Source of the DNA: Asterochloris sp. CNOR1
Lineage: Eukaryota; Chlorophyta; Trebouxiophyceae; Trebouxiales; Trebouxiaceae
DNA length: 64,000 nucleotides
Reading direction: 5' to 3'
Assembly (NCBI GenBank): GCA_963969365.1
Contig: OZ017753.1
Span: 1,550,001 to 1,614,000 of the forward strand
Part shown: one piece after another, positions 1-64,000 of the stretch
Layout: each line of letters starts with the position of its first letter
Numbering within the stretch: the stretch's first letter is position 1
Notes under the pieces: generated by a model
What the model saw: only the letters and a program-made list of their open reading frames with translations
Told to the model about the DNA's origin: nothing
Database searches by the model: none
Position numbers and translations under genes: made by a program

Positions 1-524
1 CACGTACCTGTTCACCTCTTCACGCCATTGGGTTTGAGCTCGGAGGCCCAGCTGACACAAAAGGTACAGCCTGAGACCTTCTGTTCATCAGGCAGCCAGT
101 GCTGCCTGTCAAAGCATCAGCCGCACTCCTGCAGCTGTTGTCAGGCTGGCAGATTGTGCAGCCTCTGCACAACATTGTCAAACATGCTGGTTGTCTCTGC
201 ATGACCCTCTGCAGGCACAGAGAAACATGCAGGAGACCTGACGCGCTCTGCAGCCTCAGTGCTGCTCTACCAGCAAGTTCTCAAAGGTGCTCGCTGCTCT
301 TGCTTTCACTGCCTTTGTGTAGTCACCAGCGAACTGTTGTGGCTGCTGCTGCAGACAAGCCTGGGCAGCTATTCCTGAAGCTACTCCTATTACTCCAGAG
401 AGGAGGTCGCACCACAGTGAGGCCTCACACCTTGCCGTGGCAGTTGTGCTTGCGTGCCTGCATCCGTGCTTGCCCACATCACAGGCGCAGCCCGCCAGCA
501 ACTCACTTTCTGCGCTGCCTGCAG

Positions 525-2968
525 GACACTTTGGAAACATATGCAGAGTTATGGCAGCAGCTGCAGAATGGGGGCAGCGCCTCATGGCAGGACTACCTGC
601 TGGAGCAGGTGCGGAGCAGCATGACCACCATCTGGTAGCTGTGTACAGCAGTGCAGGCTGCTGCGTGCTGGCTATGCTAGGCGCTTGAGCGGTAGTTGCC
701 CAATGCTTTTGCTGCTCAGGTGCAACACGTGCCTGTGTGCTTTGCTGGCAGCTGGCTGGCATGCGTGGAGCTGGAGCAGCACCACCTCGTTGCTGTACCT
801 GTGTAGGGGGCTGTGCCATGGGACAATCCCTCAATGCATATGCTGCTGGTGCCCACCCCACCATACTGCTTATGGTGGGCCTGCCTAGTGCCTACATCCA
901 GGTGGTGTCGACCAGTTCTCCTCATGGGCAGGGATTGCCATCATTTCATCGGAGCAGTGCACCACCTGCACACTGGTGTGAGTGCAAATGGGAAGCCCTA
1001 AGCATGACGTTGCTGTCCACCTCTGCTGCTGCTGCCCTGTAGGTCCTCCGCGGGGCCAACCCCTTTGCCAAGGCAGCCTCCCGCGGCACCCTTCTGCCAC
1101 CGGGCAGCCCCATGCACAAGGCTGCCGCATATGACCTCGACGTGCTGCAGAAGCTGGCAGTGCCAGAGCCCACGCTGGTGTCCTGGATCGGGGATGTATG
1201 CGCTGACCTCCCCACGGAGTGGGCTGAGACTGGTGAGCCTGGCCCAACCTTTACTCTCTCTGCAAAGGGCTGTGCTGGAGCTATGGTCCTGTTGCTTCGT
1301 CTGGCATGAGCTGAGGCCACAGGCTTGTGCATCTGGGCTGACCAGAAGCTTGGGGGTGCAACACAGCCTGTGCCGTAATGCAGGCTGCTGCACATGCTGG
1401 CATCCGGTGGACGAGGCCAGTCCCTGCCGTCTACCGTGCAGAGCAGTGGCCCTCCCCCTTGCAAGGCCTAGCAACATGCTGACCTGGGGCACCTTGCTTG
1501 GGCTGCAGTGCAGTGCATCTAAGCAAGGTGAGTGATGTGCTGACCTGGACCCCTTGTCTGGTCTGCAGCGCAGTGCATGGGCCCCTCCCTGATGCCGCCC
1601 GCGGACGTCCTTGCCCAGCGGGACCCCCGCGCCACAGAGGCGCCAGATTTCTCTGCACAGCCGCCCCCTCCCCCAGAGTTCCTGCTTGCACCTCCCTCCC
1701 TGGAGCTGCAGCACCACTATCGCTGTCACATCGGGGGCCAGTGGAAGTGGTCCCAGGCCTTGCCCTGGTAAGCTGCAGCTTGGCTTAAGCATCTGTAGCA
1801 GGGGCGTGTTGAACGGGTGCCGGGTCGGGCGGGGGGGGGGGGGGGGGGTGTGTTGGACGCCCACTGCAAGACTGCAAGTGGTGGCGGGTGTCCCCTTCCC
1901 AGCCAGCAAGACACAATGCGTGCTGTGCCTTCTTGAACTGCCTTGGGCTTTCCAACAGCAATTTCAGTGTGCAGCCAGCAGACGGTGTCTGATTCATGCA
2001 CCCCGCTGCAGCATCTTAGAGGGTCTCCTGCAGATGGCGCTTCTCTGAGAGGCCACATGGCTGGTGATGCACACATCAGCAGCCCTTGTCCCGAGCCCAG
2101 ACACAGCTTGCAGCTCATGAGTGCAATCTGACTGGTCGATTTTCACACATAAAGCCATCTGCTTTCATGGTCTGCCGGCAACAGCTCTTGGAATGGGTGT
2201 CTGCAGCACTGCAGCCCACCTGCACCAAAAAGCAGCCACTGTGACATGCTTGGTGTGCCATGTGTGCAGGCTTGAGTACTACCACAGAGCATATGGGTTT
2301 GGTCTCACGGCTGGCACCAGCATCTTGGAGTGGTCAGGCTCCAACCTGGCTGCTGTGACCATACAGCAAGGTGAGGCATTGGGGAGTGGAGATGTCACTG
2401 CTCTGCGCTGGCACACAGGGCTTGAGAGCAGTCTACCAGCAGATGGCAAGCTGACAGCCTCAGCGCTGCCTGCAGATGCTGGCCGTGTGGAGCTCACTGG
2501 TCCTGACAGCAGCAGGCTGCAGGACACTCTGACGAAGTTTGCTGAGCAGTCTTCTTCTGTTGGCGGCGTTTGTCTGTGGGGCTCCAAAGAGGCGCCTGCT
2601 GCGCTCTCCGATGCAGTGCTGGCCGCGGGGCAAGGGCAGGGACTGAGAGTGCTGCAGCTGTCAGCACAGCAACTGTGTTCCAAGCTGACCGACATAGGGT
2701 TCTACCTGGGCAGCTACCCCCGCGTGAAGTTTGTGGTGATTGTCCAGGGGGATGACAACAGCCGTTTTCCATTGAATCAGGCGCTACAAGCAGTCAAGTC
2801 AGGTCAGCGCCTTTCCAACATGCCAGTGCCTTGAATATTTGTGCTGCTGCTTCTGCACTTTGCTGCTGCTGCTAAGTGCCGCCAAATGTGACCTGTGCCA
2901 TGAAACTTGCAGGTTCGCCATCAGCAGGATGGCCCACAAATGCTTTGATTCTACCTACTGGCGTCTAA
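525..2968 (+). CDS. DUF815/AAA-like protein, degenerate nucleotide-binding motif; 5' end unresolved
   Basis: Exons 525-608, 1043-1232, 1569-1767, 2270-2802 and 2913-2968 join in phase to 353 residues plus stop; earlier exons may lie upstream or outside the window. The segment LEYYHRAYGFGLTAGTSILE matches the conserved region that precedes the ATPase domain of DUF815 proteins. It is followed by a strand-loop VCLWGSKEAPAALSDAVL where the family has a Walker A loop (GxxGTGKS), then LRVLQLSAQQL, KFVVIVQGDD, and a last exon whose WPTNALILPTGV corresponds to the family's PxNVLIYATSNR. Known: DUF815 members are predicted P-loop ATPases. Seen here: the P-loop Gly-Lys-Ser/Thr is missing and the protein stops soon after sensor-1, so catalysis is doubtful. 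Its 3' end converges on the GST gene, with 87 bp between stops. The family assignment is by eye and moderate; the exon chain is firm. Confidence 0.5.
1831..1848. repeat. Uninterrupted run of 18 G residues inside an intron
   Basis: Positions 1831-1848 are all G, preceded by GGGC and followed by TGTG. The run lies in the intron between exons ending at 1767 and starting at 2270. It is a candidate G-quadruplex and a place where the assembled length may be wrong. Confidence 0.9.
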
Positions 2969-3055
2969 CCAAGTGGGCAGTCTACAATTGATACAGACAG
3001 GGGTTGATTTCATCCACGTGCATTGAACGTGTACTTTTGGGTCACCCTGTCAGTG

Positions 3056-6000
3056 CTACAAGTTGTCTATGAGCCAGTTGAGGTGCGCCCTCAGCTGCCT
3101 AGCAGCAGGCAGTGGCAGATCTCTTGGTACTCCTACTCTGTCCCTCAAGTATGAGGCGGCCGCGACGACAGGGCTGCCTGGCAAAGACTCTGACTCATAG
3201 TCTGCCTGCTGCAGCTTGTGCTGAGGCTTCTGCTGCTCGTCTGGCCCAATCAGCAGGGCCTGGGCCACATGTCGCAGACCTGCAGCAAAAGCAGAATGTA
3301 AAGATGCTGGAGCAGGTCACGTGCACCCTGGTGGTGTGAGGCAGACAATGCTCAGCTTGCCTGCATCAACGGCAGGGAGGTGCTCCATGCCAGGCTTGGC
3401 TGAGGGGTCAGACAGCGGCGCCATCACGGGACGGCTGCCTCTCTGCCCGCAGCCGCGCGCAGCAAACCTGACAACTGCCTCATGATTGCTCACAAGGCGT
3501 GTGGCAGCCTGCAGGCGGTCCCGCTCTGGCTGCTCACCTGGAGAAGGGACAGGCCTTGCAGGGCAGCTCACACGTGCTGATGTGCACACATGTGTTGCTC
3601 ACGTGCCAGCAGCCAGGACTGCATGCTGTGGACACAGGAGCTGGCTGAAGTCCTGCATCCCTCCATGCTGACGCTTGCACAGCACTGCCTCCCAACGCAG
3701 ATGGAGTTGTGGCCTCATGCCTTCCAGCAGGATGAGGTGGGACTGGGCGGCATGCTTCAAGAGATCATGTCTGCTGCCTTGCCAGAACTCTGAGTGCAGC
3801 TCAGGAGCAGCCTGAGCAACGGCCGTGCCAGCAGGGGCTGAATTTGTCAGATGCCATGTGTGGGGCCTCACCTGGTGAGTGCGGCTCGAGAGACGTGCTG
3901 CTCAGGTGTGGTAAGGGGAGGTGCCAGCTGTGGCCATCCGTCCCATCAATGGCAGCAGCAGCTTCTGCTGCCTGCGGGACAGAGACGCAGCCTGCAGGCA
4001 GCAGGGGCACGCTCATGTCACCTTCAGGCTGGACTTAGGCACAGCCTGCTGCAGCACACCAAGGAGGCAGCACAGCTGCGACCCTGCTGCCAGGCGCTAC
4101 CCACATGATCTGTGCCATGACAACGAGCGGCAGCCCACCTCCAAGCTGAGGTGGCAGGTCGTGGACATGTGTATAGTAATCAGACTTGATTCCAAGGAAG
4201 GCTGGCCGCTGCTCCATGGCCTCAAACCACCTGCGGCAGACAGGACTCCTTGATGGTCGACTGCAAGGGATGCTGCCACCACACAGCTTGCACCATCAGA
4301 TGCGTCGGCCAGACCAATGCAGCTCAGGGTTATGGCCAGACATGCAACGCCGGCCAGAGCTTTATGAGCATGCAGATGCATGCATGAAAGACTGCTGATG
4401 TTCAGTTGGGGCACACAGAGGGAAGGCAGCAGGTGTGCACAGCAAAATCTGCGGCAGCGCTTCTCTGGGTGGGACGCGGGGAGGGGTTGGCATGCTGTTG
4501 CTGCAGACCTCAAGGCATCCATATACAGCAGGCACATGCAGAGGTGATGGCTCAAGGGCCTCTCCCGGTCTTAGGTGAGATCACTGAATGCTGCTGCAAA
4601 CCACCCATCCATCTGCCCCCCAGCCACACTAGCACATAGCACACACTTGGCACACAGTTGCTGCAATAATTCAGTCAACATGGGGCGACACTGGGGCTAC
4701 TGGTGCATGCACAGCTCATTTGTCAATGAGGGGAAACTGGCCTGCGAACCCCAAGGCGCCTTTCCATGCACATGCACATGCGCATCATGTAATGCCTGCA
4801 ATGCTCACTGCTCAACATGCGGAAAGTCGGGCTGCTGCCTGGGCATATGGGCACTGGTGCAGTGCTCACCGGTCGACGTGGGGGAACTGGCCGCTGCCAC
4901 GGACCTTAAGGCCCTTATAGTACAGAATGGAGGCAGCAATGCGCTCCAGGAAGGGGGCAAACACCAGGTCAGGCATGGAGATGTCAGCCCCCATGAAGAA
5001 GGGGCTCCCATGGGCTGCCAGCTGGGCGTCCACCTCACCCATGACTGCCTGGAAGCTGGCTGCGCCCTGCTTGTGGTTCCTGCAGGGCCAGCACCGTTGA
5101 GGGTCAGAGTTGTTTGCAAGAAGGCTACCCAATGACAGAAGGTGGCCACCTGGAGGTTGATCGAACCCTGTGAGTATTGCCAATAGATGGGAGAGATGTG
5201 ACCAGGCCTGAGCCGAGGGAAGATGGGCGTCCACCTCCCCCAACACTGCGCATGTGGTACATGCAGTTTGGGAGTGGGGCGTAAGCACATAATTGGAGTG
5301 GCTCTGCCCCATCTGGGGCTTAGCAGGTGACAGCCGAGACAAGTTGTCTGGCAACCTCCCCGATGGTTGCCTTGAAAGTGGCTGCCTTGTCCATGTCATG
5401 TTGAGATAGCAAAGCGTTGGCAGGGGGCGTGACTTCAGCCTGCAGCCCTCCCACAACAGCTGGCGGCCCATCAAGTGCACTGGCGCCCAGTCAAGTGCTC
5501 TGTAATTATAAGCAATAAGAGCGTGCAGCAGAAGCACCCAATGTGCCTGGTACAGCCACAGCAGCCCGGCCCTAAGCAACTGGCACTCCTGAGCCAGCCA
5601 GCCAATTGGCCATGCAAGGTCGACATCAAGTTATCAGTGTCAGCAACGGTGCAGTCCACTCACCAGGCCTGGCACAGCCACTGCAGCCACGCCCCAAACA
5701 GGCGGCGCTCGAGGGCCAGCAGCTGGCGGGCGCGCCTGTCCTCTGGGCTGCCCTCAGGCCAGGGCATCATGGGGCGCTGGGGGAAGGCAGCCTCCAGCTT
5801 GTCCATGATGGCAGCAGACTCTGTGGTGAGCTTGCCGTCCATCTCCAGGACAGGCAGCAGGCCAGAGGGCACCTGCAGGCAGATGTTTTGGTGGTCTGGA
5901 TGAACTGAGAGGCAGCTTTTGCTATTCATTTCTACATCAAGCAACAGGCGGGAGGGTACCTGCAGGCAGGTGCTGCAGCTCTCAGATGACGAGTGAGAGG

Positions 6001-7133
6001 CACAGACAGCAGCCAGACCAGGCAAGAGGTGGCCGCAGGTGTCTAGGACGGGGACGAGATGAGGGCAGAGGACACCTGCAAGGGAGCTGTGTCATCAAAG
6101 CCTAACACGCAATGTGCACATGCTGTGTGACCGGGTGGCCGGCAGGGATGGCTGGCCATGGGACAGCAGCAGGCAGGAGCCCTGCTGCAGGTGAGGTGAG
6201 AAAGGAGCAAGCAGTCAAGATTCAAGCATCCTGAAATTGCTAAGGGCGTCTGGCAGCTTCTGGACGACATCAGCAGGGAGATCAAATAGTAGTTGCCCAC
6301 CAGCAATGCAATGTCAGGGCGGACCCCAGTGTTCACTCGGTGGACCCCAGTGTTCACTCGGTGCTGCACCCGGGCAGGCCGCACCTTTGCAGTGAACTCC
6401 CTGGGCTTATCACCATAGCAACGCATGTTGATCTTCTCTATTGTATAGGGGATCTGCTTCTCCTCCAGCTGCAGGAACACCTTGTGACCTGCATCCACGC
6501 AGAGCTGGCAGCGGTGTCAGCGATCCATGGTGGACTGTGCCACCAGCAGCAGCATCAAGAGGCAGCTCTCAGGAACGGCAGGCAAAGGGCGGGGGCCAGG
6601 CAGCAGGGGAAGCCACAAACACTGCATGACTTACAGTACGGGCACCAGGCGGCGGAGTCCCTGCAGCAGGCGGCAGGCATGGTATGTGAGGTGTCAGCAG
6701 GCATGGCATCTGCACACCACTGGAGTGCAGTTAGCAGTCAGTGGGGCATCATTGCAACACATATTCCTGTGCAGCACTGGCTGCACTGCATCACACACAT
6801 GCGGCCTGCACCTGTACAGCTTGATCTTTGGCTCTCCCGGCTGTCCAAATGTGCGCTTCAATGACGACACATTTGGAGGACCCTGCAGAAATAGCATGTC
6901 TGTTTGTTGCCAAGGCCACAGTGCGAGGGCCTCAGATGCAGAGCTTGCAGCCTTGCAACACAGCTGCTTGGACTCACTGTGACTGGATCTGGAGGGCTCC
7001 AGCCCAGCTGCTTCTGCTGCTGCTGGACCATGTGCTCCAGCTCAGCCCAGGAGGGGGCAGTGTCCAGGAATGCTGCAGCCTCCCTGCTTGCTGTTGCTGT
7101 GCTACCTGAGGCCTGCAGTGAAGGCAAGGTCAT
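3056..7133 (-). CDS. Glutathione S-transferase family protein with CPYC active site and C-terminal extension
   Basis: Ten exons, 5' to 3': 7133-6978, 6882-6812, 6660-6635, 6488-6385, 5872-5664, 5079-4870, 4230-4139, 3991-3872, 3537-3361, 3279-3056; 462 residues. A thioredoxin-fold N-terminal domain (about residues 70-150) contains YRDSAAWCPYCHKVFLQLEE. The CPYC motif is assembled across a 26-nt microexon. PSGLLPVLEMDGKLTTESA is the glutathione-binding cis-Pro and Glu-Ser region. The all-helical C-terminal domain follows (MPDLVFAPFLERIAASILYY), then a further ~150 residues (KSDYYTHVHDLPPQLGG, NHEAVVRFAARG) ending LNWLIDNL. Plant and algal GST-like proteins with this extension are usually plastidic; the first exon (MTLPSLQAS...) could be a short targeting peptide but that is inference. 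A CPYC site suggests thiol-transferase or deglutathionylation chemistry rather than classical conjugation. The intron after 3361 starts with GC. Introns 4 and 5 hold decayed exon copies. Confidence 0.85.
5229..5400 (-). repeat. Two decayed copies of GST exon 6 inside intron 5
   Basis: On the minus strand, 5336-5400 reads DMDKAATFKATIGEVARQLV and 5229-5285 reads AVLGEVDAHLPSAQA. Functional exon 6 (5079-4870) reads QGAASFQAVMGEVDAQLAAH. Both copies sit between exons 5 and 6 in the same order and orientation, and run into stop codons. A third copy, of exon 5, starts at 5959 (VPSRLLLDVEMNSKS against VPSGLLPVLEMDGKL), 87 bp before the real exon start at 5872, and also follows a ctgcag acceptor. 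Confidence 0.8.
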
Positions 7134-7528
7134 GCTGTGTTCTCCCTAAATGAGGTGGCAGCAGGAGGTGTCCCTGCACTATGTGGCAATGCAAGATACT
7201 TACCTGGCCCAGTGCTTTCTTCAGGCCCTGCATCATGGTGTCCTGGAGACCTGCAGCCTGCACCGTCACCCGGCGATGCTGTGCATTGTTTGGCTGCCTC
7301 TTGTGGGAAAAGCTCCTGTTCAGGCTTTGGGGGCACACTTTGGGGAGCAGATGGAAGAGGACCTGCTGCTGATGCCCAGTGATGTACATGAGAGTGCTCT
7401 GTGTCAAGTGTGGCACCTCCTTTCCTTCTATGTTTATTAAACCCTATCTGCTCATCTGACAGTTGCACAGATCACAGCGGCTTGGGCACTGCCCTGTAGC
7501 AATTGAACCGCGTGCGATTGGCCAACAG

Positions 7529-9267
7529 ATGGTAGCTGCTCAAGCCCAGCTGTCCCAGGACGACATCCATGTTCTGGGAGCCAAGCTCCTGTCCCCAAGC
7601 ACCACTCTGGCACAGAAATACAGGGTGCTTTTTGCCCTGCGTAACAGCTCTTGCAGGACATCACACGAGGCAATGCTGCTGGGTGAGCCCGCAGAGCACC
7701 GTGCTTCCCTGTACGCGCTGGCCCAAGGTCAATGGCTGATTGCATCTGCCCTTTGTAGCACTTCAGGACACATCAGCCCTGTTCAGACATGAGGTGGCCT
7801 ACTGCCTAGGACAGAGGCAGGATGCAGCGGCAACGGCGGCTCTGAAGGCACTCCTGGATGACAGCAAAGAGCATGGCATGTGAGTCTGCACACTACTGGC
7901 ACCATGCAGCCAATGCTGCGCAGCCATCACTTGCCGTCTGTCAGAGTTGCCAAGCCTGAGACTCAGCTGCACTCTGCAGGGTGAGACATGAGGCTGGTGA
8001 AGCCCTGGGAGCAATTGGCACAACAGAGTGCCTGGAGCAGCTCAAGCTGCACATCGATGACCCCTGCTTGGAGGTGAGATACAGGTCTGTTCTTCTCTGG
8101 ACCAGCACGCCATCAGGCCGCCCACATGCAGCTGTGACAACAACTGCCCGACAGTCTCTTTGCAAACAGCTCCTGGATGAAGGCAGAGACCCCATTGCCA
8201 CATTGGGCATGTCTCTGCTGGCCTGCAGGTCGCACAGACCTGCCAGCTGGCTCTGCAGCGCATCCAGCACTTCGCAGCGGAGCAGGACACCAGCCAGCAG
8301 CTTAGTGAGTCCTGCTACTTATCTGTGGATCCCACCCCAGCAGCCGCAGCCAGCACCCCTCTGCAGGAGCTGGAGGCCACATTGGTGGATGATCAGGGCA
8401 GGATCTTCGACAGGTGGGGGCCTGCATCTGGCTGAACTCTGTATCATTGGTTGCAAGCCCTTTGTGGACGGACATGTGCTTCAATCTGCTGTGCTCAGCC
8501 TGAACAGCACCTGTGTCACTTGCATCTGCAACTGCTCATGCAGAGACAAATTGAACCTTGCTGTTGCCCCATGGCTGCATTTACTTTGTATTGTGCTGCA
8601 TGTAATGATTGGCAGCCTGCTTCTTGCTGCAGGTATTGCGCCATGTTTGCCCTGCGCAACAGGGGCGGGACAGCCGCGGTGCAAGCCCTGACCAAGGCCT
8701 TTGCGGCAGACAGTGCTCTGCTGAAGCATGAGCTGGCTTATGTTCTGGGGCAGATGCAGGACGCACAGGCTGTGGAGGCCCTCAAGTGAGCTCTTGGCTC
8801 AGACAGTATTGTGTCAATCTCTGCTGGGTCTCAGCAAAAGGCAAGGACACAGCTGATCTCACCTCTGTAGCTTTCAAGTATGTAGCATTCGGGGGCCACT
8901 TTTGCTTACTGCTGGCTGGCACTGAGACACCAGCTTGTGGCCTGCTGACATGCAGGCAGGTGCTCCAGGACCCCAGCGAGCATGCCATGGTCAGGCATGA
9001 GGCTGCTGAGGCGCTGGGCAGCATTGCTGCGCCAGAATGCCTGCAACTGCTGCAAAAATACTGCCGAGATGCTGACCAGATTGTAGCAGAAAGCTGTGAG
9101 GTGAGTGTAAGATGCAAGTTCGTCGCCTCAGCAGCGGCTGTGTTGTCGCGCCGGCATTTGATAGCATGTCTGGCTGACTTGCAGTTCAATGCCTGATGCA
9201 GGTAGCACTAGATATGTTGGCGTACGAGACATCAGGAGAGTTTCAGTATGTTGACACAAATTCCTGA
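7529..9267 (+). CDS. DOHH: Deoxyhypusine hydroxylase (HEAT-repeat di-iron enzyme)
   Basis: Exons 7529-7682, 7759-7879, 7980-8073, 8229-8413, 8633-8785, 8956-9100, 9202-9267 give 305 residues, the family's normal size. The enzyme hydroxylates deoxyhypusine in eIF5A to hypusine, in the cytosol. The two halves each carry HEAT-like repeats with the four His-Glu metal-binding motifs: [34 protein letters not shown] and [12 protein letters not shown]. The start ATG was chosen because it gives [17 protein letters not shown], leading directly into the first repeat ([10 protein letters not shown]). The C-terminus is EFQYVDTNS. All splice junctions are GT-AG. The stop lies 62 bp from the stop of the oppositely oriented C53 gene. 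The 396 bp upstream, to the GST start, is the shared divergent promoter. Confidence 0.93.
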
Positions 9268-9329
9268 GACATTCTGCAGGGCACACCAGGATCAAGGGGA
9301 TGCGCAGCATTCCTTGACCCTGCTGGCTG

Positions 9330-11780
9330 TCATTGACTTGATTTCCAATTTAATTCTTTGAAGTCTATAGACGTTCCAGTGATGTTGATCTTCCGGCCAT
9401 GGAACAGCTCTGAGATTGCCCGCTCCATAGTCTGCCTCAAGGCAAGGGTCTGCTTGATGTGGGTCATGAGCTTGATGCTATTGCCATGAAGCTCATGCTG
9501 GCAGTCCCCTGACTTTTTGAGCGCCTCCCTTGCAACCCTGCGAGACAACATTGTGTGAGAGAGGATACCTGGGCAAGGTGAATGCTGGCCGGCTGTTTGC
9601 TGTGACCTGGCACTCTATACTGTCTCGCGTGCCTCCAGGGCAAGGGTCACCTTTGGAACTGAATCTCGTGGACACCCTTCTGCTCAAGGTGCTGCAGTAG
9701 CCGCCTCACAAATTGTTTAGAGTCATTGATCAGCAGCAGCTGCTTTGCTCTGTCAGAGGTCATGGTCTGAAGGGCTGCTTGCAGCTGGCCGAGCATGCCC
9801 TTGATAGCAGGGAGCCCAACCTCCTGGAGGCTGCCAGGGGCAGACGTCATAAGTGTCTCACTGCTGCCTGCAGCACCAGCTTTGAGGTTTCAAATGATTG
9901 TGCTGCCGGCAAATTGGCCAGCACTGACCGATGGAACTTGGAGTCACTCAACGACAGAAGCTCTGCATTGAGAGCAATCCATGCTTACCAGCCTTCACCT
10001 CAGCCTGACGCTGACTGAGAAAGGCCTCTAGCTCAAAGAGATCATCCAGCAGCAGCACTCTGTGCTGCGTGTCCTTCATGCAAAGGAGTCAGAGATTCAG
10101 CGAAGCATGCATGAGCAGCATGTACAAGCTTTGAGGCTGACGGTGAGGCCTGGATCCCAGTCATAGTTTCACCTGCACCAAGCGCTGCACAGCAGCAGGT
10201 TGATTCCCGCATGCCGCAGCAGCTGGCTCCTGGGCACTTTCAGCGCTGCCATCATCCCCTTGCGGCTGCTGCTCTGCTATGCCAGCATCCCTACCAGTGC
10301 CCTTAGCAGAGTCTCTGGGCACTGCTCCATCGGAGTCAGCTGATGCCACATCATTGTCGCAGCTGATGCCCTGAGTCTCAAGTGGCTGACTGGTCGCAGT
10401 GTCCTGGCCTGCCTTGTTAGCACCAGAGCTCCATCTGATGTCGGCGGCTGCTGAGGCGTCTGCTGAGGGGTCTGCGCAAGCACTGCTGGCTGTGTCAGCT
10501 TCCAGAGCAGCTGCTGCGCGGGCAAGACAGGCCAGTGGCTCAGTCCTGCCCCGCAGCACTTCAGCCAGCGTGGGCAGCAGCTCGGAATGCTTGGACTGGT
10601 TGCCTGCGCCATTAGCGCTCTGCTCTCCAGGATGGGCACAAGCGGTGAAGGCAGCGTAGTACTGTGCAGCCTGGGCCACCTGAGGGTGCTGCAGCTGTGC
10701 CAAGGCGTCTGCGAATATGTGCGGCAGGGCCTGGCGCAGCTGCAGCACGCCTTCCTGGATGCTGGGCCCCTCCAGGCCCAGGCTGGCGCACTCCTGCACT
10801 CAGACATGCGCGTCAGCAAACAGCAGTGCACCATTGCGCCAGGCAGCCTCACATGCAAGGTGCTGCCAGGGGACCATTTTGACAGCTCACTCAAATCCCC
10901 ACGAGGTAGCCATGCAACCAGCCCAATGCGTCCTGCCGGCATGCCGACAGGATACATGGTGAGCAGAGACCCTGCCCGGTACACACCTGCTTGTACTCCC
11001 TGGCAGCCGACGCGGCACTCTTGAGCAGGTCCACGTGGCGCCGCTCCAGGTCAGTGACCTGCTGCTGCAGCTGGGCAGACTGCTTCCTGAGGTAGGGTAT
11101 CTCGTCGTCCACAGCTCTGATCAGGGATTGCCCCGCCTCCCCCAGCCACACATCTGCAGTTACAAGCAGGCCAGGTGTCTCGGTGAATAGTCCAGACGGC
11201 TTTTTGTGTTGCTGACATCTGAGAGCCAGCTACAAGCCACAGCTCGTGGGCTGCTGTTGATGACCTTTTGGGGCACAGCAGAAACATAGCACATGGACAT
11301 GTTCTGGATGAGCTCACTCCTGGCCTGGTAGGCTTTCACTATCTTGTCCCATAGGCCTGCTGTGCCCTTCAGCCCTCCAAGGAGTGACTTGTTTGCCGTC
11401 TCAGCCAAGGTGTCCCTGATGTGCTTGGCAGCAGCATAGTCAGTGGCCTTGCCCTCTTCAGGCTGCAGGCTTGCTGGCAGGCTGCCCAGCTCAGCTATTA
11501 CGCGAGCCTGAATGGCCTGAAGGATCTTGCGCCAGGCACTGGAGAGCTGCTTGTGGTCCACCTGCATTGTGGTCGCCTGGTTGAGCAATCTGCAGATGGT
11601 CCGTTGATCAAATGAAGATGGTTAACACTGCAGACCACTCACCAGCCATTCTGCAAGTTTCTTATAGTCGACATCAAGGGGCTCTTCACCGTCACTACTG
11701 GAAATGCCAAACCCACTGCCGATCAGCCTTGCTGCCATGCTTTTAGAAACACTCAGCGTGCTATTTAGGTCTTGAACCAT
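9330..11780 (-). CDS. C53 / CDK5RAP3 homologue (UFMylation and ER-phagy receptor)
   Basis: Eight exons, 5' to 3': 11780-11643, 11561-11318, 11153-10987, 10793-10173, 10073-9989, 9962-9929, 9863-9651, 9537-9330; 569 residues. Hallmarks: N-terminal LDVDYKKLAEWLVDHKQLSS (the family's domain start), NVWLGEAGQSLI and DDEIPYLRKQSAQLQQQV coiled coil, LLLDDLFELEAFLSQRQAE, and the conserved tail FHGRKINITGTSID. In plants and animals C53 works with UFL1 and DDRGK1 at the ER and binds both UFM1 and ATG8 through shuffled ATG8-interacting motifs (IDWG type) in a central disordered loop. Here that loop (about residues 270-390) is acidic and Ala/Ser-rich, but the only tryptophan motif I see is DIRW near residue 303. 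The exon at 10073 uses an AAG acceptor. The gene is divergent from the ABC transporter, with the two starts nearly abutting. Confidence 0.88.
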
Positions 11781-11795
11781 CACGACCTCTCCCCC

Positions 11796-14700
11796 GTCAT
11801 TGTTGATCCCAACGTGCAGTGCTGCTTCCTGCCGGCACTCAATGCTGCAGAGCTGTGTGTTTACGCTTTCGTAAGTCAGCTCCTGTCCAGTCCAGGCATG
11901 AACTCTTGGACATGGTTGCTGCTGCTGCCACAGCTGCTGATTGCTCAGGTAGAGCTTTTCCCCCCATTAGTGTCGCCTGTCGGGCTTGAAGCGACATCTG
12001 ATCTGGCTGGCTTCAATGCAGGAGACCTCTGCACAACACAGTGAAGACCCTGGGCATCTGCATCCATGCCAGGCGCACTGGGGTGCTGGGGACCATGGCT
12101 GCCCCGCAGGGCAGCTGTGTGTGCCTTCTAGCATGCTGGGGGAGCAGCACGCTGAGGCTGGCATTGGAAAGCAGCCTGTGGAGGCCCGACATGGAGCTGA
12201 CGAGGACAATGGATGGTGCCAGCCCTGTGCTTACGGGCAGTTCTGCCCGGCTGGCAGTTTCCTGCCCAAGAATCTGACCCACCCAACAGAGGTCGTGAGC
12301 CACTTTGCCTGCCGGTGGGCCAGGGACTTGTCTCAGGCTTGACTGACGGCGCATTGGCCTTGCGTTGGGCCGCGCCTTTCGATGTTGGTGCTGTACGCTG
12401 ATGAGCATATCCAGCCCACAGCCGAGCCATCTAGGAAGCTGCCCAGTCAGGCGCGCTTTGCCACAGTGGCCTTCCGTAGTGCCCAGCCTGCAGCTCAGCC
12501 ACGACACGGCTTGCCACCCCTGCAGGGATGGGTACTTCTGCCCCAGCCCAGCAGAAGAGCGGGACTGCCCCCCAGGCAGGTTCTGCCCCAAGGGCTCAGT
12601 GGAGACCACCAGCTGCGAGTTTGAGCAGCTCGTGGAGCACAGCCCTGACACTGTGGTGCCATCAGCCGCCCTGACGGTGCACCAGCGCATCTTTGATGTG
12701 GGGGACCCTATGGGGGGCAACGTGTGCCCGCCCAGGTCCAGCACACCCACCAAGCCCTGCCCGCCAGTGAGCCTGAGAGTGACGTGCCATGCTCAACAGG
12801 AAGCATGCAGACCTCTACCTGCTGTTAACATCAAAGGATCGCTGCAAGCACCACCTGAGAGAGTGTCATCGCCTGTGTGAGGCTCTTGCCAGCTGCAGTC
12901 TGCAGCAACTGCTGTAGTGGGTGTATCGCAGCAAGTGTGAGAGCCCTACCCGCCGGCAGGACCCTCTGCTGCCTGCATGGGGCTGCATGCTCAGGGCCCG
13001 AGCTCCCTGCATCACCAATTGCATGCAAGTGCCCGAAGCCACAGGACTGCCTGCCGTGCCCCGCAGGGCTACTACTGCCCCAAGACGACGGCAATCCTGA
13101 CCTGCCCCCAGGGCTCCTTCTGCAAGTGGTGGTCCAAGGAGCCCAAGTCCTGCCCCTGGCTGGCCACCTGCGAGGCCGGCGCCAAGTCAGCCGACCTCTC
13201 GCTGGCAGGCTTCTTCTCCATGGCAGCCATCCTGCTGGCGCTGTGGCTGACCTACATGGCCTGCGATGCCTACATCAGGTCAGCACCGGCATGGACAGGC
13301 CTGTCTCGGGGAGCCGGACTGCCTGCAACGCCAACGTCAGGTGTAGGGTGGTAGCCAAGGCAGTGGGCAAGGCTACTGTGGCCTGACAGCAAGTCCTGCA
13401 GCAGACCTGCAACTACATCTGTGCAGTCATCTTCCAAGGCTCTGCTGCATTGCATGCCCTTCTGTACAGCCCAGGTGCAGACATTCTCAGCCCAGCTGTG
13501 TGCCATGATTGCTTGTTCACAACTCTGATGTTGGCATGCCAGTAGCATCAGAGCAAAGCAGCAATGTGGCACGGGATGCGCGTCTCTCGCTGTCACCTTG
13601 CTCTGTGCATCAGCTGCCCCTGCTCCTGCCTGCAGGCTGCAGCAGCACTGGGTCATTCAGAAGCAGCAGGCCAAGGAAAAGCTGCACAAGCTGGTGGCCC
13701 CACTGCTGCTGATGCATGACCCTGACCACCTGACCTTCAAGGCCTTTGGTGCTATCCGACCCAAGCTGAATGTCAGCTTTGACAGTGTGGGAGTCACCCT
13801 GCGGGATGGGACTGTCATCCTGCAGGGGGTAACAGGCCACTTTGACCACTCCAAGGTGGGGTCTCGCTTGGCCCCGGGCACTACAGCTCGAGGCCGCTGC
13901 CAATGCATCTTGGCCTGACTGCAGCTCGTGAGCTCCCTTGGCCCCTTATTGCATCCTGCACCCACAAGCCTTTCACGGCTGAAAGCTGAAAGATCATAGT
14001 GTGTGTCTGTGTGTAGGTAGTCGCAGTCATGGGCCCCTCAGGCGCAGGTGGGCCGAGCCACTTGTTCTCAGTATGACCTGCGAGCTCATTCTCAGCATGA
14101 CCTGCAGCCACCAGTGCCTGAGGGATGCTGCAGGCTGGCTGCTCAGATGAGCTGGCCCTGCTGCGATGCAGGCAAGACCACCTTTTTGAATGCCCTGATG
14201 GGCACAGCCAACTTTGGAACCATTTCTGGGCGGGTCTGGGTGAACGGGCGAGAGGTCAGAATGTCCCGCCTGCGCCGCATCATGGGCTTTGTGCCTCAGG
14301 TGAGCAGGCATGCTGGGTGCCTTGCTGCTTCTGGGTGTGCCACCACCACAGCTGCAGTCTGTGCCAGGGTAGGTTGCAGCTCAGCACCACACACTGAGAG
14401 CTGCACGGCACGCCCCCACTGTCCATCTCAATGCATTGCTGAGCATCCGTCACCTCTCCTGGTGGCCTCAAACCTGCAGTGTTTGCCTGCAGGACGACAT
14501 CGTGCATGAAGACCTGACGGTGCGGGAGAATCTGGAGTACAGCGCCTGGTAAGCTGCTGCACCTGGCTTGCACCCTGCTCTGCAGCAGCTACTGGGGCTG
14601 CCAAGACCTGAGCTGGCTGCCTTGTGGCTGCACTTGCCATCAGAGGTTGACTTTCTTGCCGGCAACAGCAGTCAGACTCCTGACTGCCAGAACGACCCCT

Positions 14701-17700
14701 ACTGACCAGTGCTATCTCCTGCGTCTACAGGCTGCACCACATGCAAGCGCAGACTTGCTGCAGGTGCTCATGGGCCTGACTGCAGCAAATGTTCCGGAGT
14801 CTGGACTCTTCGTTTGCAGGCTGCACAGCATTCAACTGCACCTGCTCCCAGGCTCACCTACAGCGGGCTGATGGTGGGTGCCCTGCCTGCAGGCTGCGCA
14901 GCCCCAAATATGTGCGCAGCCGTGCCAAAGGGGACCTGGTGGATGACGTCATCGATGTCCTCAGTCTGCGCACCGTGCAGCACTCGGTGGTGGGCTCTGT
15001 GGAGAAGCGTGGCATCAGGTGCGCTGTGACACAGCAGCGGCATCCAGCAGCAGCACATGGCCCACGCAGACTGGCTGCCCTTTTTGCCGTGGCCTTGAGG
15101 CCCTCCTGCCCTGCACACAACCATCACGCCGTTGTGGGTCAATGTGTCCTGTGCTGCTGAGCGCTGATTGCCTCGCGACAACAGGAGGACACGCATCACC
15201 CCACGTGCAGCGACTGCCAAGACCACTCCCTGCACCCTGCAGTGGTGGGCAAAGGAAGCGGGTGAACATCGGCCTGGAGCTGGTGGCCAAGCCCTCCCTG
15301 CTGTTCATGGACGAGCCCACCTCCGGCCTGGACGCCAGTGCAGCAACTGACATTCTGTCTGCCCTGAAGAGGTGAGTCCCACAGCAATGCTGTGCATGAG
15401 GCAGCAGCTGGGTTGCTGCCTGACTCACCGGGAGCACGCAGGGGATCTCTCACCCTTCAAGCAGGCTGCCTGTGCATTACCAAGAGCCAGCTGCGTAGGT
15501 AAGCGCCTCAGCAGCCAGGCACGCCATGCATCAAGCCTGTTTGGGGCCCCTGCTCTGCAGCACAGCCCAGCTCGGCGTGAGTAAGGCTCCATGCAGTGTG
15601 AGCACGCCATGCCGCCACCACCATGTCCTTCCTATCTGCCCCAGCGTGCCTTGAACACCGCACAACTTATCTGTCCATTGCGGCAGCATCACACAAATCT
15701 TCGCCCCTGGTCATTACTCTGCCAAGATCAAAGTAACTGTTACATTCGACCCCTGGACCCGCCGTCTGACCCTGTTGTGCCTCAACCCTGGGGTGTCCAG
15801 TCTACCCTGGAGAGGGACAATCTGAAGCAATGGAACCAACTATGAAGTGGACCATGCTGCATTTTGTGTGTTGCATGTCATCTCTTTTGCACACTTGTGA
15901 TTTGCATCTCGCCCATTCTGCAGATGAGCATCCAGCTCAAGTTGCTGTGTGCGCACCCTCAGCTGCCTGGACACCCCCTGTCATTGCTGTGCCCTGCAGC
16001 ATGGCTGACCTGGGCATGAACATCATCACAGTCATCCACCAGCCCCGCTACTCCATCTTCCGCCTGTTCCATGAGGTGCTGCTGCTGGGCACCTCCGGGC
16101 GCACAGTATACCTGGGGCCCTCTGAGGCAGCGCTGGGCTGGTTTCAGAGCCTGGGCTTCCGCCTGCCCCCCAACGAGAACCCTGCGGACTTCTGCCTGGA
16201 CGTCATCTCGGGCAGCATCCCCTGCGATGGCAAGGCAGACTTTACGCCAGAGGTGGGTCTCCAGCTTTAAAGCGGCTAATGCCTCAATCTGAGATCTGCA
16301 GGCTTATACCCACATTGGGCAGGGGCGCTGGCGAACTTCACGCCAGAGGTGGGAGTCTGGCGTGTTGCCATGCTAATGCTGATTTTTGCCAAGGAGGGGG
16401 CGATGCTGTGGACTTCCGGACCTCTGCAGCAGCAGGTTGCTCCTCTGTCAACAGCGAAGAACATGACCCTTATGCCTAAAGAACCTGCTGATAGCCTCTA
16501 GCTGGGCATGAGGGCAAGGCTCCATGAGCAGCATGGATTGGGGTCTACACAAGTTCATGTGAAATCGATGCGGCGCAGGTCACTGATGAGCTGCATGCTG
16601 CCTCTACATCATTGTAGGCACGGCACTGTTCTGCGTCTCAGTGCCTGTGTGGAAGTGCTGTGCAGCTGCAGGACTCAGCCGATCCAAACCACAATCAGTG
16701 CAGCCCTGCTCTTTGCCAGGCCTGCCCTCATTGGCAGCCTCTGTGCCAGTGCAGGACCTATATGGTGTGTGGGTGGACCAGGGCTCCACCTGGCTGGCAG
16801 CCCTGCAGGGTCAGCAGGAGGCAGAGGGGAAGAGCAGGCGGGCGGCAACCCCCGCCAAGCTGCCCCGCCCGCAAGCTGACACCACGCTTAGCCCCGAGCA
16901 GTTGCAGCTCATCATAGACCACTTTGAAAAGGTAGGGTCTCAGAATGGAATGGAATGGGCTCAGCTGCCGGGTCATGAAGGTGTCTGGCCGGGGTCATCA
17001 ATGAAGATGCGCTGACATGCCAAGCTGGGACTCAAGACCCTTGCTAACTTCACCTATCTGTAGAGGCCCCATGGCAGGCCCCACGGCCATGCATTACAGG
17101 CCACATCAGCCACAGCCTGCTGCCTCTGGAGCCGCGCCATCTTGCCACCCGGCCACGCCGGGCCTGCACAAAAGGGCTGCATGACATGATCTGGTCCCTG
17201 CAGGTGGATGCCAGCCGCAGCGGTCGCCTGACTGCGCTGGACATTGCTGCCTTCCTGCAAGATCTGGGGCTGGACCCCACGGCGACTGAGGTGGGGCACA
17301 TTGTGGACGAGCTGGACTGGAGCGGGGCAGGCGTGGTGACCAGGTGAGGGCTGCAACTGCAGGGCCAGCCCCGGAGCGTGGCCATCAGGCATACTTGCTG
17401 TTGTATCAGGGCCGTGGAGCCGAGCAGGTGGGGTGACCATGTGAAGGGCCACATCTGCTGGGCCAGTGCTCCTGAGAACAGCCATCAGGCGGACCTAGTG
17501 GTGTACCTGGGCGTGTACTTGAGCTGACTCTGGTGTTCAAGCTTCCCTCGGCTGGTAGCTGCAACCTGAGAGACATGGCCTGGTCTGGAGACACTCACAG
17601 GGCCTGCCTAGCTTCTTGAGAAACTGGGAGCCTGAAGCCCACAGTTACTCTGTGTGGGTACGCAGGTCAAAGGTAGCTCTTGTTCAGCAGATGTCTTGGT

Positions 17701-20700
17701 CACAGGGCTGAGCAATCAGATGATTCATCACCGACCACTTGTGTGGGTGCAGGTATGACTTCATAGAGTTTATCCGCAATGGCGGGCGCCGCCCCCATGT
17801 GGTGCCCCCTGAGGGCGTGCAACGCCAGCTCAGCATCGAGCTGACCAGTGAGAACTCCAACGAGGGCAGCACCCATGGGCGCCCTGCTGCTGCACCTTCA
17901 CAGTGAGCACCGTGCATGGACTTTAGTATGAAAGACTTCTGAGAGGCTGGGGAAGCCATAGCAGAGCATCCACTGGACCAAAGTTGCGGCACGTAGTGAC
18001 TTTGATGGGCTGAGGCACTGCAATGTTGGATGCTGTGCACAGATGTTCAGGTCAGCTGGCTTGGCGCAACCTGCCAACTGTGCTGCTCGCAGGCTGGCTG
18101 GACACAAACAGCAGCACATGCCAGTGCTTACAAATGTGTCGTGCTCTTTGTGGAGTGGCCGCCTTACTGGTGTGGTCTGCGCTGCCATCTTCTTGCCGCT
18201 CACTGCCAGACATATTGACAGCCCGCCTGCAAGCTGCAGGTCTGACACAGCCAGCATGGCAGGCCCTGCTGCAGCAGACGTGCAAGGCCCTGTGGGGAGC
18301 GAGTCTGCCGCAACTGGGGACCACACCTCGCCATTTGCCGCAGTGGCGGCGCAGGACTCACTCCCCAACGAGGCCACCGCAGAGCAGAGCCCCAGCGCAG
18401 GCCGCCAGGCCCCTGCCGAACGTCAGCCCAACAGCGACAGTGGCAGGGGCAGTGGAGAGCCCTCTAAAGGCAGCTCTGGGCAGCACCAGGTGCCTGCGAA
18501 TGGGCTGCCAGTGCCGGCCTCCCCTGCAGCTGGGCGCAACATGGCAGCGGGATCTCCAGGGGCAGGCGCCATCTCGGCACGGCGTGGGCAGGTGCGCCGC
18601 CTGGACGCCTCATGCAGCGTCTGACACTGCGCAGTGGCCTCGCTGATCTGCATCGGAGGCCCTCAGATGCCACATTTAGGGAGCTGCTGCGGGGACCGTG
18701 CTGCGCAAGCAACTGGTGGCTATGGGTTCCTTCACACTGCTTCAGGCCCCAGCTGCAGTGCGTAAAGAGTCAGGTCACCCATCTTGGTCTACTCCCCCTG
18801 TCCGGGTGTGAGAGCTGTGGCACAGGTGGTCCCCTGCCCTGCAGCACCATCCACGCGCCAGCCCAGACCGCCTGCTGCACGCTGGCTCAGCCCTGGCAGC
18901 CACTCCGCGCCTGCGACACCTGCACCGGGTGGCCTCCCCTGCCCACCGCATCATCGCAGTGCGGGCTGGCAGCGCAGAGCTGGACCGTGAGGGAGTGGCA
19001 GGCCTCTCCCCCACGGGGACCTCTGTCATGGGGGAGATTGAGGCGGCAGCTGCCTCCGTGTATGAGGACGAGCAGGAGGGGGGTGACCTGCCCCCCACCG
19101 GCTCCCTAGGGCAGAGGGTGTGGGCGTCCTGTGGGCGCAAGCTGCGGCGCTGGGGTGCGTGGGAGTACATGACCTTTGGCACGTCTGATTTGCAATGGGA
19201 CCACTGGGCTGTGGGGCTTGTGCAGCTCTGTGCCAGGCTGCCAGTGGTGAGGAGACAGTCTCTACTGCTTGTGGGGTTGACAGAGCCCCGCCACATCCAG
19301 TCTTCTGTGCAAATTCAGCAGGTGTGCAGCCTTGTAACGGGGCACGCCATGTCTTAGGTGCAGTTCAGGTGGGCCACAGATGTAGCACCTGTTCAAAGGA
19401 TTGACAGATGTCTGTGCTGCCTGCAGGCATATGCCAGGCCAGCAGCTGCAGCATCATCCCTCATGTGACCAGCACGTAACATTGTTATGCAAGCCTGACA
19501 CTCTGCGGCATCTGAAAATGATTGATGGCCGGCCTGCTTGTCAATCATGCTGTACCTCCCGCAGGCGCCTTTTCAAGTAGGCCAGCTGGCTATTGCAACA
19601 GTCTCACTCTGAAACGCAAGAGAATCAGCCTTCCTGACCTAGTGAGGGCAAGGCTGTGCTGCCTGCAGGGGCATCAGGGGTCTGCATGCTGACAGTAATG
19701 TTCCAACTGAGATGAGATTGGCCTGCCCGTACAAAGTTGAGCAGTGCTGCGCTGCCTGCAGGGGTCCGCATTGCCAGCTGGCGGCGTCAGCGCAAGCGAG
19801 CCAGCCGCTACCGCAGCATTCCCGGTGTGGCCAAGCAGTACAACCTGCTGCTGCGGCGCGCAGGGCTGAAGTGGGTGCGGGGGTGGACAACCAAGTTCAT
19901 TGACCTCCTGCTGTTTGTGGGGGCAGCCACAGTTGTTGGTGAGTGGGCGCCCTTGTACTGCACAGCCTGGCCTGAATGATCTGCAGCAGGCCTAAGATAG
20001 TCGCGGCAAATTGTTGCTGATTGTGGGGGTGACTGCTGTCGCGGGACCTTCACCCTGATCGTTCGACAGAAAGGGGGAATGTAGCTGCTGAGCTGACTGC
20101 AGGCAGATGGGCCTTGCTTTGCAAGCAATCTAGTCTCCTTCACAGGGACCTGTACAGTGCTTGGGGAGCTGGTGGCCTCTAGGCCAGCTTTGAGGCGCCG
20201 GGCAGATGTTTCTCAGGCCAAACACTTCCGAGATGTTGGCTCTGGAGATTGCTCACACCTTCCCCAGACAAAATCCTCCAGGGAAAACTTGGAGGGTGCG
20301 TGCAGAGCAAACACGCCTTGAAGCTCAACATAGAACACACCGCCAACACTGTCAGCCGGCTGGGGCTGTGCTCTCAGCATGGCTGCAGCTGCAAACGCCA
20401 CCTCCACTTGACATAGCAGAGGCAGCTTGTCATCTGTGTACAACCTGCATGACAGGGAAGACTGTACTAACGCGTGCAGGAGCTGTACATGGCACTGCCT
20501 GGGAGCTGGAGAAGGTGCGTGGCAACGCCGTGATGGCCATGCTCACCCTGGCCATCATCTCCACTGTGGCCTCCCTCCAAGTGTTTGGCAAGGACCGCCT
20601 CATCTTCTGGAGGGAGAGTGCCTCAGGTGGGCTGCCCCGCTCGTCCAGGCAGTCCTCTGCCTAGCAGGCCAGTTGAGGGCACCAGGTCAGCAGAAACGGG

Positions 20701-23198
20701 AACCTTGAGTGCCGGCCCTGCTGGCATGCCTTTCTGGGTTGCGTGCTGCTGAAGAGGTGCTGAGCTCCTGATGCACGCATTCCCGCTGCCAATGCGTCAC
20801 AGGCCTGGCAGCCTTCCTGGCCCTACATGCAGAAGTCCTGCTGAAGCACAGCGGCCAGTCTGCGCTCCGCTCTCAGGGGACCGGACGCACCTGCGCTGCA
20901 GGCCTCCACACCTCTGCCTTCTTCTTTGGACACGCCACCCTGCACATGATCGACATTCTGGTGCAGCCAGCCATCTTTCTGTCAGTCTACTACACCCTCA
21001 CACTGCCAGAGATCAGGTTCCTGGACTACTACGCAGGTGCGCTGCATGTCTGGTGGCTCTTGGACACCTCTGTCCAGCTTTGGCTTAGGGAGGCGAGTCG
21101 CCTATGGCTGTGCTGCGCGGGCGCTGCATCGCTGGGCAACAGCTCTGCCGCTGGTGCACTGGCCATGCTCAGTGTGCAGCATGCTGTGGAGTCCTGCCTG
21201 CCTCTTGCCTGCTCCTGCAACAGACGTCTGGCTGTACAATCACAAATGCTGGCACCAGCAGCACCGCTTGCGCCTGGCTGCATTTGGTCTGGGCAGTATC
21301 TGAGCAGAGCTCATGGCCCTGTGTGCCAGTGCGCCCCGCAGTGGCTACGCAGGTCACCTCATGCACCTCAGCACACACCTCAAGTCCTGGATGCTTGAGG
21401 TTGCCAGGTCTTGACGGCCGTGTTCAGCTGTGCAGTAGCTGCGCAGGTCACCAGGTACACCTCAGCGCTCAGCCTCATGTGCCAACATCCAAATGTCACA
21501 GGTGTTGACGCCCCTGTCTGGCTGCGCAGTGGCTGTGCTGGTGACCTGGTACACCTCCGGGCTTAGCTACTTCATGTCAGTCGTGCTGGCCCCCCAGAAC
21601 TCGATGGTGGCGGCAGTGGCCAGCTGCATGGTGCTGGGAGGCTTCCTGAACGGGGTGGAGCCACGATTCAAGGAGCTGAGCAATCTCATGAAGGGCTTGG
21701 TTGGTGAGCAGAGGCCCATGCAGCTCGTCGCAGCGTCTGCGCTGTATTGACACTGAGTGCTCCAGAAGGAGCGCCTGCCTGTTGGGGCAAACATCACACC
21801 AGAGCTGCTTAGCCCCTGTCCTGCAGGTCTTGTGGCATCCCTCTGTCTTCAGTCTGCAGCAGCCCACAATGAGATGCCTGAGCCAAGGACATGGGTCCTT
21901 GGCCCCATGTTGCTGTGCTAAACTTTCGCTGCGTTCAACAAGCTGGGGCTGCTCCTGGTCCCATACCTTTCGAGTTGCTACTCTACTGGCTGGGGACTCA
22001 GCGTGTGCCTGCAGGTCTCAGCTATGCTCACTGGAGTACAGAGGCCATCACAGTGCAGGAGTTCAGCCAATACGCCTTCTACATGCAGCCCCGGACCCAC
22101 CTCATCCTTGATCAGGTAGGGCACATCATCAGTGCCTGGCCCGAGGTGCTGAGGCATGTGCTGCAGTGCTACCTGGCTCAGCTGCTGCAATTCACAGCGG
22201 TGACCAGACAGGACACCTCCCCTTTGGATCATTGGTAGCAGGTTGCGTGGCCCTTGAGTGTATCTCACGGAGATGCACTGGCAGCTGAGCTCTTTCTGCG
22301 CTGACAGCTGCCCTCTCACCTGTCCCCTGGCATCCAAGGGCAGATGTTGTGCTTGGCTAGGTGACTGGTACTCTGCCAGTCTGCATGAGCCGGGCGGTCG
22401 AGGCTGCCTGCTGTGCAGGTGGGATTCTGTGGCCTGGACAAGGCCAGCAACAGCCCACACAGCACCTCTCAGTTGGATGTCAGGACCATCTGCAAGGGAT
22501 ATGCGGGCTTTGATCTTGCCATGATAGTCCTCCAGGTGCGCTCTCTGCCCAGGCTGCCCGGCAGAGCCAGTCCTCACGCAGGTCTGTGCCTGGCTAAGCC
22601 TGTGTCGGCAGCCTGTAAACTTGCATTGAATAATCAATTCGGCGTAGACTGTCACACAGGCAGGCGTAGGTGGCCTACTTGCTGTTTGCTGCTGCTGATC
22701 GCTGGCATGCCACATCACCATGGCGCATGGAGCTGCAGTTGCATCTTGCATGATCTACCAGAACGACAGCAGTTCTCCTGGCAAGCACCACTTCCAGAGT
22801 GCATGCTGCACCCTGCATCTTACCTTGCGGCTCTCGAAGCATCATCTCTTTGCGTTACAGACACTCAGCAATGCAGCTGACCCATATCTAATTGCTGGCG
22901 GCAGCACCTTGCCATGTGCCAATATCCGCCCCTGCAGGGCTTTGTCTGGCGCTTCATGACCTACCTGGGCCTGAGGTACTGTAACCAGCGCAGCAAGCGT
23001 ACCCCTTTGGCCCGCATGTTCACCCTCATGTGGCTGGTCCTCACCAGGGCTAAGCGCAAGTGGCAGCGCTGGCAGGGCAGCTTCAGGCAGCCAGAGGTTG
23101 ATGCCGACTTGGGCCTGAAATCAGACCAGGCTGCATCTGGCGCCTGGACACGACCACAGACGTCGCCAAACGGACTTGCTTCCCCCCTACTTATTTGA
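11796..23198 (+). CDS. ABCG-type (ABCG24/28-like) transporter with cysteine-rich N-terminus and inserted EF-hand-like pair
   Basis: Exons: ~11796-11870, 12073-12291, 12494-12766, 13067-13278, 13636-13855, 14017-14047, 14172-14299, 14493-14548, 14893-15018, 15243-15371, 16000-16252, 16755-16931, 17204-17343, 17753-17902, 18240-18618, 18845-19154, 19762-19938, 20480-20626, 20902-21036, 21530-21703, 22015-22115, 22419-22535, 22938-23198; at least 1304 residues, first exon(s) unresolved. Order: Cys-rich EGF-like repeats ([26 protein letters not shown]), a first TM helix, then the nucleotide-binding domain with Walker A GPSGAGKTT, signature [10 protein letters not shown], Walker B LLFMDEP, D-loop SGLD and H-loop VIHQPR. 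Next come two EF-hand-like loops, a long Ser/Gly/Pro linker, a basic segment and the six-helix ABCG transmembrane domain. Matches the plant ABCG24/26/28 group, which act at the plasma membrane or endomembranes; substrate unknown. Confidence 0.9.
21342..21578 (+). repeat. 94-bp tandem array ending in an ABCG exon
   Basis: Three copies start right after cag at 21342, 21436 and 21530, exactly 94 bp apart. The third is the real exon (tggctgtgctggtgacctgg). The first two are degenerate (tggctacgcaggtcacctc; tagctgcgcaggtcaccagg) and keep an AG acceptor plus roughly 45 bp of exon-like sequence. The copy at 21436 has an in-frame TAG at the corresponding position. Confidence 0.85.
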
Positions 23199-24031
23199 TG
23201 CTCTGCCAAACCTTGCAAAGCATTCTGCTCAACAACTCGTGTCAGATGCTTGCCAACCAATTCATCATTATTAGACCACCAGATGTGGCTCTTCTGGTGC
23301 AGCGTCTTGCTGAATGTGCATGAGCGCTTGCCATTACAGTGGTCATTGTGCACATCAAGTCCATGCACAGCGGAATTGTGACCACATCCAGTCTGGCACA
23401 AGTCAAGGTCTGGTGACCTACTGCAACCGAGCTGAGCAAATAGGACTTTGTGAGGACTACTATCCTGCTTCTGCAACTGTGTAAGGTCCTGTACCATAGG
23501 CAGCGAGCTCCACTGTCTCCAAAGGCTGGCAATGCCTGCACCTAGAGCAGTGCAGCAAAAAAGTGGGGCTTTGCAAGTCCTCATGCATGTCATTTTCCAG
23601 GGCTGTCCAAGTCCCTTCCCTGCAGCAGGACACACACCAATGGCCACTGCCACAGCAGTCACAGCATGGCGCAGTAGGCAGCACAACCTCCTGCTGTGTC
23701 TCCCCACACTACACCTAGCCCCATTTCTGCGTGAGAGGGGCAGGAGGGCCTGCTCTCTTCATACCAGCTGAGACCGCCAGGCAGCTCGACAGGCACATCT
23801 GCAGAGATGGGGGAAACTCGCTCAGATACGTTTAAGTGTGTAGAAACAAGCTTCTGGACGCTCCGTGCCGTTAGCTTTTTAGAGTCGCACGGTGGACCCG
23901 CAGGCAGAAAAGTCAACCAACTGGCCTGGGTGCACCAGCTTCCAACCGAGCTCCATAGCTTGCAGATACCCCTCTCTGACGCCCACTTCAGTCCCTCTTT
24001 GACCAGGTCTTTCCCAATTTTACAGCTAAAG
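23199..24031. other. Intergenic, 833 bp
   Basis: This stretch lies between the ABCG stop and the small downstream gene. An in-frame upstream ATG at 23807 would extend the small protein by 75 residues; otherwise no supported gene, RNA or repeat is seen. Confidence 0.5.
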
Positions 24032-24390
24032 ATGCAGTCCTCTCAGAGCAACAACCAGACAGGAGCCATGCAGCAGCGGGACTCAGGCACTGCCACCAAT
24101 AGCGCCTCCACAGGTGCAGGTCAGCAGGCAGGCACGCAGCCAGATGTTGGTCCCACACAGAGCCAGGGGATGGCCAATCAGGTGCGCAGCTGACGAGCTC
24201 ACAGCAGCGACTCTTCTGCCACGCAAGCAGATGATCCAAGGGCCGCCTATTTCACTTGCAGGATGCCAGGATGCAACAGCAGGTTGGCGGTAGCGACACA
24301 GGCTCCTCCACAGGCAATATGGGACAGGGCTTTGGCACCAACCTGGGGAAGGGCTTTGACAACTCCACAAACAGCTCCAAGACCAATTAG
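24032..24390 (+). CDS. Small Gln/Ser/Gly/Asn-rich protein, function unknown
   Basis: Two exons, 24032-24181 and 24262-24390, join in phase 0 to 92 residues starting MQSSQSNNQTGAMQQRDSG and ending DNSTNSSKTN. The sequence is low-complexity, hydrophilic and lacks hydrophobic segments, like small hydrophilin- or LEA-like stress proteins, though no family motif is recognised. The intron is 80 bp with GT-AG ends. The start is uncertain: the frame is open back to an ATG at 23807. The stop is 171 bp from the convergent RAP gene's stop. The intact frame across a clean intron and the unusual composition argue for a real gene, but I cannot assign a role. Confidence 0.45.
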
Positions 24391-24561
24391 CTGGCTCACA
24401 ACTGCAGTTCATGCAATATCTGCATGGAAGTAAATTTGAGGAGCAAACACTCCAGGCCCTGTCAGTACTGAGCTTCACTGCTTATTGCAAATGAGTAAAG
24501 TTGCTGAACAATTTACAAATTTATGCAATAAGTGGCTTTGCAGGAAGCCAGTTTATTGGTG

Positions 24562-27500
24562 TCACAAGTTGGCTGAAGGAGTCACACCCATCCCTGCAGT
24601 GGCAAGCACAGGCTGCAAAAGGTCCCTCAGGAGAATCTGCTTGGCTCTGGTGTCAGGCAGGCTTGCCCAGTGCTGGCGCCACACGTGGTAGACTTTCCAG
24701 CCATCAGCCTCCAACACCCGCTGCCTGAAGACCCCCCTGGAGGTGAGGGTTCTGTGGCGATTGCGGATGCCTTGGTGGCAGGCCACCACTTCAACTGCAA
24801 CCTTCTGCAGGGGCGCTCCCACAGCCAGGTCCAGCAGACAGAGGCCTCCCGCTGCTGGGATGCCCCGCTGGGGGGTCAGGCCCTGCTGCTGCAGCAGGTC
24901 GGAGATCTCTTGGACGACCTGGGCTGCCTCTGGCACCTCCTGGGGCCGCTGCACCAGCACTCCGCGAGCCCTCCACTCAATGAGCGTGGGGAGGTTGGGG
25001 AGCTGCTGCACCCTGGCTCCCGCAGCCAGCAGGTATGCCTGCAGGCAGCGCAGTGGCTTGATCGGTGACCTGTGAGGGGGCTCTGCTGTGATGCAGCCAG
25101 CAGGTGGCAGGCTAGCTCACTGCCAAACACAGCAGCTTCGGTTGCGGCTGCAGAGCACAAGGATGTGTCCAGGGTAGCGGCAACATGCACACTTGTCCCC
25201 CGCACTCCATGCAAGCACAAGGGACTGGCAGGCCGGGTGACATCCCTGTGCACTGCATGCATTGGGCAGTTGGCTCAGGTGCTCAGAACACAGTCAGCAC
25301 GACACAGTTCACCTACCAGTCAGCTCACCTGGTAGATCCTGGCCACAGCCAGATCAGGCACCAATGTGCTGTCCTCAAGTGCCCGCCTTGGCATGCGCAC
25401 CGCATCACTCAGCAGCTCCTTGAAGAGGGGCTGCTGGAAGGCGCCTGACATGCCCATGGACCACAGTGCGGTGCTCAGCAGGGTCACATCGTCATCCTCG
25501 ACATTATTGAGCAAAATCTGCCATTCAGCAGAAGATGTGAGCTGAGCAGATGCCTGCTCACTGGTCAATTATGCACTGGTGCGTGGCTGGTTCTGCCATG
25601 TGCAGCACTCTGTTGCGCCAGCGCCCAGCTGCCTTGCCACGAGGCAAGGATAAACTGCTGGACTGCTGAGAATGGGCAGCTGACAGGAGTGCACGACGTC
25701 CTGGCAACAGATGATGCAGCCATCTTGTCCTGCCTCAGATGCATCCGTCAATGCAAACAGGCATCGGTCACCAGGGACAGTGCCATGGACTCACAAGCAA
25801 AGTTCTGTGTAGGTGGCAGCAGCAGGAGTCACACCTGCTCACGTAGGACCCCGAAGAGCGGCCCTGGGTCACAAAGCAGGCGCGTCATGCCCTGCAGCAG
25901 CGCAGCCCAGTCCTTCGACAGGAACTGCTCGGGCCGCCGCTGCACCTCTGCCACAGCAGCCTCCAGCACCGGCCCAGGGTGATATCGCAGGGCACCAAAG
26001 GCGTAGACCATGCCTCCGATGTCCTGCAGCAGGCCCTGGACCGTCAGTACAGCTACCATGCTCTGTCATATGAATGTCGGCCACCATTGGGCATGGCATG
26101 GCACCAGGGGCTCCTGGTACAGCATTGGGTGCACCTGATTTGCAGTGCAATGCAGGCTGAGCAAGCCAGAAGCACAAGGTCAGCCAATCATGCAGCCAGC
26201 TCCTGACATGCTCTGGCCCCTGCCCGCCATCAATATGATCACCCACCCCGGGCTCTGCTGTGCTCATGCGCGCTGCGAGCTGGTCCGCGGCCTGCTGCAG
26301 CTGCGACTTGGTGAGCAGACTCTCGGAGCTGTGCGCATGCCTGTAATGCGCTGCAGCCCACAGCGCCTGGCTCAAGGGGTAGAGCTCCAGCTCCTGCTTG
26401 TGCTCCAAAAGCCGAGCCTGCAGAGCAGGGGCAGACCACCTTACTGCTCAACAGGTTGCAGAGAAGCCCCAGCCGCATGCTTCTGGGTGGAAGGGTCCTC
26501 CTCACAGTGGAGCACCAATTCGTCACAGAAGCAAGGCTGAAGGCTCAAGAGTGTTGGCTGATGGCTGATGGCAGCCTTGACAAATAGCGCCTGCTGGGCG
26601 CCACTAGCAAAGTTTGAAGGTGGGAGCCAGCAACAAGATCTTACGCAGAAAGGCAGAAGCCCGTGCAAAGGCCTCAGCATGCCGTACCTGAGAGGCATGC
26701 TGCATTCATCTCACAATACAGCAACAAATTGATGAGCTTGCTACTGGCCAGAAGAAGCCAAGGAGCCTGCGCACTGTACAAGCACCAAATCGTACCATGC
26801 AGCGCCTTATGAAGTCCTGCGGCACCTCCTCATCCACCGTGGCCAAGCCCCACAGCAGGTGAGCCACATCCAGGGGGGTCAGCAAGCCCATGCACTGCTC
26901 CGACTTGGCCAGGATCAGCTGGGACAGGCGCGGCCACTCCAGCCCCAGCTGGCCCATGGACCAGGCGATGTTGGCGTAGCTCTGCACTTTCCACTGGGCA
27001 CCTGCAGGCAGCCAGGAGCCAGCCTCGCAAGAGCCTACACACCACAGGGCGTCAAGCTGGGGCTCTGACGTCTGGGCAACTCCAGAGATACAGTGCACAG
27101 GGACACTGCTGTGGCCCAAGCGGCTGACATTCCGCCCTGCGTACGCTGCGCAAGCAGAGCAATGCAGTGCCGCTGGTGCATCAGCACGGTCAAATGCAAG
27201 ACATCAACAGGTTGTCTAACACCTGCAAAGTGCTCCCAGCACTTGGAATCCCTGCACAAGCCCCCAGCAGCTCACCTGGCTGGGCCAGACTCTGAGTCAG
27301 CGCCAGCAGGATGTTCTTCAGAGCCAGCTTGGCCTGGAGGCTGTACTTCCCCAGCTTCGCAAAGCCCCAGACTATGTTGATGCAGTCGAAGTTGTTGAGC
27401 TCAGGAAGGCGCTTGTCGGCCTCGATGGCAAGCAGGCTCAGTAGGGGCCCAGGGTGGTGCCCCAGCTTTGCAAAAGCGTACATCAGGTTGCCGAGACCCT

Positions 27501-30500
27501 GCAGGATTCAGTGGTACGCTTGCGACCATCATGCCACAGTGCTATGATGATCTTCCAGTGTACTTCTCATATGTCAGCAGCAGCAACAGACTGCCAGAGT
27601 CCCAAATGACCTGACAGAGCAAGGCAGGCAACAGAGCAGTGCTACCATTAAAGAGGCAAAGGGACGGTGTGGTGTCGTGCTGAGGTCCACAGGTGTGCCA
27701 TGCAAAGCTGTCACCAGAAAGTGCCTACCTGGGGGCTGAATGTGCCCAGGAGGTCAGTGGAGCGCTTGATGACAGCCGCCAGCAAGCGAGCATCTGCAGG
27801 GGGCCCCAGATGGGCCAGCCCCACCATGGTCTGGCAGATCAGCTTGGCATCAAACTCGTCAATGCGCTCAGCGATCACCTGCATGCATCAAATGTTGACT
27901 GCTGCTGATGCTGAACTTGATGACCCAGCACTGGCCGATGCTTTGGATGTGCAGGGCTGGGACATGTGTGCCTGGTGCAGTCGAGCTGGCTGCCCGTCCA
28001 CTGGAGCCAGCAGCATGCTGGCTGGACCCCAGGGATGGGTGCAGATCTGTGGAGCAGCATATTGACTGCTGCAGAATCTGTGCCGGCCTGGATGACATTT
28101 GACAGGGTACAGTCTGCAGATGCCGCACAGGCGGCATGCAGTGTGCCAGCCCACCGGCCTCTGCTCACATCTTGATACGCCCCCAGGTTGCTGGGCCTGT
28201 GGTCCAGCCCTCCCAGGCCCCAGATGATGACAGCAAGAGAGCGGGGCGCTCCCAGGCAGGCATCTGTCTCCACATGGACTGCTAGGGCCTCCAGCAGTGC
28301 TGAACTGGGCCGGAACCTGAGATTTTTGTGGGCCGCCAGCAGCTGGGCCGCAGTCTGCAGGAGGCACAAAGGGCTGAGCATTGCCTGACAAAGTCAGAGC
28401 TGCACCCTGCGTGCCCCATGCTGGTGGCAGGGCTCCCTGGCACCTCAAGGTGGCAGGCTGTCACCAGGTCAGTAGAGAAGTCAGACAGCACCATCGACCT
28501 CGAAAGTGCGGGGACTGTGTGATAGTCTTAATGCGTCAGAAGGCAAGGCCTGCAGCTTCGATTGCTAAAGGGCTCACATGCAGGCGGCAGACAAGCGGCC
28601 TGCAGAGGGCTAGGCTGCTGGGTAAACTCACCACGGCATCAAAGCTGGACAGCATCAACATGGCTTGGTGGGACAGCTCCTGCATGAAGGCCTTGGACGG
28701 TTGATAGTCGCGATGGGCAGCGAAGGACCAGATGGCCATACTTAAGGTGGATGCCCTGCACCAAGGCAGGCACAGGCTTCTCACAATTACTGCTGGGAAC
28801 AGCCATGGGCTTGACAGTGACCTTCAGGGCTGTCCCTGCTGTGTCCATTCAGGGCAGTAGCAGCAGTCTTTGCTTGCAAGAAAGTGCCGTTGCCACCATG
28901 CAAGCGGGGATGCCTGCTAACATGTGCGCCCTGCAATCTGCCTGTTGACAAGTTGTGACAGGGTCCACCTGGAGCAAGCACTCTGGGCTGTGCCAAACTC
29001 CAGCAGGGACTCACGGTAATGTTGGCATGATCTGCATCAGCCTTGCCTCTGCTGCCTGGAGCACATGTTCATGGTCACTCAGCAGCAGGTGCCCCAGGGC
29101 ATACATCATGTTAGTCATCTCCCCCTGGTCGCAGTAAGGTATGTGGCGCAGCGCCGTGTCGCCCAGGACCTGCAGGCAAGGACAGGCAAGCTTCTGGCAT
29201 CTGGAAGGGACGGCCTGCTGCTATAGATCATGCTGCAGTGAATCTGCGAGAAACCAGGACATGCCTGGATTGACATTTGAAGCAAGCCGAGCCATGGGCT
29301 GCAATTGGGATGTGAGGATTGGAACAACATTTCCAAGCTGGTTAAGGATAGCATGCAGCTACACCTCCCACGTACTGTCTTGGGGCTCCCAGCTGCATGG
29401 AAGTAGCAGTACGCAGCACATCAGTGTGTCCACTTGGCCCTCATGTGCCAAGGCCTACTGCACACAGCTGCCATCACCACAGTGCGTCCTAGGCAGCGCC
29501 CAGCGTGCCAACCAACTGCACCTCAGCGCACCTCATGTGCACACATGCAGCAGCACCCTGCGATCCCACCTGGCGGTGGGCCCAGGGACTTGCACAGCTG
29601 CAGGGGGATTCAGTGCGCTCATCTGCTGACGTCTGGGGTCAGGGTGCTGTGCCACGCAGACACCAAAGCACTGCATGGTGGTCACCTCTGGACACAAGGC
29701 GCCCCGCTGCCGCAGAGATGCAGCAGCACCCAGCATGCATGCCTGCTGGCGTTCAGGGCCCCCCAGCTGCACACATGCAGCAAGGCCCGGTGTGCCCACC
29801 TTCTGGTGTTTGGGCGCCCTCAGCCGCACAGACGCAGCGGCGCTCAGCAGCTGCGTGGCTGCCTGGGGTGTGGGCAGCCCCTGTGCAACTGCCAGCCCCC
29901 GTTCCACCACAAGGCGAGTCATGCGCAAGTCAGCCAGGTTGTATCGCAGGTGGGAGGACACGCAGAGGGAGGCCAGCCAGGCCAGCTGTCCGGGGCGGAA
30001 GGATGGCAGCTGGGGCTCAGAGGAGGCCAGCGCAGCGCGGCCCAGGCGGGGGTGCCGACGGTTGAGTGTTCGGCTCTGGTGGGCCAGGTGCACGATCTGC
30101 AGCAGGGACGGCGATGGGATCATGAAAGCAGCGAGGCATGGCTTGGTGCACATTCAGCTCAACAAGGTGTGACTCTTGTCAGCTTGACAGCTTGACCGTA
30201 CCAGCTGGCTATGTGCTGATGGCACAGCTTGCAGGTTGACTTGGGCTGAGCATCCCTGCCGTAGGAAGGTGCCCAAAGCCAATCACAGACCCTGACAAGC
30301 AGTGCAGCTGCTCACATGGCACAGGTAGGCTGGGGTGAACAGGTCAGCGCGCCCTCGTTCTAGCTGCATCTGCAGGGCTGACGCTGTGACTGAGATGCAG
30401 GCCACCAGGTCCTCTGACTCCTCGCGATGCCAGTTGTCCAGGGTCACCAGGGCAGAAAGCAGGCTGATGACAGCCTGCACAGCAGAGCAAGTCAGATCTC

Positions 30501-31649
30501 TGCAACGGGTATGTGTCGGCCATGACAGCTTGGGCAGGGGCCACTCAGCATTCCTTGCAACAGGTGCCTGCAGAACTCAGTCGCCTGGGGGTCATGCATG
30601 AAGACAGGGGACAGACGCCCGCAGGCTGGGACACACCTTCCTGTGTAGGGGAGCCACCAGAAGCAAGCTGGCTGGCAGCTGAGTGCTGCTGCTACTCACC
30701 GTGGGCGCCATGGCGGCCGGCTGCAGGGCCCAGGGCTCCTTCAGGACGCCAAAGATGGCGTGCTGCAGCACCCGCTGCCGCTCCGCCAGCGGCCGCTCCT
30801 CATAGAGAGTCAGCAGAGTCATGGGCAGGGCAGCCACAGCGGCTGGCTGCAGCTGCTCCGCATCCCGTGCGAGCTGCAGCAGGGGCAGCAACTACCTCAT
30901 CATCAGCAGCACAGCCTCAGCTCCAGCAGCCTGCAGTCCATGCTGGGTCACGGGCAAAGCAGCAGCCTGCCACTGCTTTGCATTCGGTGTTAGCTGCACC
31001 TTGAAGCAAGGAGAAGCGCCATTGGCAACCCCATCAGCCATGTGCAGTGCATGCAGAATCATGGGCAGGGCAGTCGGCTGGTTGCGGCTGCTGTGCAAGT
31101 TGCTAGCATGGGCACAGGGACCTGAGCACAGCTAACAGCAGCATGCCGTGCATACAGCGTCAGGGGCAGGGCAGCAATGGCAGCTGGCTCCTGCAGCTCT
31201 GCGTCTCGCTGAAGCTGCAGGATGCGCACAAGATGGGACCCATAGCAACTCAGCAATGCGTGCACAGTGCAGCGGGCAGCAGTGCTGCATGCCTGTCACT
31301 GCAAACTGCAGCCATGCTCACAGACCACCGATGGGGAAACTGTGCCAGCACATCTGCAGGGGTTATGCACCTCCCAGAGGTCCTCAATCGACCTTGCATC
31401 CCTCAGCTTTCTCTGAAACTCTGCATCTGCCATCCTGACAAGGTCCTCCCTGCGATAGTCCTGCCTGCCAGCGGAGGAGCTGAGGGCTGAGGACATGGCA
31501 CTGCTGCCATGTGGTTGCTGCTGCGGTGCCTGCCTCGGCCTTCGGGGCTCGCCTGTATGCTGTGCAGGAGGAGCAGGCTCCTCCTGCCGTCGGCGCTTGT
31601 TCTGCCTGGCAGGGCGCCTCCTTGCCTGTTTGGGCCTGGCAAACTGCGC
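24562..31649 (-). CDS. Octotricopeptide-like repeat protein with C-terminal RAP domain (organelle RNA metabolism)
   Basis: Exons, 5' to 3': 31649-31371, 30873-30700, 30474-30316, 30096-29800, 29169-29015, 28755-28632, 28354-28169, 27878-27729, 27498-27276, 27001-26796, 26417-26247, 26035-25835, 25517-25329, 25038-24562; about 996 residues plus an unresolved N-terminus. A possible extra exon lies near 26600-26450. The N-terminal part is basic (ARPKQARRRPARQNKRRRQ), consistent with a transit peptide plus linker. The body has helical repeats of the form xxIAWSxxxLG: INIVWGFAKLGKY, YANIAWSMGQLGLEWP, LSMAIWSFAAHRDYQP, LAVIIWGLGGLDHRP, AHLLWGLATVDEEVP. The end carries a RAP domain (VAVEVVACHQGIRNRHRTL, then VLEADGWKVYHVWRQHWASL). 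Such OPR/RAP proteins bind specific chloroplast or mitochondrial transcripts for processing, stability or translation. The target RNA cannot be read from sequence. Two introns contain tandem exon-fragment arrays. Confidence 0.85.
29631..29840 (-). repeat. ~57-60 bp degenerate tandem array next to a RAP-gene donor site
   Basis: Units begin near 29631, 29691, 29751 and 29808. The last is the functional exon end (fwd tttgggcgccctcagccgca) and the others are altered versions (gttcagggccccccagctgc; gacacaaggcgccccgctgc; gtctggggtcagggtgctg). Weaker copies appear to continue leftward to about 29378. Confidence 0.65.
30805..31218 (-). repeat. Four copies of a RAP-gene exon segment at ~100-130 bp spacing
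   Basis: The functional exon (from 30873 downward) encodes LARDAEQLQPAAVAALPMTL. The minus strand of 31150-31218 encodes LQRDAELQEPAAIAALPLTL. Two more decayed copies centre on 30960 and 31070. A shared core (fwd gtcatgggcagggcag and variants) recurs near 30818, 30946, 31058 and 31159. All four lie in one intron plus its downstream exon. Confidence 0.75.
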
Positions 31650-31957
31650 CTGCAGTTCTATTATGGTTCAGGCTGCTGCTCCTCAGAACCAGCACAAAAC
31701 TTGCAGTGTCTCCATTGACAGGGCATGCCTCACCGGCGCTGATGAGGGACTTGATTGAGCTGCGGCCAGGGGTAGTGACCTTCGTGTTCTGGGAGTGATT
31801 ATGCAGCTGGGCAGAACTTCAGGGCCAAAGCCACTCAGCATCAATAAGAAGGCCAAGTGCTGAGTACCAAAGCAGCAGTTTGCAGCGATGGCGAGTGCAG
31901 ATCTGGCTAGACAGCAAGTAGACAAATAATGAGGAAATGCTCTTGCAGTTTCGCAAA
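31650..31957. promoter_or_regulatory. Divergent intergenic region between RAP gene and FHA gene
   Basis: About 300 bp separates the first recognised RAP-gene exon from the FHA-gene start. It must hold the FHA promoter and probably the missing 5' exon or promoter of the RAP gene. No motif is recognised with confidence. Confidence 0.35.
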
Positions 31958-34056
31958 ATGCCATCACACGACATGCCTGCTGGGAAACGAGAATCAGGTG
32001 AGGCTTTGCATGGTCACTGCGCTTTCTGATGATTTTCATGCAGCAGTCAACCTAGCTTGTCTGCCACGTGATGCAGAGAGGGAGCCAGAGGAGGAGCACA
32101 TTGCAAAGCGTCTGAGGAGTCAGTCAGGACCCAGCAAGTTGCCAAACGGAACCACACAACCGGACCCCTTCTTTGACAATGCTGAGCTGGAAGCCATCCC
32201 AGAGCAAGGTGAATTGCAGTAGATGGCCTCATGAGTATGCGAGGACCCGCTGTTGGCAGCTCCTAACACCTCATCTGCGCATGCTGCCTTATGTGTCCAC
32301 ACTTCTTCCAGGTCTGAAAGACAACACGCCTGAGACACTCACTGAGGATCAGGTCCTGCAGCGGCGAGCTGCACGAATGAAAAAGCTGCAGCAGAAGTAC
32401 CAGGTAACAACTTGCTGGAGATGACGTCCTGTACGATGCACAAGAGTGCTGCATGCATGCAGCAAGGTCACTTTGCTCTGCCTGGCACAACTGGCTGCCA
32501 TGCATGCCAGCGCTTCAGTCTGCCTGACTGCAGCTGGTGGTCCTGCCCTTACTTCTGCTGCATGCACACTGCTGAAGCAAAGCTCAGGCCATGCCCTGAC
32601 TTGTGGTGCCTTTCCATGACACAGCACACCGTACCCCTGCTGCGTATCTGCCTACAGCAGGGAGACTTTCAGCCTGCTCAGTGTGGGCCGGGGTCCCAGG
32701 CATGCAGCAGAACTCCTTCAGCCTGCCTGACTCCTGCTGGCCTCTCCTGCCTGCAGCAAGAGTACTTCAGCCTGCTCTGCGAGGTCCAGGTGCGCCGCCG
32801 GGTGCCCAGGGAGCCCTCATCCCCCCGCAGGAGGGACCCTGATGCCCCTGCCAGCCTGGAGGAGCTCTGGCAGCGGCAGCAGCAGGAGGAGCAGGGCGTT
32901 CAGCAGCCTGCCTGCAACGGCAGGGTTCAGGGCAGCATGGAGAATGGGCAGGGGCCAGCCAAACGAGTGCGCTTCATGGGCGCACAGGCAGAAGGTAGCT
33001 CAGAGCGCAGTGGCGGCAGTGCCCAGGTGGGCCAGTGCTGTTTGCAATGATTTCCTGGGCAGTGTAGATGACAACTCCTCAGCTATGAGGCTGGCAGAAC
33101 TGCTGGATGCTTGTGCCAAGCTGTGCGCAAGTTGCCCCTGTAGGCTATGCCCACAAGTCTGAAGACAAACGTGACTGCGCTCTGCAGGCCCTGCCCACTG
33201 CTCTGGAGGCTGAGGGGCTGCTGGCTAGCTGCATGTGCTGAGACATAGCTTTAAATGTCTGCACCTGCAGAGCTTTTGACAATCCAGGATTCAGAAAGGA
33301 TTGCTGTGCGTAAGCGTTCTGTCACTACATGCTCTGTTCAATGAGCAATGCCTCTTGTCCCACTTCAGGCCCTGCCCACACTTCAAGAGGCGGAGAGGCT
33401 GCTGGCCAGCGCCGAGCAAGCCGGTGTACCCGCCAGCAGGCAGATGGTTGTGGAGCAGCGGAACAAGTTCAGGCAGTGCCTGCCTGAGCTGAGCCGGCTG
33501 GAGCAGACTGCCTCCACGGCCACAGCCCGCGAGTTGGATGCCTGCCAGGCGCTGGCTTGTCTCAGCTCTCGGCGCTGCAGGTGGCTGGTCAAGCTGTCTG
33601 CAGTCACCCTTGGCAGGAGCACAACCAGCCATGGAGAGGTGAAGGCTAAAGCTGCCTCTGCTTTGCTGCCATGTGCTAGCCAGATTGTCCAACCATGCTT
33701 GGCTCTGTTGTAGTGCTGCTGCTTTGTGAAGCTCTGTGCAACAGCTGAATGCACATGGCTGCAAACTCTGCCGCGTACTTGTGCTGCAGGTGGACATTGA
33801 CCTTGCAGCCGAGGCAGATGCCCACAAAGTCAGCCGACAGCAGGCGCAGCTGTCCCTCCATGCAGACGGCGTCTTTCGGCTCTGTAACGTGGGGAGACGT
33901 ACAGTTTTTGTCAATGGCAAGCCGCTAGGGCGATTTGACAGCACACGCTTGGAGCACCTCAGTCTGATTGATGTGGGCAACATTCAGCTGTTGTTCATGC
34001 TCAATCAGCTCGCAGTGGGCAGGCTAGTCACCCGCTCTGCCAATGTAACATTATAA
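31958..34056 (+). CDS. FHA-domain protein, microspherule protein 1 (MCRS1)-like
   Basis: Exons 31958-31997, 32077-32208, 32312-32403, 32757-33026, 33369-33638, 33790-34056; 356 residues. The start is MPSHDMPAGKRES. A nuclear-looking basic stretch (AKRLRSQSG) and a charged region (ERRAARMKKLQQKYQ-like helix, residues about 65-90) follow. The last exon is a C-terminal FHA domain: VDIDLAAEADAHKVSRQQAQ (the conserved R-Q loop), LSLHADGVFRLCNVGRRTVF, VNGKPLGRF, then FMLNQLAVGRLV. This arrangement, FHA at the extreme C-terminus with VDIDL at its start and a closing FxxNQ, is that of MCRS1 and plant homologues. Those are subunits of INO80/NSL-type chromatin complexes, so a nuclear phosphothreonine-reading role is likely. 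Introns 3 and 4 contain decayed copies of the following exons. Confidence 0.83.
32464..32790 (+). repeat. ~50-bp tandem copies of FHA-gene exon 4 start
   Basis: The real exon starts at 32757 (cag then caagagtacttcagcctgct). Degenerate copies follow an AG at 32708 (cagaactccttcagcctgcc) and 32658 (cagggagactttcagcctgc), a ~50-bp period. More decayed versions appear at about 32508 and 32464. Confidence 0.75.
33188..33238 (+). repeat. Decayed copy of FHA-gene exon 5 start in the preceding intron
   Basis: After ctgcag, 33188-33238 would encode ALPTALEAEGLLASC. The real exon at 33369 encodes ALPTLQEAERLLASA. About 40 of 51 bases are identical by my count. The copy is 181 bp upstream of the functional exon. 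Confidence 0.85.
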
Positions 34057-34209
34057 AGAACATGGCCCCTCCCACAAAAGCAGATGTAACAGCTCTATGG
34101 ACGTCAGGATAACACCAGAAGGCCAAATCCTGACAGCCATGGTAGTCAAGTTCCCCACATAATTTCATGTGGAACGTGTGCACTCACTAGTACTCACTCT
34201 CTGTCATGC

Positions 34210-34995
34210 TCAGCAGAACAAGCTCATGCTGCTGAGTACCTTTCTGCTCAGCAGCTGAAACCTCAGTGGCAGCCTTGTGCTGACATTCCTGGCCCTCAGT
34301 GGCAGGCCAGAGCTGTGCATCATGCAGCTGCTGTGCAGCATGGTCCTGCGCTTCATCTCAGCCTCAGCGCAGGCTTTCACAGCTGCCTCGCTGTCCGTGC
34401 ACATCTTGCCAGCCTGCTCATCAGCACACTGACCTACTTCCTCTAGCCATGCTTCTAAAACCTCAGGCGCTCATCTGCTGCAGCTGCCCTGGCTGCAGCA
34501 GCAGTGGCCTCGGCATTAGCAGCCCTCAACGGCCTGCAGCATGTAGCTCCTGAAGCACAGGACCTGGTTTGTCCAGGCTGCTTTGGCTCTCAGCAACCTC
34601 CTCCTGCTTCGCTGCCTACATTGCCATTCCCGCGTCTCAACGGCAGCAGCCTCTGCTTGGGCATTAGCCTGCTGCGCTGCGGCACGTTGTACTCCTGCAT
34701 CTGCTGGTAGGAGTTGCGTCAGATACCATGTCAGAATGTGGCTTGAGGCTGGCCCCCAGCCTCACGTGCTACAACTGACAAAGCAGCAAAGCAGTCCTCG
34801 TCCAGCCCTGTAGCAGGGACCAGGGGGATTTTGAGCAGCAGCCGTAGGAATAAGAATTAATGTCAAAATGCCTACCTCAGAGCTTGAGTCTAAACCATCT
34901 TCACTACATTCAGAGTCCCCTATGGCCCTGTCCGGAGCTCCGGCATTGTAAAAGCTTCTATGGTGGCATACATGTGCGCTTATCAGGTTAAACAA
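34210..34995 (-). CDS. Possible Ala-rich coiled-coil protein gene, weak
   Basis: The 1.2-kb gap between the FHA gene and the CDPK (34057-35299) is mostly featureless. On the minus strand it holds scattered open pieces with helical, Ala/Glu-rich composition: AAAQQANAQAEAAAVETREW (~34640), AANAEATAAAARAAADERLR (~34480) and DSEAAVKACAEAEMKRRTML (~34390). An upstream open piece around 34930 reads RAIGDSECSEDGLDSSSEV. Suitable ctgcag acceptors occur, but I could not build a complete phase-consistent chain. It may be a small coiled-coil gene, a decayed one, or biased intergenic sequence. No function is assigned. Confidence 0.2.
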
Positions 34996-35299
34996 ATCTC
35001 AGCAACCTCTCCTACTACAATGAGTGTTGCTTGCTGTGCGATGCAGTCAACAACTCGAGACAACGAATGGAGGCTGCGAAGGCTCAGCTGTGCGTGTAAC
35101 CACCACCTGCCGGGCAGCACAGATTTCGTTTTGCCAAAGGAAGGGGTTGCCATCTATTTGTGACTTACCTGCAGGACAGGCAGGCATGGCTACAGGCAAT
35201 CCTTGGCAGCGCTGTGCAGCCTGTTTGAGACAGAAATGATTCACCGCGCCTGATGCTGGGCGGCATGGCATCCATACAGCCCTGCTAATCAAGGAGGGT

Positions 35300-38200
35300 A
35301 TGGGCTGCAGCTGCTCGCGCCTCAAAGGGCATCAGATCCATGCCAGCGGCGCGCAGCAAGAGCAGGCTGCTGCTCTCCAGGCAGCTGAGGCAGTCCTGCA
35401 GAACAATGCTCAAAGCAGCTTTGCAGATGTGTATCACACCAACAGAGCTGTGGGACATGGCGCATTTGCCAAGGTGGTCGAGTGCCGGCACAAGGTGAGC
35501 GGCCTGCTGCTGCTGCTAATCTGCTTCAGCATGTCAGCGGCTGCCTGGAAGACTGCATGAAGTGCTGCTCATGGCAGTTCAGGATGGATGCCAACATGAC
35601 TGTCGCTCAAACAGATCATCAGCCTCCCTATACAGGAGACTGGCAAGAGCTTTGCCTGCAAGATCATCCCGCGGAAGGCCACGAAGAAGAATCAGCGGCA
35701 GGCTGTCATAAAGGTCAGCTGGTAAAGCAGCATCCTGCAGGGTGCCGCACACCAATGCTGCTGCAGCGGGCTTCAGCAGCTGCAGGGCCTTGCCATCCCT
35801 GCCCTCTGTCTTGCCTGCAACACCCTGGGATGGGGCAGCTGCTCCAGCAGGGGGCTGCAGCGGCGTGCTCATCTTGAGCACTCTTGCACTTATTGCGTAG
35901 TTGTGATAGTAACAGCAATGACTGCTGCAGGAAATGGCCATCATGTTGCTGATTGGGATGCATCCCAACACAGTCTACTTTCAAGATGCATATGAGGATG
36001 AGCATGAATTTCACCTTGTCATGGAGCTCTGCAGCGGGGGTGAGCTGTTTGACCAAATCGTGAAGCAGGCAAGTCGGGCTCCTGCACCGCCGCCTGTGCT
36101 GCCTCAATCAAGCTCACCGCTGCTAGCATGTGGCACAGGGTTCTGCTTTGCCTGCTGGAGCAGCAACCTGCATTGCAGCACCGCCTCCCAGGCGGCCATC
36201 TGCCTGCCCGTAGCACAAGCATACCACTGCCTGCTGCAGCTGCAGCCTGCTGCAGCAGACTGCACCCCAGCACTGCCTGCCAAGCTGCTCATTACATGCC
36301 GCAGGAATGGCCAGCAAAGCTGCAGGCTGACTGCTGTTGGCACAGGCATACTTGCCCTGTGGTCGTCCAGGAACACTGCAAGAAACAACCCACAAATGCT
36401 GCTGTGACGTGCTCAGCCCCCGCCATGCAGAAGCACATGAGTGAGAAGGAGGCAGCAGAGATCTCGCTGTGTCTAGCTGAGTTTCTGGCGTTCTGCCACA
36501 GCAAGGGCGTCGTGCACAGGTGGGCAGCGGCAGCAACCTTTTCCAGGTTGTGCAGCAAGCTGATGGCTGCAGTTCTGCCCTGCCACTTGGGCGGCCCTCT
36601 GCCATGAGCTAGAGCACATGCCCACACAGAGCCACACAGTGGCGTGACAGGGAGTGAAACGACACTGCCTCCATGTGGTGACCACTCTTCCATCCACCCT
36701 GCAGGGACTTGAAACCTGAGAACATGTTACTCTCCAGCCCAGAGAAGGATGCCCGCGTCAAAATCATTGACTTTGGCACCTCCGAGTTCTGCGCGCCGGG
36801 GCAGAAGCTGCAGGACAAGTTTGGGACGCCCTACTATGTGGCGCCTGAGGTCAGCAGGGGAGGCAGCCATGCTGTCCATTGTGTGCAGAGTCAGCCAGAA
36901 AGAGAATGCTCCTGCCAATCAAGATCGCAGTCAGCAGGGGTGATTGCCCTGCTGCAGCTGAAGGCCTGCATGCAGCCTAAAGCATGGACAGCGTGCCATT
37001 GTTGCAGGGTCAGAAGGACAAGGTGTGCAGCCCAATGCCTACACGCTGTCTTTTGGTGGCTGTCTTGCACCTCAGTGGTAACCTGCCGCATGCAGGTGCT
37101 AGGGAAGAAGGGTCACAACGTGCAAGTGGACATCTGGAGTGCAGGCGTCATCCTGTACATCCTTCTGTGAGTCTGTCTGCAAGCCTGCTGAATGTGACCT
37201 GCTGAGCAAAGCTGGGTGAAGGGTCTCTCCTGCACACCATGCTGTGAGCCTGCCCGTGTCATCAGGATGTGTCGTGCTGCACGATTGGTCGCGTGCCTGA
37301 GCAGGGGCCCATGAACAACTCCTGCTGTGACCCATGTTGTGAGCCAGCCTGAGCCCTCAGGACACCACGCTGTCAACAAACAGGCAGATTCCAGGTGACA
37401 AGCTGGTAGGCTGCCTTGGCCTTCAGATGTGTCATGCTGCACATCATGCTGTGAGTCTGCCAAGTCTGTCAGGAGTTGCCCAGCTAGATGATGTGGGCCT
37501 GGGCCTTTGAGGCGCAATATTGCGCCAGCTCTGCGGCTGCAACAATCACCGGGGCGCACCATGCTGTGACTATTGGTCAACCTCTTTTGGCCCCTACAGA
37601 TGTGGCTACCCGCCCTTTGGGGGCTCCAATGAGCGCAGCATCCTGGCCAGGGTCAAGCGAGGGTACTACACCTTCTCAGGCAAGCCCTAGTTGCTGTAAG
37701 GCAGGCACACTCAAAGACCCAGATGCTCAGTTCTTGGTTTCACCACCTGCTGCTGTAGATGCTCAAGGCTTGATGGCACCGCCTGTGCCCCTGACCTCAT
37801 GAGCTCAGCTCTACTGTTTCCGGCAAGCACTCTGCTTCCTTGAGACAAGGAGCACCCCTCTCACTGCTGCTGCAGGCCCCCACTGGAAGAGCCTTGCTGC
37901 ACATTGCGCTGCAGGCCTATGTTTCTGAGGGACTGGAGTGTCAAGAATGAATTTGTCAAGATCAGATGGACTCTTTGGGGTGCGGGATGCTTTGTTGAGC
38001 TCAGCTCAGCTTTGTATGCCTATTGCAGGCCCTGAGTGGAAAGACATCTCCCAGGAAGCACGCACCTGCATCAAGCGCATGCTGGTGCTGGAGCCCTCCA
38101 AGCGTGTCACGGCTGCCGGCCTGCTGGAGCTGCCTTGGCTGAAGAACTCCAGCGCCCTCTCAGAAAAGGTGTGGACTCACGCCGCTACAGCTGAAGGCCA

Positions 38201-39880
38201 CTGTGGCTGGGCTAGTGTAGACCTGCATAAGGCTGGAGATATGTCACCACCTTACCCTTCTGTCTTCGGCCCTCAGCTGTAATCCCCTGCTGGCACTGCT
38301 GCCTCAGCACTGAGCTTCTTTGCTGCTGCAGGCGCTGGGCATCCAGATGCTGAGGCGTCTGCAGGACTTCAGCAGCATGAGCCAGATGAAAAGACTTGCA
38401 CTGGCGCTGCTAGCACGCAATTTTGTCGATCGAGATGTCAAGAAGATGAAGGTCAGCAAGCATGGTGCTGCTTTTGTGTTGCCAGGTCACCCATGCTTTG
38501 CAGACATCAGGGGAGGTGCATCATGTCACTGGATGGCTTTGCTGCTGGACGTTTGGTCCAAGAGCACTGCACCATGTACCAGCCTGTGGCTGCACAGGTG
38601 GGAGCTGGCATGGCAGCATGCTCTCTGCTAGCCTGTGCGTCCTGAACACTGGCACACGCAAGTGCACCGCCAGCGCTTGCTGCAGTGGCCAGGCTCAGCT
38701 GCTGTCCTGTGCAGGAAGTCTTCTGGCAGATTGACAAGGACAAGAGCGGAACGTTGGAGCCCACAGAGCTGCGGGAAGCCCTGCTCAAGCTGGGCATCCC
38801 TGTGCCAGGGGAGGCTGACTTCCAGGCGCTGTTTGATGCCAGCGACATCAACAAGCATGGCCACATCGACTATGTGGAGTTTGTGGCCACCATGCTGGAC
38901 AGTGACCGAGTGGCCAGGTGGGCTGGGGTGGACTGGCATGGATGCCTCAAGGCACCACTCTGCAAACCACTGAGCTGGACACGTCTGGGAGATTTTGGCT
39001 GGGCTGTGTCCAGCCTGGGGATCGCTTTGTGGCTGTGGCAGAAGATATTGTGCCAAAGGCCCAGGGACAGGGCTGAGCTGCCACCCTCTCCATGCAAGTT
39101 TGGCAGCAGCACCGGCCACCAAAGCTGGCAGCATGTAGGCAGGACAGCAAAGGGTCCCAGCTGCTCCCTTCAGCCAATAGCAGTAGCTAGGCTGGCCCTG
39201 AAGCAGCCGCTGGACTGGGCAGACGAGATGGAGACAGCCATTCTCGGCTGCGTGCTGCCTACGGCCTGGCCAACATTGTGTGGGGTGTCGTATGCACAAT
39301 GTGACCAGACCTGGCCCAGATGCACCTTGCAAGGTCTCGTCATGCAAGCGCAATGGCCTGCTGCACAGGGGCTGTGCCCAGTCTGACATGCCGTATGCCC
39401 CTGCAGACGCGACGACTTGCTTCAAAAGGCATTTGCCCAATTTGATGATGACAGCAGCGGCTTCATCACTGAAGACAAGCTGGCACGTGTGACCAGCAGC
39501 AAGGGGTTCCATGTGGATGCTGCAGACATCAAGCGCATGATTGCAGAGAATGATAGTAATGGGGATGGCAAGATTGATTATGAGGAGGTAAGGGTGTGGG
39601 CTGTGCAGGTGGCGCATCATGCGTCTGCAACCCAAAAGGCGGGTCCCTGCACGACTGTGATGAGCAGCAGCACAGCAGCAGGCTTCCAAGGTGCAGCTGT
39701 CATGTGCACTGGGTGCAAGCAAAGCAAACAGTTTGTGTAGATAATGTAGGCAGTGTGGCTGGTGCTACACCTCCGTGGACAGCACCTTCTGCTGCGGTGC
39801 AGTTCAAGGCCATGATCCAGCGCAGCCCTGTCCTGGGAGTCTTGCAAACAACAAATGAGCAGCAGCGCAAGGCAAGGTGA
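35300..39880 (+). CDS. Calcium-dependent protein kinase (CDPK)
   Basis: Twelve exons: 35300-35494, 35636-35713, 35931-36068, 36431-36519, 36705-36849, 37096-37166, 37600-37679, 38029-38168, 38332-38451, 38715-38917, 39407-39587, 39803-39880; 505 residues. MGCSCSRLKGH is an N-myristoylation site with adjacent cysteines for palmitoylation, predicting membrane attachment. Kinase: Gly loop VGHGAFAKVV, catalytic Lys in FACKIIPRK, HRDLKPEN, DFGTSEF, APE in YYVAPEV, DIWSAGVILY. An autoinhibitory junction follows (LRRLQDFSSMSQMKRLALALLA), then four EF-hands: DKDKSGTLEPTE, DINKHGHIDYVE, DDDSSGFITEDK (last position Lys, so probably weak) and DSNGDGKIDYEE. It is a Ser/Thr kinase activated directly by Ca2+. 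Introns 3 and 7 begin with GC (gcaagt and gcaagc). The stop is 166 bp from the convergent ciliary-type gene. Confidence 0.95.
37160..37580 (+). repeat. Repeated 5' splice-site copies in CDPK intron 6
   Basis: The real donor is at 37167 (ccttct then gtgagtctgtctgc). Similar 'atg-ct-gtgag' junctions recur at 37244 (catgctgtgagcctgcc), 37339 (catgttgtgagccagcc), 37451 (catgctgtgagtctgcc) and 37566 (catgctgtgac). Gaps are 77 to 115 bp. Here the duplicated element is the donor side of the exon. Confidence 0.55.
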
Positions 39881-40046
39881 TGATTGGCCTCATTGCAGTA
39901 CACCTGCTATGAAGCTTAAGCACCATGTACACCACACCCATCCCTGACCCCGCTTTCCCCCTCAGACGCTGTCCGCCGCTTTTGGTTGTGGCATGGCAGC
40001 GCTTTACTTTCAAATTTGTCTGTGAGCAGGCTGCCTGAAAGACGGG

Positions 40047-42557
40047 TCAAGTCTTTACAGGGGTCTTGAATTCTGTGCGGTAAACCGTCTGGGCGCTGAG
40101 GTCTCGGCCAGCAGCGTATGGAGCAATGTGCCGAAATTCATCCTCCCTGAACATGCGCTTGCCAGTCTGCATAGCGCAGCATTTAGAATGTCAATGGCCG
40201 CCCAACATTGTGCGCCAAATGCATTCCTGGGAACTCTGTCAAATTGAGGGGCACCAACTCAAGGCTTTAAACTGATCGCAAAGGCCATATACATGATGAG
40301 GTGGCTGCTTCTCATGCCCAACACATGCAAAATGTACCACATCCATGTCAAGCAGGCAGCACTCACCTCGACAGGCCCCAACTGCTGTGGGACCATGCTG
40401 CCAGGCCCCCTCCATGTGCTGCGCCTGGGGTTGGCTGCTCCCCCAGCAGCTGCAACCATTGCCCGTGCCGGCTGTACGGCTGGCACCTTGACTGCATTGC
40501 TGCTGCCCTGCTCTGCACTGGCTAACCCCTGTGAATGGCGCCTGATGGTTGCTGACAGGCTGTCACTCTGCAGATCAGCCCCCTCTGCAGCTGCATGCAC
40601 CAGGGTCTCCTCTGTCAGGTAGCCCACGGTGCAGGGCGGGGCTTGCGCTGCTGACCACTCATACTGCTCCCTGCAGGGACAGCAAGATCTGTAAATATGG
40701 CCAAGCTTTGGCAGATGTGCATGGGTCAGCCTAGGCAAAGTCCAAGCCGCTTCATCCTGCACACAGCGTGCATGCGGGCTGGCAGCCCACTCAACAAAGG
40801 CTGTGCAGGCAGCCCAGGCTGGGCAGTGGGCACAAAGCCAAGTCAAGTTTCTCCCCCGTCCCACACAGAATGATCCACACAGAATGATTAAAAGGTAGTA
40901 GATTGATACAAAGGTAGAGCATGCATGAATTGCCAGCCAAGCTGCATGGTCCAGCACATCCAGCCAGCCTCCTGCCAAGCACCTCAGACATGCAGCAGAC
41001 CTATAGGTGGTGGCATTTGTCAGCGGCGCCCCTGCAACCAGCACTGCCTTGGGCCGTTTGCGACGCTCGGCCCCCTTGGCTGGCGCCTGGTAGTCTGCCT
41101 TCTGGGTGTTGATGGCATCAAACGCAACAGGCTTGCGCAGGGGCCGCTCCCTGTTGACTCTAGGGGCCTGCAGGCACCGCTAGGTTTGGGAGCAAGCATG
41201 TGGCATGGCGTCCAGAGGAGCCCATCACAGAGCAGCACTAGCTGGTGGCCTCACTGGATAGGCACAGTCCCGCAGATTTCTCCCAGACCTGCTCGTGTGC
41301 AGCTGCTAGCAGCCAGGCTTGCAGCAGCTGGCGGCCTGAAGGTGGGAACAAACGGCACTTCTGCCACAAGCCAGCCTCATATAGCAAAGTTGGAGCTGGC
41401 ATGGTGGAAGCAAGGTGCTGCCCCAAGGACAACATGTGGGACCTGAGCATTGTAATAATTACCTCACCTGGTGGGGGCGGCCCCAGTCAGGGAAATCCTT
41501 GTGGCTCACGCTCGCACCGAACCAGGGGTTCTCCGTGGGGTCATACATATTTCTAGAGATGTTCACATTGGTGGCCGGGTCGAATGGCTTCCCCGCCACA
41601 TGCTGCAGGGCATGAGCTGACTATGCCAAGGGGTATGTAACACTGCAACAGATGGTTGCTTCCAGTGGGCTTTACTTTCACACACAGCATGGCTCACACA
41701 GTGCAGAAGGGCGAGCAGCCAAGCTGCTGCCTGCAGGAAGCAGCAGATGACAGCAGTTTGCAAGGCTTGGCATCGCAAGTCAGAGGGTCAGTGGCCAGCC
41801 TGATGCTGCATGCAGGCGTCAACCAGCAGTGAAGATTTCATTCATTGCCTGGCAGTGCTCACCAGAGAGAGCCGCTGGCAAGGGCCCACCTTCTTGACGT
41901 ATACGTCATTGTACACCGAGTGCGACACAAAGGGCCTGGCTGTCATCAGCGCCGCCTTGGGTGCCCCCACACGCCTAGTGCTGGACTGCTTGGTAGGGTA
42001 GTCCATTGCATAGCTGGTGCCCAGGCGCCCAGCAGGCCGCGCATGGAGCTCATCGGCAAAAGCCAGGAGCAGATCGCCATATGCCGCCTCACTTGCCTGT
42101 CCTGCAAGGAAGCAGGCAGGGTCATGCTACAGAGTGGCTGTGCAGCTCAGCCAGCAGCTGGATGCCGTATGCAGCCCTCTGCAGAGTGGCAAGCACCCAC
42201 ACTAGGCACACACATAGATGTCGTGCCACCAGACAAGGGAAATCAGGGCCCCTTGGATGCTGTTGCTGCTTGATGGGGCTGATAGGAAAATTTGGCTGTT
42301 GGCTGCACTTAATCATTGCTGGGCTCAGCTTCTCACCTGGCAGGAGGTCATGTCGCCTCTGTGCCTTGCTTCGCAAGGCAGCCTTGGCCGGGTACTCCTC
42401 CAAGTACTCTGTGGTGGTGTCAGCTGCCCATACAGGAGCCTGGGTGCTCTGCAAGTGGTGCACAGGCTGGTTGAGGCTGTGCTCAAGACATGCAGAAGCC
42501 AGGAGGTGTTTCTGTATCAACCAGCAGATGTACCTTGGTTTGCACGTATCGCACCAT
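40047..42557 (-). CDS. SAXO-like microtubule-associated, probably ciliary protein
   Basis: Exons, 5' to 3': 42557-42534 (24 nt, MVRYVQTK), 42448-42337, 42101-41890, 41602-41468, 41167-41001, 40670-40367, 40166-40047; 357 residues. The protein has repeated T/S-x-Y-x-x-x-Y/F units spaced through it: DTTTEYLEEYPAK, MDYPTKQSS, FVSHSVYNDVYVKK, NATTYREQYEWSAA and SAQTVYRTEFKTPVKT at the C-terminus. Each sits near Pro-rich, basic stretches (FDAINTQKADYQAP). This pattern is that of stabiliser-of-axonemal-microtubule (SAXO/FAM154) proteins and related axonemal inner proteins; I do not recognise a specific named orthologue. If correct, the alga makes flagella at some stage. No TM or signal peptide is seen. 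Gene structure is well supported by phase; the functional label is inference from motif spacing. Confidence 0.6.
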
Positions 42558-43659
42558 GCTCCACAAGATTATCAACCCGCTCAACCCGCGGGCACGAGTT
42601 TAGGTCAAGCTAATTCTTTATTCTGAGCAGGAAACACGTGTGTCAGTGCCAGAGCTCTGCTTGCGCCAAGATCGGGGTCTTGCTGGCTACAAGCGCACCA
42701 AGTCAATGAAATAAGGTACCTGGGACGCTTCAGCACATCTGCATGGATGCCCTCTTTGACAGCAACTACTACATACCAGAGCTATGTAACCACAAGACCA
42801 AAAAGCACCTGGCTACCACACCAGGGCTGCAGACGCATAGGACACAATGGCTATGTGCTGCACAAAAGTGACACCCCCGCTGTCTGCTATTTTTGCAGCC
42901 TGCCTGACCCCCAGCCCCAAGGTGATCTCCCACTGCAAGCCTACCTGCTCACTGCGACGGCCGTTTACATGCATGGGTGTTCACCTGCAATGCTGCCAGC
43001 CCTGATGGTAATGCTACTCAAGCCCACTCAAAAGGGTGCAATACTTCTTCCTCCAGCAATCTAATTGTGGCAATGACTCTACACGAGAGCAGTCTAAATA
43101 TTGGCCTGAATGTGCCCCTGGACACGGGCGTGCATGCAGTGAGCTGAGAGAGCAACTGATGCAGGCAATGGTGGCCACGTGCACGCTGTGCAGGAGCCGC
43201 CGGCATAGCATTAGGCCAAGCATGAAAAGAGTTTTGCAACCTGCTTTGATGAAGAGTACAGGAGATCACAGGACCAAATTGGTTGTAGCCGCCCTTACAT
43301 TGCAGCACCTTACAAGAATGTCATGGATGGAGACAGATGTGGCATCTGTGCCCCATATTGGCAGCTTATTTACAGGCCAGCAATTAGCTTGCAGCGAAGA
43401 TGGTCAAGGATTTTTGGCTGCCATCTTTATGCTGACAACACATGTCAGCAGAGAAGAAAAGTGCTGCATGCCTTGCTTGCTGCTCTTCCTTGTGCTTGAC
43501 TTCTTCGCAGCAGCTGGCTTGCAACGTATCCTTACTTAAGCAGTCAATCATTGTGTGACATAGCATACAGTAGCCAGATTCACGGTGCTGGAGGTCTGTG
43601 CATCTGTGGTAAAAGCAAATGCGAACAGCTGGACTGACTTGCGATATCAAGTGTCATAA
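42558..43659. other. Intergenic, 1.1 kb
   Basis: This lies upstream of the SAXO-like gene and downstream of SppA's stop. The plus strand contains a 167-codon open frame (43036-43539) with no recognisable domain, high Cys/Met/Ser content and no splice support. I treat it as chance. Nothing else is seen. Confidence 0.5.
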
Positions 43660-46600
43660 CTAGAAGAGATGTGGCATCTGGGCCATCATCTGGATGCCAC
43701 TCCCCTGCGCCACCTGAGTGGGCACCTGGCTGGCCAGCATCTGGACAGGCTCCACACCAGTCAGCCCATGCTGCGCTGCCAGCTGCAGTGCTTGTTGAAC
43801 CCCGCCATTGGCAGATATGCCGACGCCGGCCTGCTGCCCGGCGCGCACCATCTCCAGTATTGATTCCACAGCACTCTTTTGCTTGGGGAAAGCCTTGATC
43901 TGCACTGCATCATCCTGCAGCAGCACAAGCCAAGCTTACAAATTAGCTGCAGCAAGAGCCCTCCATGAGGATTCAGCCACTCGGCCTGCAGAGCATGCAG
44001 GGGCAGGAAGGCACCAGACTTGAGGCAGGGCTGGCAAGCTTGTGTCTGGCTGCACCCCAGCTTTCCAGATGAGCTCAGCCACAGGAGGGCATGCTCAAGC
44101 CTCGTAAAGGCAGCCCTGCTGACTGTGCCAACTTCCATCTCCAGTGGCAGCTCAGCCTCCTGCTTTAGTCGCCAGACACAGGCAAAGGAGCCTGCAAGGT
44201 CGCAGCTTGTTCTGCACCTCCAGGGGCAGCCCAGCCTCCTCCTTGGCCAGGCGCAAGGCTGTCTGCAGGCCCCCCAGCTCATCCACCAGGCCATGCTTCA
44301 GCGCAGCCTGGCCACTCCAGATCCTGCCCTGGGCCACCTTCCGAACCTCTGCCAAGCTCATGTTGCGCCCCTTGCCAACCTGCACAGGGTGCATAACAAG
44401 GCATGAGCTCAGCAGGCGGCCTGCTTGATGTCCTAGCTCATTTTGCAGGATCAGGGGTCATCTGATGTCGAAGGCCTTAAAGCATGCACACCAAACAGCC
44501 AGTGCAGCATGTCGCCACACAAAAGCAGCACCGAGTGACAGGCAGCTTGGACTAGCAGAATGTGGCAGAGGCTGCTGGATCTCTGGTGGAAGGCTCAAAT
44601 CCGCCCTTCTCCGCCCCTGCCACTTCAAGTTGGAGTTAGCGATGCATGAACTCCTGCAATTGCTGAGGAAGCACCATGCACCCCCCTTTGTCCCTGTGCA
44701 AGAGGCGGGACACAGCCAGTGCACAGCCACTGCATCTCCTCACCTTCTCCATGAAGTCAATGTAAATGTCATCCACTGTCCTCTCCTGGATGGCCATCTG
44801 GGCCTTGGTGAAGTCAGCAAAGGGGGAGCTGGCATTGCTGTTGACCCCGACCTCGACGCTGTCATGGGAGACACCCTGGTCGGCGAGGGCTGGCCCAAAG
44901 TTGAACTTCCCACTGAGTACACCAATGGAGCCTGTGAGGGTGCCTGGTTGGGCCACAATCTTGTTGGCTGGAGCTGCACAGCAGGACAGCAGCAGCTGTT
45001 GACTCATTTGACATGTTGCACAGCATCCAACCAGCCATGTTGATGCTGGGCATGCTGAGATGCAGTCAGTCCAAAGCTGGCAGGGCAAGGCGATCTGATT
45101 TATCCTCAGACAGAGCTCTGCCATGATTCTTCAGCAGCAGTGATGCGTGATGACTGAAGCGAGGGGCCCAGGAGACCACACCTCCCACCAATGTGAAGCC
45201 AAGGCAGCAGGACATGTAAGCTGCTTCATAGGTGCATCATCACAGCCCCTGCTAATCAAAAAAGTGGGAGGGGCATGCACCTGAGATGTAATAGCCGCCT
45301 GAGGCTGCCAAATTGCCCATAGAGACTACCACCGGCTTGCCTCCCTCCCGCAGGCGCTGCACCTCCCGGTAGATTGCGTCAGACGCAACTGCTGAGCCGC
45401 CTGCAGGACACCAGAGGTCTTGCAGAGGTCATTCATGGCACCAACATCGATCAGGCTTGCCACATGTATCCCCCTAGCAGCATGACCCTGTGTCCCTGAC
45501 CTCCATCAGGCATGCAGGCAGCCAGGCTACGACGTCAGGAGGCCAGGCCGCATTCAGGGTTGCCCTCTGTGCTTCACAGGAGGGCAGCTAGGACTGACTG
45601 CACCAAGTTGCAGCGAAGCAAGTGCAGTCCAGGCAAGCAAGCCCTGCGGCAGTGTGCTTCCCAATCGCCAGCAGGTTGTCGGCAGTGCGAGGCAGAGTTC
45701 GTGGGCTGCCATGCAGGGTGCACTCGGTCCGCACCTGGGCTGTCCACCCGCAGCACCACTGCGCGGACCCTCTTGTCAGCTCCAGCCTCCCGCAGCAGCT
45801 TGCAGAGGGGCGTGCTCAGCATGGCGTCTGACCGGGGGCTGTGGGTGCTGGGTGGAACTTTGCCTGCCGTGAGAGGGGGAAGTGTGGAGGTCAGCACAAA
45901 AGCACATGTACAAGGGCACATGTAATCAGCCACACGATTGTGACTGAGCTGATCACGGCTCACAAGCAAAAGTGGGGCGCCCATGACCTCAGCAGCCTGC
46001 TGCACATGTACAGCTCAGCACACAGGCCGCAAGCCGTCAAGCTGCCTGCATCCCGGCCACCTGACATTGTGCACATACATGCTGCCATGCAGCTTGCCTG
46101 CGTAGATCTGCCCTGAGGCAGTGATCACAGCGACCGCAGGCTTGCCAGGCTGCATGCTGCGCCCATTGGCGTCTGTATCGGGTAGGTGATCGGTGGACTC
46201 AGCATCTTGCTCGCTTGAGCCGCCTCTGAGAACCTGCCACCGCTCAGACATGGGCTGCTTCTTGCTCTCCAACATCTCTAGGTGCCTGCATGTGGGGCAG
46301 AAGTGTGTAGTTGCTTCTGGGTGTGGGACTTGTGTGCCCCATGCCAGGCACTTCTGAGCTCTCGATTCTCATCGATGCAATGTGATGGCCTGTGAGGTGA
46401 GGCAGAGGCCTCTGAGTCATGGCCAGGTACCATCCAGCAGGGGCAGTCTGCTGTTAAATGCCAGCTTGCGTGGCCCTCGACTGGCAGTCGTGAACAGTCT
46501 GGGATGCTGTTTGCACCTCTGAAAGAGCACTGTGCATGGACACAAAGCGAGCCAAGCTGGGCCTACCTCATGTATTTGCGCAGGGGAACCCGCTGCAGCT

Positions 46601-49279
46601 GCACCTCTGTCCCGTCAAGCTGCACCACCCGGGTCTTGCCTTCGCGCACCGGCAACAACTGGCCAGCTCCCTGAGACCCTGTAGCGGCAGGGCACTGAGT
46701 CATATAGTGGTTGTGCAGTGCAACATCCAGCAGTGTGTTTTACTGAACCTGCTATGGACTGCTTTGCAACGGTCCATTGCCAAGTCTATTCCCTACGTTG
46801 AAACACTCATGCCGGCTGCACAGCAGTATGAGGCTTCAGTATCAGGCATACAGCAAAGCTCTCTGCAGCCCACCATCCAGTCACAATGATGCACCACACT
46901 CACCTGCAGCAGCACCCTCAAGCGCAGCAGCTTCTTGGACCGGCAGTCCCCGCAGAGTGCTGATTGCCTCTGTCCTGTAGAGCAGCCCATCCACCAGGCC
47001 CAGCCTCACAGCCTCTGCTCCTGTGAAGGGGGCTGCATCAAGGGCAGCCCTCACCTGCAGCATGCAGACTGTTCTGCATCTCTAACTGGTTTTACAAGAG
47101 CGCCAGTCTGTCCTTCACACTGCCCACAGGGTGCCTTGAAAAAGTGTGACATGCACTCAGCGGGGCCCCCCAAGCCCTGGATATTGCGAGCTGTTGTACT
47201 CAATGCTGGCGCTAGACTTGGTGCACGTCACAGGGACTCCCTAAACCTCTACCTTCTGTTGGGACAGTCCACGAGCCTCAGCGACGCCTGACACAACCTG
47301 GTCAGTCCAGCCTTGGAGGAGTGCGGTCCAGGCCTCCCTGTTGGGCTGGTTGTACCCTTTGTCCCTTCATGAGCAAATAAAAGCACCTCAACAACTGCTG
47401 ATGGGTACTAAAAGAGGCAATGACAGCCTTTTGTGTTCTGAAAAGCTGCAGGCCGGCATTGTTCTGGCCCACCTGAAGATTGCTATTGCGTTCTTGTATG
47501 ACTCCCTTGTTGTGAAGAAGCTGCAGTGGCAAAACCAGACATGAGCAGTAACATATGCAAGACAGAAACTGCTGCCGGCAGCCTCACAGCAGCTTCTCTT
47601 TACAAGCAACCACTGGTCACCTGCGCACTTTCCACTTGTCAAGAAAGCCTCTCAGAAAGATGCCATTTGCAGCAAAGCCTGCAAGGGGCTCAGCGCACAG
47701 GGCCTCAATCCAGGACCAAGATAAGCCATCAGTACGCTCTGCGGGCAGGCAAAATTGTGCAGGCTGTGTACCCAGCTTCCAACTTGCAGCCGCAACAGCG
47801 GTTGCTGCACATGTGCCGGGGCTGCGCACCTGTGAAGCCCAATATCCCTGATTTCTGCATCCATATTTGCTCAAAAGCAGTCCTGCATGGGCACTCAGGG
47901 CATGTGGGCACTCAGGGCAGGTGAGGCGGCATGCAGATACGTGAGTGGCGGCATGCACCCAGGGCATGTGTGGCGGCAGAAACCACCATGGCCGATACTG
48001 CTGCCAGGACCTTGCTCCATAGAATGCTCTGGCACCCTCACCCCAGGTAGTAGCTGGCAGTGCCGTTGCTGCCCATCTCCCCAAAGGTCTCTGCAAAGGC
48101 CAGGGTGGGCACCCCTGCGTCTCGCCTGCAGGGCAGGCGGAGAGCTGGGTTTTACACGAGACACTGAAAGGGGCCCAGGCTTGCAGGAATTGCACTGTCG
48201 TCAGCCCTTCTTTGCCACAGGCACCAGGGCGAGAGGCACCCCTCCCCCTATGAGGCAGAGCGCATCTGGTCTTCTCGAACGCTGAAAGCAGCACTGCCGA
48301 TATGTGACGGCCAGGCAGCCTGCAGGCACCTGAAGCGCAGCACAGCATCGCGCAGCTCCTGGATCTGAGCCATCTGCCCAGCTGGCTGGCTGCCCATGAT
48401 GCCCACCAGGCCTTTCACCCGACTGTCCTTGCCAGCCTCCTTCAAGGCATGCACTACCTGCAGCAGCATGCCCGGTCCCTGTCAGCGTTGTCTCCTTGGT
48501 GGCTCCAGGCGGCTCCTGCAGGAGCTGCACAAGACAACAGGTCTGCCTAGTGGAGTTACCACTGGCAGCAGCATCCCTGGCCCCTCTCTGCACCAGGTGC
48601 AGGGCACCAAAAGCGTGCCTCAAAGGCACAGGCAGGGCTGCTCAGGTGCATCTGGCCTGGAACCAAGGGGTCATCCTGAACAGTCGAGCCACAGACATGG
48701 TGAGGCACGGCTCCCACTCCGTGCCACATGCTCTTTTGGGACACAGGACTGCACCTGGGGGAGGTGCAGCGAAGGGGGCGTGCCTGCACTGGTCAGCGCT
48801 GCAAAGGGGCTGGGCTGCTGCTCCACAACCTGCACATTCTCCAGGTCCAGCTCCAGCACAAACTTGTCTGGCAGCTTGGTGGCCTTCTGAGTGCGCCTCT
48901 GCGGACGGCATGAAGTGCCTGCTGGGTCCCAGGCTTCATGACGATGGTAGGAGGGCGGGCAGCTTCAGGCAGGTGCGCAAAAAGGGGCTTTGCTCACCTT
49001 TGAGTTGCTCACAGCAACTGCTGTCCCTAGCAGTGACAGGGTGCCCTGCAGCCAGGATCCCCTGTAGGTGAGAGCTATGCGCACATGTTGCTCCACAGGT
49101 CCTCCACAGGAGCAGGAAATACCCAGCAAATGAGACATTTTGTGGCCCCAAAGTGAATGTAAGCAGACTTGCAGTGATGCCTTGCTGCTCACTGTGGCAA
49201 TGAGAGCGCCCTTGCCATAGCGCACAATTCTTTGGAGCAGCCTGGACTGTGGACCAGCTACTGTATGCTCTCCTGACAT
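43660..49279 (-). CDS. SppA: Signal peptide peptidase SppA (protease IV), chloroplast type
   Basis: Sixteen exons, 5' to 3': 49279-48998, 48898-48755, 48457-48330, 48125-48042, 47882-47830, 47678-47621, 47505-47473, 47364-47253, 47054-46904, 46666-46567, 46285-46098, 45863-45735, 45400-45281, 44973-44744, 44379-44218, 43914-43660; 742 residues, a full tandem-domain SppA. A hydrophobic stretch ([15 protein letters not shown]) precedes [18 protein letters not shown]. Domain 1 has FLRGFLDKW and the catalytic Lys region [10 protein letters not shown]. Domain 2 has the nucleophile Ser in [12 protein letters not shown], then [34 protein letters not shown]. It degrades cleaved signal peptides and other membrane-associated peptides. 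In plants the homologue is a light-induced thylakoid protease, so plastid location is likely. The intron after 46098 starts with GC. Two small exons use AAG acceptors. A 33-nt exon carries the catalytic Lys. Confidence 0.93.
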
Positions 49280-50407
49280 GGCTTCTTGTCAGGCGCTGGC
49301 TGCGTCGCTGAAAGCCCTCAAGGCAGCTGGATGGAGGAGCCTGTGGAGCTTCCTCAGACTAGCAGATCCATTCAGGATGCAGCCTGTAGGGGACCTTCAT
49401 ACGCAGAGGGCTTGTTGCTGCACTCACTGCTCTGCTTGCCAGTGTTGTCAAACTGAGGTCTTTTGCATGCTAAGTTGCCCCTTCACTGTGTGGCCCCCGG
49501 ACAATTATATTTGTCTTTCTCATGCGACACAATTATGGATTGGTGGTTCGGAAAAAGTTCTGGTTGGTACTGTGTTGATCAAAGGCAATGGCAGCAGATG
49601 CTGTATATCGAATGGAGCAATAGCCGCAACACTGCCCCAAGCCTGTTACATGTGCTACGTAAAACTCGCAAAATTTGCAATGCGACTTCAACGCCATCTC
49701 AACAAAAAAGCTCATTGACCTCTGCCTGCTCACTGAGTTCTCAGTTTCAGGGGCTGCTGACATTGCTGCCTCTGATAATGAACCAAGTAGATATCCGATG
49801 CCTGATGCTGACATGGCTGATGGTCAGCAAGGAGAAGCTGATGCTGGTGTCAAGGGCCTGACGCTAGGCTGCCGGGGGCTTGCCAGGCAGTCATGCACGG
49901 CATGCCCAGCATCTTGCCTACACTTGTGCGCACTTCAGCAGACCAACAATGTGCTGCATGCTGTTGAGGCCATCAACTTGTCCATCACCTTTGTATAGGC
50001 CACCCTTGACCATGGTTCAAATCATAAGCCCACAATGTGCAGAGGGCTGTGTTACACCTTCAATATCCACTATGGGTCTGTCCCAAGTGGCGCGCTCTAT
50101 GATGCAGGGCTGGGGCTGCTGCCTTTCAGTGTCTGGCGAATGGTGCTGGCCAAAGTGTGGCCGCTTAGGCATAGTGTTCTTTGGAAAGTGCCTGTCTGGT
50201 TATGTGCTCTTGCTGGATTGTGTTATTTGTGCTGTTGACATCGTGTGTTGTTGAGACTGCAGTAATTGCTGCGTAGTGTTGTCCTAGACGGTCAATGGCA
50301 TGCAGCTGAGCAACTGCAAAGGTAGACCTATTGGGCGGGCCTTTGACTTGGGCAGTTTAACTGTCAAAGCAGGCCTGCAGGCTGCTGGGGAGGCATAACA
50401 GGAAAGC
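49280..50407. promoter_or_regulatory. Divergent intergenic region, SppA / SOUL gene
   Basis: 1.13 kb between the two start codons must contain both promoters and 5' UTRs. It has AT-richer patches around 49500-49560 and 49660-49720. No coding exon, RNA gene or clear element is seen. Confidence 0.4.
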
Positions 50408-52071
50408 ATGTGGTTGAGGCTGTCACTAGTCCTCCTCATTGTCGCCTGGACCTGTGATTCAGGATCCCTGCGCAGCATTCAGCTATCGACCCATAATGAG
50501 GACCTCCCAGCCTGTGAGCCCTGCCTGTTGCAGCCTGCTGCATGCATGTGGCAGCCTTGCTTCACCACGCTGAGGCTGCATGCATGATGCCTAGTCAGCC
50601 TGTGCAGAACAGGCTGCACCTGCAGCAGGATGTGGCATGCGGTACAGCTTTGCTTTGCTGCGCCAAGGTTGCATGCATGGCGCCCAGTCAGCACCGGCTC
50701 AGATGGCTGACTGTGCAACAAGGCTGGCAACAAGCAGCGTGCCCTGTATGCAGACTGCCATGGGCGACCCTGCCCTGTGCCCAAGGTGCTGAACCAGACT
50801 GACGCCTATGAAACTCGCAAGTATGGTGAGAAGGTCCAGCTCTGCCTTTCACTGTGCTGCACATAGCTTCTCTGATTTTCACTGTGTGCCCTCAGCTGCT
50901 GCCCCTTCAGGGCTTGAGAAGTGGGTCGCTCTGCCAGGCGAGACCTCAAGATTTGAGATTTCACTCACCCGGGCCTTTACTGAGCTGCTGCGCTACATCA
51001 AAGGCAAGCTGCCAAGCTGGAGCACCTTGCAGCCTCACAGGTTTTGCACCCTGCTGTCTGAGCTAGCGGCATGGCCTTCTCTGAGCCTGTGAGTGCTGGT
51101 GCAGGCAACAACGAGGAGGGTGTCAGCATGGATATGACTGCTCCCATTGCAGTGCGCTGAGCTTTGTCCGACCTGCAAGTCATCTGCAGCATCTCGTCTC
51201 AGGCAGTGCTCAGACCTTGACCACCTGCAGGTCTGGTGCAAAGCAAAGGATGACTTCGGAGGGCTGGAGTCTAACTTCACAGTTGCTGCCTATCTGCCGT
51301 CCAAGTTCCAGGTGCATCTGCTGGGATGGCTGCTGAAGCCTGAGGCAGCCCTTTGTCAAGCTCATGTCGCGCTGGGCACCTGACATTGCACAGGGCAGTG
51401 CAGCACCCTCTGCAGCTCAGACCCTCCCAGGCCAGGTCCACCTCTGCAGGACAAGCCACCAAAGCCCAAGAACCCCAGGCTCATCATCTTGAAGGACCCC
51501 AAGGACGAGAGCATTGTGTATGTGCGCTCCTTTGGTGGCTTCGCCATAGAGAGCACTGTGCTCAAGGAGGCCAAAGCTCTGTCAGAGGCACTGCACCAAG
51601 ACAACGTGCCTCATGAAAAGGTGGGCTTTGTTTGGCCCAGCCTTGAGCTTGATGTGCTGCACAGTGCCAGCTGTACATGTGCCTGATGTGCAGATTGTCC
51701 TTGTTGGACTCCCAGCAAGACATGTGAAAATGTTGTTGTGTTTCAAGTACAGATGGCACAGTGAATGCCTGCCTGATGTGCTGCATATCGCCTGCTGCCT
51801 GAGTGCCACACTGCTGCTTTCCACATCACGCTGCTGCCCCTGCCTCGCAATGTGTGTGACTCTGCTTCTGATTTGCCTGCAGACAGAGTTTGTTTATGCT
51901 GCATATGACACCCCCGAGAGGCTGACTGGAAGGCACAATGAGGTCATCATGTGGCCGCCAGAGAAGAAGGAGGCCATCTCAAACGTTCGGGTCCTCTCTG
52001 CCAGCAGGGACACTGGAGAAGAACTGAAGTTGCCCAATCTGCTTGGCTCTGTTGGCAGCATGCTGGGCTGA
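50408..52071 (+). CDS. SOUL-family heme-binding protein with signal peptide
   Basis: Exons 50408-50513, 50754-50825, 50911-51003, 51105-51151, 51231-51311, 51450-51620, 51883-52071; 252 residues. MWLRLSLVLLIVAWTCDSG is a signal peptide. The mature part has the SOUL landmarks: NQTDAYETRKYG, FTELLRYIKG, then SMDMTAPIA (the family's M-T-x-P-V), ESNFTVAAYLPS, VYVRSFGGFA, and EFVYAAYDTPERLTGRHNEV near the end. SOUL/HBP proteins bind heme or tetrapyrroles. The signal peptide suggests the secretory pathway or vacuole, unlike plastidic members. The intron after 51003 is GC-AG. Intron 1 contains tandem sequence copies. Confidence 0.9.
50548..50715 (+). repeat. 84-bp tandem duplication in SOUL intron 1
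   Basis: Units begin gtggcagccttgcttcacc (50548) and gtggcatgcggtacagcttt (50632). They share tgcatgcat and the agtcagc block further on. A weaker third copy may run into exon 2 (ccctgccctgtgcccaaggt, ~50768). Confidence 0.55.
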
Positions 52072-53327
52072 GCGTTTCTCACAACCAAACTTATGAATTT
52101 GAGTCATATGTTACATGTCCTGACATCTTATTTGTACCTGCCTGATGCTAAAGGTATTAAGACCAGGCTGGAGATGTCGTGCGATTTCTTGTAGCATGCC
52201 AGACAGCACACGGTGTGTACGGCCAGCACTAATTAGCTCAGGTCTCAGCCAGCTCTGCTGCCCTGAACAGCAGGTCAGCAGGCATATGCTTACGAATTAC
52301 ACTGCTGGCTCCAGCCAGGCACTTGCAGACATGTTGACGACATGCCGTTGTTCAAGCAAGACATGCCTTTGAGCTGTAGTACTCTCTCCAAAGGCAATGC
52401 TAAGCTACATCATGCAGTCTTAAACATGCAACAGCTCCTGCAGCCAGAGTGATTCCCCTGCTGGATCACAGTGTTTCCCGCTTATTTTGGAGTCAGGACA
52501 TACTGCACAGCCTCCCTGTCCTGCTCAACATCAGCCTATCACTGGGAACAGCTATGAAGTCGCGCACAAGCTCACGCCTGGGCGTGCGCCCACTCCAGAG
52601 TCCTGTGCAGTGCTTTAAAATAAGCATGCCACTGCTGAGATACTTAGTCCTGCTGCACACCTGCCAGCTGGGACCTGATGGTGCCTGGCGCATCCCACTC
52701 CCCAGCTGCCACGCCCAGTATACTGTTGCTGCCAGCAGCTCGTGTTTGGGATGATAGGCAATGCCGCTGCCTGTGCCCACCTTCTTCAGCTGCTACCGTA
52801 TAGCTGCAGCCACTGCCACTGCCACAGCCTTGGCCACACAGCCAGCCCCTGCATCGGCCTCCTGGCAGGGCACCTGTTGCTGCTTGCCCTGAGCTGTCTC
52901 CTCTTCTGGGCTTTGCGGCTGCCCTGCCTTGTCTGCCTGGCTAGCTGCAGCATACAGTCAAGTCTGCCCTTGCCACAGGCACCACCATCAACCACTACTG
53001 GGGCCAGCCAGTCGACTGCCAATAGCAGGAGCCCATGGATGTTCCTCCTGATGCTCATTGAGATGGCCTGCCCGGTGCTGTTGCAGTGCTGCTGCAGAGC
53101 CGCACTGCCGCAGCTGCCCAGCAAGCTGCCTTTGAAAGTCAAGCCGGCCTCTGCCAGCAAAGCCGAGCTAGCTGCTGCTGGGGCCTGCCAAGCCACTGCC
53201 TGCCCCAGAGGCAAACTACTATGCAGACTGGGGTGCATTGTTGCTCTGTGCCTGCCTGACCAACCATCACCACAGCTGTGCCACTGGGGTGATATACCCT
53301 CATGCGTCCTGACCCATCTGCATGCAG
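52072..53327. other. Intergenic or unresolved 5' part of the next gene, 1.26 kb
   Basis: This follows the SOUL stop. The plus strand is open over 52742-53698 (318 codons), Cys/Leu/Pro-rich, and its last part coincides with a good exon of the next gene. The first exon(s) of that gene must lie here but I could not fix a start. Nothing else is recognised. Confidence 0.4.
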
Positions 53328-55861
53328 ATTACCTTGCGACTGACAACCTTCCACACAGCAATCATTTCGACACCTTCACGCCAATTGAAAACACCATGTT
53401 CACGTCTGGCGATGTGCTAGACGTTGGCCAAGACAACGGCACAGGGCAAGCAAGGCCCTCTTCCATCCATGACCCTCCCAGCGTGATGCCCCAGGTCAGG
53501 AGTCAGATGCCTGCTGTGGCCAACATGCAGGTGCCTCTCAGCTTCTTGCTTGCAGGCTACATGCTGCACGAGCTTCAGCAGAGATCTGCAACCTCACAGC
53601 ATTCTGCGGCATACGCCATCTTGGAACCAGCCATGCCTCTGATCTCATGCACCCTGTCTGCAGTCAACATCTCAAGCCATCCCCAGCAGCATTCATGATC
53701 CGCCTTCAGTAGAGGACATCACGACAGAGGGGCTGGCCTATCAGAATGACATTGACCACCTGCAGCAGCAGATCGCGTCACAGCTGGAGGGGCAGGACAC
53801 CCAGACAGTCTCTGAAGCCAAGGCTGCAGTGCAGCAGATGGTGCAGCAGTACCAGGGCACAGCCAGCATGCCCCAGCTCATCCAGGTGAGGCCCAGCAAG
53901 GTTGTTTGCAAAGGACCCGTTCACCAAGATCTTCCAGTCAAGTGGGGCCACAGTGGTGCTGCGGTGTGTGCGCCTTCGCAGCAGCCTCTTGACATCTTGA
54001 TGGGGTTCCTCATGGGGCACTCGCTCTACAGGTTGAGTTGGCAGGCACAGGGCCAGAGTCCTGCAGGCATTAGTGATGGTGCATCCTCACACAGCCAGCC
54101 TGGAGGCGTGTGTCCTCAGGCCCTGCACCTCCCTGCTCAGCACGGGGTCGCTGGTGCCATGCTGGCGTCTCCAGGCCAAACGCAATGGGATGGCTGCTGC
54201 TACGCTGGCGTCTTCAGGCCCTGCAGCTTGCCGCCGCCCATCCGAGGGTGGCTGCACAGGCACCTGCGTGGTGTGCCAGCACCACAGCTCTGTCCTCTTA
54301 AAACTCCTTCACGTCTGATTGTGCCTTGGGCCTGCAGGCTGCCCAGGAGGCTGTGCAGGAGGTGCTCCACGCGCAGGCCAGCAGGGACAGGCTGGTGGCT
54401 GCAGCTGACCAGCAGGCGGCCTACCAGTCCTACGTGCCTGCTGCAATCTCGGGCATGGGGGCAGCTGTGGCCAATGCAGCCTCCTCCATTGTTGGCGGCG
54501 GCGACGTGAGTGCCTGCGAGATGCTCAATGGGGACAGGCAGGCCAGCTCATTCATGGCATTAAGCTGTGCGGGTTAGAGGCGCGTGCTCGACACATTCCT
54601 TGGTGTGCTCACAGCCAGCCAAGGCCCAAGTGTTGGGGTGTTGTTGATGGTCTCTGGGCTGCATGCCTGGTGCTGGCATTTTTGAGGAAGTGCGTTGCAG
54701 GTCCAGCGCTGCCTGTTGTGGCCCCTGGTTGACCTTGGCTTGCTGGTGATGTGCACACACAATGACTTCTGCTGGCTCATGCTAATTCACCCCTGCCTGG
54801 TACAGGTGAATGATATGGTCCGTGAAGAGGAGGGGTCTATGGCAGCTGAGGATGTGGTGCATCCTCTGCGGGCGCTGGCACAGCAGGCCTACAGCCAGGA
54901 TATGACCAGCCACGCTGCCAACCAGGCCGGCCATGCTGAACAGCAGAGGTCAGTCGCCCAGGCAGCTGCCTGTGCAGCGTCATAGGTTCTTGCTGCCTGC
55001 AAGTGCAGTGCTGCTGCCGGTACCTGTACACTCCTTTGAGCGGCCTGGCCTGTGTGGAATGCGGTGTGCAGCGCAGGACGCAACCATCCATCAGCCCCGA
55101 TCTTGCTTGTTCAGGCAGGTTGTGCCGATTTGCTGCTCAGCAGCAGGGCGTGTTTTGTCCCCTGTGCACCCCTCTGCAGGCTGCCCAGCATGGACGCGCC
55201 GTGCCTGCAGGCAGGTGGCTGGCGGCCCCGACAACTGGGACACCAGCAAGCAGAACTCCCAGGCCGGCTCGTACAACACTGTGGGGCCCACGGGGGATCC
55301 AGAGGCGCACCAGTATGCTGAGCGCGACATTGAGCGGGCCAGGCAGGTCTGGGACGGGCAGACAGAGCGGGGCATGCTGCTCAAGGAGACCAGCCTGCAC
55401 AAAAACACGGTGGGTGGGGCCTGGCACTGGAGCGATGCTGTCCTGCTGGAGTTGGGGCATGCTGCTGAGGTGGCGCATAGAACAGTGCACACAGGGAGCT
55501 GGCTAGTGCTCGAGTTGTGGGGGGGCGTGCCAGTGCCTGATGAGCCTGCAGAAGGCTGCTAAGCTGAGCTCACCCATCCTGCCGCAAGGTTTTTAGGGAG
55601 GCGCCAAAGCAGGGCTATAGCACAACTGGTTGGCCCTGTGCTGCTCTTGTGCATGCCAGGGAGCCAGTGGGGTGATTAGATGCATCAGATGTTGGAGTGA
55701 AGCGTAGTACCAGACTCTCATGCCAATTGCTGCAGACATCAGCTCACTCCAGCTCCTATGAGGACCATGTTCACAAGGACAGCGGCCACCACACTCTGGA
55801 GGGAGACGCAGCCTTTTCTGGTATGGAGGCTGCCCGTGCCAGAGCAAGAGCCCCATTCTAG
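53328..55861 (+). CDS. Unrecognised Ala/Gln-rich, mostly helical protein; 5' end unresolved
   Basis: Exons 53328-53494, 53664-53885, 54338-54505, 54806-54948, 55211-55409 and 55736-55861 chain in phase, giving at least 340 residues. Features: an acidic, polar opening (SNHFDTFTPIENTMFTSGDV); an internal duplication (PSSIHDPPSVMP, then PSSIHDPPSVEDI); long Gln/Ala helices (DHLQQQIASQLEGQ, AVQQMVQQYQ, AAQEAVQEVLHAQASRDRL); a small Gly-rich stretch (ISGMGAAVANAASSIVGG); HPLRALAQQAYSQDM; a hydrophilic region (DNWDTSKQNSQAGSYNTVG, AERDIERARQVWDGQTERG); and a His-rich end. The composition resembles LEA-like or organelle-associated helical stress proteins, but no family motif is recognised. Confidence is in the gene, not in a function. 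Confidence 0.55.
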
Positions 55862-56182
55862 TTTCTGTCGAACCTACCTTTCTACCATCAAGCTGCTGAC
55901 AGAGCAACCCTGCATGAGCATCGGGCTTTCCGCCAGCACACACAACCCCAGGACAAATTTGGACATATTGAGAGGGCACCCTTGCTCGATTCAATGATTT
56001 GACCTGCTCATGAAAGTTTGTGTGACATTGGCATTCAACAGTGAGGTGAGTGTTGCTTGTGTGCTTCCAAGCTGCAGCTGAAGCAAACAAAGGCAAGCAT
56101 GACGGACAGTCTGAGTTCATTTAAGCCCCGCAGATACAGAGTTCAGGAGTCACGTCTTGTACATCATCCCAAGTGCAGGAAG
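55862..56182. other. Intergenic between convergent genes, 321 bp
   Basis: No feature is seen; it should contain both 3' UTRs and polyadenylation signals. Confidence 0.5.
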
Positions 56183-58479
56183 TCAAGGAGACTGCAAGTT
56201 ATTTTGGGAAACAGCACTAGGCATCCAAAGCTGAAGGCCAGAGGAGGGAACTAATTAGCCAGTGGCAAGACTCATGTTCTTGGAAAGGCAGTGTTGCATA
56301 CCTCATCAGCTGCAACAACAACGCAACACCACTGGGGCGGCATGCTGCCAGGCAGCGGGTGTGGATGTTGCCGCTGCAGGCTCTCTGATATACAGAGGTT
56401 CTGCTGCTGCCAGGGCGTGAGCACGGCCCCCTGTGGGCACTCCCCATTCAGCTGTAGCAGCGGCTTCTTCTGCTCCCCTTCTGCAGCCTGCTCCGGCAGC
56501 AGAGAGTCACAGATGCGGGGAGCCGTGGTCCACGAGCGCCGTGCCATGAGCACCACCAGGGGCACTGTGTACCAGGCTACCAGGACATCCAGAAGGTCGC
56601 GGCTGTCCGCCAGCGTTGTCAGCAGACTGTACCCAAGGGCGTCAAACCACAACACCATCTGCAGCCAGGAGGGAGACACAGACATGTTGCTGTGACTCTG
56701 CGGTCGTTTTAGAGTGATTTGTTTTCAAGGTGTGCAGGCTGGGAACATGCAGCAAGCAAGTCAGGAAGGGATATGCAACACATGACAGCAGACGAGGCTC
56801 CAGAAGGGTGCAGCTGGGTCCCAACAGGCTTGCAGCTGTTCTTGAGGGAGGGGCATGACAGTGCAGGGCTGGCGCCTACCTTCATGGCCCTGTCCTGCCC
56901 CATGATGCTATGCAGGTAGACGCAGACCAGTAGGGGTGTCACGCCCGACATGTTGGTCAGCAGGCCGCAGGAGTTGGTGTCCTGCAGGCCAGGACTGGGG
57001 TGAGGCAGAGGCTGCTTGACAGGCAGGCCTGTTGAAAGGTGTGCCAGCTATCACCCCAAGCTGGCAGTGAGAGCCATACAGGGAAACAGCTCCCCTCAGC
57101 CCACGTACCTGCAGCACGCCTGAGAGTGGCCTGCAGCAGGCCTGACGTACCGAATGGAAGGCATCAAGCACAAGACGCAGCAGGAGCTGTGAAGGGCCTG
57201 CGCAAGCACAAGGTGGTGCTGCAGAAGAAGTACCTTGGGAATGCGCTTGGCTGCAGCATCTGTCAGGCCATAGGCATTCCACCAGCTGCTATGAGCGGGG
57301 GCATCTGAGGGTGGCAGCTGGGACGCTGGCTGAGCGCAGGCCGGCTGCAGGAGGTGCACCACGGCAAAGGACATGACGCGGGCGATCTCGCAGACTGCGT
57401 GCAGATGTGCACAAGGGGAATCGGAATTGGCAGTCAAGGTCATATGCTGCAGGCACTGGCAAGGGGAATGCAGACGCGATGTCACAGGGCAGTAACCCAC
57501 TGGCAAGCCACATGAAACTGGCAGCCCATGCTTGTGCAGATGCCAGATCTTGGCACGATTCACACCTGATTGAAGTTCATGCATTGTGACGGCTGGCAGA
57601 TGGGGCTCACCTACTAGCACCTTGAGGAAACGGCTGAGCAGCACTACAGTATGATGCCGCCTCCTAACTTTTGGCTGGAAGAAGGGGCTGAGCGTCCAGC
57701 AAAGGAAGTAGGCCACCAGAGCCCAGCCCATGACTTGCTTGGCCTGATCAAAAGTGGGATCCTGAGGCTGCAGGGAACAGATTCGTTGTGTGACATGACT
57801 GCTGCAACAAATCATCATGTCATATGGCAGGAACACCGCAGGAGACTGGACAGGAGGCATGCAGGGGAACAGCAGCCGCAGGTGACGGCCATGAGGTGCA
57901 GCAAGAACTTCGTCCTGGCACAGAGCAAGCAGATGACCTCATGGCACGCAGGGTGACATAACACGCCTGACTGCATCCTGCCAGCCAATGGGCGTACCTC
58001 CACCTCCTGATCTGCTGTTTCCTGTACAGCTGCATGCTGTATGTGGCTGAGGGTGTAGAGGATGATAAGATGAGTGGAACAGGAAATAATGATCCCTGGA
58101 AGGTTTGCTGACAACAACTTGCTCTGCAGCCAGAGAGACTGCCCTCGTAATGAAAGCAAGAGAGTGCACTGACACTGACTGAGGTAGAACGGCGACAGTG
58201 TCGTGATGCAGTAAGCCGCTTACCTGCTCAGTGAGCTCATGGGAGGCACGGCTCATGATTTCCATTGCGAAGGCCCCAAGGGTGACCCTCACGGGACGAG
58301 AAATTTGCGGAAGTTGAGCTAGCAGGATAGAAGGGGAGCAAGGTCAAGGTACTCTCTGCTTGGCCACTCAGAACCCAAGCCATGCGGTGACGCCGGTGCT
58401 CGAGAAGCCCTTTGATTGCATTCTGGAATGCAGGCTGACCACCTAGAGCGTTGCTGCGTCCATGCCGTTCTGTGCGCAA
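56183..58479 (-). CDS. Sphingomyelin/IPC-synthase-like (PAP2_C) multi-pass membrane protein, catalytic histidines absent
   Basis: Exons, 5' to 3': 58479-58353, 58318-58224, 58123-58004, 57761-57611, 57394-57234, 56981-56880, 56658-56302, 56230-56183; 386 residues. Hydrophobic segments: NLPGIIISCSTHLIILYTL, VMGWALVAYFLCWTLSPFF, the VVCEIARVMSFAVVHLLQP helix, MSGVTPLLVCVYL and DVLVAWYTVPLVVLMARR. The order and the ending DVLVAWYTVPLVVL match plant and fungal inositolphosphorylceramide/sphingomyelin synthases (consensus KHYTVDV-x2-AWYTV). In those enzymes a His-His-Asp triad sits in SSHT and HYTxD. Here the corresponding stretches read NMSGVT and RDLLDV: both His are replaced and only the Asp remains. 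It could therefore be a non-catalytic regulator or sensor, like other pseudoenzymes. The first intron in this model is only 34 nt; an ATG at 58265 inside exon 2 is the alternative start. Confidence 0.6.
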
Positions 58480-58992
58480 AGTGTTAACCTCCCATTGATG
58501 AGCACGCCAGATGAGAGGAGAGGGCTACCCTCTTGGACAAGCTGGGGACAGCGCTTCATGCAGTGCCACAATGCCATGTAAAACATCGACCTGTGTGGCT
58601 GTTGCACCCCAAGTTTCTCCAAAGACTGCCAGAGGCATGGGGCACGCAGGCAGAGGCCGCCTTGAAGACCGCAAAGCAGCCGTTTGGTGTGAGCCTTCCG
58701 CTGGACTTGATGGACATACTGCTGGTCACTTGTGCATAGTCTGGCCTGAATCCAGCTCGGTCTGGTTGCAAAAGCATGGTATACCAGCAGAAGGAAGATG
58801 GCACACCCCCCTCACATACAATGCCAGACTTCAAAAGCTTAGGTTCATCATCAGTACCACTCGGGGTTATATGGCCGGCCTGCAACAACTGGCAGCCAAG
58901 GGACAGTGCGCTGGCTCTGCAGTGCGGCACAAATGTAGGCAAAACCTCATCAAGGATGCCGAGCATGTTTACTGTGCTGCCAGTGCTTTCAC

Positions 58993-60199
58993 ATGGATCC
59001 CAGATGTAACATCAGCACCTTTGATGCCATGAAGGCAAAGCAAGTGGATTCTGCAGGCAGAGCCGATCCACCTGCAATCTTCAGAGACATCCTCAGCATT
59101 GCCCGGGGGGCGCCTGGGAATGCAGGGCCTGCAAGTGTTGAGCGCCTGCCACTGGCTTAATTCCTTGCAGCCATGGAAGCCAGGCTCCATCCAAGAGCCA
59201 TATGCATGTCTGACTGCAGGCTTACAAGACAAGCAGCGAGACAATTCTGCACATTGCGGCATCGCCGATGGCATGCCACTCGCAGAAGCACAAAGAGGCA
59301 GTTGAGCCATACCTGAGTAGAACATCATCAAGACTGCCAGGCACAGACAGAGCTGCGCAAGGCTGCGCCTCAGTTGCAACGAGCTGCATGCGTTCATGGA
59401 CACAGCATGCCCAGCTGGAAACACACACTCCTGGCCCCGTCAAAGTCTGCAGACTCTGTTACGCTGCAGAAGCACTGGAGAATAGACTGCTTGTCCTTGC
59501 GACTGCCCGGAGTTGACTGATATCTTTGCAGGCTTTGGGAATGGCAAGTTGAAAGCATTGAAGCCCTGGCTCAGGCTTTGCAGGCAGCAAGTAAGAGCGC
59601 TGCCTGTTTGATTGGGTCGCCCTGCAGGCTGCACAGGAAGGCCCTGTTGGGGCATTCCTTACAGGCTTGAAGGCAAAGACGATCTGCTGCTTGTGAGACG
59701 CAGCTTCAGCATGGTGCACAGTGCACTGGACCTACAGGGCAACATAGCATTTGTCCTGTGGGATGTCTAAGGGAAACCCTGACAGCGACAGGCCAATGCT
59801 TGTGTCTCAGGTGCTTCAGGAATGCATCTCGCATCAATTTTTGGTGGCAGGGTCAGTGCTTGAGGCCTGAGGCCCAGCCGTCCCTGCCCCTTCCTGGAGA
59901 AGGAGTTCAGATAGAGTCGGGAGGCATTGCACTTGGTGTATATGGTGGCAGGCAAGCCTAGCACCATGCTGAAGTGTGAACCTCCACATTCATGCCATGT
60001 AACAAGCCCCGGTCTGCAGCTGGGCACTATCATGGTCAGTCCCAAACAGCCATTTGCCGTTTGTGTGGTGCAGCACTCTTGCCCTGTTCCCTAAGGCTGC
60101 TCTGCACATTCATGCAGCTGCCACGCCTACCAGCAACCTGACATCGCGCTAAGCATCTTCCGTGCCGCCTACGTAGAGCTTGCCAAAAGGCGCAGTTAA
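58993..60199 (+). CDS. Possible unrecognised or decaying multi-exon gene
   Basis: The 1.86-kb stretch between the PAP2_C-like gene and RRP43 (58480-60340) has no complete gene model. Several plus-strand pieces look coding, flanked by plausible splice sites: MDPRCNISTFDAMKAKQVDS (58993), AYKTSSETILHIAASPMACH with KHKEAVEPYLS (~59220), GFGNGKLKALKPWLRLC (~59533), DDLLLVRRSFSMVHSALDLQ (~59680), VLQECISHQFLVAG (~59812) and AYQQPDIALSIFRAAYVELA (~60130). Frames between pieces do not chain cleanly in my hands, and I recognise no domain. It may be a real gene of unknown function, a pseudogene, or coincidence. Confidence 0.2.
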
Positions 60200-60340
60200 A
60201 GTAGCAGTCCTGATGGCAGGGCCTCATGGAAAGCCGACAGAATGATGGAGGAATGAACACTGCTGATCTGGTATCTGGATGCAAAGCAGCGCAGGACCAA
60301 TGAGCCAGGGGGGTTTCAGGTGAGCAAAAACAGGCAAACG

Positions 60341-61939
60341 TCAGGCAGCACCACATTGCTGCTTGAGCAGAGATCGCATCTCCTTGTATCTATGCTTGGC
60401 GGCCTCAATCGCCTGCAGTAGCTGCACAGGAGTCACCTCCCTCTGCCCCAGAAGGAATGGACCTGCAGCATGAGCAATCCTTATTGAGAGCTACCCATGC
60501 GGGGCTGGCAGCTTGCTAGGAGGCGGGTGACCTTGGTCCTATTAAGCAACAGCAGCAAAGCAGCACTGAGCAGCTTTGACCCTGACGCAACAGTTGCAAG
60601 TGGGTGCTGAACCAACACATCAGAGAGCGAGCTGCCAACAGCAGCCGACCTGCTATCAGCCTGTCACGCTCATCCATGGCTGTGCTGATGGTGCAGGCAG
60701 CCAATGCCTCCTCCTCTGCAGTGGGATCTGTGAGCAGCTGGCCCTCATACAAAATGCAGGTGGTGCACAAAGGCACTGCCCGCAGGCGCAGTGGCACTGC
60801 AGGGGTTTGCTTGGGTGACTCCTGCTGCTGCTCAGCCTCCCTGAGCGTGACATTGCCACTGTTGTTCACCACTGCCTGTGGCAGCTTCAGGGTGGACAGT
60901 GCAGCAACAGCGGCTAGCAGAGCTGCGTCCAGCAGGCTGCCAGCTGCGTCCAGTATGTACAGTTCCAGGTATACACACCTGCAGGCAGGCAGAGCACCTG
61001 GCCAGAGTGGTGGGCATGCAGAGCCAGTCGGAGAGAGGCACTGCTGGGTGCACATGCAGATGCAGGCAGGGCAGATGCCACCTTGTGTGAGCATACCTGC
61101 CAAGCTCACCATACTGCCTTGCCTGGGCTGATGCAGAGGTCCTTCAAGTCCACAGCGCCTGCTGCCTGGAGTATGCTGCTGACCTGCAGAGTGGCGGATC
61201 TGCCTTTGAAATCCTGGCATTATCTTCACAGCCCTGAGTCCTGGCCACCATGCAAACCATGGCAGGAAGGGCATCAGGGGCAGACAGGTCTGGCTGTGCA
61301 GCTGCCTCTGCAACGCGTTGCACAGACACACCCGCTCCGTCAGGCTCTGAGCCGCTGGGGAGACCCGCCCCGGCCTGTGTGCTGCAGAAGCCAGTGCTGT
61401 CATCTCAACAGCCACCTGCACAAGGGCAGGACATTGCTGAGCCTGGCAATAAGACATGCAAATCACGCAACTGCTTTGCTTGTTGCATGTAATGACGCAC
61501 GCTTTGTGTTCGCCGTCCCCACAGCAAACACAGTGGTGCCACTGAGGAACTAAGGGAGACATGTGGTCACCAGACAATCAACTTGCCTGCAGCTGCCCCT
61601 GCTGAGGAGTGTCCTCTGCTGGTACTGCGACCTCCAGCTTGATGCCTGCCATCAGAGTTGTGCTGCCAATTTTGATCAGCGCAGAGCTGTTTGCTGTGCT
61701 GATGACTCCCAAGCCAATGCTGATTTGCCTGCAGCATTTGTGTCATGCTGTGTGCATGCTGGGCATGTCCTGCTGCACATATGGATGGAAGCAAGCATGA
61801 CAGACCTGGCTCTACCAAGTGGTCGCCCATCAGGACGCACGCCTTCAGTCACAAACTTGCTCAAAAACTCTGCAGGGTACAGGCGCTGGAACGCTTCAGC
61901 CTGCAGGCTGTCTCCTTCTGCAACTGCTGCTACTGCCAT
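60341..61939 (-). CDS. RRP43: Exosome complex subunit RRP43 (EXOSC8-like, RNase PH fold)
   Basis: Exons, 5' to 3': 61939-61806, 61728-61587, 61415-61332, 61183-61110, 60978-60650, 60462-60341; 294 residues, the family's size. Markers: RLYPAEFLSKF, GVRPDGRPLGRARQ, ISTANSSALIKIGSTTLMAG, HRPGRVSP, VDLKDLCISPGKAVW, ELYILDAAGSLLDAALLAAV, DPTAEEEALAACTISTAMDE. It is one of six non-catalytic RNase PH-like ring subunits of the eukaryotic RNA exosome (3'-5' RNA decay and rRNA processing, nucleus and cytosol). The ATG at 61939 was preferred to the in-frame GTG two codons upstream. Exon 2 ends at a GC donor (gcaagt). The long continuous open frame over 60516-61577 comprises introns that happen to be open. 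The start is 109 bp from the divergent F-box gene. Confidence 0.9.
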
Positions 61940-62048
61940 TGACACAGCCGCCTCAGATCCTCATGGAGGATGTGGCTTTCATAGGCTGGCCAGAAGAAAG
62001 CAAGAAGCCCAGTCAAACACTTGGCGACGCGGCAAAGTCAGGCAGTGC
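61940..62048. promoter_or_regulatory. Short bidirectional promoter, RRP43 / F-box gene
   Basis: Only 109 bp separate the two predicted start codons, so both transcripts should start in or very near this segment unless the F-box gene has an upstream exon. No TATA-like element is evident. Confidence 0.35.
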
Positions 62049-63504
62049 ATGCCGAGCAGCGATTGGGCAGACGTTCCGCCTGATCTGCTGCCGTTAGTGG
62101 CAACAGGACTGTCAGATGATGAAATCCAGTGCTGCAGGTGAGCACATGCACGTGTGCAGGCAGGGCAGATGACATGGTGGTCTGATAGAGGCCTCTTGCC
62201 CTGCAGACTTGTGTGCAAGCGATGGCGTCTGGGGTTCTCCCTGGCTGTTCACAGCCTGTGCATGAAGCAAAGCGTGTGGGCAAAACAGTGGCCAGCACTC
62301 TCCACTGCATTCCCACTGTGCAGGTAAGCAGTCCATTTGCTGCACCCAGACATTTGATGCATGCACGCATTAGGTCTTCCCTCACACCATTTGTTGTCTG
62401 AATGCAGGCGTCTGGACATCAGGAACCTGCAGATCCTGCCAGAGCATGTGCCCATCCTCGCGCAGCTGTCAAGTGTACAAGTGCTGCAACACAGTGACTT
62501 CCAGGTGGGGCCGCGCCACACTCTCCCTGTCGCAGCAAGGCCGCCAATCTTGATGCATCCTGGCTCTTGATGGATGGTCCATTGGGGCTTGAGGCAGCGC
62601 CTTGGGTGTGCTATCCTTGTGGCAGAGAGCAAGGAGCATGGGCCACTAAATCTAAGTTGGGCAGGCTCTGTTGCACTCAGGCAGGCTCTGCTGCAGCACG
62701 ACACGACCAGGGAGCTGACTCGCTGCCCTGCTGCTGTAGTGCCCAGGCAGCCCTGAAGTGTACATCGCACAGCTGACAGCATGGACCAGTGCCCTGCTGG
62801 AGCAGGCGCCCCACATGCGGGTGCTGGCCGAGGTGCACACATTCTCCCCCGGGCAGGTGCTCACCGACATGGACGCCCAGCAGCTGGTAGCGCTGCCCAC
62901 CAACGTGAGCATCACGCGCCTGTTGCTCACACGCTTGGGGGGAAGCATCACCCTCACTGCCTTTGCAGCAGTGTGCCAGCTCACAGGGCTATCAAGTCTA
63001 TCTGCCACCTGTCGCATGGCTCTCGGGAACAAGGATTTTGAGCAGCTGGCAGGCCTTACCCTGCTCCAAGACCTTGACATTGGCCCCCTGAACAATGTGG
63101 ACGACCAAGGTTTTTTCAAGGGCCTGTCACCTCTCACCAACCTGCAAGCCCTGGAGCTGCAGGGCATGCCTTTGGTGACTGATGAAGGATTTGGAAGTAT
63201 CATCCCCTCCCTTGCCAGTGTCACTAGCCTGTCCCTTGTGAAGTGTGTACAGCTCACCGACGCCTCATTGACCCGCCTCACCAGCCTGCAGCAGTTGTTA
63301 CAGCTTTTCTTCAGCGACAACGGTCAGGGCTGCCCGGAGGGGTTCACAGTCGCTGGCCTTGACCACCTCCTCAGGGACATCCCTGCCCTGGCTTCAGTAA
63401 ACTTTCGGGGGTGCAAGTATCTGAAGATGGCTGACAGAGCTCGGGTCCACAGCAACCTCCACACAGACAGACTGCGACGCATTTCACTTTTGAGCTTGAC
63501 CTGA
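62049..63504 (+). CDS. F-box protein with leucine-rich repeats
   Basis: Exons 62049-62137, 62207-62323, 62408-62504, 62740-63504; 355 residues. The N-terminus MPSSDWADVPPDLLPLVAT, followed by CCRLVCKRWRLGF, is an F-box-like motif (DxPxxLL...VCKxW). The large last exon holds degenerate LRRs: LTLLQDLDIGPLNNVDDQG, LTNLQALELQGMPLVTDEG, VTSLSLVKCVQLTDASL, IPALASVNFRGCKYL. It is expected to be a substrate-recognition subunit of an SCF (Skp1-Cullin) ubiquitin ligase; the target is unknown. The frame is open upstream of the chosen ATG, so a 5' extension is possible. The last acceptor is tag, at 62737-62739. Confidence 0.75.
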
Positions 63505-63697
63505 GTGCAAACAGCTGAGGTGCTGAGCTAGTGCTTTGCGACATACACTTGAGTGTAAGTTTGACAGTCATGCACACTTCCATATACTGACGCACGGCTT
63601 CTCAACCTCATGAGATGACGACGTGAGGAGTCTTATGATAGAAGCTAATACATAGCAAGCAGACAGCTGCGAGACAGGTCTGTGTATTGGTCCATCA
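63505..63697. other. Intergenic between convergent genes
   Basis: 193 bp, AT-richer around 63580-63660; it probably contains the polyadenylation signals of both flanking genes. Confidence 0.4.
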
Positions 63698-64000
63698 TCA
63701 GCCTGTCACAGCCACTCCAGGGACAGGGACAGAGGTCGTCTGCTGCTGGCCAGGGGGCGCATCAGCAGCAGCCCCAGGAGAGTCACCACTGGCAAAGGAC
63801 ACCGGCAGCTGGGACAGACTGACAACGGGCAGTGCAGGCGCAGGCGGGGACTCGCCAGCGGTCCCTCCAGTGTCGGGCCGCGGTGCAGGTGCAGGCGTGG
63901 CGTGCGCACTGCTGTTGCTGGCAGGCTGCTGCTCTGGCTGGGTCTGCTGGCTGCTGGGCACACTGTTGCCACCGATGTTGGGGAAGCTACCATTGCTATC
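63698..64000 (-). CDS. 3' end of a Pro/Ser/Gln/Ala-rich protein, truncated by window edge
   Basis: The minus-strand frame is open from the window edge to a stop at 63698-63700: NGSFPNIGGNSVPSSQQTQP, then PAPAPRPDTGGTAGESPPAP, and ending PGQQQTTSVPVPGVAVTG. It is low-complexity and presumably disordered, typical of the tail of a larger regulatory or RNA-binding protein. No domain is visible in the window. Because composition bias can leave a frame open by chance, confidence is moderate. Confidence 0.4.
   Translation of the reverse strand, partial: DSNGSFPNIGGNSVPSSQQTQPEQQPASNSSAHATPAPAPRPDTGGTAGESPPAPALPVVSLSQLPVSFASGDSPGAAADAPPGQQQTTSVPVPGVAVTG

What the first reader, a model, noticed from the sequence alone, without database searches (positions are those of the whole stretch)
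5229..53700. Introns built from tandem, decaying copies of the neighbouring exon's splice junction
In at least eight introns across seven genes (GST, ABCG, RAP twice, FHA twice, CDPK, SOUL) the intron holds one or more degenerate copies of the acceptor (or donor) plus the first or last ~30-70 bp of the adjacent exon. Copies are in the same orientation and at a locus-specific period. Copies closest to the exon tend to be best preserved, and most keep the AG or GT. The simplest reading is that introns grow by repeated short tandem duplication spanning a splice site, after which only one copy is used. I know of intron gain by tandem duplication, but a genome where this seems to be the routine mode of intron expansion would be notable. 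It would also create many cryptic or alternative splice sites.
Basis: partly seen in the sequence, partly recalled or inferred. Interest (0 to 1): 0.85.

Follow-up and report, generated by a model that had tools for sequence, protein, structure and literature searches.

The report
Introns swollen by old local duplications
In this green-alga genome many introns carry decayed nearby copies of their own splice junction and neighbouring exon, most likely because short stretches of DNA of around 100 letters were once duplicated locally wherever they lay, and copies that landed in introns were tolerated and lengthened them.

Summary
Direct repeats at lags 40-400 bp far exceed inverted ones (225 v 5 segments) and, at score >=16, are absent in three tested bands at 2-6.4 kb. 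Introns resemble their own flanking exons about 10-fold or more above other introns or shuffles (SW>=160). With strict gene models 43 of 206 introns carry a copy (10 of 49 in the window, 33 of 157 elsewhere), 35 of them junction copies. Donor and acceptor sides are hit about equally (48, 53), and copies wholly inside introns occur too. In the full set the junction share is what random placement gives; in the strict set a modest excess remains after correcting for slower decay. So most of the effect looks like position-blind local duplication, modal lag 80-120 bp, filtered by selection. Nearest copies are not better preserved; AG/GT retention fits drift; the AGGT intron-gain signature is not enriched, so this is intron growth. 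Copies are mostly old, and many do not fill the lag, so some events may be spaced rather than strictly tandem. The genome looks like Asterochloris (inference).

The parts
21405..21567 (+). ABCG gene: intron copy 21405-21473 aligned at lag 94 to the true acceptor (exon starts 21530) and exon head 21499-21567; a further copy 21337-21369 at lag 188
   Evidence: scores 34.5 and 16.9; intron 21037-21529; ABC-2 membrane domain
33182..33410 (+). FHA/kinase gene: intron copy 33182-33229 of acceptor plus exon head 33363-33410, lag 181
   Evidence: score 27.3; FHA domain
32700..32775 (+). FHA/kinase gene, second intron: weak acceptor copy at lag 49 (acceptor 32757)
   Evidence: score 15.5
5545..5720 (-). 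GST gene: exon tail (5667-5720) copied in the intron at 5545-5598, lag 122; by eye the GT is lost in the copy
   Evidence: score 24.1; GST domains
5020..5385 (-). GST gene: head of the next exon (5020-5063) copied in the intron at lags 201 and 322
5832..5972 (-). GST gene: acceptor copy at lag 87 (acceptor boundary 5873)
   Evidence: score 21.8
1487..1578 (+).
   Evidence: score 18.2
16234..16353 (+). ABCG gene: donor copy at lag 96 (donor 16253)
   Evidence: score 17.1
17318..17447 (+). ABCG gene: donor copy at lag 97 (donor 17344)
   Evidence: score 19.2
29523..29849 (-). RAP/FAST-like gene: pairs at lags 57, 114, 173 and 230 running from an exon tail across a 93-bp intron
   Evidence: exon assignment in 29545-29706 uncertain
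30813..31228 (-). RAP/FAST-like gene: acceptor plus exon head with copies at lags about 120, 240 and 341; the outermost pair scores best (30.3) and that copy may itself be an exon
   Evidence: the stretch has one match in the genome
37147..37461 (+). CDPK-like gene: donor copy at lag 284 (donor 37167) and intron-internal pairs at lags 95 and 207
   Evidence: one match in the genome
44136..44244 (-). Gene model 40047-49279: donor-side exon copy in the intron, lag 79
   Evidence: score 20.8
48453..48591 (-). Same gene model: acceptor copy at lag 105 (acceptor 48458)
   Evidence: score 15.6
50552..50692 (+). SOUL gene: intron-internal duplication, lag 93; no exon copy at this threshold
   Evidence: score 22.7; SOUL domain
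6318..6363 (.). A young, near-perfect true tandem duplication, unit 21 bp; whether it is exon or intron is uncertain

Best explanation
The copies are decayed products of short, local, same-orientation duplications that struck nuclear DNA largely regardless of gene features. Shown: the excess is local and directional, lags peak at 80-120 bp, exon-exon pairs survive almost only at multiples of three, and exon-intron pairs fall about equally on donor and acceptor sides at close to the rate that intron and exon lengths predict. Inferred: the duplications arise by error-prone repair of staggered breaks or paired nicks (fill-in, then end joining). A unit spanning an acceptor or donor is kept because splicing can still use the outer site next to intact coding sequence. 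The inner copy joins the intron and drifts, lengthening it and leaving cryptic splice sites. A first duplication makes later ones at the same junction more likely, which gives arrays.
For: Local excess, none at score >=16 in the 2-6.4 kb bands; 225 direct v 5 inverted; own v other exon similarity; 48 donor-side v 53 acceptor-side pairs, 88 of 101 crossing exactly one predicted boundary; junction share near the geometry and decay expectation in the full set; exon-exon lags multiple of three in 28 of 32, P 3e-10, v 41 of 101 junction and 24 of 74 intron-internal; 52 of 128 primary lags lie at 80-120 bp although simulated detection rises with unit length; AG/GT retention near neutral; 15 of 84 exon anchors have two or more copies v about 2-3 expected if independent; four stretches searched genome-wide matched only themselves.
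Against: Aligned stretches are short (median 36 bp) and fill only 0.29 of the lag; simulated tandem units matched for identity fill 0.36-0.62, and even simulated spaced copies 0.31-0.41. Similarity beyond the aligned stretch is seen in 26% of flanks v 36-46% for simulated tandem and 6-11% for simulated spaced copies. So a share of events may be spaced copies made by template switching. In the strict set junctions keep a modest excess (35 of 43 introns v 28-29). Hit introns are longer, but a long intron also offers more room for a hit, so length alone does not prove growth. Breakpoints of the decayed copies were not analysed. Young copies are too few: 10% of 163 at >=0.92 identity v 23-53% in uniform-age tandem simulations, so the process is not at steady state. 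The repair pathway is inferred from the literature, not tested.
Confidence: 0.75

Rival explanations
1. Splice junctions are a preferred target of duplication (for example through RNA-DNA hybrids or a splicing-coupled step).
For: Strict set: 35 of 43 introns junction-type v 24.7 by geometry, and v 28-29 after decay correction, P .014-.032; with all strict-set introns as target P .004-.011.
Against: Full set: 100 of 165 v 90.7 by geometry and 103-108 with decay correction; donor and acceptor sides about equal; intron-internal and exonic duplications also occur.
Confidence: 0.12
2. Short segments were copied to a nearby site with a spacer (template switching or templated insertion) and not as head-to-tail units.
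For: Aligned length does not scale with lag (medians 33-40 bp in all lag classes from 80 to 600); flank homology is lower than in tandem simulations and the filled share of the lag is low.
Against: Flank homology is well above null (24.6% v 4.2% at >=120 for lags >=50) and above the spaced simulation; some loci show near-full units, such as L021:1702 by eye and L024:2403-2516; almost only direct orientation.
Confidence: 0.25
3. Exons and introns only share composition and splice consensus (CTGCAG, pyrimidine runs).
For: The acceptor consensus is strong, CTGCAG|G.
Against: Other introns of the same genome, with the same consensus, match far less; no segment of score >=16 in the far bands.
Confidence: 0.01
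4. The copies are introner-like or other dispersed elements.
For: None found.
Against: Four of four stretches searched give only the self match genome-wide, though that search skips very common words; copies resemble their own exon.
Confidence: 0.02
5. Dead copies of exons or of protein repeats (as in RAP/OPR-type genes), not junction duplications as such.
For: At RAP 30813-31228 the outermost copy is read as an exon by the gene finder; 13 of 519 exon tails resemble the next exon head at SW>=160 v 4.4 expected.
Against: Lags of exon-intron pairs are not restricted to multiples of three (41 of 101); 88 of 101 cross a single boundary.
Confidence: 0.06

Closest known systems
Small tandem duplications from end joining of breaks with complementary overhangs (PMC8355091; abstract and Introduction read)
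   Same: Short, local, direct duplications, said there to be the commonest short (<100 bp) insertions in the human genome, with hints of the same in plants
   Different: Here mode 80-120 bp, old and decayed, in an alga; pathway untested, breakpoints not analysed
Tandem duplication across an intron-exon boundary in a potato RdRp gene (PMC4974935; abstract and Results and Discussion read)
   Same: Duplication spans the 3' splice site and exon head; the same gene also holds an 83-bp tandem duplication inside an intron
   Different: There the event made a new intron; here existing introns appear to have grown and many genes are affected
[quoted passage not shown] Drosophila cases PMC2891723, passages seen)
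   Same: Raw event is a local tandem duplication of exonic DNA
   Different: Signature at lag equal to intron length not enriched here
Direct repeats near intron borders (PMC11782384; abstract and first part of Results read)
   Same: Direct repeats near splice sites
   Different: Those are 4-30 bp pairs linking the two ends of an intron; here mostly 20-80 bp copies of one junction or its exon inside the intron
Human introns from tandem arrays, Zhuo et al. 2007 (seen only as a reference in PMC3488318)
   Same: Title links introns to tandem arrays
   Different: Not read

Membership tests
Short local tandem duplication | Excess confined to short lags and direct orientation | tested here: met
Short local tandem duplication | Copies adjacent, unit length equals lag | tested here: inconclusive
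   flank homology between tandem and spaced simulations
Short local tandem duplication | Breakpoint microhomology or fill-in signature | not tested
   few young copies; alignment lengths of high-identity clusters were listed but breakpoints not analysed
[quoted passage not shown]
   206 introns, summed matches >=18 in 9 v 10.3 expected, >=22 in 0 v 0.65
Introner elements | Similar introns or inserts dispersed in the genome | tested here: not met
   four stretches only
Splice-site-targeted duplication | Junction share above random placement | tested here: inconclusive
   no excess in the full set once decay is allowed for, modest excess in the strict set
Functional alternative splice sites | Splice dinucleotide kept above neutral expectation | tested here: inconclusive
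   AG 21 of 26 v 17.3; GT 16 of 24 v 17.5; no clear excess
Functional alternative splice sites | Use in RNA | not testable with these tools
   no RNA data

The most novel reading that the evidence does not exclude
This algal lineage went through a period of intense local duplication with a characteristic lag near 100 bp, now largely quiet, which supplied much of the length of its longer introns and seeded the genome with duplicate splice sites; the residual excess at junctions in the strict set could mean that splice-site-bearing units were also favoured.
Probability: 0.35. Interest if true: 0.7.

Novelty: new variant of a known kind. Interest (0 to 1): 0.5.

Why it matters
How introns lengthen without transposons is hard to see because both copies of a duplication rot. 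Exon-anchored copies keep a conserved reference, so this genome may let the size, age and position of such events be read, and it supplies a natural set of duplicated splice sites for testing how the spliceosome chooses between near-identical sites.

Tried and rejected
First gene-finder training collapsed into tiny exons and was redone with a stiffer intron cost. In one search a number overflow turned the gene orientation of a few long pairs; the corrected count is (donor 48, acceptor 53 in place of 52 and 49; AG/GT retention, 18 of 22 and 15 of 22, replaced by 21 of 26 and 16 of 24). Totals of pairs and the geometry were not affected. In one search, 1 of 27 acceptor clusters and 0 of 24 donor clusters had no scorable site. 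A second retention count on the strict set, allowing a shift of 3 bases, gives AG in 13 of 17 and GT in 8 of 14 (of 24 acceptor and 18 donor events, those whose copy reaches the junction). Ungapped flank profiles first suggested that similarity stops at the segment ends; gapped flanks and simulations put the truth between tandem and spaced. A global autocorrelation by lag was too blunt to estimate decayed copies. A periodogram of lags departs from a smooth null but its best period (158) has no clear meaning; I use the plain lag mode instead. A half-against-half test put own similarity above the control 95th percentile in 18.9% of 175 introns (5% expected). The AGGT intron-gain signature was sought and not found.

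Limits: gene models are my own HMM without RNA evidence. It calls only 5% of bases intergenic, against about 26% printed for A. glomerata (PMC6652019, passages), so some 'introns' in the full set are intergenic; the strict set (206 introns, both flanking exons >=45 bp with coding score >=8, intron <=1000 bp) was made for that reason and drops 576 of 782 predicted introns. Clusters were merged by rule and low-complexity segments dropped before counting. 334 kb is 0.6% of the genome. No algal genome for comparison was used, so 'unusual for this lineage' is not shown.

Literature: searches (open-licence PMC only). In those listings (10 to 20 entries each) I saw no report of decayed splice-junction copies as a genome-wide feature of green-algal introns; most entries were seen as listing and abstract start only. 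Other works on short local duplications and intron creation by duplication are known to me only from memory and are not relied on.
Full report
What was checked. The window is G000:C8:1550001-1614000 of a 56.38 Mb genome in 21 contigs. Besides the window I read 27 further 10-kb stretches from all 18 chromosome-size contigs, 334 kb in all. The genome size, contigs of 110,056 bp and about 215 kb (by subtraction from the lengths) and 58% G+C in the window fit Asterochloris glomerata as printed in PMC6652019 (56 Mb, mitochondrion 110,932, chloroplast 217,546, G+C 56-62%; passages). That it is an Asterochloris is my inference.

The repeats are real and local. Counting ungapped similar segments by lag, score >=16 gives 28 segments in the window and 91 in the first 18 loci at lags 51-300, and none in three bands between 2000 and 6400. 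Direct orientation outnumbers inverted 225 to 5 at lags 40-400. Four stretches searched against the whole genome matched only themselves.

They involve the intron's own exon. I trained a simple gene-finding HMM on the 334 kb; it gives a sensible splice consensus and proteins in which Pfam recognises GST, ABC transporter, FAST-like, FHA, protein kinase and SOUL domains (seven pieces given). For 519 introns, similarity to the own next exon head at SW>=160 occurs in 4.4% v 0.3% with other introns or shuffles, and to the own exon tail in 4.0% v 0.4%; at >=120 the excess is only 14.8% v 7.5% and 11.2% v 8.0%. In a strict set of 206 introns, 43 carry a near duplicate, 35 of junction type; the rate is the same in the window (10 of 49) and outside it (33 of 157).

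Where they fall. In gene orientation the 239 clusters comprise 48 exon-then-intron (donor side), 53 intron-then-exon (acceptor side), 74 intron-internal, 32 exon-exon and 32 mixed, both-sided or intergenic (correcting). Units of the observed lags dropped at random would give donor .17, acceptor .172, intron-internal .28. An exon-anchored copy decays mainly on one side, and simulation puts its detection 1.37-1.53 times higher. With that, the full set is at expectation (100 of 165 v 103-108) and the strict set keeps a modest excess (35 of 43 introns v 28-29, P .014-.032; 42 of 56 events v 37-38, P .10-.19; taking all strict-set introns, hit ones too, as the target, P is .004-.011 and .03-.07). 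Exon-exon lags are multiples of three in 28 of 32, so selection seems to remove frame-breaking events, while exon-intron and intron-internal lags show no such rule (41 of 101, 24 of 74).

What the copies look like. Aligned stretches have a median of 36 bp at lags 50-250 and median identity 0.81. The shortest lag per locus has a clear mode at 80-120 bp, 52 of 128, though detection in simulation generally rises with unit length. Fifteen of 84 exon anchors have two or more copies v about 2-3 expected if events were independent. Copies near the exon are not better preserved; at RAP the outermost copy scores best. Splice dinucleotides are kept at about the neutral rate. A third to a half of the strict-set copies that reach the junction still resemble usable sites (6 of 17 acceptor, 7 of 14 donor).

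Tandem or spaced. Alignments fill only 0.29 of the lag, less than in either simulation. Gapped comparison finds further homology beyond the segment in 26% of flanks at lags 50-250 (the chance rate in the similar set is 4%), against 36-46% for simulated decayed tandem units and 6-11% for simulated spaced copies. I read this as mostly old tandem units broken by indels plus some spaced copies. Young copies are too few for a steady process: 10% of 163 at >=0.92 identity v 23-53% in the tandem simulations.

How much of the intron it explains. Detected copies cover 5.1% of intron bases. Hits rise with intron length, from 0 of 26 below 120 bp to 23 of 44 at 400 bp or more, which fits growth but also reflects the greater room in long introns.

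What it is not. The signature of intron gain by duplicated AGGT is not enriched. Composition and splice consensus do not explain it. Dispersed elements are not seen at the four stretches searched.

Conclusion. Short local duplication, of a kind known from break repair (PMC8355091, abstract and Introduction) and seen across a splice junction in potato (PMC4974935, abstract and Results), has left a detectable mark in about a fifth of well-supported introns and half of those of 400 bp or more. Splice sites are caught mostly because units of ~100 bp are large compared with introns of ~200-300 bp. Whether splice junctions have any extra attraction, and whether this alga differs from others, stays open.

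Noticed in passing
window 31973-39880 (+): One gene model joins an FHA domain, a protein kinase domain (Pfam) and EF-hand-like motifs (seen by eye), an FHA-CDPK-like fusion. The model has one in-frame stop.
   Followed up: partly
window 16755-17780 (+): An EF-hand-pair-like stretch lies between the ATPase and membrane domains of the ABCG protein (PF13499 28.9 bits, just under its cut-off of 30).
   Followed up: no
whole sample: Acceptor consensus is extended, CTGCAG|G (T .86, G .91, C .94 before AG).
   Followed up: no
window 53440-53710 (+): The peptide SSIHDPPSV occurs near the end of one predicted exon and near the start of the next, on both sides of an intron.
   Followed up: partly
L013:545-750: Nearly identical 68-bp copies, among the youngest arrays found, spanning a predicted exon end and intron.
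   Followed up: partly
514 predicted introns with flanking exons >=40 bp: Predicted intron lengths show a peak at 60-100 bp and a weak second rise at 200-280 bp.
   Followed up: no
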